From Sipunculus nudus (lineage: Eukaryota; Annelida; Sipuncula; Golfingiida; Sipunculidae): DNA of 64,000 nt. The notes under the pieces are model-generated. The model did not search any database. It saw only the letters and a list, made by a program, of their open reading frames with translations, and was not told the DNA's origin. The position numbers were made by a program, and so were the translations under genes. The number at the start of each line of letters is the position of its first letter. Position 1 is the stretch's first letter. The stretch lies in assembly GCA_026874595.1 (NCBI GenBank), contig CM049309.1, positions 95,130,723 to 95,194,722 on the forward strand, read 5' to 3'. Shown here one piece after another: positions 1-64,000 of the stretch.

Positions 1-3000
1 ATTACCTGTGTTCTCCTTGAACCAGTGTGGACTCATGATCAGTGGTATAATGAATTACCTGTGTTGTCCTTGAGCCAGTGTGGACTCATGATCAGTGGTA
101 TATCATAATGAATTACCTGTGTGGTCCTTGAACCAGTGTGGACTCATGATCAGTGGTATAATGAATTACCTGTGTTCTCCTTGAACCAGTGTGGACTCAT
201 GATCAGTGATATAATGAATTACCTGTGTTGTCCTTGAACCAGTGTGGACTCATGATCAGTGGTATATCATAATGAATTACCTGTGTGGTCCTTGAACCAG
301 TGTGGACTCATGATCAGTGGTATAATGAATTACCTGTGTTGTCCTTGAACCAGTGTGGACTCATGATCAGTGGTATATCATAATGAATTACCTGTGTTGT
401 CCTTGAACCAGTATGGACTCATGATCAGTGGTATCTCATAATGAATTACCTGTGTGGTCCTTGAACCAGTGTGGACTCATGATCAGTGGTATAATGAATT
501 ACCTGTGTTGTCCTTGAACCAGTGTGGACTCATGATCAGTGGTATAATGAATTACCTGTGTGGTCATTGAACCAGTGTGGACTCATGATCAGTGGTATAT
601 CATAATGAATTACCTGTGTTGTCCATGAACCAGTGCAGACTTATGTGTACAGTGCTACAATGAATTACCTGTGTGGTCCTTGAACCAGCGAGGACTCATG
701 TTCAGTGGTATAATAAATTACCTGTGTGGTCCTTGTACCAGCAAGGACTCATGTTCAGTGTTATCATAAATTACCTGTGTGGTCCTTGCACCAGTGTGGA
801 CTCATGATCAGTGGTATAATGAATTACCTGTGTTGTCCTTGAACCAGTGTGGACTCATGATCAGTGGTATATCATAGTGAATTACCTGTGTTGTCCATGA
901 ACCAGTGCAGACTTATGTGTACAGTGCTACAATGAATTACCTGTGTGGTCCATGAACCAGCGAGGACTCATGTTCAGTGGTATAATAAATTACCTGTGTG
1001 GTCCTTGAACCAGTGTGGACTCATGATCAGTGGTATAATGAATTACCTGTGTTGTCCTTGAACAAGTGTGGACTCATGATCAGTGGTATAATGAATTACC
1101 TGTGTGGTCATTGAACCAGTGTGGACTCATGATCAGTGGTATATCATAGTGAATTACCTGTGTTGTCCATGAACCAGTGCAGACTTATGTGTACAGTGCT
1201 ACAATGAATTACCTGTGTGGTCCTTGAACCAGCAAGGACTCATGTTCAGTGGTATAATAAATTACCTGTGTGGTCCTTGTACCAGCAAGGACTCATGTTC
1301 AGTGTTATCATAAATTACCTGTGTGGTCCTTGCACCAGTGTGGACTCATGATCAGTGGTATAATGAATTACCTGTGTTGTCCTTGAACCAGTGTGGACTC
1401 ATGATCAGTGGTATATCATAATGAATTACCTGTGTAGTCCGTTTACCAGTGCAGACATATGTGTACAGTACTTCAATGAATTACCTGCGTGGTCCTTGAA
1501 AAAGTGTGGACTCATGATCAGTGGTATATCATAATGAATTACCTGTGTAGTCCGTGAACCAGTGCAGACTTATGTGTACAGTACTTCAATGAATTACCTG
1601 TGTGGTCCTTGAACCAGCGAGGACTCATGTTCAGTGGTATAATAAATTACCTGTGTGGTCCTTGAACCAGTGTGGACTCATGATCAGTGGTATAATAAAT
1701 TACCTGTGTGGTCCTTGAACCAGTTTGGACTCATGATCAGTGGTATAATGAATTACCTGTGTGGTCCTTGTACCAGTGAGGACTCATGTTCAGTGGTATA
1801 ATAAATACCTGTGTGGTCCTTGAACCAGTATGGACTCATGATCAGTGGTATCTCATAATGAATTACCTGTGTTGTCCTTGAACCAGTGTGGACTCATGAT
1901 CAGTGGTATATCATAATGAATTACCTGTGTAGTCCGTTCACCAGTGCAGACATATGTGTACAGTACTTCAATGAATTACCTGTGTGGTCCTTGAAAAAGT
2001 GTGGACTCATGATCAGTGGTATATCATAATGAATTACCTGTGTTGTCCTTAAACCAGTGTGGACTCATGATCAGTGGTATATCATAATGAATTACCTGTG
2101 TAGTCCGTTCACCAGTGCAGACATATGTGCAGTGGTATAATAAATACCTGTGTGGTCCTTGAACCAGTATGGACTCATGATCAGTGGTATCTCATAATGA
2201 ATTACCTGTGTTGTCCTTGAACCAGTGTGGACTCATGATCAGTGGTATATCATAATGAATTACCTGTGTAGTCCGTTCACCAGTGCAGACATATGTGTAC
2301 AGTACTTCAATGAATTACCTGTGTGGTCCTTGAAAAAGTGTGGACTCATGATCAGTGGTATATCATAATGAATTACCTGTGTAGTCTGTGAACCAGTGCA
2401 GATTTATGTGTACAGTACTTCAATGAATTACCTGTGTGGTCCTTGAACCAGCGAGGACTCATGTTCAGTGGTATAATAAATTACCTGTGTGGTCCTTGAA
2501 CCAGTTTGGACTCATGATCAGTGGTATAATGAATTACCTGTGTGGTCCTTGTACCAGTGAGGACTCATGTTCAGTGGTATAATAAATACCTGTGTGGTCC
2601 TTGAACCAGTATGGACTCATGATCAGTGGTATCTCATAATGAATTACCTGTGTTGCCTTGAACCAGTGTGGACTCATGATCAGTGGTATAATGAATTACC
2701 TGTGTTCTCCTTGAACCAGTGTGGACTCATGATCAGTGATATAATGAATTACCTGTGTTGTCCTTGAACCAGTGTGGACTCATGATCAGTGGTATATCAT
2801 AATGAATTACCTGTGTGGTCCTTGAACCAGTGTGGACTCATGATCAGTGGTATAATGAATTACCTGTGTTGTCCTTGAACCAGTGTGGACTCATGATCAG
2901 TGGTATATCATAATGAATTACCTGTGTTGTCCTTGAACCAGTATGGACTCATGATCAGTGGTATCTCATAATGAATTACCTGTGTGGTCCTTGAACCAGT

Positions 3001-3727
3001 GTGGACTCATGATCAGTGGTATAATGAATTACCTGTGTTGTCCTTGAACCAGTGTGGACTCATGATCAGTGGTATAATGAATTACCTGTGTGGTTATTGA
3101 ACAAGTGTGGACTCATGATCAGTGGTATATCATAGTGAATTACCTGTGTTGTCCATGAACCAGTGCAGACTTATGTGTACAGTGCTACAATGAATTACCT
3201 GTGTGGTCCTTGAACCAGCGAGCCTCATGTTCAATGTTATCATAAATTACCTGTGTGGTCCTTGCACCAGTGTGGACTCATGATCAGTGGTATAATGAAT
3301 TACCTGTGTTGTCCTTGAACCAGTGTGGACTCATGATCAGTGGTATATCATAATGAATTACCTGTGTAGTCCGTTAACCAGTGCAGACATATGTGTACAG
3401 TACTTCAATGAATTACCTGTGTGGTCCTTGAACAAGTGTGGAATCATGATCAGTGGTATATCATAATGAATTACCTGTGTAGTCCGTGAACCAGTGCAGA
3501 CTTATGTGTACAGTACTTCAATGAATTACCTGTGTGGTCCTTGAACCAGCGAGGACTCATGATCAGTGGTATAATAAATTACCTGTGTGGTCCTTGAACC
3601 AGTGTGGACTCATGATCAGTGGTATAATGAATTACCTGTGTGGTCCTTGTACCAGCGAGGACTCATGTTCAGTGGTATAATAAATACCTGTGTGGTCCTT
3701 GAACCAGCGAGGACTCATGTTCAGTGG
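1..3727 (-). repeat. 53 bp minisatellite of HSDL2 exon 4 end plus 5' splice site
   Basis: About 65-70 tandem units (basic 53 bp, often 58 bp with an extra tatatca segment) run from the window edge into exon 4. Read on the minus strand, a unit is the last ~40 nt of exon 4 (encoding MSP[H/R]WFKDHT) followed by ACACAG|GTAATT and a short intron piece. Some units (near 668, 960, 1617, 2454, 3656) match the exon version (Arg codon). Most carry a CAC (His) codon instead. A divergent unit type with gcagacttatgtgtacag recurs, so there is higher-order structure. The array makes up intron 4 as far as visible. Small ORFs here are by-products. Confidence 0.93.
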
Positions 3728-3791
3728 GGGACTGTTGTTCAAGATGTGAGGGTTGCTGGCTTTCTTCAAATGTGGTACACAGTATTTTGAG
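3688..3791 (-). CDS. HSDL2: HSDL2 coding exon 4
   Basis: 104 bp exon, too broken up by its neighbours to show as a long ORF. The acceptor is a catcatttcag on the minus strand (AG at 3793-3792). The first base completes the split Cys codon of exon 3, and the frame reads SKYCVPHLKKASNPHILN, then NSPPLNMSPRWFKDHT, matching the HSDL2 stretch between RGTYL and the catalytic region. The exon ends ACA G| before GTATTT, a weaker donor than the GTAATT in most downstream array units. Its last ~40 bases plus the donor are the template of the 53 bp array at 1-3727. Confidence 0.93.
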
Positions 3792-6700
3792 CTGAAATGA
3801 TGAAATAATGGTACTGTAGTTTTTTTCTATTAAACATACACTCTAATACTTATCTGCATTTTAATGTCTCAGGCAGTAAGGTTGAATATTAATTTTATTG
3901 CATCATCAATATACCTTTTTCATCTTAACAAAAGTCCCCTCAGTTTTACATTCACACACTGTTCTTTAATAAACAGGTTTTCTATCTTAAAACCATATGC
4001 TAGCTTACAAAATAAGGTTTGATGTTCATCATGAGGTCGTACTTACCAGAGGTATGTTCCTCTAGCCTTGATGTTCAACATGAGGTTGTACTTACCAGAT
4101 GTATGTTCCTCTAGCCTTGGTGTTAATCATGAGGTTGTACTTACCAGAGGTATGTTCCTCTAGCCTTGATGTTCATCATGAGGTTGTACTTACCAGATGT
4201 ATGTTCCTCTAGCCTTGGTGTTAATCATGAGGTTGTACTTACCAGAGGTATGTTCCTCTAGCCTTGATGTTCATCATGAGGTTGTACTTACCAGATGTAT
4301 GTTCCTCTAGCCTTGGTGTTAATCATGAGGTTGAACTTACCAGAGGTATGTTCCTCTAGCCTTGATGTTCATCATGAGGTTGTACTTACCAGAGGTATGT
4401 TCCTCTAGCCTTGGTGTTCATCATGAGGTTGTACTTACCAGATGTATGTTCCTCTAGCCTTGATGTTCATCATGAGGTTGTACTTACCAGAGGTATGTTC
4501 CTCTAGCCTTGGTGTTAATCATGAGGTCGTACTTACCAGATGTATGTTCCTCTACCCTTGGTGTTCATCATGAGGTTGAACTTACCAGAAGTATGTTCCT
4601 CTAGCCTTGGTGTTCATCATGAGGTTGAACTTACCAGAGGTATGTTCCTCTAGCCTTGATGTTCATCATGAGGTCGAACTTACCAGAGGTATGTTCCTCT
4701 AGCCTTGGTGTTCATCATGAGGTTGTACTTACCAGAAGTATGTTCCTCTAGCCTTGGTGTTCATCATGAGGTTGAACTTACCAGAGGTATGTTCCTCTAG
4801 CCTTGGTGTTCATCATGAGGTTGTACTTACCAGAAGTATGTTCCTCTAGCCTTGGTGTTCATCATGAGGTTGTACTTACCAGAAGTATGTTCCTCTAGCC
4901 TTGGTGTTCATCATAAGGTTGTACTTACCAGAGGTATGTTCCTCTTGTCTTGATGTTCATCATGAGGTTGAACTTACCAGAAGTATGTTCCTCTAGCCTT
5001 GGTGTTCATCATGAGGTTGAACTTACCAGAGGTATGTTCCTCTAGTCTTGATGTTCATCATGAGGTTGTACTTACCAGAGGTATGTTCCTCTAGTCTTGA
5101 TGTTCATCATGAGGTTGTACTTACCAGAGGTATGTTCCTCTAGTCTTGATGTTCATCATGAGGTTGAACTTACCAGAAGTATGTTCCTCTAGCCTTGGTG
5201 TTCATCATGAGGTTGTACTTACCAGAAGTATGTTCCTCTAGCCTTGGTGTTCATCATGAGGTTGTACTTACCAGAAGTATGTTCCTCTAGCCTTGGTGTT
5301 CATCATAAGGTTGTACTTACCAGAGGTATGTTCCTCTAGTCTTGATGTTCATCATGAGGTTGAACTTACCAGAAGTATGTTCCTCTAGCCTTGGTGTTCA
5401 TCATGAGGTTGAACTTACCAGAGGTATGTTCCTCTAGTCTTGATGTTCATCATGAGGTTGTACTAACCAGAGGTATGTTCCTCTAGTCTTGATGTTCATC
5501 ATGAGGTTGTACTTACCAGAGGTATGTTCCTCTAGTCTTGATGTTCATCATGAGGTTGAACTTACCAGAAGTATGTTCCTCTAGCCTTGGTGTTCATCAT
5601 GAGGTTGAACTTACCAGAGGTATGTTCCTCTAGCCTTGGTGTTCATCATAAGGTTGTACTTACCAGAGGTATGTTCCTCTAGCCTTGATGTTCATCATGA
5701 GGTCATACTTACCGGAGGTATGTTCATCTAGCCTTGATGTTCATCATGAGGTCATACTTACCGGAGGTATGTTCTTCTATTCTTGATGTTCATCATGAGG
5801 TCATACTTACCAGAGGTATGTTCTTCTATTCTTGATGTTCATCATGAGGTCATACTTACCAGAGGTATGTTCCTCTAGCCTTGGTGTTCATCATGAGGTC
5901 ATACTTACCAGAGGTATGTTCCTCTAGCCTTGGTGTTCATCATGAGGTTGTACTTACCAGAGGTATGTTCCTCTAGTCTTGATGTTTATCATGAGGTCAT
6001 ACTTACCAGAGGTATGTTCCTCTAGCCTTGGTGTTCATCATGAGGTCAAACTTACCAGAGGTATGTTCCTCTAGGGTTGATGTTCATCATGAGGTCGTAC
6101 TTACCAGAGGTAAGTTCCTCTAGCGTTGGTGTTCATCATGAGGTTGTACTTACCAGAGGTATGTTCCTCTAGCCTTGGTGTTCATCATGAGGTTGAACTT
6201 ACCAGAGGTATGTTCCTCTAGTCTTGATGTTCATCATGAGGTCATACTTACCGGAGGTATGTTCTTCTATTCTTGATGTTCATCATGAGGTCATACTTAC
6301 CAGAGGTATGTTCCTCTAGCCTTGGTGTTCATCATGAGGTTGAACTTACCAGAGGTATGTTCCTCTAGCCTTGGTGTTCATCATGAGGTCATACTAACCA
6401 GAGGTATGTTCCTCTAGCCTTGGTGTTCATCATGAGGTTGTACTTACCAGAGGTATGTTCCTCTAGTCGTGATGTTCATCATGAGGTCATACTTACCAGA
6501 GGTATGTTCCTCTAGCCTTGGTGTTCATCATGAGGTCAAACTTACCAGAGGTATGTTCCTCTAGGGTTGATGTTCATCATGAGGTCGTACTTACCAGAGG
6601 TAAGTTCCTCTAGCCTTGGTGTTCATCATGAGGTTGTACTTACCAGAGGTATGTTCCTCTAGCCTTGGTGTTCATCATGAGGTCGTACTAACCAGAATTA

Positions 6701-9700
6701 TGTTCCTCCAGCCTTGGTGTTCATCATGAGGTCAGACTTACCAGAGGTATGTTCCTCTAGCGTTGATGTTCATCATGAGGTTGTACTTACCAGAGGTATG
6801 TTCCTCTAGCCTTGGTGTTCATCATGAGGTCGTACTTACCAGAGGTATGTTCCTCTAGCCTTGATGTTCATCATGAGGTTGTACTTACCAGAGGTATGTT
6901 CCTCTAGCCTAAGTGTTCATCATGAGGTTGTACTTACCAGAGGTATGTTCCTCTAGCCTTGGTGTTAATCATGAGGTCGTACTTACCAGAGGTATGTTCC
7001 TCTAGCGTTGGTGTTCATCATGAGGTTGTACTTACCAGAGGTATGTTCCTCTAGCGTTGATGTTCATCATGAGGTCATATTTCTTCATGGAGGTAGCCTC
7101 AGTCCCGGTCAGACTGATGGCGCTTGCATTGTTCACCAGAATGTCAATGCCACCAAACTTGTCTACAGTCTGTTCTACAGCCCTCTTCACCTGATCTTCA
7201 TTCTGGATGTCAACAATACAGGGGAGACACTTCCCTCCAGCTGCCTCCACTAAAACAGAAACATCATCAGGTAAATGATGATCAATTCAGAGATAAAACA
7301 AGGGACCTATGGGTCACGACGCTCAGCTGTTATATATGATAAAAAAATATTATTTAGAAATGAGGCACATGCTGGTTTTGTGTGGTAATAAATATAAGCT
7401 GTATTATGAGTTGTTGTTGTTTAGCTTATGTATGATTTTGATAGTACAGGGAAGAGGATTGATTTCATTTATTTTATTAACATATGGAGTACTATTGTCA
7501 CACAGATTTTGACTTGGCCATATAACTTATAAGCAGAACATATAATATAAGTGTTTAACTATTTATTAAAAAAAATTACAAATATTGTCCCAAATATAAT
7601 TTTTATAAAAAGTAATAAGAGAATCATATGATTTTTTTAAATGAAATATAACTGATATGATTATTAAAAATTATATTAAAGAATATATTCATGAATGCAT
7701 TCATGAATACATTTTGAAAGTATTTGCACGAGTATTCATATACTTTCATTTTTACCTGAATTCCTATTCTTTATGCAAGAAATTTTATAATGGAGTACAT
7801 AATCATATTCGTATTTAAATACAATTACAAAGTATTCGCACCATGTCTGGTATTTATTCAGTTTCACCAACCAATGATGTTGAGAATCCAGAATATACAA
7901 AATTCACACATTTAAATAATGATCATAACTACCTGGTTTTATGGCTTTTATTTATATTAAAAAATAACTGTAAAAAATTCATTTTGGACTAATTTCACAT
8001 CAATGTACACACTAGACACAGTAGGAAGATTAATAGATTAATAGATTAATATTATCAACTGCATCTTTGTCTATCATTAATTTCCTTCATATGATCCCTA
8101 ATGATTAGTAATGAATAATATGATTTACTTCTTTATCATTAAAATTGAACTGAAAAATGCCATAGGTGACTGCATGGTGTTATTTGGAATATGTGACATT
8201 CTACCCATCGATACAAGATTCTTATATCATCAGTAACTGCAAGTTAATTTCCTGTTATTATAAACTAACAAATTCCTTTTCTATTTTTCTTTAATTTGTT
8301 ATTAAAAACCAATAAAAATTTATTAATTTATTGTTTATTGTTATGTTGTTGGTTAAAACTACTAGATGAGTTGGGTTGGACACCTGGATCAACTGTGGCT
8401 GGCCATAAGCTGCCTGGATTCCTGTATGCCTCGCCTCAAGCGTGCATAATTTGATGAAAGGTCAACAAGGTCAACATACAGGTGACTCAAGAGGGGCTTG
8501 AGAGAGCCAAAGTCTGACAGGGTCTCATAAAAAACATTAATAAAATTTCTTTCAGCTTTCTAAACTAAAAAGCTGAAATCCTAATGTGTGCATGATATGA
8601 AAATTATATCAACAGTGCTCACAGGACACAAACGTGCCATGGTCACAGTTGGGCAAAATTTAAGGTACTAATTTTATATTTATACTAATAACTTATAAAA
8701 TTTGAAAAATTCAGAACTAATTTTGGGTATTCAATTGAATCTTGATTAAATAATGTTACATCCCTGACAAAAAAATCTCTGGCTTCAGCAATGCCCTTGT
8801 TAAGGGAGTAAATAAATTTCTTGATTTTTTACAAAGTGCATTATGTTTGGGCCCATAACTTAAAACAATTACGCAATACTGACATCATTCTGGCATGTGC
8901 ATAGAGAATGAAAAATATGTATATTATTTATGATTAAAGTCAGATCAGTGGTTTTGATATTAGGCAGTCTTGAAGTGTGACAATGGGTTTTTAATGGAAA
9001 AATGAAGTTTTTCATTTATATCTTGAAGGTATTAAGTCCTAGTGACCAAATTCTTGGCATGGTAGGGGATTTTGGAGACATCTAACTGTATGCCGAATTT
9101 AAGGAACTAAGAGCTGAAGCTGGGGAGCTGAGCTCTTGCAAACTGCATAACACTAGCTTGATGTAAACAATATGTTACATGGTGCTTGAAAACTTATTAA
9201 AATCTACAGTTTTTGATCAACTGGTTTCAAATTTTTGGTGTTAACAGTTGAAATGCTAACAAAAACATGCTGTGAAAATTAAATCCACAGTACTTAGAGG
9301 AAAAAAACGTGCCATGGTCAAAGTTGGGCAAAATTTGAGGTACCAATTTTTTATTTTTATTAATATTTTAGAAAATTTAAAAGATTTTCATCTAATTTTG
9401 GGAATACAATTTAATTTTGATTAATTAAAGTTATATTACTGGAAAAAAGGTCGATAGCTTTAACATTTTTTGTGTTAAGTGATCAAATATCTTTCCTGAT
9501 TTTTTACAAAATGCATTATGTTTGGGCCCATAACTTTTTTAAATTAATTAATACAGACATAATTTCTGGCATGTACATAGGAACTATATAGAGGAATATT
9601 TATGGTAAATATGAGGAAAAACAGATGAGTGGTTTTGATATTAGACAGTCCTGAAGTGTGAAAATAGGTTTTTAATAAAAAATTGAGGTTTTTCCTTAAT

Positions 9701-12700
9701 TTCTCAAAGGAACGAAGTTGCAAAGACCCAGTTTTCCGCTTGGTAGGAGATCTTGGGGACATCTAACATTATGCCGAATTTTGGATTCCTAGGTCTTACG
9801 GTTTCAAAACGTGCCACATCTACGGACGGACGGACGGACGGACGGACGGACGGACGGACGGACGACGGACAATGGACCACGACTATAGCTCAGATGACTT
9901 ATAGTCAGCTGAGCTAAAAATGAATCACTAGATAGAAAAATGTTAAGTGAGAATTTATAATTAATGCATTAAGGTAAACATAGATGTAAAGGGGAAGAGT
10001 AACCCAGGTGTGGCTACATTTCAATAATCAATCAAAAATGGTATGAGCCAATCCATCAAGTCAACCTTGCTGCACCAATCAAGAGAGTTTTTTTTTTACT
10101 TTTTGTTTTTTAATGGTCTCATTTTACAACTTGTTTCAAACATGACAAACATGAACAGAGCTACTGTATAAAGGTTGGTAACTGGATAATCAGAAGAGGT
10201 GGTCTTAATGACAGGTTTTACAAGTGTTACCTTCTTTGGCTGCAGTGTAGATGGTCCCTGGCAGCTTTGGGTGGGGTTCTGCTGTTTTGGCAGCAATCGC
10301 GATATTGGCCCCATCCCTGGCACACTTAAGGGCGATGGCCTTCCCAATACCGCGACTTGCTCCTGATATGAAGATGGTCTTCCCTGCCAGTGCTCTGTAA
10401 CCATCAATGAACTTAATCACTAATTATCTAATACCATTAATAGTATACATAACTGGCATTTTATTAACTAGTATTGTAATTGCTAAAATGTTATTACTTA
10501 GTTTAACTGTATTAAAATCTCTTAATTTTAGGTTTAAATATATATGTTTGACTTAAGATATACTGCATTTTGCTTTTCTTATTCAGTTATAACAAGAATA
10601 TGATCCTCTCCTTGAGTATGCTTACTCAGCACTTGAGTAAACTTACCAGGTTAGTACAGTCATACTTAACTGTTACAACGGATCCAGATGATGGACCTAC
10701 CGTGTTAGGAAGGACCTGCATATGATGATTATAAACATGTTTAAATATTGTCATGTGGAACCAAGGGACTTTGTATAAACCTCATGAGGCTGACTTATCA
10801 TGTGTATTTTATATAACATGCAGGAAAATTAAAACAGAACGTCAAGGTGATCCATCTTCAAACTTGACCGTGAATAATTTGATATGCATTAGGACTGAAG
10901 AAATTAAATTCCTGAGTTGTATACTTTTAGAGATATCCCACTCAGAAGGTCAAATATGAGAAATCTGATAAAAATTTTTAAAAAATCAGAAATTGTAGGT
11001 GGCACCCCCACTCTTGTACAGCAGTTACAGACAATCAATGCCAATATTACAGGTTTGGGTTTTATCTTGATAAAACTTGTTTAATCCAGGACAATGGATT
11101 AAACTGGGTTTTATCCAGTTTAATCCAATTTTATCCAGATTATACAGGATTTAACTGGATCAAACTAATAATCACCTTGTTAAATATAATTAAATTAACC
11201 AAAATGCTAATCTGAAAAAATAAGTTCAGAAGGTTTATTAATATATTAACAATATGTTTTATATCCAATTGGCAATTGCCTTCAGGTTCATGTATCACTG
11301 TGCATATTGGCTAGTATTCAATTTCTCAATAGGATGTATAATTTTTATAGCATCATCCTCAGCCATCAAATATTTACTCATAGTCACAGGGCAGGCAAGC
11401 ATGGTGACTTTTGCAGCCCAATTGACCTATCCATGAACTCTATATGACCATAATTGCATATTCATTCAATGAATAATCATAAGCATTGGACTAATGAGCA
11501 ACCAATCAGGTGACCATAAACATTATACAGCATCAATCATCCGACAAAAACAAAATTTGCCTAATTTGACAGAGCTCTGTCAAACAGAACCCATGTAGTG
11601 TGTTCCAGTACCCATGTTGGCATGTTTTCCGGGATATTATTTTTTATACAAAGGAGACAGTATAAAAAGTTTTAGGCTATAGTTTGCATGAGCCATTTCT
11701 CAGACTCCCAAGTAAATAATAATGTCTTACCTGGCACGTAATTCGTATGAGACAAATAATCCAGAATATTGCAAGATAGTTCATAATGACCGCGATATAT
11801 GAAACTACAGCGATACAAGTTGATGACATCAGTCAATACGAAGTCAAGCGTCATCGACCTTTGTGAAGTCATTATTAAGTCGTTAGCAGCTCACTCTCAA
11901 CATGGGCATGGAAGACCTTCTATGTAGGAGTGTTTTGGGGGCTCATTATAATAATTATGTTAAAAGGGCTGAGTGTTTGGGCTGTGGTGGATAGGTCAAT
12001 TGTCAACAACTTGCAGATTCTTTGGAGGAGGATGCCTAAATGATTTTGATCCATGACTGGCTGTCATGACTTGCTGGTTGTCAAATGGTGACCCACTTTT
12101 GCTGCTTGTGTAAACATGTCTTACCAGTTGCGAAAGGGACAAGGAATCTACTACCCAACATTCAGAGAAACCAACTTGAGCAAGATAACTTTTCAAGCAT
12201 TTTATCATTTGTGTCTGACAGGTCACCCCCACAAAATAATGGACAGCTGATACCACTCAATATCTTAGGTCATTTATGTAAAAAATGATTGGATTATGCA
12301 CATCTCTCTCAACTACAGGAGTGTATACAAGCCAAGAGGTCAAACCACGCTTATATGAAATGTCATTTTAAACAGGCCTAAGCGGTTCAGCATTTTCTAC
12401 ACTGCGAATCATAAAATGCAACTACAAGGATACTGTACACGTTGCAATGCAACATAATAATAAATCAGATAATGTATTTTTACATAGGAAGTGCTTATTT
12501 CCACTCCCCCAGGGAGTGGAAAAAAGGGAAGCTAGGAGTTACCAAACCTCATGTTAGATGGAACAGATAAGCGTTTGTTAGAATAGATATTCATTTACAG
12601 CAGCTCTATAGGATAACATTGATAGATATAAATATAAAATAAACAAGGGACCCATGGGTCACGGCGCTTAGCTGTTATATATGATAAAATAAAATGATTT

Positions 12701-15700
12701 AGAAATGAGGCACATGCTTGTTTTGTGTGGAAATAAATATAAGCTGTATTACGAGTTGTGGGTGTTTAGCTCATGTATGATTTTGATAGTATCTTTGGAG
12801 ATAGGGAAGAGGATTGATTTCATTTAATTTATTAACAAATGGAGTGCTATTGTCACACAGATTTTGACTTGGCCATATAACTTATAAGCAGAACATATAA
12901 TATAAGAGTTTAACTATTTATTAAAAATAATTACAAAATGTCCCAAATATAATTTTTTTAAAAAGTAATAAGAGAATCGTATTATTTATTAAAATAAAAT
13001 ACAACTGAAATGATTATTAAAATAATATCAAAGAATATATTCATGAATGCATTCATGAATACATTTTGAAATTATTTGCACTGGTATTCATATACTTTCA
13101 TTTTTACTTGAATTCCCATTCTTATGCAAGAAATTTTATAATGGAGTACATTCATATTTGTATTCAAATACATTTGCAAAGTATTTGCAAATGTCTGGTA
13201 TTTATTCAGTTTTCACCAAACAATGATGTTGAGAATCCAGAATATACAAAATTCACACATTTAAATAATGATCATAAGTACCTGGTTTTATGGCTTTTAT
13301 TCATATTAAAAAAAAAATAAATGTAATATATTCATTTTGGACTAATTTCACATCAATGTACACACTAGACACAGCAGGAATCTAGATTAATATTATCAAC
13401 TGCATCTTTGTCTATCATTAATTTCCTTCATATGATCCCTAATGATTAGTGATGAATAATATGATTGATTTTTTTATCATTAAAATTGAACTGAAAAATA
13501 CCATAGGTGACTGCATGGTGTTATTTGGAATACGTGACATTCTATCAATCGATACAAGATTCTTATATCATCAGTAACTGCAAGTTAATTTCCTGTTATT
13601 ATCAATTAACAAATTCCTTTTCTATTTTTCTTTAATGTGTTATTAAAATCCAATATAAATTTATTAATTTATTGTTTATTGTTATGTTGTTAGTTAAAAC
13701 TACAAGATGAGTTGGGTTGGACACCTGGATTAACTGTGGCTGGCCATAAGCTGCCTGGCTGCCGAAGTGTATGCCTCGCGTCAAGCATGCATAATTTGAT
13801 GAAAGGTCAACAAGGTCAACATACAGGTGACTCAAGAGGGGCTGGGGAGAGCTAAGGTCTGACATGATCTCATAAAAACATTAATAAAAGCTTCAATTTT
13901 GGCCAATTTCTTTCAGCTTTCTAAACTAAAACGCTGAAATCCTTATGTGTGCATGATATGAAAATTATATCAACAGTGCTCACAGGAAACAAACGTGCCA
14001 TGGTCAAAGTTGGGCAAAATTTAAGGCACTAATTTTATATTTATACTAATAACTTATATAATTTGAAAAATTCAGAACTAATTTTGGGTATTCAATTGAA
14101 TCTTGATAAAATAATGTTACATCCCTGACAAAAAATCTCTAGCTACAGCAATCCTCTTGTTAAGGGAGTAAATATATTTCTTGATTTTTTACAAAGTGCA
14201 TTATTTTTGGGCCCATAACTTAAAACAATTAAGCAATACTGACATCATTTCTGGCATATGCATAGAGAATGTATAGAAAAATATGTATATTATATATGAT
14301 TAAAGTCAGATCAGTGGTTTTGATCAATTGGTTTTTATTGGAAAAATGAAGTTTTTCATTAATATCTCGAAGGTATTAAGTCCTAGTGACCAAATTCTTG
14401 GCATGGAAGGGGATTTTGGAGACATCTAATTGTATGCCAAATTTTAGGAACTGAGAGCTGAAGCTGGGGAGCTGAGCTCTTGCAAACTGCATAACACTAG
14501 CTTGATGTAAACAACATGTTACAAAGTGCGTGAAAACTTGAACAAAATCTACAGTTTTTGATCAACTGTTTCAAATTTTTGGTGTTAAAAGACAAAATGC
14601 TAAAAAAAAACATGATGTGAAAATTAAATCCACAGTATTTACAGGAAAAAAACGTGCCATGGTCAAAGTTGGGCAAAATTTAAGGTACCAATTTTTTATT
14701 TTTGTTAATATTTCAAAAAATTTAAAAGATTTTGATCTAATTTTGGGTATACAATTTAATTTTGATTAATTAAAGTTATATTGCTGGAAAAAAAAGTCCA
14801 TAGCTTTAACATGTTTTGTGTTAAGTAATCAAATATCTTTCCTGATTTTTTACAAAATGCATCATGTTTGGGCCCATAACTTTTTTAAATTATATAATAC
14901 AGACATAATTTCTGGCACGTACATAGAAACTATATAGGGGAATATTTATGGTAAATATGAGGAAAAACAGATGAGTAGTTTTGATATTAGGCAGTCCTGA
15001 AGTGTGAAAATAGGTTTTTAATAAAAAATGGAGGTTTTACCTTAATTTCTCAAAGGAACGAAGTTGCAAAGACCCAGTTTTCGGCTTGGAAGGAGATCTT
15101 GGGGACATCTAACATTATGCCAAATTTTGGATTCCTGGGTCTTACGGTTTCAAAACGTGCCACATCTACGGACGGACGGACGACGGACAATGGACCACGA
15201 CTATAGCTCAGATGACTTATAGTCAGCTGAGCTAAAAATGAATGATATTATGCTTACCTTTGAGAAGCAAATCTATCTATTAAATAAAGTGACAATTGTC
15301 TGGAAGCACCCCATGTTACATTTATAGTTTTAATTTTTCTTTTAATCAAAGTTCTAGCAATTTTTGCCTATTAAACACCACAGTAACATCACTGAAAATG
15401 TTTAAGATGAAATCAGTAGTATGGTAAATTACTGAAACAACCTACCAGGGTACAGGTGCCAGTCCAGTTTAACTGTCTGGGCTTTACCTTGTTTTCTGAG
15501 CCAAGAGCTGATGCACCAGTCTGAGCATATGGACACAAAACCAGAGCTCACTAATGAGGTGCCAATAGTCTACTGATAAGGACTCTCAGCCAGTTGATTA
15601 AGTAATGTCCAAATGTCTTACTCTTCATGTGCTACTTTCAGTTAGTTTTCATGATCCACATATAAATTTTCAAAATGAAACAACTAGACTGAAAAATGGC

Positions 15701-16742
15701 ACTGCAGAAATATACAAATCTATACGTCTTTTAAATTTTTTTTTTCACACATAATTGTAATATAATTGTAAGGGTAACTATGCAAATCATTATTGTTTTA
15801 AACTTTGATGTTAAATGGATTGAAATAAAAATGAATTTCAATATAAAAATTGAAAAACTTCATTGTGTAAAGAACTTGGTTCTAGAAATATGTAACTGTC
15901 TACTGTCCCAGCTGTCCCTATTGTGTCTATAGAAGTAGTTGAGAGAGGATTTTGTAAAGAAAAACAACTACGTTTATCACTGGAAAGAATAAACACTGAA
16001 GTCTTGGTCACTGAAACAGCCAAAATACTCCAGACTTTACCAGCTTTTAACACAAGGGGGAGTGGAAATAAGCATTCCTTATTTCCACTCCCGGGGAGTG
16101 GAAATAAGGCCTGCCTTATCATATATACCGTACATTGAAATACATTCCCGTGCAGCTCATGAAAAACCCACTTCTCATCAACCAACTGTTGAAATATAAC
16201 AATATTGAGGGAATAAGTAATATTCAAGTTTCATAAGAGCCGTCGGGTCCATGCCCAGCAGCACCAATTGCTATGTATAAATGTCCAGCCCTACCACACG
16301 AATCCTGACCACGCCCAGGAACCGCACACCCATCCCGACCGCGCTCATTGCAACCCTAATCAGTGGAAATAAGGCCTGCCTTTTACTTTTGGTTAGGTAT
16401 GGATTATACATTATCATTCCACTGATTTAAGCCCACAAAACAAGACTCAAGAGATTTTGAAATTAAGGTGTCTTATACTATATTACTTATAAACCTTAGG
16501 TCAAACCTCAGATTGGATTCAACCACAACATGTATACATCGATCTCACTATGAAAATAATACGATATGAACTCTAAAAGTTTATGAGTTTCGACCTGAAC
16601 TTGGACTCACTGTAGACGGTTGAACCTTGTCCCTGATGACACATGGGTCGTCAGGTACCGCTTACGGACATAGGGAGCGATAATGGGGTTAGAAGAGACT
16701 ACACTCATAAGAATAATGCACTTACCCCGTGTTGGCTGCCAT
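3688..16742 (-). CDS. HSDL2: HSDL2 gene, 5' part (coding exons 1-4, partial)
   Basis: Short-chain dehydrogenase/reductase of the hydroxysteroid dehydrogenase-like 2 family, known in vertebrates as a peroxisomal/mitochondrial protein linked to lipid metabolism. Exons at 16742-16726, 10394-10231, 7249-7036 and 3791-3688 (minus) join in phase (2, 1, 2, with exon 4 ending in phase 1) to give 499 coding nt, 166 codons. The product opens MAANTGALAGKTIF, then the Rossmann glycine motif SGASRGIG, the AAKTAEPHPKLPGTIYTAA block, GGIDILVNNASAISL (the NNAG-type motif), RGTYLCSKYC and SPPLNMSPRWFKDHT, all matching the HSDL2 family as I remember it. The active-site YxxxK region and C-terminal SCP2 domain should lie beyond the left edge. 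Introns are about 6.3, 3.0 and 3.2 kb, then more than 3.7 kb. Introns 3 and 4 are dominated by junction-derived minisatellites. The intact frames suggest a live gene. Confidence 0.93.
3792..4018 (-). other. Unique 3' end of HSDL2 intron 3
   Basis: About 230 bp of AT-rich single-copy sequence between the 49 bp array and the exon 4 acceptor. It should contain the branch point and pyrimidine tract. No other feature is seen. Confidence 0.6.
4019..7079 (-). repeat. 49 bp minisatellite of HSDL2 exon 3 end plus consensus 5' splice site
   Basis: About 62 head-to-tail units of 49 bp. On the minus strand each unit is ~41 nt of the exon 3 end (DLMMN.x.ARGTYL) followed by CTCTG|GTAAGT. On the plus strand the mark is acttaccagaggtatgtt. 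The rightmost unit is the real exon end (7036-7079); all others lie in the intron. Nearly every unit keeps the GTAAGT core; a few show point changes (for example actaacc near 5462 and 6394). Since 49 is not a multiple of 3 and each unit puts a TAA in frame at the donor, the units cannot be coding exons in series. The array fills about 3.0 of the 3.24 kb intron 3. Confidence 0.95.
7036..7249 (-). CDS. HSDL2: HSDL2 coding exon 3 (NNAS motif)
   Basis: 214 bp exon. The acceptor tract is ttctgttttag (AG at 7251-7250). The donor is CTCTG|GTAAGT, with the last exon base at 7036. It encodes GGKCLPCIVDIQNEDQV, a helical segment, KFGGIDILVNNASAISL with the SDR structural NNAG-type motif, and DLMMNINARGTYL at its end. 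The last ~40 exonic bases plus the donor are the template of the 49 bp array that fills the intron below it. If the first donor is skipped, the frame meets a TAA inside the donor itself (TGG TAA), so correct use of this donor matters. Confidence 0.95.
7250..7298 (-). other. HSDL2 intron 2, acceptor side
   Basis: Short unique stretch carrying the pyrimidine tract and AG of the exon 3 acceptor, directly next to the 2.6 kb dispersed repeat copy A. Confidence 0.6.
7299..9925. mobile_element. 2.6 kb dispersed repeat, copy A (in HSDL2 intron 2)
   Basis: Nearly the same sequence recurs as a direct copy at 12644-15243. It starts caagggacc.atgggtcacg and ends with a (GACG)n tract (about 9827-9872), a ggaccacgactatagc block and a 27 bp imperfect palindrome (9888-9914). 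It contains an internal ~675 bp diverged duplication: aacgtgccatggtcaaagttg-type blocks at about 8631 and 9306, each followed by matching downstream blocks. No ORF with a recognisable transposase or reverse transcriptase is seen, so it is probably non-autonomous. Related start motifs (gaccaatagg..ggacgctcagctg) occur near 32938 and 50586. Family unknown to me. Confidence 0.75.
9926..10230 (-). other. HSDL2 intron 2, donor side
   Basis: AT-rich intron sequence between the repeat copy and exon 2. Apart from the exon 2 donor nothing specific is seen. Confidence 0.5.
10231..10394 (-). CDS. HSDL2: HSDL2 coding exon 2 (Rossmann glycine motif)
   Basis: 164 bp exon. The acceptor is a ttacag on the minus strand (AG at 10396-10395) and the donor is AAG|GTAACA (10230 downwards). 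It encodes LAGKTIFISGASRGIG, the nucleotide-binding glycine motif of classical SDRs, then the HSDL2-typical AAKTAEPHPKLPGTIYTAAKE block. It begins with the last base of a codon and ends with the first base of the next (GAA G|). That joins TG GAG GCA of exon 3 to give E-V-E-A-A-G-G-K, as in the family. Confidence 0.95.
10395..12643 (-). other. HSDL2 intron 1, unique part
   Basis: AT-rich intron without recognisable coding sequence. Short degenerate repeats of a taatccagttt type occur near 11080-11165. A palindromic motif cttatttccactccc...gggagtgg lies at about 12491-12521 and is shared with 16078-16108. A GTAAGA donor-like site on the minus strand near 11728 was tested as an alternative first exon and does not fit. 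Confidence 0.5.
12644..15243. mobile_element. 2.6 kb dispersed repeat, copy B (in HSDL2 intron 1)
   Basis: Direct copy of 7299-9925, in the same orientation, colinear over its whole length with small indels. Examples are a shorter (GACG)n tract near 15172-15188 and a deletion near 14320. It has the same start block, internal duplication and 27 bp terminal palindrome (15206-15232). Both copies end with ctaaaaatgaat, so that string belongs to the element or the duplicated unit. No clear target-site duplication could be separated from it. Confidence 0.75.
15244..16725 (-). other. HSDL2 intron 1, donor side
   Basis: No coding sequence I can support. It holds a perfect 14 bp inverted repeat (16078-16108, arms cttatttccactcc) and further half copies at about 16055-16072 and 16364-16382, which look like debris of a palindromic repeat. 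A candidate alternative first exon with ATG at 15528 and a GTAAAG donor at 15487 is in the right phase but does not resemble the HSDL2 N-terminus. Confidence 0.5.
16726..16742 (-). CDS. HSDL2: HSDL2 coding exon 1 (start codon)
   Basis: Seventeen coding bases give M-A-A-N-T and two bases of the next codon, followed by a consensus donor GTAAGT (plus-strand acttac at 16720-16725). The two leftover bases GG join the first base of exon 2 to make Gly, so the N-terminus reads MAANTG-ALAGK; the human protein starts with a similar M-x-x-NTG-x-LAG. Phase, donor and sequence agree. The 5' UTR should lie just above 16742. No other start candidate in intron 1 fits both the phase and the family sequence. 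Confidence 0.85.
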
Positions 16743-16980
16743 ACTGGTTACTGGTTAATAAAGGTAATACTGAAATATGTGAAGCCACAGTTCAGAGACA
16801 GATGGACTTGTTTGTCAGTGCTGCCTGAACTTTAAACGACCCGGCTGGATCAGACTCCGCGTCACACTTCTTGACCTGTTGTCAGAGGAACTCCACATGG
16901 AGGCCAAGGAGGACCACTGCCACCGACTAAGCACACGCCAGGTTAAAGTCCCATCAACATTTGAACTAATTTAAACATAG
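16743..16980 (-). promoter_or_regulatory. Likely HSDL2 5' UTR and promoter-proximal region
   Basis: This is the ~240 bp between the HSDL2 start codon and the MITE. It is richer in GC and CpG than the introns (e.g. cgacccgg, ccgcgtcac). No TATA box or defined start site is evident. Placement is inferred only from the position of exon 1. Confidence 0.35.
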
Positions 16981-16988
16981 GCCGAACT

Positions 16989-17285
16989 CAGGGGCGTCAA
17001 TATAAGGGGGGGGGGGGGATGGGGGTTACCCCCCCCCTCACTTTTTCGCAAGGGGGGGGGGGGATGATCTATGCTATGAAATTCTGAGAAGAATATTTAT
17101 ATATTGGAAATGAAATATATATCATAATTAGAATTATGCACTTTAGTTCAATTTCTGAGTTTAATATGAAATATTTTATATCTAAACCTGATTTACAATT
17201 AACATATACTGGAAACAGAATAGATTATTTTCAAAAACCTTATACTTAATTGTAATATATTTAAATGTTTCACACAGACAATAAA

Positions 17286-17323
<38 letters not shown>

Positions 17324-17400
17324 TGTGTGTTTGTGTGTGTGTTTGAAAAAAGTTGCGAGTCATCCACCCACCCTTGAAGACATATTGCATGACGCCACTG
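16989..17400. mobile_element. hAT-like MITE, 412 bp, with 8 bp target duplication
   Basis: The ends are inverted repeats: the left end reads CAGGGGCGTCAA and the reverse complement of the right end reads CAGTGGCGTCAT. It is flanked by a perfect 8 bp direct repeat gccgaact (16981-16988 and 17401-17408). An 8 bp duplication with CAG-type ends is the hAT superfamily hallmark. There is no transposase ORF. It contains a G-run/C-run block (about 17008-17064) and a (TA)n/(TG)n microsatellite (about 17290-17343). It sits ~250 bp upstream of the HSDL2 start codon. Confidence 0.85.
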
Positions 17401-17408
17401 GCCGAACT

Positions 17409-17789
17409 CCTGTAATTACTGATTCTATTACAAGGGTTTAAAATTAAAATAAACTCAAATTCATCTTTACACAGATACATATGTTAAAAAGAATACATAT
17501 AAGCCTACCGTATACGTACTAAAAGGAATTTAATTAATACATATGGCATTACTACTAGACCTACTACTACCACTCCTACTGGGCCTACTAGTTCCTACTA
17601 CTTAACTACTACTACTACTACTAATAATAATAAATAATAATGATACTAATTATTAATTATATAAAAAATGACCAATTACATCATTACAGAAGAGACAGTT
17701 ACAAACTATGTTAAAAGACAGCATAAAAGCTGATCATTAAACTCAAGAAATATTGCAGAAGAGCGCCGCCCGGGAAGAAAAAAAAATAA
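17409..17789. other. Intergenic, AT-rich
   Basis: Contains an impure trinucleotide tract (ctactac / aataata, about 17560-17660). No gene is seen. Confidence 0.5.
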
Positions 17790-17800
17790 TGTATGGTGTA

Positions 17801-18150
17801 GGTACCCAAAGTTTTATAAAAGACTGACGTTGACCGACTAAGTCCACCAAAGGGCCGCAGATTTCCGGCAGGAAGGCAGAAACAGCAGTACCAGAGTCTC
17901 GTAACAGCTAGATCCTATACCACCAACGAATTACCAAGGATGGACAAGATCCGCGGCAGATTCGAGGAGACCATTGACCACATTATTGCAGGCATGACAG
18001 TATAGCTTGAACAGAAGCCAAACACTGTGAATGACACACTGGCAGAAGAAGTGATATTCTGTTGGACATGCCAATCCAAACTGATGAAGAGAAAAAAAGC
18101 CAACAGGTCAGACATAATCATCGAAGACATGCATAAGACAGAAAACCTGT
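17801..18150 (+). pseudogene. LINE ORF relic, part before the 41 bp array
   Basis: Translated pieces in shifting frames resemble the C-terminal region found downstream of reverse transcriptase in some invertebrate non-LTR retrotransposons: ETIDHIIAGMTV (cf. a conserved hIvagC motif) near 17968-18003, a LDMPIQTD-like block near 18062-18088, and KANRSDIIIEDM near 18099-18134. In that family the next segment is LIDMSVPSDRN, which is the core of the array that follows. Stops and frameshifts show it is dead. An 11 bp direct repeat tgtatggtgta at 17790-17800 and 29450-29460 may be the target duplication of the whole insertion. Confidence 0.65.
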
Positions 18151-19561
18151 GTCCTCATCAAATACATGTACATAGTACATGTCAGTGCCGTCAGACAGAA
18201 AACCTCTGCCCTCAGCGGTATATATTGTACATGTCAGTGCCGCCAGACAGGAAATCTGTGCCCTCATCAACATGTCAGTGCCGTCAGACAGAAAACCTGT
18301 GCTCTCAGCGATACACATTGTACATGTCAGTGCCGCCAGACAGGAAATCTGTGCTCTCAGCGATATACATTGTACATGTCAGTGCCGCCAGACAGAAATA
18401 TCTGTGCCCTCATCGATATGTCAGAGCCGCCAGACAGAAAACCTGTGCTCTCATCGATATGTCAGTGCCGCCAGACAGAAAACCTGTGCCCTCATCGATA
18501 TGTCAGTGCCGTCAGACAGAAAACCTGTGTCCTCATCGATATGTCAGAGCCGCCAGACAGAAAACCTGTGCTCTCATCGATATGTCAGTGCCGCCAGACA
18601 GAAAACCTGTGCCCTCATCGATATGTCAGTGCCGTCAGACAGAAAACCTGTGTCCTCATCGATATGTCAGTGCCGTCAGACAAAACACCTGTGCCCTCAT
18701 CGATATGTCAGTGCCGTCAGACAGAAAACCTGTGCCCTCATCGATATGTCGGTGCCGTCAGACATAAAACCTATGCCCTCATCGATATGTCGGTGCCGTC
18801 AGACATAAAACTTGTGCCCTTATCGATATGTCAGTGCCGTTAGACAGAAAACCTGTGTCCTCATCGATATGTCAGTGCCGTCAGACAGAAAACCTGTGCC
18901 CTCATCGATATGTCAGTGCCGTCAGACAGAAAACCTCTGTCTTCATCGATATACATTGTACATTTCAGTGCCGTCAGACAGGAAACCTGTGCCCTCATCG
19001 ATATGTCAGTACCGTCAGACAGAAAACATGTGCCCTCATCGATATGTCAGTGCCGTTAGACAGAAAACCTGTGTCCTCATCGATATGTCAGTGCCGCCAG
19101 ACAGGAAACCTGTGCCCTCATCGATATGTCAGTGCCGTCAGAGAGAAAACCTCTGTCTTCATCGATATACATTGTACATGTCAGTGCCGTCATACAGGAA
19201 ACCTGTGCCCTCATCGATATGTCAGTGCCGTCAGACAGAAAATCTGTGTCTTTGTCGATATGTCAGTGCCGTTAGACAGAAAACCTGTGCTCTCATCGAT
19301 ATGTCAGTGCCGCCAGACAGAAAACCTGTGCTCTCATCGATATGTCAGTGCCGTCAGACAGAAATCCTGTGTCCTCATCGATATACATTGTACATGTCAG
19401 TGCCGTAAAACAGAAAACCTGTGTTCTCATCGATTTACGTGTCAGTGCCGTCAGACAGAAAACCGGTGTCCTCATTGATATCTCAGTGCCGCCGGACAGA
19501 AAACCTGTGTCCTCATCGATATGTCAGTGTTGCCAGACGAAAAACCTGTGTCCTTATCGGT
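18130..19561 (+). repeat. 41 bp minisatellite derived from LINE coding sequence, left block
   Basis: About 35 tandem 41 bp units, plus some longer ones with an extra tacattgtaca. Core: tcatcgatatgtcagtgccg then (t/c)cagacagaaaacctgtg. In one frame a unit reads LIDMSVPSDRKPV, the conserved segment expected at exactly this point of the LINE ORF. Because 41 is not a multiple of 3 the frame rotates. The long ORFs on the plus strand (about 200-246 codons, rich in Cys/Arg/Gln) are therefore by-products, each being the same peptide read in three frames in turn. The gypsy-type element interrupts the array at 19566. Confidence 0.9.
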
Positions 19562-19565
19562 ATAC

Positions 19566-20468
19566 TGTTACAGATGTCTGTTTTATTGTGAGCTGTGTAC
19601 ATGTCTCTTTTATTGTGCGCTGTTGACATTCTGATTCGTGTTTGGCTCAAGCCCTGGGCGTTGTTATGCTACAACGTTCCTTGTTCTAGCTGGCCGTGTG
19701 CGCCCTACGTGTAAACACAGCGGTCATGCTAGTCTGGGGCTCTCGCCTGGCCGAGCCGGGCCGGCTCACGTGTAACCCTGACATGTAGAAACACAGCATT
19801 CTTATTCTAGATGTTTCCTGTAACGTGTGTAGTATTGGGTTATTTGGATAGTTCCAGAAACGGAAAGTTCTCGGCTTGAGGAAAAGTTATAATAAGGGGG
19901 CTGTGATTTAGAGCCGGGAGAGAGGGGAGAAAAATTCCAGCGGACACAGAAGTGTGTGTCAGTTTGTAGACCTTTTCCGATAATTGTGGCAGTTATAGAT
20001 TTTCTTCTAAATTTGTGACGGATCTTATATAGTCTTCAGTTTGCTTTCGGGATTATAACAAGAACTTCACTTTTGGATTACAACGGATTGATATGTGAAT
20101 GAACTGGACTGTTATTCTCTGAGAAGATTTATGTGAACTATTCATCTGGGTTTTACGTTATAAAGGACTTGTTGTCGCTGTGACAGTAGTGGTATCCAGG
20201 TACTGTACACTTTATCTATATACTTGTATTGATTTGCTGTTGTACTGTTGTTATACTGTGAAATTGTATTGATTTAGTGTATTGTAATGTTAGGATTGTT
20301 TAAAGAATAAATTATAGTTACTTGTTTACAAAAAACACTGACTTCTTTATTCATTCCCCTAGACATTTCACGCTGCCTTGTGTTACAGAATCTGATTTTT
20401 TTTTATCTCCATTACAGAATTTGTGTTCATCACGAATATGTGAACTGTTGATATTAGGTTCCGTAACA
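19566..20468 (+). repeat. 5' LTR (903 bp)
   Basis: Begins TGTTACAG and ends CCGTAACA, and is homologous to 25367-26256. It contains a TATA-like tataataa (about 19888-19895) downstream of TTCCAGAA (19852-19859), a heat-shock-element-like inverted pair also present in the other LTR. The first ~35 bp differ from the 3' LTR. Confidence 0.85.
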
Positions 20469-20473
20469 TAAAT

Positions 20474-20491
20474 TGGAGGCTCGTCCGGGAT
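20474..20491 (+). other. Primer-binding site, tRNA-Pro type
   Basis: tggaggctcgtccgggat lies 5 bp after the LTR end. It differs by one base from the tRNA-Pro primer-binding site of gammaretroviruses as I remember it. Confidence 0.75.
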
Positions 20492-20636
20492 GCTTAATAG
20501 TTTTTAAAATTTATTAGGCCTTGCCCTAGACATATCATTTACAATACATTGTTTATAAGATTACACATTGTTAACATTCCATTGTTTATAAGATTTATCT
20601 CAGTGGTTTTTTGTTATTGTTTAAACATCTTAATAT

Positions 20637-21840
20637 GGCAGATTTCAAACCTGAGACATTTGTTGAAGATCCCGACCCTGATCAACTTGAACAGTTACCT
20701 AAGGAATAGTTGTTGCGTTTGGGTCAACACTTAGGGCTTAGTGTGAAAAAAAGCTTTGAGAAAGCCTGATATCCTTGCTGAAATCATGCAGGATCTAGTT
20801 AGCAAAGGTTTAATTGAAGAGAGTGAAGTGGAAACATAAAAAAATGACAGCCTTGCTATGCAGTTGGAATTAAAAAAGTTAGAAATGCAACATGAGCTAG
20901 CATTAAAACAGTTAGAAAGGGAAGAACATGAGAAAGAAAAATAAAAATAAATTTAGTTAAAACGACTGGAATTAGAAAGACTTAAACTAGAACATAGTCT
21001 ACGTGCTGCCTCAACTCACAGTTTTGATGTTTCTAAACACATTAGACTTGTCCCACCTTTTCAAGAAAAAGAGGTTGATAAATATTTCTTATACTTTGAG
21101 AAGGTAGCTGAAAATTTAAAATGGCCTAAGGAAAATTGGACTATGCTATAACAAAGTGTATTGACTTGCAAGGCCAGTGAAATTTACACAGAGCTTTCAG
21201 TAGAAGCCGCTGCTGACTATGACCAGGTTAAACGGTTAATCCTAAAAGGTTATGAGTTAGTTCCGGAGGCTTACCGCCAGAAATTCAGAAATTGGGAAAA
21301 GCGCAAAGAACAGACCTATGTCGAATTTGCTAGGACAAAAGAGCAGTTGTTTGATCGCAGGTGTAATTCTAAAACTGTAATGAAAAATTATGACAATTGC
21401 CGCCAGTTGATTTTGCATGAAGAATTTAGGCGCTGCATTAACGCAGGTGTTAAAACTTTTCTGGATGAGAAAACCCTGAAACAGTTGACATTGCTGCTCA
21501 ATAAGCTGATGATTATTCATTAACACACAAAATATTCTTTACTAGTCATTCACAAACAAGAATGTAAATCAGTATGGTCAAAAGAAGTTTAAGGCGCAGT
21601 CACCCGGTACTAGTAGTCCTGATAGTTCAGCAAAGTCCATTGCTACACCTCAGTCCACGTCCACTGTGTCTAAATCCAACCAAGGTCAGCCATTTTCAAA
21701 GAAAATCTGTAATTACTGCAAAAAGGAAGGTCATCTAAAATCTGACTGCTCGAAACTTGCAAATAAACCAAAGGGTAAACCTTCTAGTTTTGTTTCAAAA
21801 TCTATGCATAGCATAGATTAGTACAAGAGCCAGGCTCTTT
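20637..21840 (+). pseudogene. gag relic with CCHC zinc knuckle
   Basis: Starts ATG GCA GAT TTC (MADFKPETF) at 20637 but has a stop at about 20707 and further breaks. A coiled-coil-like stretch (LKKLEMQHELALKQLERE) lies near 20866-20925. Then comes the conserved gypsy gag core (RLVPPFQEKEVDKYF, YVEFARTKEQLFDR), part of which is open at 21161-21523. A zinc knuckle CX2CX4HX4C (C-N-Y-C ... H ... C) is at 21708-21749. It would form the capsid and bind RNA in an intact copy. Confidence 0.85.
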
Positions 21841-22229
21841 TCATGTAAATAAGGGATACAACTCCTTTATTGACTCTAATAAAGAGTTTGATGCTACGGA
21901 GGCCAACGTGCCGTCTGAATCCAAAGAAGAATCCGTAGCTTGCGGGTAAAAACCTCAGTTGATTCCTGCGAGGAATTTAATAAGGCTAGGTCCTTTCAAG
22001 ACTCCTGCGAGGAGTATCCTTTACATAAGGTAAAGGTCCTTTAATGACTCTTGCGAGAGTATTTCAAATGAGGCCAGGTCCTCTTATGACAAACAGAAGT
22101 TTGTTTCTGCTGAGGAAATTTCCTCTGTTGACTCCCATGAGGAGTTTGATGGTAAAAAGGATGTAGATTCCTCTAATGACTCTGAAAAAGAGTTTATGAC
22201 TGACACTAGACACTATCAGTGTCAGTTCT

Positions 22230-22660
22230 TTGTTTGATGAAACTGAGGTAGTAGATTCCTCTTCTGACTCTGAAATTGAGTTATTTGAGCCATTCATACA
22301 TGATGGTTTTGTATCACTTTCAAGTGATTCTTCAGATTCTACCCCTATTAGAATTTTGAGGGACACTGGTTCAGGCCAGACTCGCATGTTAGCAAACACT
22401 TTGCCATTTTCTAATAGGTCTTTTACTGGTGCACATGCACTTGTTAATGGTGTTTTCAGACAAGCACACTTCAGTTCCGCTTCACAGTATCCAATTAAAG
22501 TCAGATTTGATTTCTTGGAAAATTACTGTGGGCATAAGAGCTACTTTACCTTTTAAGGGAATTCAGTTGCTGTTAGGCAATGATGTTGCAGGTGACAAAG
22601 TACAGCCTGTACCAATAGTGACAGAAAAACCGTCACTTGATCAGGACACTGATCCTGAAA
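22230..22660 (+). pseudogene. Aspartic protease relic (DTG)
   Basis: LRDTGSGQT surrounds the catalytic Asp-Thr-Gly at 22362-22370. The frame breaks near 22540, and the downstream part continues in another frame (LPFKGIQLLLGNDVAG, the end of the retropepsin fold). Confidence 0.8.
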
Positions 22661-22679
22661 GTCAGGAAATTCCTGGTTT

Positions 22680-23900
22680 GTATCCTTCATGTGCTGTAAC
22701 TAGATCTTTGGCCAAGAAAAACACACATGAGGATAATGGTCCAGATAATAACACTCTTGGAGTCACTAGTGACTCGTCTAACGACTCGCCCGTACAGGAT
22801 GCAGCATTTTCAAGGTCAGAACGTATCGCAGAACAGCATAAGGACCCTAATATTTCATGTTTGTTTCCCAGGGCAGTTTCTAAAGATGAACCGTCACAGA
22901 ACCCTGTTTGTTTCTATGTCAAAAATGGAGTGCTTATGCGTAAATGGCGACCACCTGATGTTTGCGCTGATGATGAGTGGGCCATCAAACAGCAAATAGT
23001 AATGCCCAAAAGTTATCGCAATGAAATTCTAAGCATGGCACATGAGGCTCCTTTGTCTGGCCATCTAGGTATAAATAAAACTTATCAGAAAGTAAGTACA
23101 CACTTCTATTGGCCTAACCTCAGGACAGATGTTGTACAATATTGTAAATCATGCCATACATGCCAGATGGTAGGCAAGCCCAATCAGAATCCTCCTTAGG
23201 CCCCACTTAGGCCTATTCCTGCTTTCGAGGAACCATTGAGTAGGTACATTGTTGATTGTGATGGACCACTGCCCAAAACAAAATCTTGACATGAATACTT
23301 GCTGACAATTATGTGCGCATCTACCAGGTTCCCTGAGGCAATACCATTGCGCAAAATTAATACCAAAAGTGTTGTCAAGGTTCTGACCAATTTTTTTACA
23401 ACTTTTGGATTACCAAAATCCGTCAAGTCTGACCAAGGGTCTAGTTTTATGTCAGGCTTATTCTAACAAGTTATGCTTGAGCTAGATATAAAACAGTACA
23501 ACTCTTCGCCATACCATCCTGAAAGTCAGGGCGCCCTCGAACGTTTTCACCTGACATTAAAAAAACATGATTAGGATCTATTGTTATGACACACAGAAAG
23601 ACTGGGATGAAGGAATCCACCCATTGCTGTTTGCTGTCAGATAATCATTTCAAGAGTCCTTGGGTTTCAGTCCCTTTGAACTAGTTTTTGGACATTCAGT
23701 TCGCGATCCATTAAAACTGCTTGAAGAAAAACTCTTGTGGGAAAATCCTGATTCTCTTAGTTTGTTGCAGTATCTCAGACTTTCGCACTAAACTACACAA
23801 TGCTTGTGAGATTGCAAAGTCTAATCTAAAATCTGCACAACAGTACCACTAAAACTCAGACGTTCTCAACAAACTGGATGCCAAACTGTCACACCTTACC
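22680..23900 (+). pseudogene. Integrase relic, upstream of reverse transcriptase
   Basis: The N-terminal HHCC domain is intact in an open frame to 23199: H (23041), H (23062), C (23143) and C (23152). The catalytic core follows with stops: first Asp in YIVDCDGP near 23253, second Asp in KSDQGS at 23431, and Glu in GALERF at 23539, exactly 35 residues after the second Asp. Stop codons and at least one frameshift show the copy is dead. It lies 5' of the reverse transcriptase, unlike standard Ty3/gypsy elements. Confidence 0.88.
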
Positions 23901-24775
23901 GCACAACAACAACAAGACCTCAAGAACCTGCTGTGGAATTATGAGCATTCGTTTAGTGACATTCCAACGCGAACTTACATATTGTGCCATGACGTCGATG
24001 TTTGTGAGGCAAGCGCAGTCAAGCAGCCTCCTTATAGACTGAATCCAGAGAAGCAAAAGAATCTACAGGATGAGATTCAATATTTGCTGGACAATGATTT
24101 TATTGAACCTAGTAACAGTAACTGGAGTTCACCATGTATTTTTGGGCCAAAACCTGATTGAAGTTACTGTATGTTCACAGATTATCGTAATTTTAACTCT
24201 GTCACCAAGACTGATACGTTCCCGATTCCGAGGATCGATGATTGTATTGATAGAGTCGGTAGCTCCAGATATGTTTGACTTGCTAAAAGGATTCTGGCAA
24301 GTTCCGCTGACAGAACGAGCGAAAGAAGTGTCCGCATTTGTGACGCCGCAAGGACTGTATAAGTATAAAGTTATGCCGTTTGGCATGAAGAACCCGCCAG
24401 CCACAATCCAGCGCCTCGTCCATATGGCTGTCAAGGACATTCAGGGCTGCGACGCATATATTGATGACCTTATCGTGTACAGCGACACCTGGCAGAAACA
24501 TCTGCAAATTCTTAGCGACCTCTTCGAAAGACTCAGTGTATCACGTCTGACCATCAACTCAGTAAAATCTGAGTTTTGTCATGCACAAGTAACAATTTTG
24601 GGTCATATTGTACGGCAGGGTCTAGTAAAACCTGTTGATGCTAAAATAAGTGCTATTTCTGCATTTCCTAGACCAGAAAACAAAAAGCAAGTAATGCGTT
24701 TTCTTGGTATGGTTGGATACTACAGAAAGTTTTGTCCAAATTTTTCTGCTGTAGCTGAACCTTTGACTTATTAAA
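23870..24775 (+). pseudogene. Reverse transcriptase relic
   Basis: N-terminal part in one frame (QQQQDLKNLLWNYEHSFSDI, PPYRLNPEKQKNLQDEI, NSNWSSPC) with a stop near 24160. After a frameshift it continues open as LLKGFWQVPLTERAKEVSAF, YKYKVMPFGM and YIDDLIVYSD (catalytic Asp pair 24463-24468), ending in FLGMVGYYRKFCPNFS. Typical gypsy RT palm and thumb. Confidence 0.9.
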
Positions 24776-25250
24776 GAAGAAACAAAAGTTTGTATGGAAT
24801 GTTCATTGTGAAAATGCATGTCAGAATTTGAAAGCAATTCTGCAAAGTTCACCAGTTTTGGTAGCTCCAGACTTTTCTGTACCTTTAAAGTTAGCTGTAG
24901 ATGCTAGTGATACTGCTGTTGGTGCTGTGTTGTTACAAGAAAGCAGTGATGGCATAGATCATACAATTTGTTATTTTTCAAGAAAGTTTAATGCAAACCA
25001 GAGAAACTACTCCACTGTTGAAAAAGAATGTTTGGCTTTGATTTTGGCATTGCAACATTTTGAAGTTTATGTTACTTCATCAGTCAAGCCTATCATTGTC
25101 TTCAGTGATCACAATCCCCTCACGTTCATGAACAAGTTGAAGTGTAAAAATCAAAGACTGTTGTGATGGAGTTTCTTTTTACAGGATTACAACCTTGAAA
25201 TCAGACACATTAATGGGAAAGACAATGTACTTGCTGATTGCTAATCGAGA
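24775..25250 (+). pseudogene. RNase H relic (end of pol)
   Basis: Open mainly at 24828-25166: LAVDASDTAVGAVLLQ (first Asp near 24900), EKECLALILALQHFEVY (Glu), and VFSDHNPLTF (Asp at 25107). The end INGKDNVLADC near 25210-25243 is the usual C-terminus of gypsy pol when no integrase follows. The 3' LTR starts ~120 bp later, which confirms that nothing else was encoded here. Confidence 0.88.
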
Positions 25251-25366
25251 TGTTTATGAAATGTTTTAAAGAGATGTTTATGTAATTTTGTAAAAAAAGA
25301 TGGTTTTTGAGATACTGAAAAGATTTAGTGATTGTGATCCCAAAAAGAAAGTTTTCCGAGAAATTT

Positions 25367-26256
25367 ATTGTGAACTCTTGACATGTCTCTTTTATTGTGC
25401 GCTGTTGACATTCTGATTCGTATTTGGCTCAAGCCCTGGGCGTTGCTTTGCTACAGCGTTCCATGTTCTAGCTGGCCGGTTGCGGCCCAAGTGTTAACAC
25501 AGCGGTCATGCTAGTCTGGGGCTTTCTCGCCTGGCCGAGCCGGGCCGGCGCACGTGTGAACCATGACTTGTAGAAACACAGCATTCTTATTCTAGATTTT
25601 TCCTGTAACGTGTGTAGTATTGAGTTCTTTGGATTGTTCGAGAAATGGAAAGTTCTCGGCTTGAGGAAAAGTTATAAATAAGGGGGCTGTGTTTTAGAGC
25701 CGGGAGAGAGGAAAGAAAAATTCCAGCGGACACAGAAAAGTGTGTGCAAGTTTGTAGACCTTTTCCGATAATTGCGGCAGTTATAGATTTTCTTCTTAAT
25801 TTGTGACGGATCTTATATAGTCTTCAGTTTGCTTTCGGGATTATAACAAGAACTTCACTTTTGGATTACCAAGGATTGATTTTGTGAATGAACTGGACTG
25901 TTATTCTCTGAGAAGATTTATGTGAACTATTCATCTGTGTTTTACGTTATAAAGGACTTGTTGTCGCTGTGACAGTAGTGGTATCCAGGTACTGTACACT
26001 TTATTTATATACTTGTATTGATTTGCTGTTGTATTGTTGTTATATTGGGAAATTGTATTGATAAAGTGTAATGTAATGTTAGAATTTTTTAAAGAGTAAA
26101 TTATAATTATTTGTTAATAAAAACCACTGACTACTTTATTCATTCCCCTAGACAATTCACGTTGCCTAGTGTTACAGAATCTGATGCTTTTTTATCTCCA
26201 TTACAGAATTTGTGTTCATCACGAATACATGATCTATTGATATAAGTTCCGTAACA
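25367..26256 (+). repeat. 3' LTR (~890 bp, left edge unclear)
   Basis: Homologous to 19600-20468 with scattered changes; ends CCGTAACA at 26256. TATA box tataaata at 25673-25680 with TTCGAGAA upstream (25637-25644). The expected TGTTAC start is not found: before tgtgaactcttgacatg the sequence diverges from the 5' LTR. A purine-rich aaaaagaaag (25342-25351) may be the polypurine tract. Confidence 0.8.
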
Positions 26257-26260
26257 ATAC

Positions 26261-29040
26261 ATTGTAAACCTGTGCCCTCATCGATATGTCAGTGCCGTCA
26301 GAAGGAAAACCTGTGCCCTCATCGATACGCCAGTGCCGCCAGACAGAAAACCTGTGTCCTCATCGGTATGTCAGTGCCGCCAGACAAAATACCTGTGCAC
26401 TCATCGATATGTCAGTGCCGCCAGACGGAAAACCTGTGTCCTCATCGATATGTCAGTGCCGTCAGACAGAAAACATGTGTCCTCATCGATATGTCAGTGC
26501 CGCCAGACAGAAAACCTGTGCCCTCATCGATATCTCAGTGCCATCAGCCAGAAAACCTGTGTCCTCATCGATATGTCAGTGCCGTCAGACAGAAAACCTG
26601 TGTCCTGGTCCATATGTCAGTGCCGTCAGGCAGAAAACCTGTGTCCTCATCGATATACATTGTACATGTCAGTGCCGCCAGACAGAAAACCTGTGTCCTC
26701 ATCGATATGTCAGTGCCGTCAGACAGAAAACTTGTGTCCTCATCGATATGTCAGTGCCGTCAGACAGAAAACCTGTGTCCTCATCGATATAAATTTCAGT
26801 GCCGTCAGACAGAAAACCTGTGGCCTCATCGATATGTCAGTGCCGTCGAACAGAAAACTGTGTCCTCATCGATATAAATGTCAGTGCCGTCAGACAGAAA
26901 ACCTGTGTCCTCGTCAATATGTCAGTGCCGTCAGACAGAAAACCTGTGCCCTCATAAATTTACATTGTACATGTCAGTGCAGTCAGAAAGAAAACCTATT
27001 TTCTCATCGATTTACATGTCAGTTCCGTTAGACAGAAAAACGGTGTCCTCATTGATATCTCAGTGCGGTCAGACAGAAATCCTGTGTCCTCATCGATATA
27101 CATGTCAGTGCTGTCAGACAGAAAACCTGTGCTCTCATCCATATGTCAGTGCCGTCAGGCAGAAAACCTGTGGCCTCATCGATATACATGTCATTGCCGT
27201 CAGACAGGAAACCTGTGTCCTCATCGATATACATGTCAGTGCCGTCAGACACAAAACCTGTGGCCTCATCGATATACATGTCAGTGCCGTCAGACAGAAA
27301 ACCTGTGCCCTCATAAATTTACATTGTACATGTCAGTGCAGTTAGAAAGAAAACCTATGTTCTCATCGATTTACATGTCAGTTCCGTTAGACAGAAAAAC
27401 GGTGTCCTCATTGATATCTCAGTGGGTCAGACAGAAATCCTGTGTCCTCATCGATATACATGTCAGTGCTGTCAGACAGAAAACCTGTGTCCTCATCGAT
27501 ATACATTGTACATGTCAGTGCCGCCAAACAGAAAACCTGTGTCCTCATCGATATGTCAGTGCCGTCAGACAGAAAACCTGTGTCCTCATCGATATGTCAG
27601 TGCCGTCAGACAGATAACCTGTGTCCTCATCGATATGTCAGTGCCGTCAGACAGATAACCTGTTTCCTCATCGATATGTCAGTGCCGTCAGGCAGAAAAC
27701 CTGTGGCCTCATCGATATGTCAGTGCCGTCAGACAGATAACCTGTGTCCTCATCGATATGTCAGTGCCGTCAGACAGAAAACCTGTGTCCTCATCGATAT
27801 GTCAGTGCCGTCAGACAGAAAACCTGTGTCCTCATCGATATGTCAGTGCCGTCAGACAGATAACCTGTGTCCTCATCGATATGTCAGTGCCGTCAGACAG
27901 ATAACCTGTGTCCTCATCGATATGTCAGTGCCGTCAGACAGATAACCTGTGTCCTCATCGATATGTCAGTGCCGTCAGACAGATAACCTGTGTCCTCATC
28001 GATATGTCAGTGCCGTCAGACAGATAACCTGTGTCCTCATCGATATGTCAGTGCCGTCAGACAGATAACCTGTGTCCTAATCGATATGTCAGTGCCGTCA
28101 GACAGATAACCTGTGTCCTCATCGATATGTCAGTGCCGTCAGACAGATAACCTGTGTCCTCATCGATATGTCAGTGCCGCCAGACAGAAAACATGTGTCC
28201 TCATCGATATGTCAGTGCCGCCAGACAGAAAACCTGTGCTCTCATCGATATGTCAGTGCCGCCAGACAGATAACCTGTGTCCTCATCGATATGTCAGTGC
28301 CGTCAGACAGATAACCTGTGTCCTCATCGATATGTCAGTGCCGTCAGACAGATAACCTGTGTCCTCATCGATATGTCAGTGCCGTCAGACAGATAACCTG
28401 TGTCCTCATCAATATGTCAGTGCCGTCAGACAGATAACCTGTGTCCTCATCGATATGTCAGTGCCGTCAGACAGATAACCTGTGTCCTCATCGATATGTC
28501 AGTGCCGCCAGACAGAAAACCTGTGTCCTCATCGATATGTCAGTGCCGTCAGACAGAAAACCTGTGCTCTCATCGATATGTCAGTGCCGCCAGACAGATA
28601 ACCTGGGTCCTCATCGATATGTCAGTGCCGTCAGACAGATAACCTGTGTCCTCATCGATATGTCAGTGCCGTCAGACAGATAACCTGTGTCCTCATCGAT
28701 ATGTCAGTGCCGTCAGACAGATAACCTGTGTCCTCATCGATATGTCAGTGCCGCCAGACAGATAACCTGTGTCCTCATCGATATGTCAGTGCCGTCAGAC
28801 AGAAAACCTGTGCTCTCATCGATATGTCAGTGCCGCCAGACAGATAACCTGGGTCCTCATCGATATGTCAGTGCCGTCAGACAGATAACCTGTGTCCTCA
28901 TCGATATGTCAGTGCCGTCAGACAGATAACCTGTGTCCTCATCGATATGTCAGTGCCGTCAGACAGATAACCTGTGTCCTCATCGATATGTCAGTGCCGC
29001 CAGACAGATAACCTGTGTCCTCATCGATATGTCAGTGCAT
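26261..29040 (+). repeat. 41 bp minisatellite derived from LINE coding sequence, right block
   Basis: About 68 more units of the same array split by the gypsy element. Units between about 27600 and 29030 are very uniform (cagacagataacctgtgtcc variant), so recent expansion or homogenisation was at this right end. Left units are more diverse. Blocks with the tacattgtaca insert and cggtgtcctcattgata motif repeat in order (about 26990-27060 and 27350-27420), showing duplication of multi-unit segments. Confidence 0.92.
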
Positions 29041-29449
29041 CAAACAGAAAGAAACTCTGAAGATCGAATGGCTGATAACTGACAAAGTACAAAGATCTGA
29101 AGAGTGGTATAAACAAGATGTAAGGAATAATAATATAAAAAAGTGACGGCAGTCACAAGGGCACTAGGTTTTATAAAGAAAGGCCTCGAGAAGTACACTG
29201 ATTCCTGGAGAAATTAACATTCTAGAACTACAGAAGTTCACCATCCCTAGAATAGCCCAGGTGCGTGCATGTAGGCCTACTGAGAAGAGCAGGCTAAATC
29301 ACGATTCAAAATCTCAACTTCAGGACCACAGAACCGTGGAATGGACCCGGCTTTTCAAGAAGAAACATTTACAAGAAAGAGTTAGTCAATAATAATAATA
29401 ATAATAATAATAACAATAATAATAATAACAACAATCTGGGAGGATTTGG
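29041..29449 (+). pseudogene. LINE ORF relic and 3' tail, part after the 41 bp array
   Basis: Continues the LINE interrupted at 18150. AVTRALGFIKKGLEKYTD at about 29149-29202 corresponds to the conserved ..GALGxIKKG.. block that follows LIDMSVPSDRN in this family. It ends in an (AAT)n-rich tail (about 29388-29433), then a short segment and tgtatggtgta (29450-29460), which matches 17790-17800. Confidence 0.65.
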
Positions 29450-29460
29450 TGTATGGTGTA

Positions 29461-30390
29461 AGAAGATATTGGACCCTGCATTGTGCTGTTTATGAGCAGG
29501 GGCCAGGTGTGGCGCAGGATCGTCCGAAATAACCTCAGCTACCCATGCTGCTGCCCCAGCACCCCTCGCCTGCAAAAGAAACCATTTGCCTTCAAACGTT
29601 CTGTCGCCCAATACTTCATCAACACCTTCTCCATGTCAATATCTGTTCAGATTATTATAAACCTACAACTCTTGATCTGAATCGCTCTTGCACATTGCCT
29701 GGTGATTTGCTTCCACATTGCTGGCCCCGACTGCATGCACAGTTCCTGCTACTAAAACCAATAGCTCCAAAACATTTGAAATAATTTATCTTGACAGTGT
29801 CAGGCTTAGGGTTAATATGATCCCCTGTAGCTCCGGAGTATGGCCCATTTATAGGCCACGAAAGAAAAGATATTTAGTCCTATATATCTAAATTCTGCGG
29901 TTCATTCTGAAGTAAGATGGGGTACTATACATGCTGGGCAGAAACCGACAATCTGATTTCAGGCCCCGGTAGAACGAGGATCTATACTTCTATACTTGCT
30001 TTCTACACAAAATTAAAAAAAATACATATAAAGAGTTATGACTGAATATTTATTGGCCATCTTACATTTATTTTTCTGCATACTTAGCCAAGTACAATGT
30101 TTGTTAAATTACCGGACCGAGCACTTCAAGAAGACACACAGGTGTTGCTGCAAATAGGCCGATATGATTCACGCTGTTCCAAATAATATGAGATTTAGAT
30201 ATTTTGTGAAGTCTGCGACACACAATACAACATGTGATTTTTATGACTTCATCTTTAGAAAGTTAATCTTAAACATTTGTTAATAATACCTAAGAAGGGC
30301 CTCTTAATGATAAATCTGTAAATGTGCGCGCGCAGGCCCTCGGCTGCAGAATAATAGACGCATGCATGCACCCAGGCCCGTGTTTAAACT
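29461..30390. other. Intergenic, no gene recognised
   Basis: No domain-bearing ORF. CpG content rises from about 30330 towards the promoter-like region. Confidence 0.45.
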
Positions 30391-30473
30391 GTTGCCATAG
30401 GAAACGATTTGTGAACACTGTCGTCGCGTTCTCGTACGCTCTAACATCCTAAAGAAGTCGGTTGGCGTGGCAG
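30391..30473 (+). promoter_or_regulatory. X-box-like site and putative non-coding first exon
   Basis: gttgccataggaaac (30391-30405) resembles the RFX-family X-box, an imperfect inverted repeat typical of cilium gene promoters. It lies in a CpG-rich patch that ends in ggcag|GTATGC, a good donor at 30474. The nearest strong acceptor downstream is at 30947. Pairing of the two is inference. Confidence 0.35.
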
Positions 30474-30990
30474 GTATGCTTTAAATTCTATTTGTCCTCA
30501 GTAACCTAATATCCTGATCTGTGTATCCTGAGTTGTGTGAGCTTTATAATTAATTAATAGTTGATTACTCCTCTGGTGTACAGAATAATTTAAAGATGTG
30601 GATTTAAACAGGGGGGCTGAAAAGGTAAAATAGATTCATAAAATATATTTTATCATCGATTAACACAAGATTTTGTCAGATATTATTTTGTTTTTAAACA
30701 AGAGGATTGTTTTTCACCTCAGCCTGCTGCTTTTCAGCTGATGTTTCACAGCATATAATGTTTTTCTAACTGTAAACCAATGTATATGTAAATTGTTTCT
30801 CATATATCAGCAAGTCCCCAAGGACTCAAAGCTCGCTCATGTGGCAATAATGGGATCATTCTATTTCATTCTGGAAACTTCTTAGAATTTAATAAATTCT
30901 TATGAAACTAAGGAATTTCAACATAAATTTCTTGTTTTTTTTAACAGTTTGAAATTTCCTTTGGCTAATATATGTTGAGATATAACAAAT

Positions 30991-31119
30991 ATGGACATGG
31001 ACAATTATGAAGAAACAGCTGGACTGACTCTCATTAAAGCTCACATGGATATTATATATCGCATAATGGATGAACATATTTACTTCTCTTGTGGTAACCA
31101 ACTTGTACCAAGAAATTAA
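30991..31119 (+). CDS. Possible short coding exon, 42 codons, unknown
   Basis: A strong acceptor (eight T's then aacag) ends at 30947. The exon would have a 43 nt leader, then ATG at 30991 giving MDMDNYEETAGLTL and an AHMDIIYRIMDEH helix-like stretch, with a stop at 31119. A possible donor at 31094 (TGTG|GTAACC) would make it a first coding exon rather than a 42 aa protein. I do not recognise the family. A short upstream ATG (about 30972) overlaps it. Evidence is only the splice signal, the start context and amphipathic composition. Confidence 0.3.
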   Translation: MDMDNYEETAGLTLIKAHMDIIYRIMDEHIYFSCGNQLVPRN

Positions 31120-31140
31120 CATATTGTGCACAATTATGTG

Positions 31141-32230
31141 AAAACGTAAGCTGGACCTGAAAACACTACACAAACAGAGGACTAGTCTTACTGGACTGTT
31201 TCAATGTAGGAGTAGACCTGAAAACACTACACAAACAGAGGACTCGTCTTACTGGACTGTTTCAATGTAAGAGTGGACCTGAAAACACTACACAAACAGA
31301 GGACTAGTCTTACTTGACTGTTTCAATGTAGGAGTGGACCTGGAAACCCTACACAAACAGAGGACTGGTCTTACTGGACTGTTTCAATGTAGAAGTGGAC
31401 CTGAAAACCCTACACAAACAGAGGACTAGTCTTACTGGACTGTTTCAATGTAGGAGTGGACCTGAAAACCCTACACAAACAGAGGACTAGTCTTACTGGA
31501 CTGTTTCAATGTAGGAGTGGACCTGAAAACCCTACACAAACAGAGGACTAGTCTTACTGGACTGTTTCAATGTAGGAGTGGACCTGAAAACACTCAACAA
31601 ACAGAGGACTATAGTCTTACTGGACTGTTTCAATATAGGAGTGGACCTGAAAACACTACACAAACAGAGGACTGGTCTTACTGGACTGTTTCAATGTAGG
31701 AGTGGACCTGAAAACACTACATAAACAGAGGACTAGTCTTACTGGACTGTTTTAATGTAGGAATGGACCTGAAAACACTACACAAACAGGGGACTAGTCT
31801 TACTGGACTGTTTCAATGTAGGAGTGGACCTGAAAACACTACACAAACAGAGGACTAGCATTACTGGACTGTTTCAATGTAGGAGTGGACCTGAAAACAC
31901 TACATAAACAGAGGACTAGTCTTACTGGAGTGTTTTAATGTAGGAGTGGACCTGAAAACACTACACAAACAGAGGACTAGTCTTACTGGACTGTTTCAGT
32001 GTAGGAGTGGACCTGAAAACACTACACAAACAGAGGACTAGCCTTACTGGACTGTTTCAATGTAGGAGTGGACCTGAAAACACTACATAAACAGAGGACT
32101 AGTCTTACTGGACTGTTTCAATGTAGGAGTGGACCTGAAAACACTACACAAACAGAGGACTAGTCTTACTGGACTGTTTCAGTGTAGGAGTGGACCTGAA
32201 AACACTACACAAACAGAGGACTAGTCTTAC
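31141..32230 (-). repeat. 61 bp minisatellite carrying a 5' and a 3' splice-like site per unit
   Basis: About 18 units. On the minus strand each unit reads ...gtgttttcag, then a ~26 nt segment (ccactcctacattgaaacag core) ending GTCCA|GTAAGACTAG. The rightmost end continues into a possible exon at 32231-32277 whose last ~25 nt are nearly the same, so the array looks like repeated copies of that exon end plus its donor. Each unit also contains a T-rich acceptor-like gtgtagtgttttcag. There is no coding frame through the array. Confidence 0.8.
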
Positions 32231-32277
32231 TGGACTGTTTTAATGTAGGTGTGGAATGTTCCAGGATAATACATCTG
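32231..32277 (-). CDS. Possible short exon (47 bp) at the edge of the 61 bp array
   Basis: Acceptor ctgtgtttgcag (AG at 32279-32278) and donor GTCCA|GTAAGA (plus tcttac at 32225-32230). One frame is open and protein-like: QMYYPGTFHTYIKTV, ending in phase 2. The rest of the gene was not identified. The exon is proposed because its end is the template of the array and both splice signals are good. Confidence 0.35.
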
Positions 32278-33000
32278 CTGCAAACACAGGTCTCTGTTTT
32301 TTTTTGTTTGTTTTTTTTTTGTTGCAAATGGCGTTGTATTTCCAAACATTGTGATCCCGCTTTAAAATTAACCCATTTGTTGAAGCCAATGTTTTTGTAC
32401 CTTACATGTATGTTTTGTTAAATATATATGAAGATGTCCAAAATGAGCCCGTGGACCACATCTGAGCATATAGATATTTCAAAGAAACGAGAAATATTAG
32501 TTTGTGGATTTATAGTGTTGGATGGACAAACTACATATACAGAACTTATAAATGAGTAGATGGGTTTGGTAGTACTCCTGTGTTTCCTTTAACTGGCTTA
32601 ACGATTAATGTCAGGTCATTAAAACAGGTGTCAACTATTTATATTAAATTTCAAACAGATGTGGCAAATTTTTACAGTATTGATTGAAACATGGAGATTT
32701 CAGAAAGCCCCCAGCTTGCACATTGTATTTGTTATTCTCTCTGATCCTGTGTCTAAATCTTGTATCGATAGACTTTGTGCCGCGCCCCTCTATCTTCAAA
32801 CCCTGGATACGCAACTTCAACTGATTTTCAGAACAATCCATCCAGCCTAATGTTTTTGCGAGTTTCACCCAAAATGAATCTATTAAGAGTCATAGTCATG
32901 GCACTCTAATAATGGAAATCACGATCCTATAAAAACCAGTGGCCTATTGGCCATGACGCTCAGTTGAATTCAAGGAACCTTGAACAATGGGGAACATGAC
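32278..33000. other. No supported gene
   Basis: Contains T-rich tracts (32296-32320) and dispersed-repeat fragments, including a gaccatgacgctcag-like start motif near 32950 shared with the 2.6 kb repeat. A 74-codon minus ORF at 32644-32868 is not recognised. Confidence 0.4.
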
Positions 33001-34300
33001 TCCCAGACTGCCTGCAATAATGCATTTGCCAATGGACCTTATAGGTTACAGTGACCTTATTCTACATCCAGCTGCTACCATGCGCCAATTTGACTAATAA
33101 AGTGTTAAAATCATGTTCTTCCACACAGCTTGCAGGATAAAGGTAACAGTGACATTATTTCAATTTTCTGAGAATTTTTTTACTGGAAACTCTCTGGATC
33201 TTAATCAAATTAGAAGTTTCTACGACCAACTGTAACCAGTCATGCAAATTTGTCCTATAGGGTGCTCAAATCATGTTCTTTCATATATCTTGCAGAATAT
33301 AGGTCCCTATGACCTAATATTAGGTTTCCAAGGAAATTTGCCGAGGACCTCCCTGGATGGACAGTTAAAAGATTTTACGTCTAACGGTTACAGTTTGTGC
33401 CCTATTAACATCCATATTGATTAATATGAAGGTTTCAAAAATAAAGAAAAAAAGTGTAAAAATTTGAAAAACTACGGGGGGGGGGGGGGGGGGGTACGTA
33501 CGAGCCCATAGCTCAAAGGATACGGGTAACAGAGACCTTATTCCAGGTTTCCAGGAAGATGTGCCTATGATCTCCCTGGATGTACTGGTGGAAGATTCTA
33601 GGTCCAACGGTTACGATTTGTGCACTGTTAACGGGCGACCTCTTTATTTGAAGGACTCAATAAATAGATAGAAAAATGTGTTAAATTTCGAAAATATACA
33701 GGTGGCGCCACCAGTCTGTCGGTACTGATGTAACAAAGAATAGTGAATATTCATGCAAAGATTCATGGCGATCAGTTCATTAGTTATTCAGATACTGGAG
33801 CTTTTGTATCTAATTTTTAATCATTCGGGAGGGGGGGGGGGGGGGATAATATATACCATTCCAAGGAGATTTTTTTTCATGGACCTCCCTGGATTCAAGT
33901 TAGAAGGTTCTAGGTCAAACGGTTACTATTTGTGCCCTGTAAACGGACATCCTTTTCATTTGAAGGTCAAAAATAGAGAAATAATGTGTAAAAATTCGAA
34001 AAAAATAGAAGTGGCGCCACAAGTCTGCAGGAACTGATGGAACACTGCATGGTTAATATGCATGCAAAGAATCTTGGCGATCAATGCAGATACTGGAGCT
34101 TTTGCATCATTTTTTAAAATCATTCTTTTTTTTTTGGGGGGGGGGGGGGGGGGTTATTTGCTCCATAACTCGGAGGATATGGGTAACAGAGACCTTTCCA
34201 AGGAGATTTTTCATGGACTTATCTGGATTCAAGTTAGAAGGTTCTAGGTCAGATCCTGGTTTGTTTGCCTGTTAGCAACCAGTGATCACAATAAAGGAAA
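33000..34300 (+). repeat. Dispersed repeat cluster with internal G-tracts (about three copies)
   Basis: Repeated blocks (ttccaaggagat, tccctggat..aagttagaaggttctaggtc, ggttac.atttgtgccctgttaac) occur around 33300-33400, 33540-33650, 33860-33950 and 34190-34260. Runs of 14-19 G's lie at about 33477-33494, 33831-33845 and 34137-34153. A further copy is at 51720-52070. Family unknown. Small ORFs with poly-Gly are by-products. Confidence 0.6.
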
Positions 34301-35220
34301 GCTTGATGATTGGGCCTGGAGTGGTTGGCCGGGTATAGTCCTACGACTGCACACACATCTAGTTATATAGATATTTACTTCTAAAATTATAAATGAAGGC
34401 CAGCCTTGTTGGCATATATTTGACAACATATGTTTATATGAGTTGAAAATGCAATGATTTGGTCACTCATTTTCCAAGAAATATTCTTGTAAAATTAAAA
34501 AATACATTAATGTCTTTATAAGAAAATAACTGCCTTTCATACACATGCAATGGCTTATTAAACATGCTTGTTTTTTTCAAAATATATGTAAACTGGTCCC
34601 AGGACAGCAGTTTCAATAATATTTTGGGAAAACGGAAACCATTTTTACACACTTTGTGCTCAAATGTGCCAAATTTGTTATTGTCTCGGAACACATGCAT
34701 AAAAACGCTATAATACACCCAAAATACAGGAGAAAAGCTGTACGTTATGAGCCGGAAGGAAGACAACGGTAGGCAGGTACAGAGCTTTCCCTTACATCTG
34801 CCAACAAAATTGAAGCCCTTACTCCGTCTAATGTAATGTTAAATGTGTTAATGTACTTTTATGTAAAACATTTTGATAGCGAACCCCTGACCCTATAGGA
34901 CACACACATACACACAACGTATAAGTATAAACACCATAAAAAGAAAATTATATGAGGTCTTATCGAGCTGCGTCCGTACAGCTACACGGCAGCGTGCGTG
35001 CTGTGACAGGAACGATGGGACATGAATACGGAACTTATTGGGCATACAGCCCCACATCCCGGGTGGACACAGGGGGCGCAAAATCATTTGAAGTCAGCAC
35101 ACTTTTGAAAATGATGTTACACTAAAGCCTCCTAAAACTATGTGTCCATTTGTGACCCCTTAAAGTCTTGATTTAAAAATATCTCCATATAAATATATAT
35201 TCGTTAGTTTGGCATACACC
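34300..35220. other. No supported gene
   Basis: AT-rich, with no recognisable coding or repeat structure beyond short microsatellites. Confidence 0.4.
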
Positions 35221-35237
35221 CTCCTGTATGAACTCGG

Positions 35238-35728
35238 GACAGCAGGCTCCTCTTGAGGGACAGCAGGCTCCTCTTGAGGGACAATAGGCGTCTCTTGAGG
35301 GACAGCAGGCTCCTCTTGAGGGACAGCAGGCTCCTCTTGAGGGACAGCAGGCTCCTCTTGAGGGACAATAGGCTTCTCTTGAGGGACAGCAGGCTCTTCT
35401 TGAGGGACAGCAGGCTCCTCTTGAGGGACAATAGGCGTCTCTTGAGGGACAGCAGGCTCCTCTTGAGGGACAGCAGGCTCCTCTTGAGGGACAGCAGGCT
35501 CCTCTTGAGGGACAATAGGCTCCTCTTGAGGGACAATAGGCTTCTCTTGAGGGACAGCAGGCTCCTCTTGAGGGACAGCAGGCTCCTCTTGAGGGACAGC
35601 AGGCTCCTCTTGAGGGACAGCAGGCTCCTCTTGAGGGACAGTAGGCTCCTCTTGAGGGACAGCAGGCTCCTCTTGAGGGACAGTAGGCTCCTCTTGAGGG
35701 ACAGTAGGCTCCTCTCGAGGGACAGCAA
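35238..35728. repeat. 21 bp minisatellite (~23 copies)
   Basis: Unit gacagcaggctcctcttgag plus g. As 21 is a multiple of 3, several frames are open on both strands (RDSRLLL repeats on plus, SLKRSLL and CCPSRGA on minus); none has a supported gene context. A run of G's follows at about 35729-35738. Confidence 0.9.
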
Positions 35729-35738
35729 GGGGGGGGGG

Positions 35739-37918
35739 GCATGGTCTGGGTTACAAGTATGTGCACACCTTGATACCATTCAGCCGTAAGGGAGGGAGGG
35801 GGCAGCATTAAGACAGGGCGTGTGTTTGCGGCAGGAAGTAGAATGAGTATAGGCCTACTTTCTGCCCAAGTCAGGGCAGGATAACAACAGATGGCCTGAA
35901 AATAAAATGTGTATCGGAAACTAACGTCAGATTCAGACTAATGAACGGCTCTATATCCACAGTGCCTTGGCTGATTGGTAGTCATCATGATCACACACAG
36001 ATTACTGGAACAATTAAGACCAAGGGGCAATCTCCTTTCTCATCATGGAAGTTACTTGGAAGTTACTCAGGGTACCTGAGTGTACAATATGACAGCTATT
36101 GGTTCAAGGGAACAGTCTGAGAATTGCTGATACCCTTCTACCGAGACAGTGAAAGCAACAGGTTTATAAGTAAACTTGGCACACCACTTTCGGTTAATTC
36201 TCAATATTAAAAACATAATGTACAAATTCTGTATTTTTGGCATTACAGCAAAAGTTAGGATGACTAACACCATGCTTAAATCGACCTGCTTAATGTTCAT
36301 TATACCAACAGTAAACGCAAAATAATTTTAAAAACATATTTAAATAGCAAAATATAAATTTAAGAAAGAAATTTAAAATCATATTAAACATTCAATAGTC
36401 TACAAAGTACATAAAAGGTATAGGGCATATGTCAGGTAAACATGTAAACCGCACACTGACAGTGGACAGTCAGAGTTATTGAATAAACACGGTGACATCC
36501 CGCCATAAAGGGTGTTTCGGCTTCATCTATACAAACGTGAAAAAGATTATACATGGAGAATTAAAAAAATGATATAAATGTTAATATGAAGCCATGTAGC
36601 GTCTGCATGTGGTTGCCATGTTTGCACGTGGTTTGAAGACAGGGTTGCCCAGGTGTGCCTGCATAACTGTCAGTGAGAGAGATACACTAATGTGTGCACA
36701 CAATTAAATCTGTGAACAATTGATCACTAACTGATGCCTTGGCACTGTTATATTTTGGCATAATGCCAGGTTTAAACGGCTATGGCCGAAATCGATGCAA
36801 TATACAGATCTAGATTTCCTCTGAATAAATGTAAGACAAATATACCAACACAAACAATTGAAACACTGCGTTTAACACACATTTCCAAATCACCCCCCCC
36901 CCCCCCCCCGAAAACATGTGTATAATATTTGATCAAAAATGTTAATGTAAACATTGCTATTCCAGGCCTATACCGGGGCCTGAAGGGACCAAAAATTTGG
37001 GATGGGGTGGCCAATAATTTCCTTTAGGGCACAAAATATTTAAAAATGTAGAAATCTCATTCTTTTGTTTTTATATAATTTTGTCAAGAGAGCCTGAGAG
37101 GGCCCGGGCCGGTCAGTAGTTTGTCCTGTAGGCACTTGAAAATGCGCGAGTTTCGTTTTTCTTTTAAATTTGTGCTTTTTTTCACCGGGCCCGGGGAAGT
37201 TATGGTGTTTCAAATAGTGGCTAGTTAAACGCCCGGGGAATTAAGTCTCATTTGATATCTGTATTAGCTAACATACAGTTTTCAATCAGGAGCCTACAAG
37301 GGGGTCTGCATGGGCCAACTAAGTCCTTCCTTTGACGCACAAGATATTGCTTAAAAATGAGGACGTCTCTTTTGGCTTTTATGTTGACTTACATATATGT
37401 AGCTTTTCACCAGGGGACTCAGCGAGGTCATGTTCGACCGTGGAGTCACCTAGGGCACAGTAAAATCCTTGAAAATACGGAATTTTTATTTGTTGTAATT
37501 TGTATATATTTAATCATGAGTGCTAAGAAGGGCATGAGGGGGCTAGGGCTCAGAGGCTAACAAAGGTTAAAGAAAATGCATGAACGAATACACAAACAAA
37601 AAATCTCATTTGTCTTCAATTTGGTTAAATAACGTATGTATGTAGGTTTTAATCCGGTGGGCCTAATGGGGCCCCGCTGGACAAAGTTTCACACGACCCC
37701 AAAATGCTTGAAAATGTCGTAAATTCAAGGTGATTGGAAACCTTTGATTATATCATTATGGACAGTCAGGTTTTTCGCACTGATATTTTTTTAATAGTTA
37801 TAGTTTTCTGTGATTTTTTTTATTTCAAAACAATACAGATACATAACAGTATATTCCTATACGACAAGATTTCAATATATTATATTTTTGTCATTCAGAG
37901 TAAAATTTACAGTAATAA
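35739..37918. other. No supported gene
   Basis: A C-run at about 36893-36910 lies in the minus orientation of a G-tract repeat. The 37000-37700 part carries several diverged direct repeats (ccgggccc / ggggcctga-like blocks followed by aaaatgcttgaaaat) typical of an old dispersed element. No domain found. Confidence 0.4.
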
Positions 37919-37935
37919 TCAATCATCTACACTCA

Positions 37936-40900
37936 GGTTAACTTCTTGTATCTTGCTTGCTGTTGTGTGGGTAACCTCTTGCACCTCGCTTCCTTTTTTG
38001 TGGCTAACCTCTTGTACCTTGCTTGCTGTTGTGTGGGTAACCTCTTGTACCTTGCTTGCTGGTGTATGGGTAACATCTTGTACCTTGCTTGCTGTTGTGT
38101 GGGTAACCTCTTGTACCTTGCTTGCTGTTGTGTGGGTAACCTCTTGTATCTTGCTTGCTTTTTTGTGGGTAACCTCTTGTATCTTGCTTGCTGTTGGGTG
38201 GGTAACCTCTTGTACCTTGCTTGCTGTTGTGTGGGTAACATCTTGTACCTTGCTTGCTGTTGTGTGGGTAACCTCTTGTACCTCGCTTGCTTTTCTGTGG
38301 CTAACCTCTTGTACCTTGCTTGCTGTTGTGTGGGTAACCTCTTGTACCTCGCTTGCTTTTTTGTGGTTAACCTCTTGTACCTTGCTTGCTGTTGGGTGGG
38401 TAACCTCTTGTACCTTGCTTGCATTTGTGTGGGTAACCTCTTGAACCTTGCTTGCTGTTCTGTGGGTTAACCTCATGTATTTTGCTTGCTGTTGGGTGGG
38501 TAACCTCTTGTACCTTGATTGCTGTTCTGTGGGTAACCTCTTGTACCTTGCTTGCTATTGTGTGGGTAACCTCTTGTACCTTGCTTGCATTTGTGTGGGT
38601 AACCTCTTGTACCTTGCTTGCTGTTGTGTGGGTAACCTCTTGTACCTTGCTTGCTGTTGGGTGGGTAACCTCTTGTACCTTGATTGCTGGCATATGGGTA
38701 ACATCTTGTACCTTGCTTGCTGTTGTGTGGGTAACCTCTTGTACCTCGCTTGCTTTTCTGTGGCTAACCTCTTGTACCTTGCTTGCTGTTGTGTGGGTAA
38801 CCTCTTGTACCTTGCTTGCTGTTCTGTGGGTAACCTCTTGTACCTTGCTTGCTGTTGTGTGGGTAACCTCTTGTACCTCGCTTGCTTTTCTGTGGCTTAC
38901 CTCTTGTACCTTGCTTGCTGTTGTGTGGGTAACCTCTTGTACCTTGCTTGCTGTTCTGTGGGTAACCTCTTGTACCTTGCTTGCTGTTGGGTGGGTAACC
39001 TCTTGTACCTTGATTGCTGGCATATGGGTTACATCTTGTACCTTTGCTTGCTGTTCTGTGGCTAACCTCTTGTACCTTGCTTGCTGTTGTGTGGGTAACC
39101 TCTTGTACCTCGCTTGCTCTTCTGTGGCTAACCTCTTGTACCTTGCTTGCTGTTGTGTGGGTAACCTCTTGTACCTTGCCTACTGTTCTGTGGGTAACCT
39201 CTTGTACCTTGCTTGCTGTTGGGTGGGTAACCTCTTGTACCTTGATTGCTGGCATATGGGTAACATCTTGTACCTTGCTTGCTGTTGTGTGGGTAACCTC
39301 TTGTACCTTGCTTGCTGTTGTGTGGGTAACCTCTTGTTCCTTGCTTGCTGTTGTGTGGGTAACCTCTTGTACCTTGCTTGCTGTTGTGTGGGTAACCTCT
39401 TGTACCTTGCTTGCTGTTGTGTGGGTAACCTCTTGTACCTTGCTTGCTGTTGTGTGGGTAACTTCTTGTATCTTGCTTGCTGTTGTGTGGGTAACCTCTT
39501 GTACCTTGCTTGCTGTTGTGTGGGTAACCTCTTGTACCTTGCTTGCTGTTGTGTGGGTAACCTCTTGTACCTTGCTTGCTGTTGTGTGGGTAACCTCATG
39601 TACCTTGCTTGCTGTTGTGTGGGTAACCTCTTGTACCTTGCCTGCATTTGTGTGGGTAACCTCTTGTACCTTGCTTGCTGTTCTGTGGGTAACCTCTTGT
39701 ACCTAGCTTGCTGTTGGGTGGGTAACCTCTTGTACCTTGATTGCTGGCATATGGGTAACATCTTGTACCTTGCTTGCTGTTGTTTGGGTAACCTCTTGTA
39801 CCTTGCTTGCTGTTGTGTGGGTAACCTCTTGTACCTTGCTTGCTGTTGTGTGGGTAACCTCTTGTACCTTGCTTGCTGTTGTGTGGGTAACCTCTTGTAT
39901 CTTGCTTGCTGTTGTGTGGGTAACCTCTTGTATCTTGCTTGCTGTTTTGTGGGTAACCTCTTGTATCTTGCTTGCTGTTTTGTGGGTAACCTCTTGTATC
40001 TTGCTTGCTGTTGTGTTGGTAACCTCTTGTACCTTGCTTGCTGTTGGGTGGGTAACCTCTTGTATCTTGCTTGCTGTTGTGTGGGTAACCTGTTGTATCT
40101 TGCTTGGTGGTGTGAGGGTAACTTCATGTATCTTGCTTGCTGTTGTGTCGGTAACTTCTTGTACCTTGCTTGCTGTTGTGTGGGTAACCTCTTGCATCTT
40201 GCTTGGTGGTGTGTGGGTAACCTCTTGTATCTTGCTTGCTGTTCTGTGGGTAACCTCTTGTACCTTGCTTGCTGTTGGGTGGGTAACCTCTTGTACCTTG
40301 ATTGCTGGCATATGGGTTACATCTTGTACCTTGCTTGCTGTTCTGTGGCTAACCTCTTGTACCTTGCTTGCTGTTGTATGGGTAACCTCTTGTACCTCGC
40401 TTGCTCTTCTGTGGCTAACCTCTTGTACCTTGCTTGCTGTTGTGTGGGTAACCTCTTTCACCTTGCCTGCTGTTCTGTGGGTAACCTCTTGTACCTTGCT
40501 TGCTGTTGGGTGGGTAACCTCTTGTACCTTGATTGCTGGCATATGGGTAACATCTTGTACCTTGCTTGCTGTTGTGTGGGTAACCTCTTGTACCTTGCTT
40601 GCTGTTCTGTGGGTAACCTCTTGTACCTTGCTTGCTGTTGTGTGGGTAACCTCTTGTACCTTGCTTGCTGTGGTTTGGGTAACCTCTTGTACCTTGCTTG
40701 CTGGCATATGGGTAACATCTTGTACCTTGCTTGCTGTTGTGTGGGTAACCTCTTGTACCTTGCTTGCTGTTGTGTGGGTAACCTCTTGTACCTTGCTTGC
40801 TGTTGTGTGGGTAACCTCTTGTACCTTGCTTGCTGTGGTTTGGGTAACCTCTTGTATCTTGCTTGCTGTTGTGTGGGTAACCTCTTGTATCTTGCTTGCT

Positions 40901-41892
40901 GTTGTGTGGGTAACCTCTTGTATCTTGCTTGCTGTTGTGTGGGTAACCTCTTGTATCTTGCTTGCTGTTGTGTGGGTAACCTCTTGTATCTTGCTTGCTG
41001 TTTTGTGGGTAACCTCTTGTATCTTGCTTGCTGTTTTATGGGTAACCTCTTGTATCTTGCTTGCTGTTGTGTGGGTAACGTCTTGTACCTTGCTTGGTGG
41101 TGTGTGGGTAAACTATTGTATCTTGCTTGCTGTTGTGTGGGTAACTTCTTGTAACTTGCTTGCTGTTGTGTGGGTAACCACTTGTACCTTGCTTGCTGTT
41201 GTGTGGGTTACCTCTTGTACCTTGCTTGCTGTTGTGTGGGTAACCTCTTGTATCTTGCTTGCTGTTGTGTGGGTAACCTCTTGTATCTTGCTTGCTGTTG
41301 TGTGGGTAACCTCTTGTATCTTGCTTGGTGGTGTGTGGGTAACCTCTTGTATCTTGCTTGCTGTTGTGTGGGTAACCTCTTGTATCTTGCTTGGTGGTGT
41401 GTGGGTAACCTCTTGTACCTTGCTTGCTGTTGTGTGGGTAACCTCTTGTATCTTGCTTGCTGTTGTGTGGGTAACCTGTTGTATCTTGCTTGGTGGTGTG
41501 AGGGTAACTTCATGTATCTTGCTTGCTGTTGTGTGGGTAACTTCTTGTACCTTGCTTGCTGTTGTGTGGGTAACCTCTTGCATCTTGCTTGGTGGTGTGT
41601 GGGTAACTCTTGTATCTTGCTTGCATTTGTGTGGGTAATCTCTTGTACCTTGCTTGCTGTTGTGTGGGTAACTTCTTGTACCTTGCTTGCTGTTGTGTGG
41701 GTAACCTCTTGTACCTTGCTTGCTGTTGTGTGGGTAACCTCTTGTATCTTGCTTGGTGGTGTGTGGGTAACCTCTTGTATCTTGCTTGGTGGTGTGTGGG
41801 TAACCTCTTGTACCTTGCTTGCTGTTGTGTGGGTAACCTCTTGTACCTTGCTTGCTGTTGTGTGGGTAACCTCTTGTACCTTGCTTGTTTTG
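37936..41892. repeat. 33 bp minisatellite (~120 copies)
   Basis: Unit cttgtaccttgcttgctgtt then gtgtgggtaacct, with a variable triplet (gtg/ctg/ggg/ttt) and tac/tat alternation. Higher-order blocks marked by the ggcatatgggtaacatc unit recur (38691, 39010, 39248, 39746, 40308, 40538, 40702). 33 bp keeps the frame, so very long ORFs run through: 900 and 633 codons on plus, 334 and 315 on minus. Variation falls at different codon positions in every frame and no frame looks protected, so I treat it as non-coding. Splice-like sites are weak (GTAACC on plus, GTACAA on minus). Confidence 0.9.
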
Positions 41893-43576
41893 TGGCTGTA
41901 CTGATGCCTGCTTTTTTTATCTATTATTTTACTTTGTTTATTGAACAATTAGGCCTAATCTGTCATGTGTTTAAGGTCTGGTCTACGTGAATAATATAAC
42001 TGAAGAATTATAATATATTTATATACAGTAGCATACTAGTAAAAATACCTTTCATCACTTTCATACACGAAATGTTTCGTGCGTATTTGTGTATTAATAT
42101 GCATTAGAACATCCTAGTACAAAGTCTCAAATACAGTCAAACATTCCTGTGGATCGGATCCCTCCCCCATAGTCAATTTTCTGTTACCCCTTCCATAGGC
42201 TACATTCTCTCGGCCTTAAACCGAATTCATATTTGATTGGATCCCCATAGCTGAGGGGGCCCGGGAACCTTCTTGTAACGCCTCTAAATTTTCCTCTCGG
42301 AGGTCCTTTGCTATTCTACCATTTGTCATTAATAAAAAATGCGATGGTTTCTCCCTGTGGTTACCACACTATATAGCCAAATAATTTGTGTGTAGTCTTT
42401 AATTGAGAGATAGAAAAATATAATATACGGGTTTAAAGCCACACAATTCGCTGCAAAATTAATGCCTAAAATATTCTGTTTTTTTTTTTTTATCATTTCC
42501 TGCACTACACGAAGTGCCTTCCACGTCTAGATTTAATTTTACATGTTGACCAATAACAGAAAAATGACAATTAAATATATAAAAATCATTGTGAAAATGG
42601 TAATATCAATATATGACCATTTATTACTAATCTACAAATGCTCTCCGCTTGGATGTCGAGCGTTGAACGTGACACACACATTCAACAAAGCTGCGTTCAT
42701 GAACCGATGGCTGACAGGATGAAGACTGCACGTGCCAGTGCTGCACGTGTCAGGGCTAGGACGAATCATGGAGGGCAAGCAATATGAATGTATCTCAAAT
42801 GAAATGCATTATCAAAATGACTTCTTCAAATAACGAAAAAAAATATGACTTCCTTCTTACACGCTAAACCTAAAGAGTGCTCGCAAACATACAAAGAAAT
42901 AGGACGAATACTTCTGACGTCAGGTGTTCTTCAAAGGCGCTACACGCAACGTAGTTATATTACACCGACAACAGCTCTTATATTCATCTTTTCCCTCGAA
43001 TTGCAGCATAAATTTTTATACAGTTCAAATTGGTGCTTGCCATGCTGCAGGTTTAACCTGTTTCCTACAATCGTTCACTATAATGATATCCATAATAAAA
43101 TAAAACAACTGCCATTTTACCCCGAAGTGCAGTTCAGCAAAAGTTGATATCATTAGAAAAAAAAATCTATACATAAGAATAAAGTAATGATTATTTCCAA
43201 AACTTTAAGTCAAACCACTATGAAAGGATGCCTTAAGGTGATATTTAACCTAATCAACGACGAAGTGACAAAAAAAGATAAGATACAATGAAAACCAGAT
43301 GTAACCTGGGAGTGACGGAGCTATACAGATAAATAGATCAATAGAGAGGGAATCCGTCGTATATATCTAAAGCATGTAGGGACGACCAACAAATTATATG
43401 TAGTGACAATATATAATGTATACATGTTTGCATTTGCACTCGATGTTAACTTCATTTTGGATTCAAAGTAAATTCGAACATAAATTAAGGGAGTGTGAAT
43501 TCATTCCCTGTTCAGTTGCTGTTCAATTACCCATTATATGAATCTATGTGCTTGTCACTATATATGCTTATTCAAA
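41893..43576. other. Intergenic, no supported gene
   Basis: AT-rich sequence. A 100-codon plus ORF at 42845-43147 has no recognisable domain or splice context. Nothing else is seen. Confidence 0.4.
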
Positions 43577-45930
43577 CAAAGCGTCTCTGCTGTGACCCGG
43601 ATGGTTTTGTTTTGTTCTGCAGGATCCGTCTTTGTTGTATCCCGGATGGTTTTGTTTTGTTCTGCAGGATCCGTCTTTGTTGTGACCAAGGATGGTTAAT
43701 TTCTTTTGTTCTGCAGGATCCGTCTTTGTTGTGACCAAGGATGGTTAATTTCTTTTGTTCTGCAGGATCCGTCTTTGTTGTATCCCGGATGGTTTTGTTT
43801 TGTTCTACAGGATCCTTCTTTGATGTGACCAAGGATGGTTAATTTCTTTTGTTCTGCAGGATCCGTCTTTGAGGTGACCCCGGGTGGTTTTGTATTGTCC
43901 TACAGGATCCGTCTTTGTTGTGACCCCGGGTGGTTTTTTTTAAGGATCCTTCTTTGATGTGATCCAGGATGGTTTTGTTTTGTTCTGAAGGATCCGTCTT
44001 TGTTGTGACCCTGGGTGGTTTTGTATTGTCCTACAGGATCCGTCTTTGTTGTGACCCCGGGTGGTTTTGTATTGTCCTACAGGACCCGTCTTTGTTGTAT
44101 CCCGGATGGTTTTGTTTTGTTCTGCAGGATCCGTCTTTGTTGTGAACCCGGGTTTTGTTTTTTTTTCTGCAGGATCCGCCTTTGATGTGACCCCAGATGG
44201 TTTTGATTTGTTCTACAGGATCCTTCTTTGATGTGACCAAGGATGGTTAATTTGTTTTGTTCTGCAGGATCCGTCTTTGAGGTGACCCCGGGTGGTTTTG
44301 TTTTGTTCTGCAGGACCCGTCTTTGTTGTGACCCAGGGTGGTTTTGTTTTTTTCTGCAGGATCCGTCTTTGTTGTGACCCCGGGTGGTTATGTTTTGTTC
44401 TGCAGGACCCGTCTTTGTTGTGACCCAGGGTGGTTTTATTTTGTTCTACTGGATCCGTCTTTGTTGTGACCCAGGGTGGTTTTGTATTGTCCTACAGGAT
44501 CCGTCTTTGTTGTGACCCCGGGTGGTTTTGTATTGTCCTACAGGACCCGTCTTTGTTGTATCCCGGATGGTTTTGTTTTGTTCTGCAGGATCCGTCTTTG
44601 TTGTGACCCCGGGTTTTGTTTTTTTTTCTGCAGGATCCGCCTTTGATGTGACCCCAGATGGTTTTGATTTGTTCTACAGGATCCTTCTTTGATGTGACCA
44701 AGGATGGTTAATTTGTTTTGTTCTGCAGGATCCGTCTTTGAGGTGACCCCGGGTGGTTTTGTTTTGTTCTGCAGGACCCGTTTTTGTTGTGACCCAGGGT
44801 GGTTTTGTTTTTTTCTGCAGGATCCGTCTTTGTTGTGACCCCGGGTGGTTATGTTTTGTTCTGCAGGACCCGTCTTTGTTGTGACCCAGGGTGGTTTTAT
44901 TTTGTTCTACTGGATCCGTCTTTGTTGTGACCCAGGGTGGTTTTGTATTGTCCTACAGGACCCGTCTTTGTTGTATCCCGGATGGTTTTGTTTTGTTCTG
45001 CAGGATCCGTCTTTGTTGTGACCCCGGGTTTTGTTTTTCTTTCTGCAGGAAATGCCTTTGATGTGACCCCAGATGGTTTTGATTTGTTCTACAGGATCCT
45101 TCTTTGATGTGACCAAGGATGGTTAATTTGTTTTGTTCTGCAGGATCCGTCTTTGAGGTGACCCCGGGTGGTTTTGTTTTGTTCTGCAGGACCCGTTTTT
45201 GTTGTGACCCAGGGTGGTTTAGTTTTTTTCTGCAGGATCCGTCTTTGTTGTGACCCCGGGTGGTTATGTTTTGTTCTGCAGGACCCGTCTTTGTTGTGAC
45301 CCAGGGTGGTTTTATTTTGTTCTACTGGATCCGTCTTTGTTGTGACCCCGGGTGGTTTTGTATTGTTCTGCAGGATCCGTCTTTGTTGTGACCCTGGGTG
45401 GTTCTGTTTTGTTCTGCAGGATCCATCTTTGTTGTGACCCCGGGTGGTTTTGTTTTGTTCTGCAGGACCCGTCTTTGTTGTGACCCCGGGTGGTTATGTT
45501 TTGTTCTGCAGGACCCGTCTTTGTTGTGACCCAGGGTGGTTTTATTTTGTTCTACTGGATCCGTCTTTGTTGTGACCCAGGGTGGTTTTGTATTGTTCTG
45601 CAGGATCCGTCTTTGTTGTGACCCTGGGTGGTTCTGTTTTGTTCTGCAGGATCCATCTTTGTTGTGACCCCGGGTGGTTTTGTTTTGTTCTGCAGGACCC
45701 GTCTTTGTTGTGACCCAGGGTGGTTTTGTTTTGTTCTGCATGATCCGTCTTTGTTGTGACCCCCGTAGTCTTTGTTTTGTTCTGCAGGATCCGTCTTTGT
45801 TGTGACCCCGGGTGGTTTTGATCTGTTCTGCAGGATCCGTTTTTGTTGTGACCCTGGGTGGTTTTGTTTTGTTCTGCAGGATACGTCTTTGATGTGACCC
45901 CGGATGTTTTTGTTTTGTTCTGCAGGATCC
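43577..45930 (+). repeat. 46 bp minisatellite of 3' splice sites upstream of the Ly6-type gene
   Basis: About 50 units, mostly 46 bp. Each reads ...gtggttttgttttgttctgcag|gatcc and then gtctttgttgtgacccc: a T-rich tract, tgCAG and the first five bases of the downstream exon. The last unit (AG at 45924-45925) is the acceptor of the Ly6 signal-peptide exon. Multi-unit blocks repeat with a period of about 415-461 bp (near 44031, 44492, 44907 and 45322), so the array also grew in larger segments. Minus-strand ORFs of up to 245 codons are by-products of a stop-poor repeat. Confidence 0.93.
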
Positions 45931-46000
45931 AAGAATAACATGAAGATGGACGTTAGGATTATAGCGTTCCTGGCACTGGGGTTGGCCGGGACGGCTGTCA
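45926..46000 (+). CDS. Ly6-type gene, exon with start codon and signal peptide
   Basis: Acceptor tgttttgttctgcag|GATCC at 45925, start codon at 45940 after a 14 nt leader, donor GTCA|GTGAGT at 46001, ending in phase 1. Since an acceptor precedes the ATG, at least one 5' UTR exon should lie upstream, beyond the array. Confidence 0.9.
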
Positions 46001-48117
46001 GTGAGTCTGGGCATTTTTGTTTGATCACTTATCTGTTTTAAGTCACTAAGGGATACCATTTATTTAGATTATTCATTTAATATCTCCTTAATATACAGGA
46101 CTGAACCAATGCATGTAATAAATAAGCTCGCATGCTTGCAAGATTTTCGTGTTACATTGTTTGGCTTATATTTAAACTGATCTCACAAAAATTCCAATTC
46201 CTGTACGGCATACAATATGACTGCTGGTTTCAGTTTTAAATTCATGACTCTTCTTAGGATGTGCCGGTTTATAAATTTTTTGGCATATAATTATATTTTA
46301 TTGGACATTTATGTCTTGTTACGATGTGAAGCCAGTCACGTCCGTTTGAGGATGCAAGTCCTTGATATTGAAATATTAAATTATCATCAGTCCATGTTTC
46401 CTTAGAGCTGTGTTCTCTCTGTCCAGGTTTAAAGTGCTACACGTGCTCATCTACCGCCACTGCTGTGGCCAAAGGTGAATGCGGTGATCATTTTGAACCC
46501 AAAACAGATGAACTTCTCACAACTTGCAACGCAACGGCGGAGGAATTCTTCTGTCGCGTGAGTATTTAGACCATAAACCGTCCTTTAGATATCAAGACTT
46601 AGTCTTCGACCTTAAACATCCAAAAACAAGTCCAACACACCTTATGTTATGTTATGTTATGTTTGACTGACTCTCGTGAACACAAATGCAGGCAAAGTGG
46701 TTATGGTTAATTATTCAGACAGGTTATTGTGAAAATTTCTGAGAAAGAAAAATTAAACTGTGTTACTATTCTACGAGCTTCACATGTTTTATATCACATA
46801 GCGAAGTTGTTATATTATCTTGATGACTTTATGGAGTATGTCCTTGAAACTTTAACAGACAGTTTATTCAGTTGAACGTCACACTTACAGCTTCACAGTT
46901 GAACAAGACAGGAGCCAGTGCCTGATGACATTAAGGTTACACATTCCGGTTGTACACACAGTTTCACATATACTAACAAAACTCTGGTAGGAGGCAGCTC
47001 CTGGTTCACAATGATTGTCATAACTCTTCTGGTTATTATTTGAGAGGGAAGTCCATTACTTACTTATATATTATTCCAAGCTTGCAACCAGTTCCATCTT
47101 AGTGTGCCACACGTCCGCCATGTCCTACAAGGGTGGTCAGATTTGCACGAGGTGTACATCTCTGTCTCTTAGTTCTTCTCTCTCCTATGTCTGGATTTCC
47201 AATCCTTGTATACACATCACTGGTCATTATTGCTTTGATAACTAATCAGCTTGAATGCTTTGATTAACTGCAGTAGCATTAAGTGTGAACATCTCTCAGC
47301 CTGACTGGCACTATAAATAAAGGTTTGATTTTCTTTAAAAGATTCAATTGCCATTCCCTGAACTCCATGTGTCTTCCTGCTTGAACATAGTTTGCCTACA
47401 CTGAACTGCTAATTATATCTACAGGTAATTAGCCATACAGATACATATTTAAAATTACAAAGAATCTTATGCACACTTTCATACATTTACAACCAAGTAA
47501 TAAATTGGTAATAACACGTCTGTCATATTTATACAATGATTCGAAACTATATAGAATGTTTAAAGCTGTTTCCCAGACTAGAGTTCCCTTGAACAGTTTT
47601 CAGGAATCATGCAAACTAAGGCGTCATATCGATATTCTGTAATAATCAGGTGACCCTCATGGTATGCTAAACGGTTGTCCTGTACCATAACAGAGACTGG
47701 CCTCCGTCGTCTCTGAAAGGAATATCAACTCGTGACCACGACAAGCAAAAATATAAATCAAAACCGTTGTGCATTCATTTATGTGTGGTAGTTGACGTCA
47801 AGGTCCGTTGTTCTACCAAAAGGGAAAAATGTGATCTATGACCTTCCATTCAAGTAGCCCAAAGAGTTGCTTCTCTGTCGATTTGTGCATTCTGTGCTAG
47901 TTAAGCTGTAATGATAAAAGTTGTTATTTTGAAACGTACAGCGGGCCTGGACATATTCTGACGTATATTATATGTCCTATATAGGCCGAAGAGCTTCAAC
48001 GGCTGCTTCTCTCTCTCTGTTGGATCATGATAGCCGAGCACAAAAGGTGTTTCCTGTGAGTGTGCGCTCTCTCTGTCTTGGAAAAATGACAGCCGAGTGC
48101 TGACTGTGATGTTAGCA

Positions 48118-48156
<39 letters not shown>

Positions 48157-50057
48157 GAGATGTAAAAACTTCTTTACATCAAGAAAGGCGCCTAATCTTC
48201 GCTTATATGAGGAATGTTATCTCAGTTTTTATCCTAAAAGTTAAAAGAAAATATAGATTTTCAGTGGGATACTGTCATAATAAGATATGTACAAATATTT
48301 TTGCATTTTTTTATGGCGCTGCGGTCACGGTAAGAAATTTATATACCGGTATGTTTTCATTGAAGACCTGGCGAGTGATGATTTTAATATTTGCGAACCT
48401 GAAAGGGACGCTGGGGCATCCAGGTTTTCGATTAATTTTATTGGTAACTATTATTTGACGTATAAATAATAGGTTGATGAAGACATGAACGATGAATTTA
48501 ATGGACGTTAAAAGGAAGGAAACTATTCCTGGAGAAAGAAACGGAAATATGTGTCGCGGACCGGGGGTAAGGCAGGTCCGCCCCATGTCACAGGAAGAAC
48601 CCAAGACAAAGTGGATGGATGAACTTTATTCTGAAGAAGAAAGACCGTGGTCAGCTTGTTGCCAACAAGAGGAGCAAGGCTGGACTGACGTGACAGTTCC
48701 GAGACCTCGTAGACGTTCCGGAGCTGTCACGCCTCATTGCCCAAACCACCCCAAAACCGGTCCGACAAAACATCGTATTCTTTCTCCCAGGATTTTCGTC
48801 GGCCACGTATGCAGGCCATACTACGCAAGGGAAACCGTTTAATGACCCTTGACCAGGAGGGACTTTTCTCGAGTGTCACTCCGGATTGACAGACAAAATG
48901 AAAAAAAAAACATGGGGGTTTATTTCCCCGTGTTACATATGCATACCATGTTAGTAGCAGAAGCGGACAAAAGTGAAGCCGAAACCGTTTTTTAAACCGT
49001 ATAAGACCAATTTTGAGTCCTGGAAACCCCGCCGCCACCCTACCCCCATTCCTTTACCGGAAATGCTGACCTTGTATTAGGTCCTGTCATTTGTGCCCCT
49101 GAGTTGAACCCCTCCTTTTCATAAAGTGAGAGTTACGTGTTTTTCACATTTACTGACCGCGCTCGAGGGCCAGAGCCTGGGTCAAATGTCAGACCAAACA
49201 TGCTTGAATCCCTCACTGTAAGCTTGGTTTATTCATTTGCACAATATAATTCTTAATTCTGTGCTGCATTAGACCGCACAGGCAATCCGGTCTTTGCTTA
49301 GGCAGTTCGGCTGTTTTCGGTGGAAACCTCCATGCAGATCATAAAAAAAAATGTAAAAATCGCTCAAAATTAAGTATGCATTAAAATTATTTATTCTCCG
49401 ATGCAAAACAAACAACATGGTTAAAATAATAAATTGCAAAACATTATCCAAAGGTTTGCATAAATGCTTTTCAAAATTGCTTCATTCTAATGTGTTATCT
49501 TAGGCGGAACGAACTGAAATGATTTGTGGTTGAATAATCAAACAGTAATTTCTATGTCAATTAAAATAAAGATAAGGGTAAAAACTATTACGACCTGGAC
49601 TATATGAACCAGACTAGGAAATAAAACTGTAGGACACAAGATTAGTTCTGGCAACACCTTGATATTCGTCTACAATTTATCAAGGATTATTCAATTATAA
49701 ATCAGTATAAATCTTTAAGGAATCTGTGTTTGATAAGTCTCTTGGGAGAGGGTTATTCTTGTGACGAAAGCTAGGACAGCCAACTTTTAGTTACATTTTC
49801 TTTTCATAACATAGTTACTTTCCAGAAATTTCGGGATTAACATATCCATTTATAATTGCTTTCAGAAAGAGAAGACTGGGGTTAATTCAGCGTGGAACAG
49901 GGTGACACGGAGCTGCGCAAGGGAGTGTGAAACCCGGAACGTCGCCTACATCAAGCGAGTCACGTGTTGTAAAACTGACATGTGTAACGGCGCAGGCGCG
50001 GTCACCTTTGGGGTGATGACCATGACCTTTGCTCTCATGTCAGCAATTTGCTTTTAA
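45940..50057 (+). CDS. Ly6/uPAR (three-finger) GPI-anchored protein, complete
   Basis: Three coding exons, 45940-46000, 46427-46557 and 49866-50057, join in phase into 127 codons plus stop. Residues 1-21 are a signal peptide (MKMDVRIIAFLALGLAG...). The mature chain starts LKCYTCSS, the classic Ly6 opening, and has ten domain cysteines ending with TCCKTDMCNG (the CC-x3-C-N signature). An N-glycosylation site N-A-T lies in CNATAEE. A hydrophobic tail (AVTFGVMTMTFALMSAICF) follows the last cysteine, as expected for GPI attachment. Such proteins sit on the cell surface or act as receptor modulators. The exact ortholog is unknown. A polyadenylation signal aataaa lies at 50457-50462. Upstream is the 3' splice-site array. 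Confidence 0.93.
46427..46557 (+). CDS. Ly6-type gene, middle exon
   Basis: Acceptor tgttctctctgtccag at 46426 and donor CGC|GTGAGT at 46558. Encodes the first half of the three-finger domain with five cysteines (KCYTC, GEC, TTC, FFC). It starts in phase 1 and ends in phase 0. Confidence 0.93.
46558..49865 (+). other. Ly6-type gene, intron 2
   Basis: 3.3 kb intron. It holds a (CT)n tract (about 48118-48150) and an unexplained 116-codon open stretch at 48492-48842 (Pro/Arg-rich, with RRRSGAV and TKHRILSPRIFVG). Coding-like fragments in other frames follow to about 49070. The latter resembles a decayed retroelement ORF but is not assigned. No arrays at the exon edges here. Confidence 0.55.
49866..50057 (+). 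CDS. Ly6-type gene, last coding exon
   Basis: Acceptor ttataattgctttcag at 49865. 63 codons plus TAA, with five domain cysteines (SCARECE, TCCKTDMC) and a hydrophobic C-terminus. Intact frame. Confidence 0.93.
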   Translation, partial: KEKTGVNSAWNRVTRSCARECETRNVAYIKRVTCCKTDMCNGAGAVTFGVMTMTFALMSAICF

Positions 50058-50456
50058 AGGTGTGAAGGCACCATTCAAATCGGTTATGGATTTATGCAAC
50101 TATAGTGTATTGGAGGGTGACCATTTTTAAGGTGACCACGGGACGGACACTGGAAATCGAGTCGCTGAACATTATGAAAAACTGCATGATGGTTTTTATT
50201 ATTAGTTATCATTGTTCTACTTGCTTGTTTACTGACATGCTGAGGGCTGGCTAATTCACCTGGTCGGGCATTTATAATTAACTAGATATTGTAGGTTTTG
50301 TAGACACGGGGTTTGTAAGCCATCGGATTTAAACAAAAAGAAAACAAAAAACAAAAGTTTGCAATCGCCGACGGATCACTGGAGCCTCCTCCGGCTAGCG
50401 ATAATCGAAGAATCGGCTATGAACTGTACGACCTTGGACATTAGGTAATAGCCAGA

Positions 50457-50462
50457 AATAAA
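50457..50462 (+). terminator. Polyadenylation signal for the Ly6-type gene
   Basis: aataaa, 400 bp after the stop codon; the first clear hexamer downstream. Confidence 0.5.
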
Positions 50463-50579
50463 TACCAGGTCCAAATCCGTCACCGTTGATTTATATTGTA
50501 CCCAAAGGTCAGGTTTAGAAAATCAGCCATATTTTAAACCGACGGGCTTGCACTTGGTGGGGCGTAAGAACCACCTACA

Positions 50580-51660
50580 GGAAACTAGGGACCAATAGGT
50601 CTGGACGCTCAGCTGAATTTCTCTATAAGGACATTTTTATGAGCTTTTCAACATGTGGGTCCTGTGACCTTCACCCTTGACGTTGTGGCTTAAAAATCTG
50701 CGGAGTTACTATTCTTGAATTTACACCATTCTGATTTTAACATTCATTAACCCATTCTTGACATAACTAGAATACATATATACAGGTCAGGAAGGGTCCC
50801 CCAAAAGGACCATGGATTTCCAGTGCGGTCTGAGAGATGCTTGAAAATAAATTGAAGGACCTGATTACATGCAGAGACAGACGGAACTGACTCAAACAGT
50901 ATTTAAACAACTAACAAAGATGATATAAGGTTAATCAGCGTTAATTCTATATAAAGGCATAATAACATCTGATGTGTTAAACTGTATGCCTGGTCAGCAA
51001 ATAAATCGACAACATGACCTTGACTTTTGAATGTCAAAATCAACACGATTCTTCCCCTATTGTTAGGTGATCCATATGTGAAAGATGGAAGGTTTGGGAT
51101 TAAATGTTTGGTTTATAAAGCATCCATAATCTTTATAAAGATGTGGGTCTTGTTACCTTCACCTTTGACCTCAAGACCTCAAAATCGAAATGATTCCTAT
51201 TTCAGTGGTGAGCCATTAATAAATCATGTTTGAAACCAATCTGTCTACCAGTTATCATTTATAAACCAATTTGTGAACGGATTGGCCCTGTGACCTTGAC
51301 CTTTGACCCTGTGACACCAAAATAAAAAACAATCTCTCCTTTATTGGCAGATGAGCCACATGTGGAGGATGGAAGATTTGTTAAAGTGATTAAAGTTTGG
51401 CTTAAAATGCACCCACAATCTTTTTATAGAAGTGAGGCTTGTGACCTTGAACTATGACCTCATGAACCCAAAATCAATAAGTTTATTACTTTAGTGGTGG
51501 GTAATCTGTAAGTCGAATTTCAAACCAATATTTCAATCCGAACTGGAGTTATAATTCAGAAACAAATTTGTGGACGGACGGACGAACAGAAAGTAAGACG
51601 AATAGACGTACGACAGGGTGATCACTATAGGGCACCTGCTTATAATCAATAAACAAACCA
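50580..51660. repeat. Dispersed repeat with gaccttgacctttgacc motifs
   Basis: Starts gggaccaatagg.ctggacgctcagctg, similar to the 2.6 kb repeat start. It has diverged internal repeats of (t)gtgaccttcacc/tttgacct..aaaatc (about 50660, 51150, 51290, 51440) and ends in an acggacggacgaacag tract (about 51570-51590) and a gatcactatagggca block. Non-coding. Confidence 0.55.
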
Positions 51661-51719
51661 GGTTTTGGGAAACTAGATGAAACTACAGCTGAGAAACTAA
51701 CAAACTGTCATTTGACTGT

Positions 51720-52070
51720 CTCTAAAATACCCCTCAAAAATCGAAATATTTAGAAAACTACAGGTGGTGCCACCAGTTTTCGTTAACTGACAAAACTAGT
51801 CATGGTCAATATTCAAGGCAAGGTTCATGGCAATCCATGCATTAATTTTCAAGATACTTGAGGTTTTGTATGAAAGTTTTAATTATTCGGGGGGGGGGGG
51901 GGGTACTTACAGCCTCAGAGCTCGGAGGATATAGGTTGCAGTGACCTAATGTCATGTTTCCAAGGATGTTTTATATTGGTTTCCCTGGATGTTTAGTTAG
52001 AGGTGTTTAGTGTTAGCGGTTACGATTTGTGCCTTGCAAACGGAAGGCCGGAAGCCGACGAACAAAACGC
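51720..52070 (+). repeat. Another copy of the G-tract dispersed repeat
   Basis: Same block order as at 33.7-34.3 kb: gtggcgccaccag-like (gtggtgccaccag), tcattaattttcaagatact, then a G-run (about 51889-51902), then tcggaggatataggt and tccctggatgt..gttagaggt. Confidence 0.6.
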
Positions 52071-53880
52071 CATTCCTATACCTTAATAACTAAAACTATT
52101 GATATAGAAATAAACTCATCAACCTCTACAAGCTTTCTGTGGATAATGGTCTTACATAAGGCATCATGATGGATAATGGGCTTACATAATGCATCTGGAA
52201 TATATTAATGTCTTCTTTGTCCACAGTACCCTAGTAACAAAAAATTTTTGTAAAAGGGGCGGAGTAAATGACAATCTAGGTACATTTTGAAGAATCCTTT
52301 TTTCAAATTTTTAATTTTATAAATTTTCCTTTAGTATTTTCGTTGCTACCCCTCCCCCGAAAAAAAGTTTGGAAATTATCATATTGTTGAATGGTTTATC
52401 TTGTTTCATATTCTTCATAAATATATTGGAGATGAAAGTTCATATATTTGAATATTATTTCTACAGGAATCCGTTTAAAATATTCGGAACATTCCATGTT
52501 TTTATGCTGCGTTTATCAAACACCAATTTGTCTGATATGCTTTGTGAACCTGTCTCCATTTTAATTTCTGATATGCCTATAGTGAAGCTGTAATCAAAAT
52601 GTTTATTATGCAAATGTAAACTTTCGTTTTTCATTATTAACAGATGCTGATTTAAATGTGAATTGGCGTGTCAGGTTTTATTTGTCATATTGTTTTGTAA
52701 ACTGTTTTTTGACTTATTAAAGATGTCAGAAAAAGGGGGTTTGTTTCTCCTTATACGACGTTCTATATCATAGAGCGCCCTCTGTATGAACTTACATGAA
52801 TGACTTATTAATTATTTCTGTTTGGACCCGATCTCTGAAGTTCAGAATGCAGGAGACCATACTCTGACGTGTCACAGCTTGTAATCACGTGTTTACCTGC
52901 GAGAAGCGAAGTTATTGTTTTCACTCGATTCTCTGTGTGTGTATGTCCGCAAGATATCTGAAGAACGGTATCCGGGATGTTATTAAAATTTATCATATAG
53001 GTTGTTATTGTGAAATAACCAAGAAGTTCAAGTTTGGTGTAAAGCCATTAATCCCGGAATGAGTGTTTTATGGTTTTTTTATGGCACATATGTTTACACT
53101 AGGACGTAACATGTGACGACACGCCATCTTTGGAGAGCGAGTCATGATATCACACCGCACAATTATGAGGGAACTCAGTGTGCCTTCCTAAAAGGTGTCA
53201 GGGAGGGGGGGGGGGCATGGTTGTTGTTCGTTGTGTTCATAGCTAGGGGCAGCAGTATCACAATATCCAGGGTGTTTTTAGTGAAATTAAACAGTTCCAA
53301 GCAATAACACAGGTTTAAACTTTGAAAACTATCTTCCACGCAGGGTTTGCGTCCTCATATGGCACAAATGCAACGCGGAAGGACTGATCGTTAAGATAAT
53401 GTCCAATGTGTCCCGTATGCCTGGAGCACCATACTGTCAACAAAACAAGTCCAATGTTTAGCCTCTGGGATGAGGTTAATGTTTAGCCTCTTATTTCAGA
53501 TGAAAAATAAGAAATATAAGAATGGAGCACTCACAATGTCCATTTGTAATGAGCGGGGTGTGCGTGTATGAGTGCATCTATCTTTTTGGGTGCATACTTG
53601 ACTAATTATATCATTCAAGTTCTAATTCTGTTTAGATTCGAACACATTTATCACGTGACCGGGTTGTCTGGCTGAGGGAAGGTTTTTAGTATATGCAGTC
53701 ACAGGAGGATGTTTTGGTGAAAATGATGAGAAAGAATTTTTTTAGATTTTCCTTGTCAGGTGGAGCCACCGGAAACTCATCTTCAAATGTTTGATGCGAC
53801 TTGCTCTGTTTATCTATTCGGAGGAGATTTAGAGGTGGGGACAGGTGGGGTTGAAAAATATGCTCTAGAGATTCGAGAAG
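52071..53880. other. Intergenic, no supported gene
   Basis: Mostly AT-rich. A G-run lies at about 53202-53213. A possible acceptor (ttttccttgtcag, AG at 53759-53760) precedes the 37 bp array and resembles its units. Confidence 0.4.
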
Positions 53881-53884
53881 TTAA

Positions 53885-54468
53885 GACCATCCGGCATCAA
53901 TGTTATTTACTTTGCACCGCAGGCCCATTGGCATCAATGATATTTTGGGTCACCAGCATCAATGTTATTTTGTTAAGACAATCAGGTAAACGGCATCAAT
54001 GATATTTTGTTAATATCATCAGGTCCCCGGCATCAATGTTATTTTTATGTACACCATCAAGTCACCGACATCAATGTTATTTTGTTTAGACCATCAGGTC
54101 CCCGGAATCAATGTTATTTTGTTTAGACCATCAGGTCACCGGCATCAATGATATTTTGTGTACACCATCAGGTCATCAGCATCAATTATATTTTGTGTAA
54201 ACCATCAAGTCACCGACATAAATGTTATTTTGTTTAGACCATCAAGTCACCGGCATCAATGATATTTTGTTTAGACCATCAGGTCACCGGCATCAATGAT
54301 ATTTTGTTTAGACCATCAGGTCACCGGCATCAATGATATTTTGTGTACACCATCAAGTCACCAGCATCAATGTTATTTTGTGTACACCTTCAGGTCACCG
54401 ACATCAATGATATTTTTTTAGACCATCAGGACACCGATATCAATGTTATTTTGTTTATACATCATCAG
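53885..54468 (+). repeat. 37 bp minisatellite of 3'-splice-like units
   Basis: About 15 units. Each reads ..tattttgtttagaccatcag|gtcaccggcatcaatg: a T-rich tract, catCAG and ~16 downstream bases. The last unit runs into tttatacatcatcag|gccatatggggatcaag, the acceptor side of the signal-peptide-like exon at 54469. Same layout as the array before the Ly6 exon. Confidence 0.82.
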
Positions 54469-54551
54469 GCCATATGGGGATCAAGATTACCATGGTTTCA
54501 TCAGGAAGCTTTATTCTCGGTCTGCTGCTGATGGCCCAGACCGCTTTTTGA
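54469..54551 (+). pseudogene. Signal-peptide-like exon, possibly decayed Ly6-type first exon
   Basis: Acceptor AG at 54467-54468, then ATG at 54474: MGIKITMVSSGSFILG, LLLMAQTAF, then TGA at 54549-54551. This is a plausible secretory signal peptide with a hydrophobic core. It stops where a donor would be expected and no GT donor is present nearby. It could be a decayed gene, or the exon may end at a site I cannot see. The ATG position relative to the acceptor parallels the Ly6-type exon at 45926. Confidence 0.4.
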
Positions 54552-56038
54552 AGTTTTAAAGAAAATTATATCATTTTTAACTAAAGTCTTTTTCCTATTA
54601 TTTATGAATTATTTCAAATAAGACCGAATCTATGTATGCATATTAAAACGCGTGTGTCTATATGTGTGTGTTCGTGTGTTTCGGTATGTCGGTGTGTGTG
54701 TGTGTCTGTGTGCTTGTCTGGGTGTGTGTTGATGACATGCGGTGTAACCTGTGTTATCGTTAGTTTCGGCGATGTCCCTAAACAACCAGTTGTGAAAGTG
54801 AGAATCGCAGGCCTTCTCAGAGGATCATCAAGTGTCTCGAATTTTCTTTTAAATATAAAAGGCATATGTAGTGATCTGCAGCCATATGACATTATATAAA
54901 CAGTATGATCCTGTAGATCTGTCCATGGGGGGGGGGGGGGGGGGGGGGGTTAATATGTATGATAGGGAGTAATATGTAAAATGTGTACATTTAAACTCCT
55001 TTGCGTGTGTGTGTGAGTGGGAGGGGGAGGGGGTGTGTTTGTGTGTGAAAATGACGGTATGTTAGTGCTGTGTGTAACGTTATGTGTCACGTTTGGAGGC
55101 CAAGGACGTCAGTGAAAGATAACACGCTGTAATCCCTTGCCCCGGCTTACTGGATCAACGCTTCTGGTTACCAAAATAGGTAACGTGGCCACGCCCAGGT
55201 AGACAGGGCCGGGAATAATGTTCTGCACATGTTATCTTCCCCCAGGTTCAACCGAAGCTGATAGGGTGTTACGACATGCTTACCGGCAAGCTGCCCCTCA
55301 GCCCGCAGAGCTGACACCTGGTGGAAGCTACACTGATCTACACCTGCCAGGCAACACCAACATTCAGCGTGGTCCCTAATAAACAAAGACATTCAATGTT
55401 ATATTTCATATCAGTATTAAAATGAACTTTTTCTCCAATGTTTTAACTTATGAAGGCTATACATTTGACATTTAATATTATACTAAGGTATATTATCCAA
55501 TGTGGTTAGTCTTGCAATGAATTCGTTTACCCATGCATTGTCATATGTGACGCACTATCAAATTGGAATTCCACACTATGGTATCCCATATATGAGAAGC
55601 ACAGAAATAAAGTTATAAAGATAATTTCCTATATTATGTAAATATAATATTTAAATCAATGACGATTAAAGTACTTCATTTATAGTCAAATGTCAACGGG
55701 TATGAAATACATGTATCCCTAAAAAAAATAATAATATATGTGAGACTCATTTCGGATCATGATAACTGACGGGGCGAATGGGGGTTGGAGAGGTTTAAAT
55801 AAACATGTTTGTGCTCCAGTTGTTAATGACTGCATGTTTCTCGCCCTCTCCTCCTTATCTCAACGGAAATGTGAAGTGTGCATATCATACAACCTTTGAT
55901 GAACAGGTATATTTAGGTAAACCTTTTATGTTAATTGTAGTCCTTAGAATATCTTCATTATAATAACCCGTAATTACATGTAATATTCAACATGCGAACA
56001 CATAAACATATGGTACTATAGCAGACAAAAGAAAGAGT
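54552..56038. other. Intergenic, no supported gene
   Basis: A G-run of about 22 lies at 54928-54949. (TG)n-like stretches lie at 54655-54730 and 55003-55045. A 74-codon minus ORF at 55168-55392 is not recognised. Confidence 0.4.
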
Positions 56039-56039
56039 T

Positions 56040-57897
56040 AAGCCATTACATGAACTTGGTGCGTTGATACTTGATCATGGTTACATTATACTTACTCATT
56101 ACATGAACTTGGTGCGTTGATACTTGATCATGGTTACATTATACATACTCATTACATGAATTTGGTGCGTTGATACTTGATCATGGTTACATTATACATA
56201 CTCATTACATGAACTTGGTGCGTTGATACTTGATCATGGTTACATTATACATACTCATTACATGAACTTGGTGCGTTGATACTTGATCATGGTTACATTA
56301 TACATACTCACTACATGAATTTGGTGCGTTGATACTTGATCATGGTTACATTATACATACTCATTACATGAATTTGGTGCGTTGATACTTGATCATGGTT
56401 ACATTATACATACTCATTACATGAATTTGGTGCGTTGATACTTGATCATGGTTACATTATACATACTCATTACATGAATTTGGTGCGTTGATACTTGATC
56501 ATGGTTACATTATACATACTCATTACATGAACTTGGTGCGTTGATACTTGATCATGGTTACATTATACATACTCATTACATGAAATTGGTGCGTTGATAC
56601 TTGATCATGGTTACATTATACATACTCATTACATGAACTTGGTGCGTTGATACTTGATCATGGTTACATTATACATTCTCATTACATGAATTTGGTGCGT
56701 TGATACTTGATCATGGTTACATTATACATACTCATTACTTGAATTTGGTGCGTTGATACTTGATCATGGTTACATTATACATACTCATTACATGAACTTG
56801 GTGCGTTGATACTTGATCATGGTTACATTATACATACTCATTACATGAATTTGGTGCGTTGATACTTGATCATGGTTACATTATACATACTCATTACATG
56901 AATTTGGTGCGTTGATACTTGATCATGGTTACATTATACATACTCATTACATGAACTTGGTGCGTTGATACTTGATCATGGTTACATTATACATACTCAT
57001 TACATGAATTTTGTGCGTTGATACTTGATCATGGTTACATTATACATACTCATTACATGAATTTGGTGCGTTGATACTTGATCATGGTTACATTATACAT
57101 ACTCATTACATGAATTTGGTGCGTTGATACTTGATCATGGTTACATTATACATACTCATTACATGAATTTGGTGCGTTGATACTTGATCATGGTTACATT
57201 ATACATACTCATTACATGAATTTGGTGCGTTGATACTTGATCATGGTTACATTATACATACTCATTACATGAACTTGGTGCGTTGATACTTGATCATGGT
57301 TACATTATACATACTCACTACATGAATTTGGTGCGTTGATACTTGATCATGGTTACATTATACATACTCATTACATGAATTTGGTGCGTTGATACTTGAT
57401 CATGGTTACATTATACATACTCATTACATGAACTTGGTGCGTTGATACTTGATCATGGTTACATTATACATACTCATTACATGAATTTGGTGCGTTAATA
57501 CTTGATCATGGTTACATTATACATACTCATTACATGAATTTGGTGCGTTGATACTTGATCATGGTTACATTATACATACTCATTACATGAACTTGGTGCG
57601 TTGATACTTGATCATGGTTACATTATACATACTCATAACATGAATTTGGTGCGTTGATACTTGATCATGGTTACATTATACATACTCATTACATGAATTT
57701 GGTGCGTTGATACTTGATCATGGTTACATTATACATACTCATTACATGAATTTTGTGCGTTGATACTTGATCATGGTTACATAATACATACTCATTACAT
57801 GAATTTGGTACGTTGATACTTGATCATGGTTACATTATACATACTCATTACATGAACTTGGTGCGTTGATACTTGATCATGGTTACATTATACTTAC
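56040..57897 (-). repeat. 53 bp minisatellite with a donor-like GTATGT per unit
   Basis: About 35 very uniform units; on plus, tactcattacatgaatttgg then tgcgttgatacttgatcatg and gttacattataca. On the minus strand each unit has AATGA|GTATGT. The rightmost unit, next to unique sequence, has CTGAATGA|GTAAGT (57892-57897), a consensus donor. It could be another donor array, but the sequence to its right is not a convincing coding exon. Unit identity is very high, so expansion is recent. Confidence 0.85.
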
Positions 57898-58328
57898 TCA
57901 TTCAGCACAGCAGAAGTAAATGGTCAGTCAGACAAGTTGACGTCATCATGTCAGAGATGATGTCATTATGTCACCACAATCTCCGGCAAAACATCCTGGA
58001 CGGAAAAAAGCGGCTGGCGAGATGGTAAACCCACATGAGCAGCATCGACTTGATTGAAGTTTACTCAGTGCCTGTCGCAGTACCGTGAGCCAAGCAGTTA
58101 CTGCAGAGCTGTGCTGGAATCAGCACCTCATCAATTTATATGTGATCAATTCCATGATCACATAATATAATATATATTCAGCAATGTTTTCGTACGTCTT
58201 TTCTTCCCTGAACTTCGTTTTCCATCGAGGCTCCACTTTGGTATACGGCCAAATAATAAAACATATCACAGTCAAGTTGTATGTGGAAAATTTCAAAAAC
58301 TTTACATGGTCCTGTTCTATCCAAGTTC

Positions 58329-58389
<61 letters not shown>

Positions 58390-58748
58390 AACACAAATGG
58401 ACATACTAGCATACCAATTATATAGATGCCAAAAATAAAATTAGTTTTTACTTAAGTCCGAAAATCCTAAAGGTTTGGTTGCCTGGGAAACCTCAGGTGA
58501 GGTTGCCTTACGTTTCACAGATGAGGTGATTGATGATTCAAGAAAACAGTGAGAGCAGGGTGCTGATGATATTATTCACCTAATTCAAAATCCCTCGTGT
58601 CTTAAAATAGTGTCTGCGCCGTGTAGTCTAAGAGGAAATTTAGACACCACACGAAGGTCCAGAAGACCAGTGTGACAACATTTCTCGTTTAGACAGGATA
58701 ATGACTCCGTATCCCTGGAGCTTGTCAGTGTGACTGGCCTGGTCTTAC
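57898..58748. other. Unique sequence with a (CT)n tract
   Basis: (CT)n at about 58331-58385. On the minus strand, 58010-57930 contains tccag|GATGTTTTG, which could open a short last exon (DVLPEIVVT then stop) after the exon at 58749; this is only a possibility. Confidence 0.3.
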
Positions 58749-58946
58749 CTTGCAGAGGAACTGGCAGTTCGTCACTGGTATATCACCGGGCCATTGACAG
58801 TATCGTTCAACGTTTAATGGCATAATTCCCTCGCGATAAATCAGCATTCCGCCTTGACTAGCTTTTACGTGCTTTGTGTCCAAAGTGGACTTGTTAGACA
58901 AAAGACCTTTCAAAGTAAGCCCTGCCCGGAGCAGTGACTGAAACTC
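58749..58946 (-). CDS. Putative coding exon, unknown gene
   Basis: 198 bp, 66 codons, open in frame. Acceptor cctcccggttcacag (AG at 58948-58947) and consensus donor TGCAAG|GTAAGA (plus tcttac at 58743-58748). An alternative longer exon would start after a better pyrimidine tract (ttttcccccatcag). Translation includes EFQSLLRAGLTLKG, GGMLIYREGIMPLN and ERYCQWPGDIPVTNCQFLCK, cysteine-containing and protein-like. I do not recognise the family and have not found the partner exons. Confidence 0.35.
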
Positions 58947-60245
58947 CTGTGAACCGGGAGGGAAAATCCATATGAAGCCCGTAAGGAATGAAGAGATTCT
59001 TTTCTGATGGGGGAAAAGTCACAGGATGACGTCGCTTAATAGATCGATAGCTACACAACGAGTTTGCTGCCTGCCGTGGGCGGCCAAAGTGTTCCTGAAA
59101 GACAGGAATCCAAGAAACGCCTATCAGAGCCAGGGAACCGCTCTCAGCTCATCCACTCCAGATAGGCTCAAGGGTGGGATCATATATTAATTAGCAGGTT
59201 TAGCCAGACTGGTGCAACCAGCTGTTTGCGGGAGCGCCTCCTGACGTAGTGTTGCACTCAGGCCACGTGCTGGTGGGAGCAACATACACTCTTGACAGAC
59301 CCAAGCAGGTCCAGGATTATATTTCAACTTCCCTAATGACAAGCTGAACGTGAAGCTTAGTCAACAACTCGTAGTCAGCAAACAGGAATTAAGTTACCAA
59401 ACCACTTTATATTCAGGAAATACAATATCTACAACTTTTCGCAACTTTTTTCAAGTTACCTAAGCTACTGGAGGTTACATTGCTTGGAAGACGTGTATGT
59501 ATCCCATGCAGTGCTTCAGTTCGATAGTGCTAATTGCGCACACGGAGGCGTAGCCTTAGACAGAGGAGTCCTAGTGGAGAGTACGCGGAGCTAGCATACC
59601 TTGTGACGAGATTATTTACATATGTATGTGTGTGGAGTGAGGCATGATAAAGGTGAACAACAGGAGTGTCCCAGTGGTTTACTTGTGTCCTCACAAACAT
59701 GGCCGGCCACAAAACTAACTAATGTATCCGGGATATACGCAATACTTTATCAGCCTTCATACCACATTCACTTCTTATACTCAATTCATCATCACATGGC
59801 TGAACAAGCGGCATGGACCTCTTACCGACTTTAAACGTTTGGGGGATTATTTTGGTGATAGGTAAGTGTATATTTTATAAATATTGTTCAGGTGTGCTCG
59901 CAAAATGCAGTCGACCTCGTTTGTGTACTGTACAACGTACGTCAATACAGAAATAACTACGCAGGTACGAATGCATCTAGAGCGTTACAACCTAATAACC
60001 ATACACAGTTGATACCTTCTAAAGGTATACCTGTACAACACGACCCACTGATATTCAGACACCAGATTACTATTATTCTAAAATCTGTGAAGATTCGTTT
60101 AAACAGCATAAGCTGTGATATAACTTCACTTTAAAGTCAGTTCGTTCGACCCAAAAATATTTTTTTTAAACTGATTTCATTAATTTTTCTGCTACGTGAC
60201 AATACTTTATTTTATGAGTAGTGAAGAGTAATAGTAATAATAATA

Positions 60246-60277
<32 letters not shown>

Positions 60278-61241
60278 TTTATAATAAGGAATATTAAACG
60301 TTTCAGTCATCCTATAGGTCTACTTGATATAAGCGGGGATGGGGGATATATTATACATTACGTCATGCGCTTGTACCTGCCTGCCCACATATCTCCCATC
60401 CCGCGTGTCCATATAGTGTCCGTGTAGTCCAGATGTATGGAAACGCTTTGAGTGGACTCTTTTAATGTTTACAATGTGACCTGGGAACACCTTTTGGCAT
60501 GTTCAAAATATTTACGCCGTGTACTTTATCGACGTTTAAGTGAGCATGCTTTTCCACTCTCTGGCAAGTGACGTTTACAGACATTTTCGTTTGGAGTGTG
60601 CCCCGGTGACGTTTTTTTATAAATCTCTAGTATACATGTACAGCGGTGGGTTTGTGAAAAGGGTAGATTTGCTCGGATTTATTACTCGACAAGCTTAGAC
60701 ATGACACAAGGTAGAAAAAGAACACTGATATATAGTTCTTTCTCTTTCCCTGGTCTGTGCATGCCGCCGCCCGGTGATACCTGGCATTCCCGAGCCGGTG
60801 GTATATATATAAATGTATATATTTATCCTACACCGCTCAACAGTTGGCTTGTCGTCATAGGGTGGTAATCATTGCCCACAAAGAAATAGCCACCTTTACA
60901 AAGGCTCGGCCCGGGCGCTCTGATTCCAGCTGACAGGTAGACAGTCCGGGAAATGAAAAAGACCACCTTGTGCTAACTGCCTTCAGCAGACGACAGCAAG
61001 GTCACGTGGCCTGACACCTGGAGCCCGCAATACAGCTTGGGTGAATAAAACGGTTCATTATTGCGTGCATCAACACCTGTTGTTGGTATTTTACTGTATA
61101 TGCCACAACCACCATGCCTGGACAGTTTTATACAGGAAGCGGGGTATGTCTTCCACGATGCACACACATCTAAGTATAAAAAGATGCTTTGTTAATTATC
61201 CTATAAGATCCAATAAAGTTGAGTTTACACACACACACACG

Positions 61242-61307
<66 letters not shown>

Positions 61308-61576
61308 ATGTATGTATATAAGTATGTGTGAAAGGCAGATACTGTATGTTTTATCAGACCCTGTCCTTGATGTTGTCTCGATTCATCAATCACGTCATGT
61401 TTGAAACACTTAAGTTATTTTTATACAGGTTCACCATGCATGGTCAGTCATTCTACCTATATTTATACAGGGAGTAGGGCCAAAGGCTGATGGTGCATAC
61501 ATGACACTTTTCACACCATATATGGTGTTAATCACTCTTTGCGAGGATAAAAAACAAATAACATATTTTATATGCA

Positions 61577-61617
<41 letters not shown>

Positions 61618-61856
61618 GTGTTTGCGTGTAAAACACATACTTATCTCTCCACACTACCAATTCACCGACATGGGTTTCAACTCCAACATAAAAATAACAT
61701 TATAACTGATTAACGTTTTCAAAAGGCGTGTGTTACGGGTTGGATATAAGGCGGACAAACCGGTCTCGCCAGTAAAGCTATATAGGCGAAGTGTTTTGAA
61801 CGCCGGACGCCGGACACGCCTCCATTTGTTATAGAAATTTTAGATACCAAGAGAAT
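58947..61856. other. Intergenic, no supported gene
   Basis: Microsatellites: (AAT)n at about 60233-60285, (CA)n followed by (TA)n at about 61229-61304, and (TA)n at about 61580-61614. Short ORFs are unremarkable. The stretch before 61857 contains gccggacgccggac repeats. Confidence 0.4.
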
Positions 61857-63100
61857 TCTTGCCTGCATGCTTAAACGTACGCAAGGCGGCTGGTCCTGAT
61901 AGTATCACGTCGCGACTGTTAAGAACTTGCGCCGATGAAATATCTGGTGTTCTCACTCTTCTTTTTAACTATAGTCCTTTCCGATCGTGTACAGTGCCAG
62001 AGCTCTTTAAACGATCAGTGATTATTCCAGTCCCGAAAAAATCTCATGCATCATGTTATAATGACTATCGTCCTGTTGCATTAACTTCTGTAATTGCCAA
62101 GAGTTTTGAGCGACTGGTGTTAAATTATCTCAAACGCTGTATTTCAGAAACTTTTGATCCTTTTCAGTTCGCTTATCGTAGTAACCGCTCAACAGATGAC
62201 GCTGTATCATTCACACTTTACAGTATTTTAAAACATCTCGACTTACAAGAAACTACCTATGTAAGGGTTTTATTCATTGATTTCAGCTCAGCTTTTAACA
62301 CTATCCTTCCCCATAAATTATTCGGAAAACTATCAGAAATGACCTGGGTCTTAATATTAACATGTGTAACTAGATCTTAGACTTTTTAACAAATCGGCCT
62401 CAAGTGGTTAAGATTGGTAACATTATTTCCGAGGAATTGGTCTTAAACCCTGGAGCACCCCAATTATTAAGGTTGTGTGCTTTCACCAAAATTATACTCT
62501 CTATTAACCTATGACTCTGTCTCTACTTCTTATGATTGCCTCTTTGTAAAATTTGCAGATGACACAACAGTTTCTGGGCTCATCCGGGGAAATAACGAAA
62601 GTGTTTACCGCAATGAAATTAAAACTTTAACTTCGTGGTGCTCTGAAAATAATCTGGAGTTAAATGTAAAGAAAACCAAGGAGGTGATAATTGATTTAAG
62701 ACGGAAAAAACTGAAATATTACCCTTGAAATCGTTGACTGTTTTAAATTTTTAGGAATGTTTATTTCTTCTGATTTGAAGTGGGCCGAAAATGTTAATTA
62801 CTGCGTAAAGAAGGCACAACAACGTTTATTCTTTCTATCATTGGGGTTCCTTTACCTATAGTTCACACCATATTTCAAACTCGCTTGTTGAAGAAAGCAA
62901 ACGACATTATAGAAGACTATAGTCATCCGGTGCACTATTTGTTTAAAAAAATAAAATCGGGGGTTCGCTATAGGTCGCTATCAGGCAATTCCAAAAGAAC
63001 TCAAACTAGCACATACGCGTCAGCCGTTCGGGAATTAAACATATCACTTTCAACACAATAATCTAGTCAAACATTCTTAGTCATACGTCTTTTTTTCTAT
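61857..63100 (+). mobile_element. 5'-truncated LINE, reverse transcriptase relic
   Basis: Starts inside the RT domain (NVRKAAGPDSITSRLL). Then RSVIIPVPKK, NDYRPVALTSV, FAYRSNRSTDDAVS and FIDFSSAFNTI (motif A Asp near 62279). After a frameshift and stops it continues with VLSPKLYSLL and FADDTTVSGL (catalytic Asp pair 62558-62563), WCSENNLELNVKKTKE and CFKFLG. The C-terminal end GVRYRSLSGNSKRTQTSTYAS is at about 62960-63020. This layout is that of CR1/L2-like LINEs with an APE endonuclease upstream, which is missing here. Several frameshifts, so it is dead. Confidence 0.85.
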
Positions 63101-64000
63101 ACACAATTTTATTTTATTATTTCTTGTTTAATGTGTTTGTTTAAGCAATCCAGGCAAGCCAAATACTATTGTATGTGATGATTTTATTTATATATAGCAA
63201 TAAACTATATATGATGTGGGCCACAGGCTTGGGTTCGTTTCTGGGATCAACCCATCGCGTTTGTTACTATCCCCGATCAGACATTAAGTCAGCTAGTAAA
63301 ACAGGTACATTTTTTTTAATATCCAGGATTTAAGCCTAGATCCTGTTCCATGAAAGCCAACAGATACATCACTGGCGGCATATTTATGTTTTTTTATCCG
63401 TTCTTGCGGTATAAATTGTAACCAATAGTACCCCTGAGTCCCGGATGTGTTAGAATTCGGCTTGATATATGTTAATAAATGATGTCATCCAACGGGCTAT
63501 ATATTAATGACAGCAGGCATGCTCACATGTTTTTGCTTATCGCAAAGTGACTCATGTATTAGAAATACATTTCTCACTTTTGATGGACCTAAAAATCAAG
63601 ATAAAACTGATACAAAGCTACTTGTACACATAAATTTGACATATTGCTAATACTAAAAAAAAAAAAAGAGAAGAACAGAAATAATTTATCAAACATATCA
63701 GAGTAGGTCCTGGTCTACTGAAGACTCTCAACTAAATCGTCATATTTTGTATTATTTGTTATCTATTGCCTTAAATGTATTTGACACCAGAAAAACACTC
63801 AGAGAGTGTAGCCCTCCGCCAAGGCTGGACATAAACCCGACAGAAATGCAGCATTTTTCTTTTAAAAGAGTCCTGGATCCAGATGGTGACCCCCCCCCCC
63901 TTTTTTTTGTTATCAATTGTTCCCTTTATCATTGCTGAGCTATCCTGAAAATGTCATTAGCATCCGTTCTTAACTTTTTGAGAAATGTCGCTAAAAGACA
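63101..64000. other. Intergenic, no supported gene
   Basis: AT-rich. An aataaa at about 63200 may belong to the LINE tail. A C-run/T-run lies at about 63890-63909. Nothing else is supported. Confidence 0.4.

Follow-up and report, generated by a model that had tools for sequence, protein, structure and literature searches.

Three tandem arrays in the window (the whole 64,000-nucleotide stretch of DNA analyzed here) consist of copies of an exon-intron junction, and they are very probably mirage-type minisatellites, near-neutral intron sequence that is hidden by exon-proximal splicing. Arrays A and B repeat donor junctions of a gene similar to HSDL2, and array C repeats an acceptor junction of a Ly6/QVR-like gene. 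The preliminary description had proposed that these arrays repeat the junction itself, and our analysis agrees, since their units hold both exon and intron sequence and the exon edges are backed by homology. The features are as follows.

1..3727, minus strand: array A, 53-bp unit, about 68 copies; cut by the left edge of the window
3688..3791, minus strand: HSDL2-like exon 4 with donor CAG|GTATTT; the copy of array A nearest the exon takes up its final 40 nt
4019..7079, minus strand: array B, 49-bp unit, 62 copies; in the HSDL2-like intron between exons 3 and 4
7036..7249, minus strand: HSDL2-like exon 3 (short-chain dehydrogenase), by protein homology
10231..10394, minus strand: HSDL2-like exon 2, neither boundary with an array
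16727..16742, minus strand: possible exon 1 of the HSDL2-like gene, an ATG followed by a donor, without homology, end uncertain by a base
31152..32255, no strand assigned: 61-bp array, junction claim unsupported
43577..45930, plus strand: array C, 46-bp unit, about 51 copies
45926..46000, plus strand: first coding exon of the Ly6/QVR-like gene, signal peptide judged by eye
46427..46557, plus strand: Ly6/QVR-like exon 2
49866..50057, plus strand: Ly6/QVR-like exon 3, ending at the stop codon
53948..54464, no strand assigned: 37-bp array, junction claim unsupported
56044..57902, no strand assigned: 53-bp array, 97% matches, junction claim unsupported

Arrays A and B lie in consecutive introns of one minus-strand HSDL2-like gene, as had been described earlier. 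Exons 3 and 4, when joined across array B, give a gap-free match to HSDL2 (PDB 3kvo, E 4e-43), which supports both sides of the intron that holds array B. The match extends nearly to the end of exon 4, supporting the donor of that exon; the next exon is outside the window. The array A unit is composed of the last 40 nt of exon 4, which ends within the array, and 13 nt of intron with the donor CAG|GTAATT; 68 CAG|GT donors are in view, and all 67 full units have an intact donor. All 62 segments of array B are exactly 49 nt long and contain the final part of exon 3 followed by a donor; the array fills 3,017 of the 3,244 nt of its intron. Its unit combines 40-44 nt from the end of exon 3 with 5-9 intronic nt that include the donor CTG|GTAAGT (CTG|GT or CCG|GT in the individual units), the exact split being ambiguous because of shared bases.

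The array C unit contains 41 nt from the 3' end of the intron (pyrimidine tract and CAG) and five exonic nt (GATCC), with a strong acceptor, TTGTTTTGTTCTGCAG|G, whose AG is intact in 45 of the 50 full units. The first coding exon of the Ly6/QVR-like gene starts, at 45926, directly after the last AG of the array. Non-repeat sequence flanks the array on either side (AAAGC upstream and AAGAATAAC downstream), and this is what a single duplicated segment of 41 intronic and 5 exonic nt would leave. A higher-order period near 9-10 units is also present in array C. The predicted protein covers the whole Pfam QVR model (E 2e-5) with a score of 26.0 bits, below the cutoff of 27.3, and its PDB matches are weak and to three-finger proteins only (best E 0.005). 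Protein homology backs the exon edges strongly for the HSDL2-like gene and moderately for the Ly6-like gene.

When units were shuffled with only their base counts preserved, signals as good as the real one arose in 4.6% of shuffles for the array A donor, 0.5% for the array B donor and 0.4% for the array C acceptor. Each signal was scored in nine arrays, so the array A value is weak alone; the array B donor and array C acceptor stand out more clearly. Three further arrays, near 31, 54 and 56 kb, had also been put forward as junction arrays, a reading that lacks support, as they show no coding evidence and their splice signals are not clearly above those of shuffled units: 27%, 22% and 19%, respectively, of 1,000 base-shuffled units were as good as their best donors, and 10%, 12% and 99.9% were as good as their best acceptors. 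The donor and acceptor readings were also inspected by eye, and the donor GTATGT, needed for the junction reading of the 56-kb array, is not the top-scoring donor of its unit. A Pfam search of 20 open frames chosen from 137 found families for four, all of them mobile elements, and none for the frames near these three arrays that were among the 20 (only some of the frames near them). When sought across the window, the putative peptide beside the 31-kb array recurred only in copies of its own array and at weak chance places, and the one beside the 54-kb array matched one weak chance place besides itself.

Three of the nine arrays carry a junction in their terminal unit, versus 0.17 expected from the 12 junctions of the two genes (a set that includes the exon 1 donor, which is without homology). 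Three or more junction arrays occurred in 6 of 12,800 circular shifts and in 4 of 9,143 in a separate run; with the array B donor left out, the remaining two junction arrays were matched by 84 of 12,800 shifts. With the limits that this test is post hoc and that one gene holds two of the three junction arrays, the placement is unlikely to have arisen by chance in the window. That the arrays start at an exon edge and lie on its intron side results from the duplication itself and therefore adds no evidence. The preliminary description had seen in this recurrence a hint of junction-targeted duplication. A process of this kind, associated for example with transcription or with R-loops where exons end, would seed arrays preferentially at splice sites, and it would fit the finding that, of 12 known junctions within 64 kb, three carry an array, two of them in consecutive introns. 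We nevertheless consider it unlikely: survival bias and the post hoc choice could give the same count, no motif common to the units was seen (eight consensuses compared with the rest of the window gave only exact 11-12-nt matches), and only two genes are involved, with the other six arrays away from known junctions. The data from the window do not separate targeting from differential survival, so this part of the earlier proposal is not sustained.

The arrays might instead be intermediates of intron gain, with dual-specific (AG|GT) units that act as both donor and acceptor, such that the array is spliced out in whole units. Intron gain by tandem duplication (PMC4974935) and dual-specific sites in tandem repeats (PMC10809524) have both been documented, and every one of the 67 full units of array A carries AG|GT. 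However, the array A unit has no good acceptor; its best scores 2.9, compared with 5.3-12.6 for six acceptors of the two genes, and is not at the AG of the donor. The units of array B, with CTG or CCG before the GT, do not provide AG|GT, and the acceptor of its intron (TTTCAG|CTC) is outside the array; array C has AG|GA and no donor, the best in its unit being no better than 39% of shuffles. This possibility is therefore quite improbable. Introns gained by tandem genomic duplication do resemble the arrays in having duplicated segments across a boundary and, for array A, AG|GT in the repeated units. A gain of this kind, with donor and acceptor derived from two copies, was checked for arrays B and C (the array A acceptor is outside the window) and rejected, given the external acceptor of array B and the lack of a good donor in array C.

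The proposal that the arrays have grown nearly neutrally, hidden by splicing, is supported by two observations: distal donors break the reading frame, and the copies are without codon-position constraint. Distal donors create an in-frame stop in 61 of 61 cases in array B and in 66 of the 67 in view in array A, where the first distal donor (+52 nt) shifts the frame without an in-frame stop. Among the donors in view in the two arrays, the HSDL2 frame fits only the exon-proximal one. Mean variability at codon positions 1, 2 and 3 is 0.052, 0.037 and 0.025 in array B and 0.073, 0.099 and 0.061 in array A; third positions are therefore not the freest. Coding use of the array copies was rejected on these same grounds. 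Intronic columns vary more (0.097) than exonic ones (0.025-0.052) in array B and less (0.045 versus 0.061-0.099) in array A, so the two arrays share no pattern, and the exon-derived part of array B may be quieter than simple drift would make it. No clear age gradient from the exon was found in arrays A, B or C, as the difference to the exon-proximal unit does not rise steadily; in array B, the difference between units is somewhat greater for distant ones (3.3 at lag 1 and 4.2 at lag 30).

Among the 53 windows of 9 nt in the array A unit, the donor window varies least (rank 1), a result not anticipated under plain neutrality, although the number of independent events is small because of exchange within the array; for array A only, this is suggestive of selection on splice sites. 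A regulatory role, in which redundant splice sites are selected as decoys or buffers or tune productive splicing via nonsense-mediated decay, would accommodate this constancy, the intact GT of all 129 full units in arrays A and B and AG in 45 of 50 of array C, and the breaking of the frame by distal donors, but it is highly improbable, with the array B donor window ranking 5-9 of 49 for constancy (depending on the measure), the array C acceptor ranking 10-18 of 46, and homogenization within arrays leaving few independent mutations.

We favor the interpretation that the arrays are mirage-type minisatellites, for which a short tandem duplication across an exon-intron boundary would be the starting event and unequal exchange or slippage would expand the copies on the intron side. 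Use of the exon-proximal splice site would leave the mRNA unchanged, which could be why tens of copies that include the splice site persist. Exon definition beside a long intron likely favors the exon-nearest donor among sites of similar strength, and a survey of alternative splicing (PMC9225289) reports that, of near-equal donors in exon-definition settings, the upstream, exon-nearest one is favored. In 86% of the events in that survey the stronger donor prevails, and this counts against our explanation for array A, where the exon-proximal donor CAG|GTATTT scores 5.6 and the CAG|GTAATT of 63 of the 67 full units scores 8.6 (donor scores are from a coarse matrix). In addition, the intron between exons 3 and 4 is about 227 nt without array B, and intron definition might have favored the wrong copy early in growth. 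If interior sites are ignored, a run of at least 62 near-identical donors, of which a single one can be used, would provide an unusually clean test of splice-site choice, and the weaker donor at the functional place in array A adds to its value for this purpose. It is conceivable, though doubtful, that mirage arrays are general in long-intron animal genomes outside lancelets, with growth that becomes self-stabilizing through exon definition once the intron is long. If so, arrays with dozens of near-identical donors would be natural experiments on the spliceosome's choice of site, and the donor core of such arrays should be more constant than the remainder of the unit.

Arrays of this type had been thought to belong to no named class, but they correspond to the "mirages" of amphioxus, minisatellite-like copies of an exon-intron boundary that apparently leave splicing undisturbed and have been linked to new introns (PMC3087553, PMC3902484). 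Because mirages were described earlier in lancelets, the arrays reported here are a striking example and not a new class. Like the arrays here, the amphioxus mirages (in Adh3, the globin genes BflGb6 and BflGb9, troponin C and PGBD5) are boundary copies located at either end of introns (5' or 3'), and many of the copies carry splice signals (PMC3087553, PMC3902484). Exon plus intron sequence in each unit, which characterizes a mirage, is found in arrays A and B (40-44 nt of exon plus the donor) and in array C (5 nt of exon plus the acceptor), and the unit lengths of 53, 49 and 46 bp in arrays A, B and C are within the range reported for mirages (10-72 bp in Adh3 and 150-160 bp in globin genes; PMC3087553). 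The BflGb6 mirage has 3-6 units, compared with 62 in array B and at least 68 in array A, and, unlike in amphioxus, two arrays here occupy consecutive introns.

Repeat types near 51.3 kb are a weak hint that the host might be a mollusc. Among the literature matches listed (titles and the starts of abstracts, mostly without subscription literature), none concerned junction-spanning minisatellites in molluscs; papers on mollusc hemocyanin (PMC7931591) and amphioxus huntingtin (PMC2206037), as represented by excerpts, treat intron gain and tandem repeats and not junction arrays. In human segmentally duplicated genes, internal tandem repeats that average four units of 30 bp are, as here, minisatellite repeats at exon-intron boundaries; they occur in recent paralogs and can create new introns or alternative transcripts (PMC2812944). 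In contrast to those repeats, units here number in the dozens per array, and none of the visible distal donors preserves the frame. Mirages have been proposed as raw material for new introns (PMC3087553), and their known range widens with the present arrays if the host species is not a lancelet.

Three tandem arrays in this region are built from repeated exon-intron boundaries, and two of these, array A (1-3727, minus strand, 53-bp unit) and array B (4019-7079, minus strand, 49-bp unit), lie at the left end of the window within a single HSDL2-like gene. They occupy consecutive introns, as the preliminary description had proposed, with B following exon 3 and A following exon 4. The exons are:

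10394-10231, minus strand, HSDL2-like exon 2, adds to the Pfam domain match
7249-7036, minus strand, HSDL2-like exon 3, matches the protein jointly with exon 4
3791-3688, minus strand, HSDL2-like exon 4, matches the protein jointly with exon 3

The spliced product of exons 3 and 4, EAAGGKCLPC...RGTYLCSKYCVPHLKKASNPHILNNSPPLNMSPRWFKDHT, matches hydroxysteroid dehydrogenase-like protein 2 without gaps (PDB 3kvo, E 4e-43), and exons 2-4 together match the Pfam short-chain dehydrogenase domain (adh_short, E 5e-27). Array B starts with the final 40-44 nt of exon 3; its 62 segments, all exactly 49 nt long, each carry the exon end and donor. The array fills 3,017 of the 3,244 nt of intron 3, which would be ~227 nt without it. 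Each unit of array A joins the final 40 nt of exon 4 to 13 nt of intron, with 68 donors up to the window edge (67 within full units). By eye, exon 2 lies between two extended copies, similar to each other, of a dispersed repeat (7300-9900 and 12650-15240).

The third array, C (43577-45930, plus strand, 46-bp unit), repeats the terminal 41 nt of an intron together with GATCC; the final AG of the array marks the start of the first coding exon (45926) of a Ly6/QVR-like gene. The Pfam match to this gene spans the entire model and scores 26.0 bits, just under the curated cutoff of 27.3; the splice sites of exons 2 and 3 are ordinary. Provided that 45940 is the start codon, extra copies would lie in the 5' untranslated region, and since the array contains 32 ATGs, use of an interior acceptor would introduce additional upstream starts instead of disrupting the protein.

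Tandem Repeats Finder recovered all six arrays for which junction repeats had been claimed, plus others, and unit anatomy sustains the claim for A, B and C. For those at 31152-32255, 53948-54464 and 56044-57902, the signals are common among shuffles: with 1,000 base-shuffled units per array, the best donor was matched by 27%, 22% and 19% of shuffled units, respectively; for the best acceptor the figures were 10%, 12% and 99.9%, compared with 4.6% (A) and 0.5% (B) for donors and 0.4% (C) for the acceptor. These three arrays may sit at real junctions of unseen genes. Pfam searches of 20 open frames, chosen from 137, gave four matches, all to mobile-element frames.

Other repeats populate the window. 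One 41-bp minisatellite occurs in two places (18136-19563 and 26266-29050), separated by an LTR-type retroelement that probably inserted into the array; its direct repeats lie at a distance of ~5.78 kb and are 90-95% similar over five stretches. At 22393-25166 this element encodes an integrase zinc-binding domain ahead of its reverse transcriptase and RNase H domains, an order unusual for a Ty3/gypsy-type element and typical of the Gmr1 group. A 33-bp unit, whose length is divisible by three, is repeated ~120 times at 37939-41894, in a tract with two potentially coding open frames (905 and 643 codons). At 51280-51600, stretches resembling TGACCTTGACCTTTGACC give way to a GGACGGACGG run, a pattern common in mollusc genomes and a possible hint at the host. 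A reverse-transcriptase open frame at 61844-62380 (RVT_1, E 8e-14) is, in our reading, of non-LTR type.

In a circular-shift test (12 junctions of the two genes, nine arrays, 5 bp tolerance), three arrays had a junction in their terminal unit, against a mean of 0.166, and 6 of 12,800 shifts gave three, figures that overstate significance because the finding was chosen for looking unusual. Dropping the exon 1 donor, which has no homology support, left 6/12,800; without the array B donor the remaining two were equalled in 84/12,800 shifts, and with the eight internal junctions alone two were equalled in 52/12,800. The main evidence is unit anatomy rather than statistics, and a junction-targeted duplication process, at which the preliminary description had hinted, is unproven.

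A duplication crossing a junction would leave the mRNA correct while the exon-adjoining copy is used. Splicing at any of array B's 61 remaining donors would yield a product ending in ...RGTYLW, since the skipped donor contributes an in-frame TAA stop. Of the 67 distal donors of array A, 66 would lead to a stop inside retained copies; the first distal donor would add 52 nt and shift the frame, with the outcome set by the next exon, beyond the window. Variability is lowest at third codon positions in both A and B, and the exonic parts of the copies behave unlike coding sequence; intronic columns are more variable than exonic ones in B and less so in A.

According to a survey of alternative splicing, among donors of similar strength the exon-nearest is chosen if flanking introns are long and the acceptor-nearest if they are short, and in 86% of events the stronger donor prevails (PMC9225289). 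The exon-nearest rule fits array B, whose donor scores 10.6 bits (by a coarse matrix, as for all donor scores here) both next to the exon and in 56 of the 62 units. Array A presents a puzzle against stronger-donor dominance: its exon-proximal donor (3687), CAG|GTATTT, scores 5.6, versus 8.6 for CAG|GTAATT in 63 of 67 full units. Its donor window is the most constant of 53 by all three measures, which is only a lead because homogenisation leaves few independent mutations; the array B donor ranks 5-9 of 49 and the array C acceptor 10-18 of 46.

Arrays B and C, the two that could be checked, do not qualify as introns gained through tandem duplication. Exon-intron boundary repeats are described in human segmentally duplicated genes (PMC2812944). 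The preliminary description knew of no named class for such arrays; one had already been named, the mirages of amphioxus, minisatellite-like tandem copies of an exon-intron boundary (PMC3087553, PMC3902484), and arrays A, B and C share the defining anatomy and unit size. The arrays are a real, handsome case of a described class and may be neutral for splicing. Dispersed repeats hint at a mollusc rather than a lancelet as host, in which case the arrays would be a record of mirages outside the cephalochordates.
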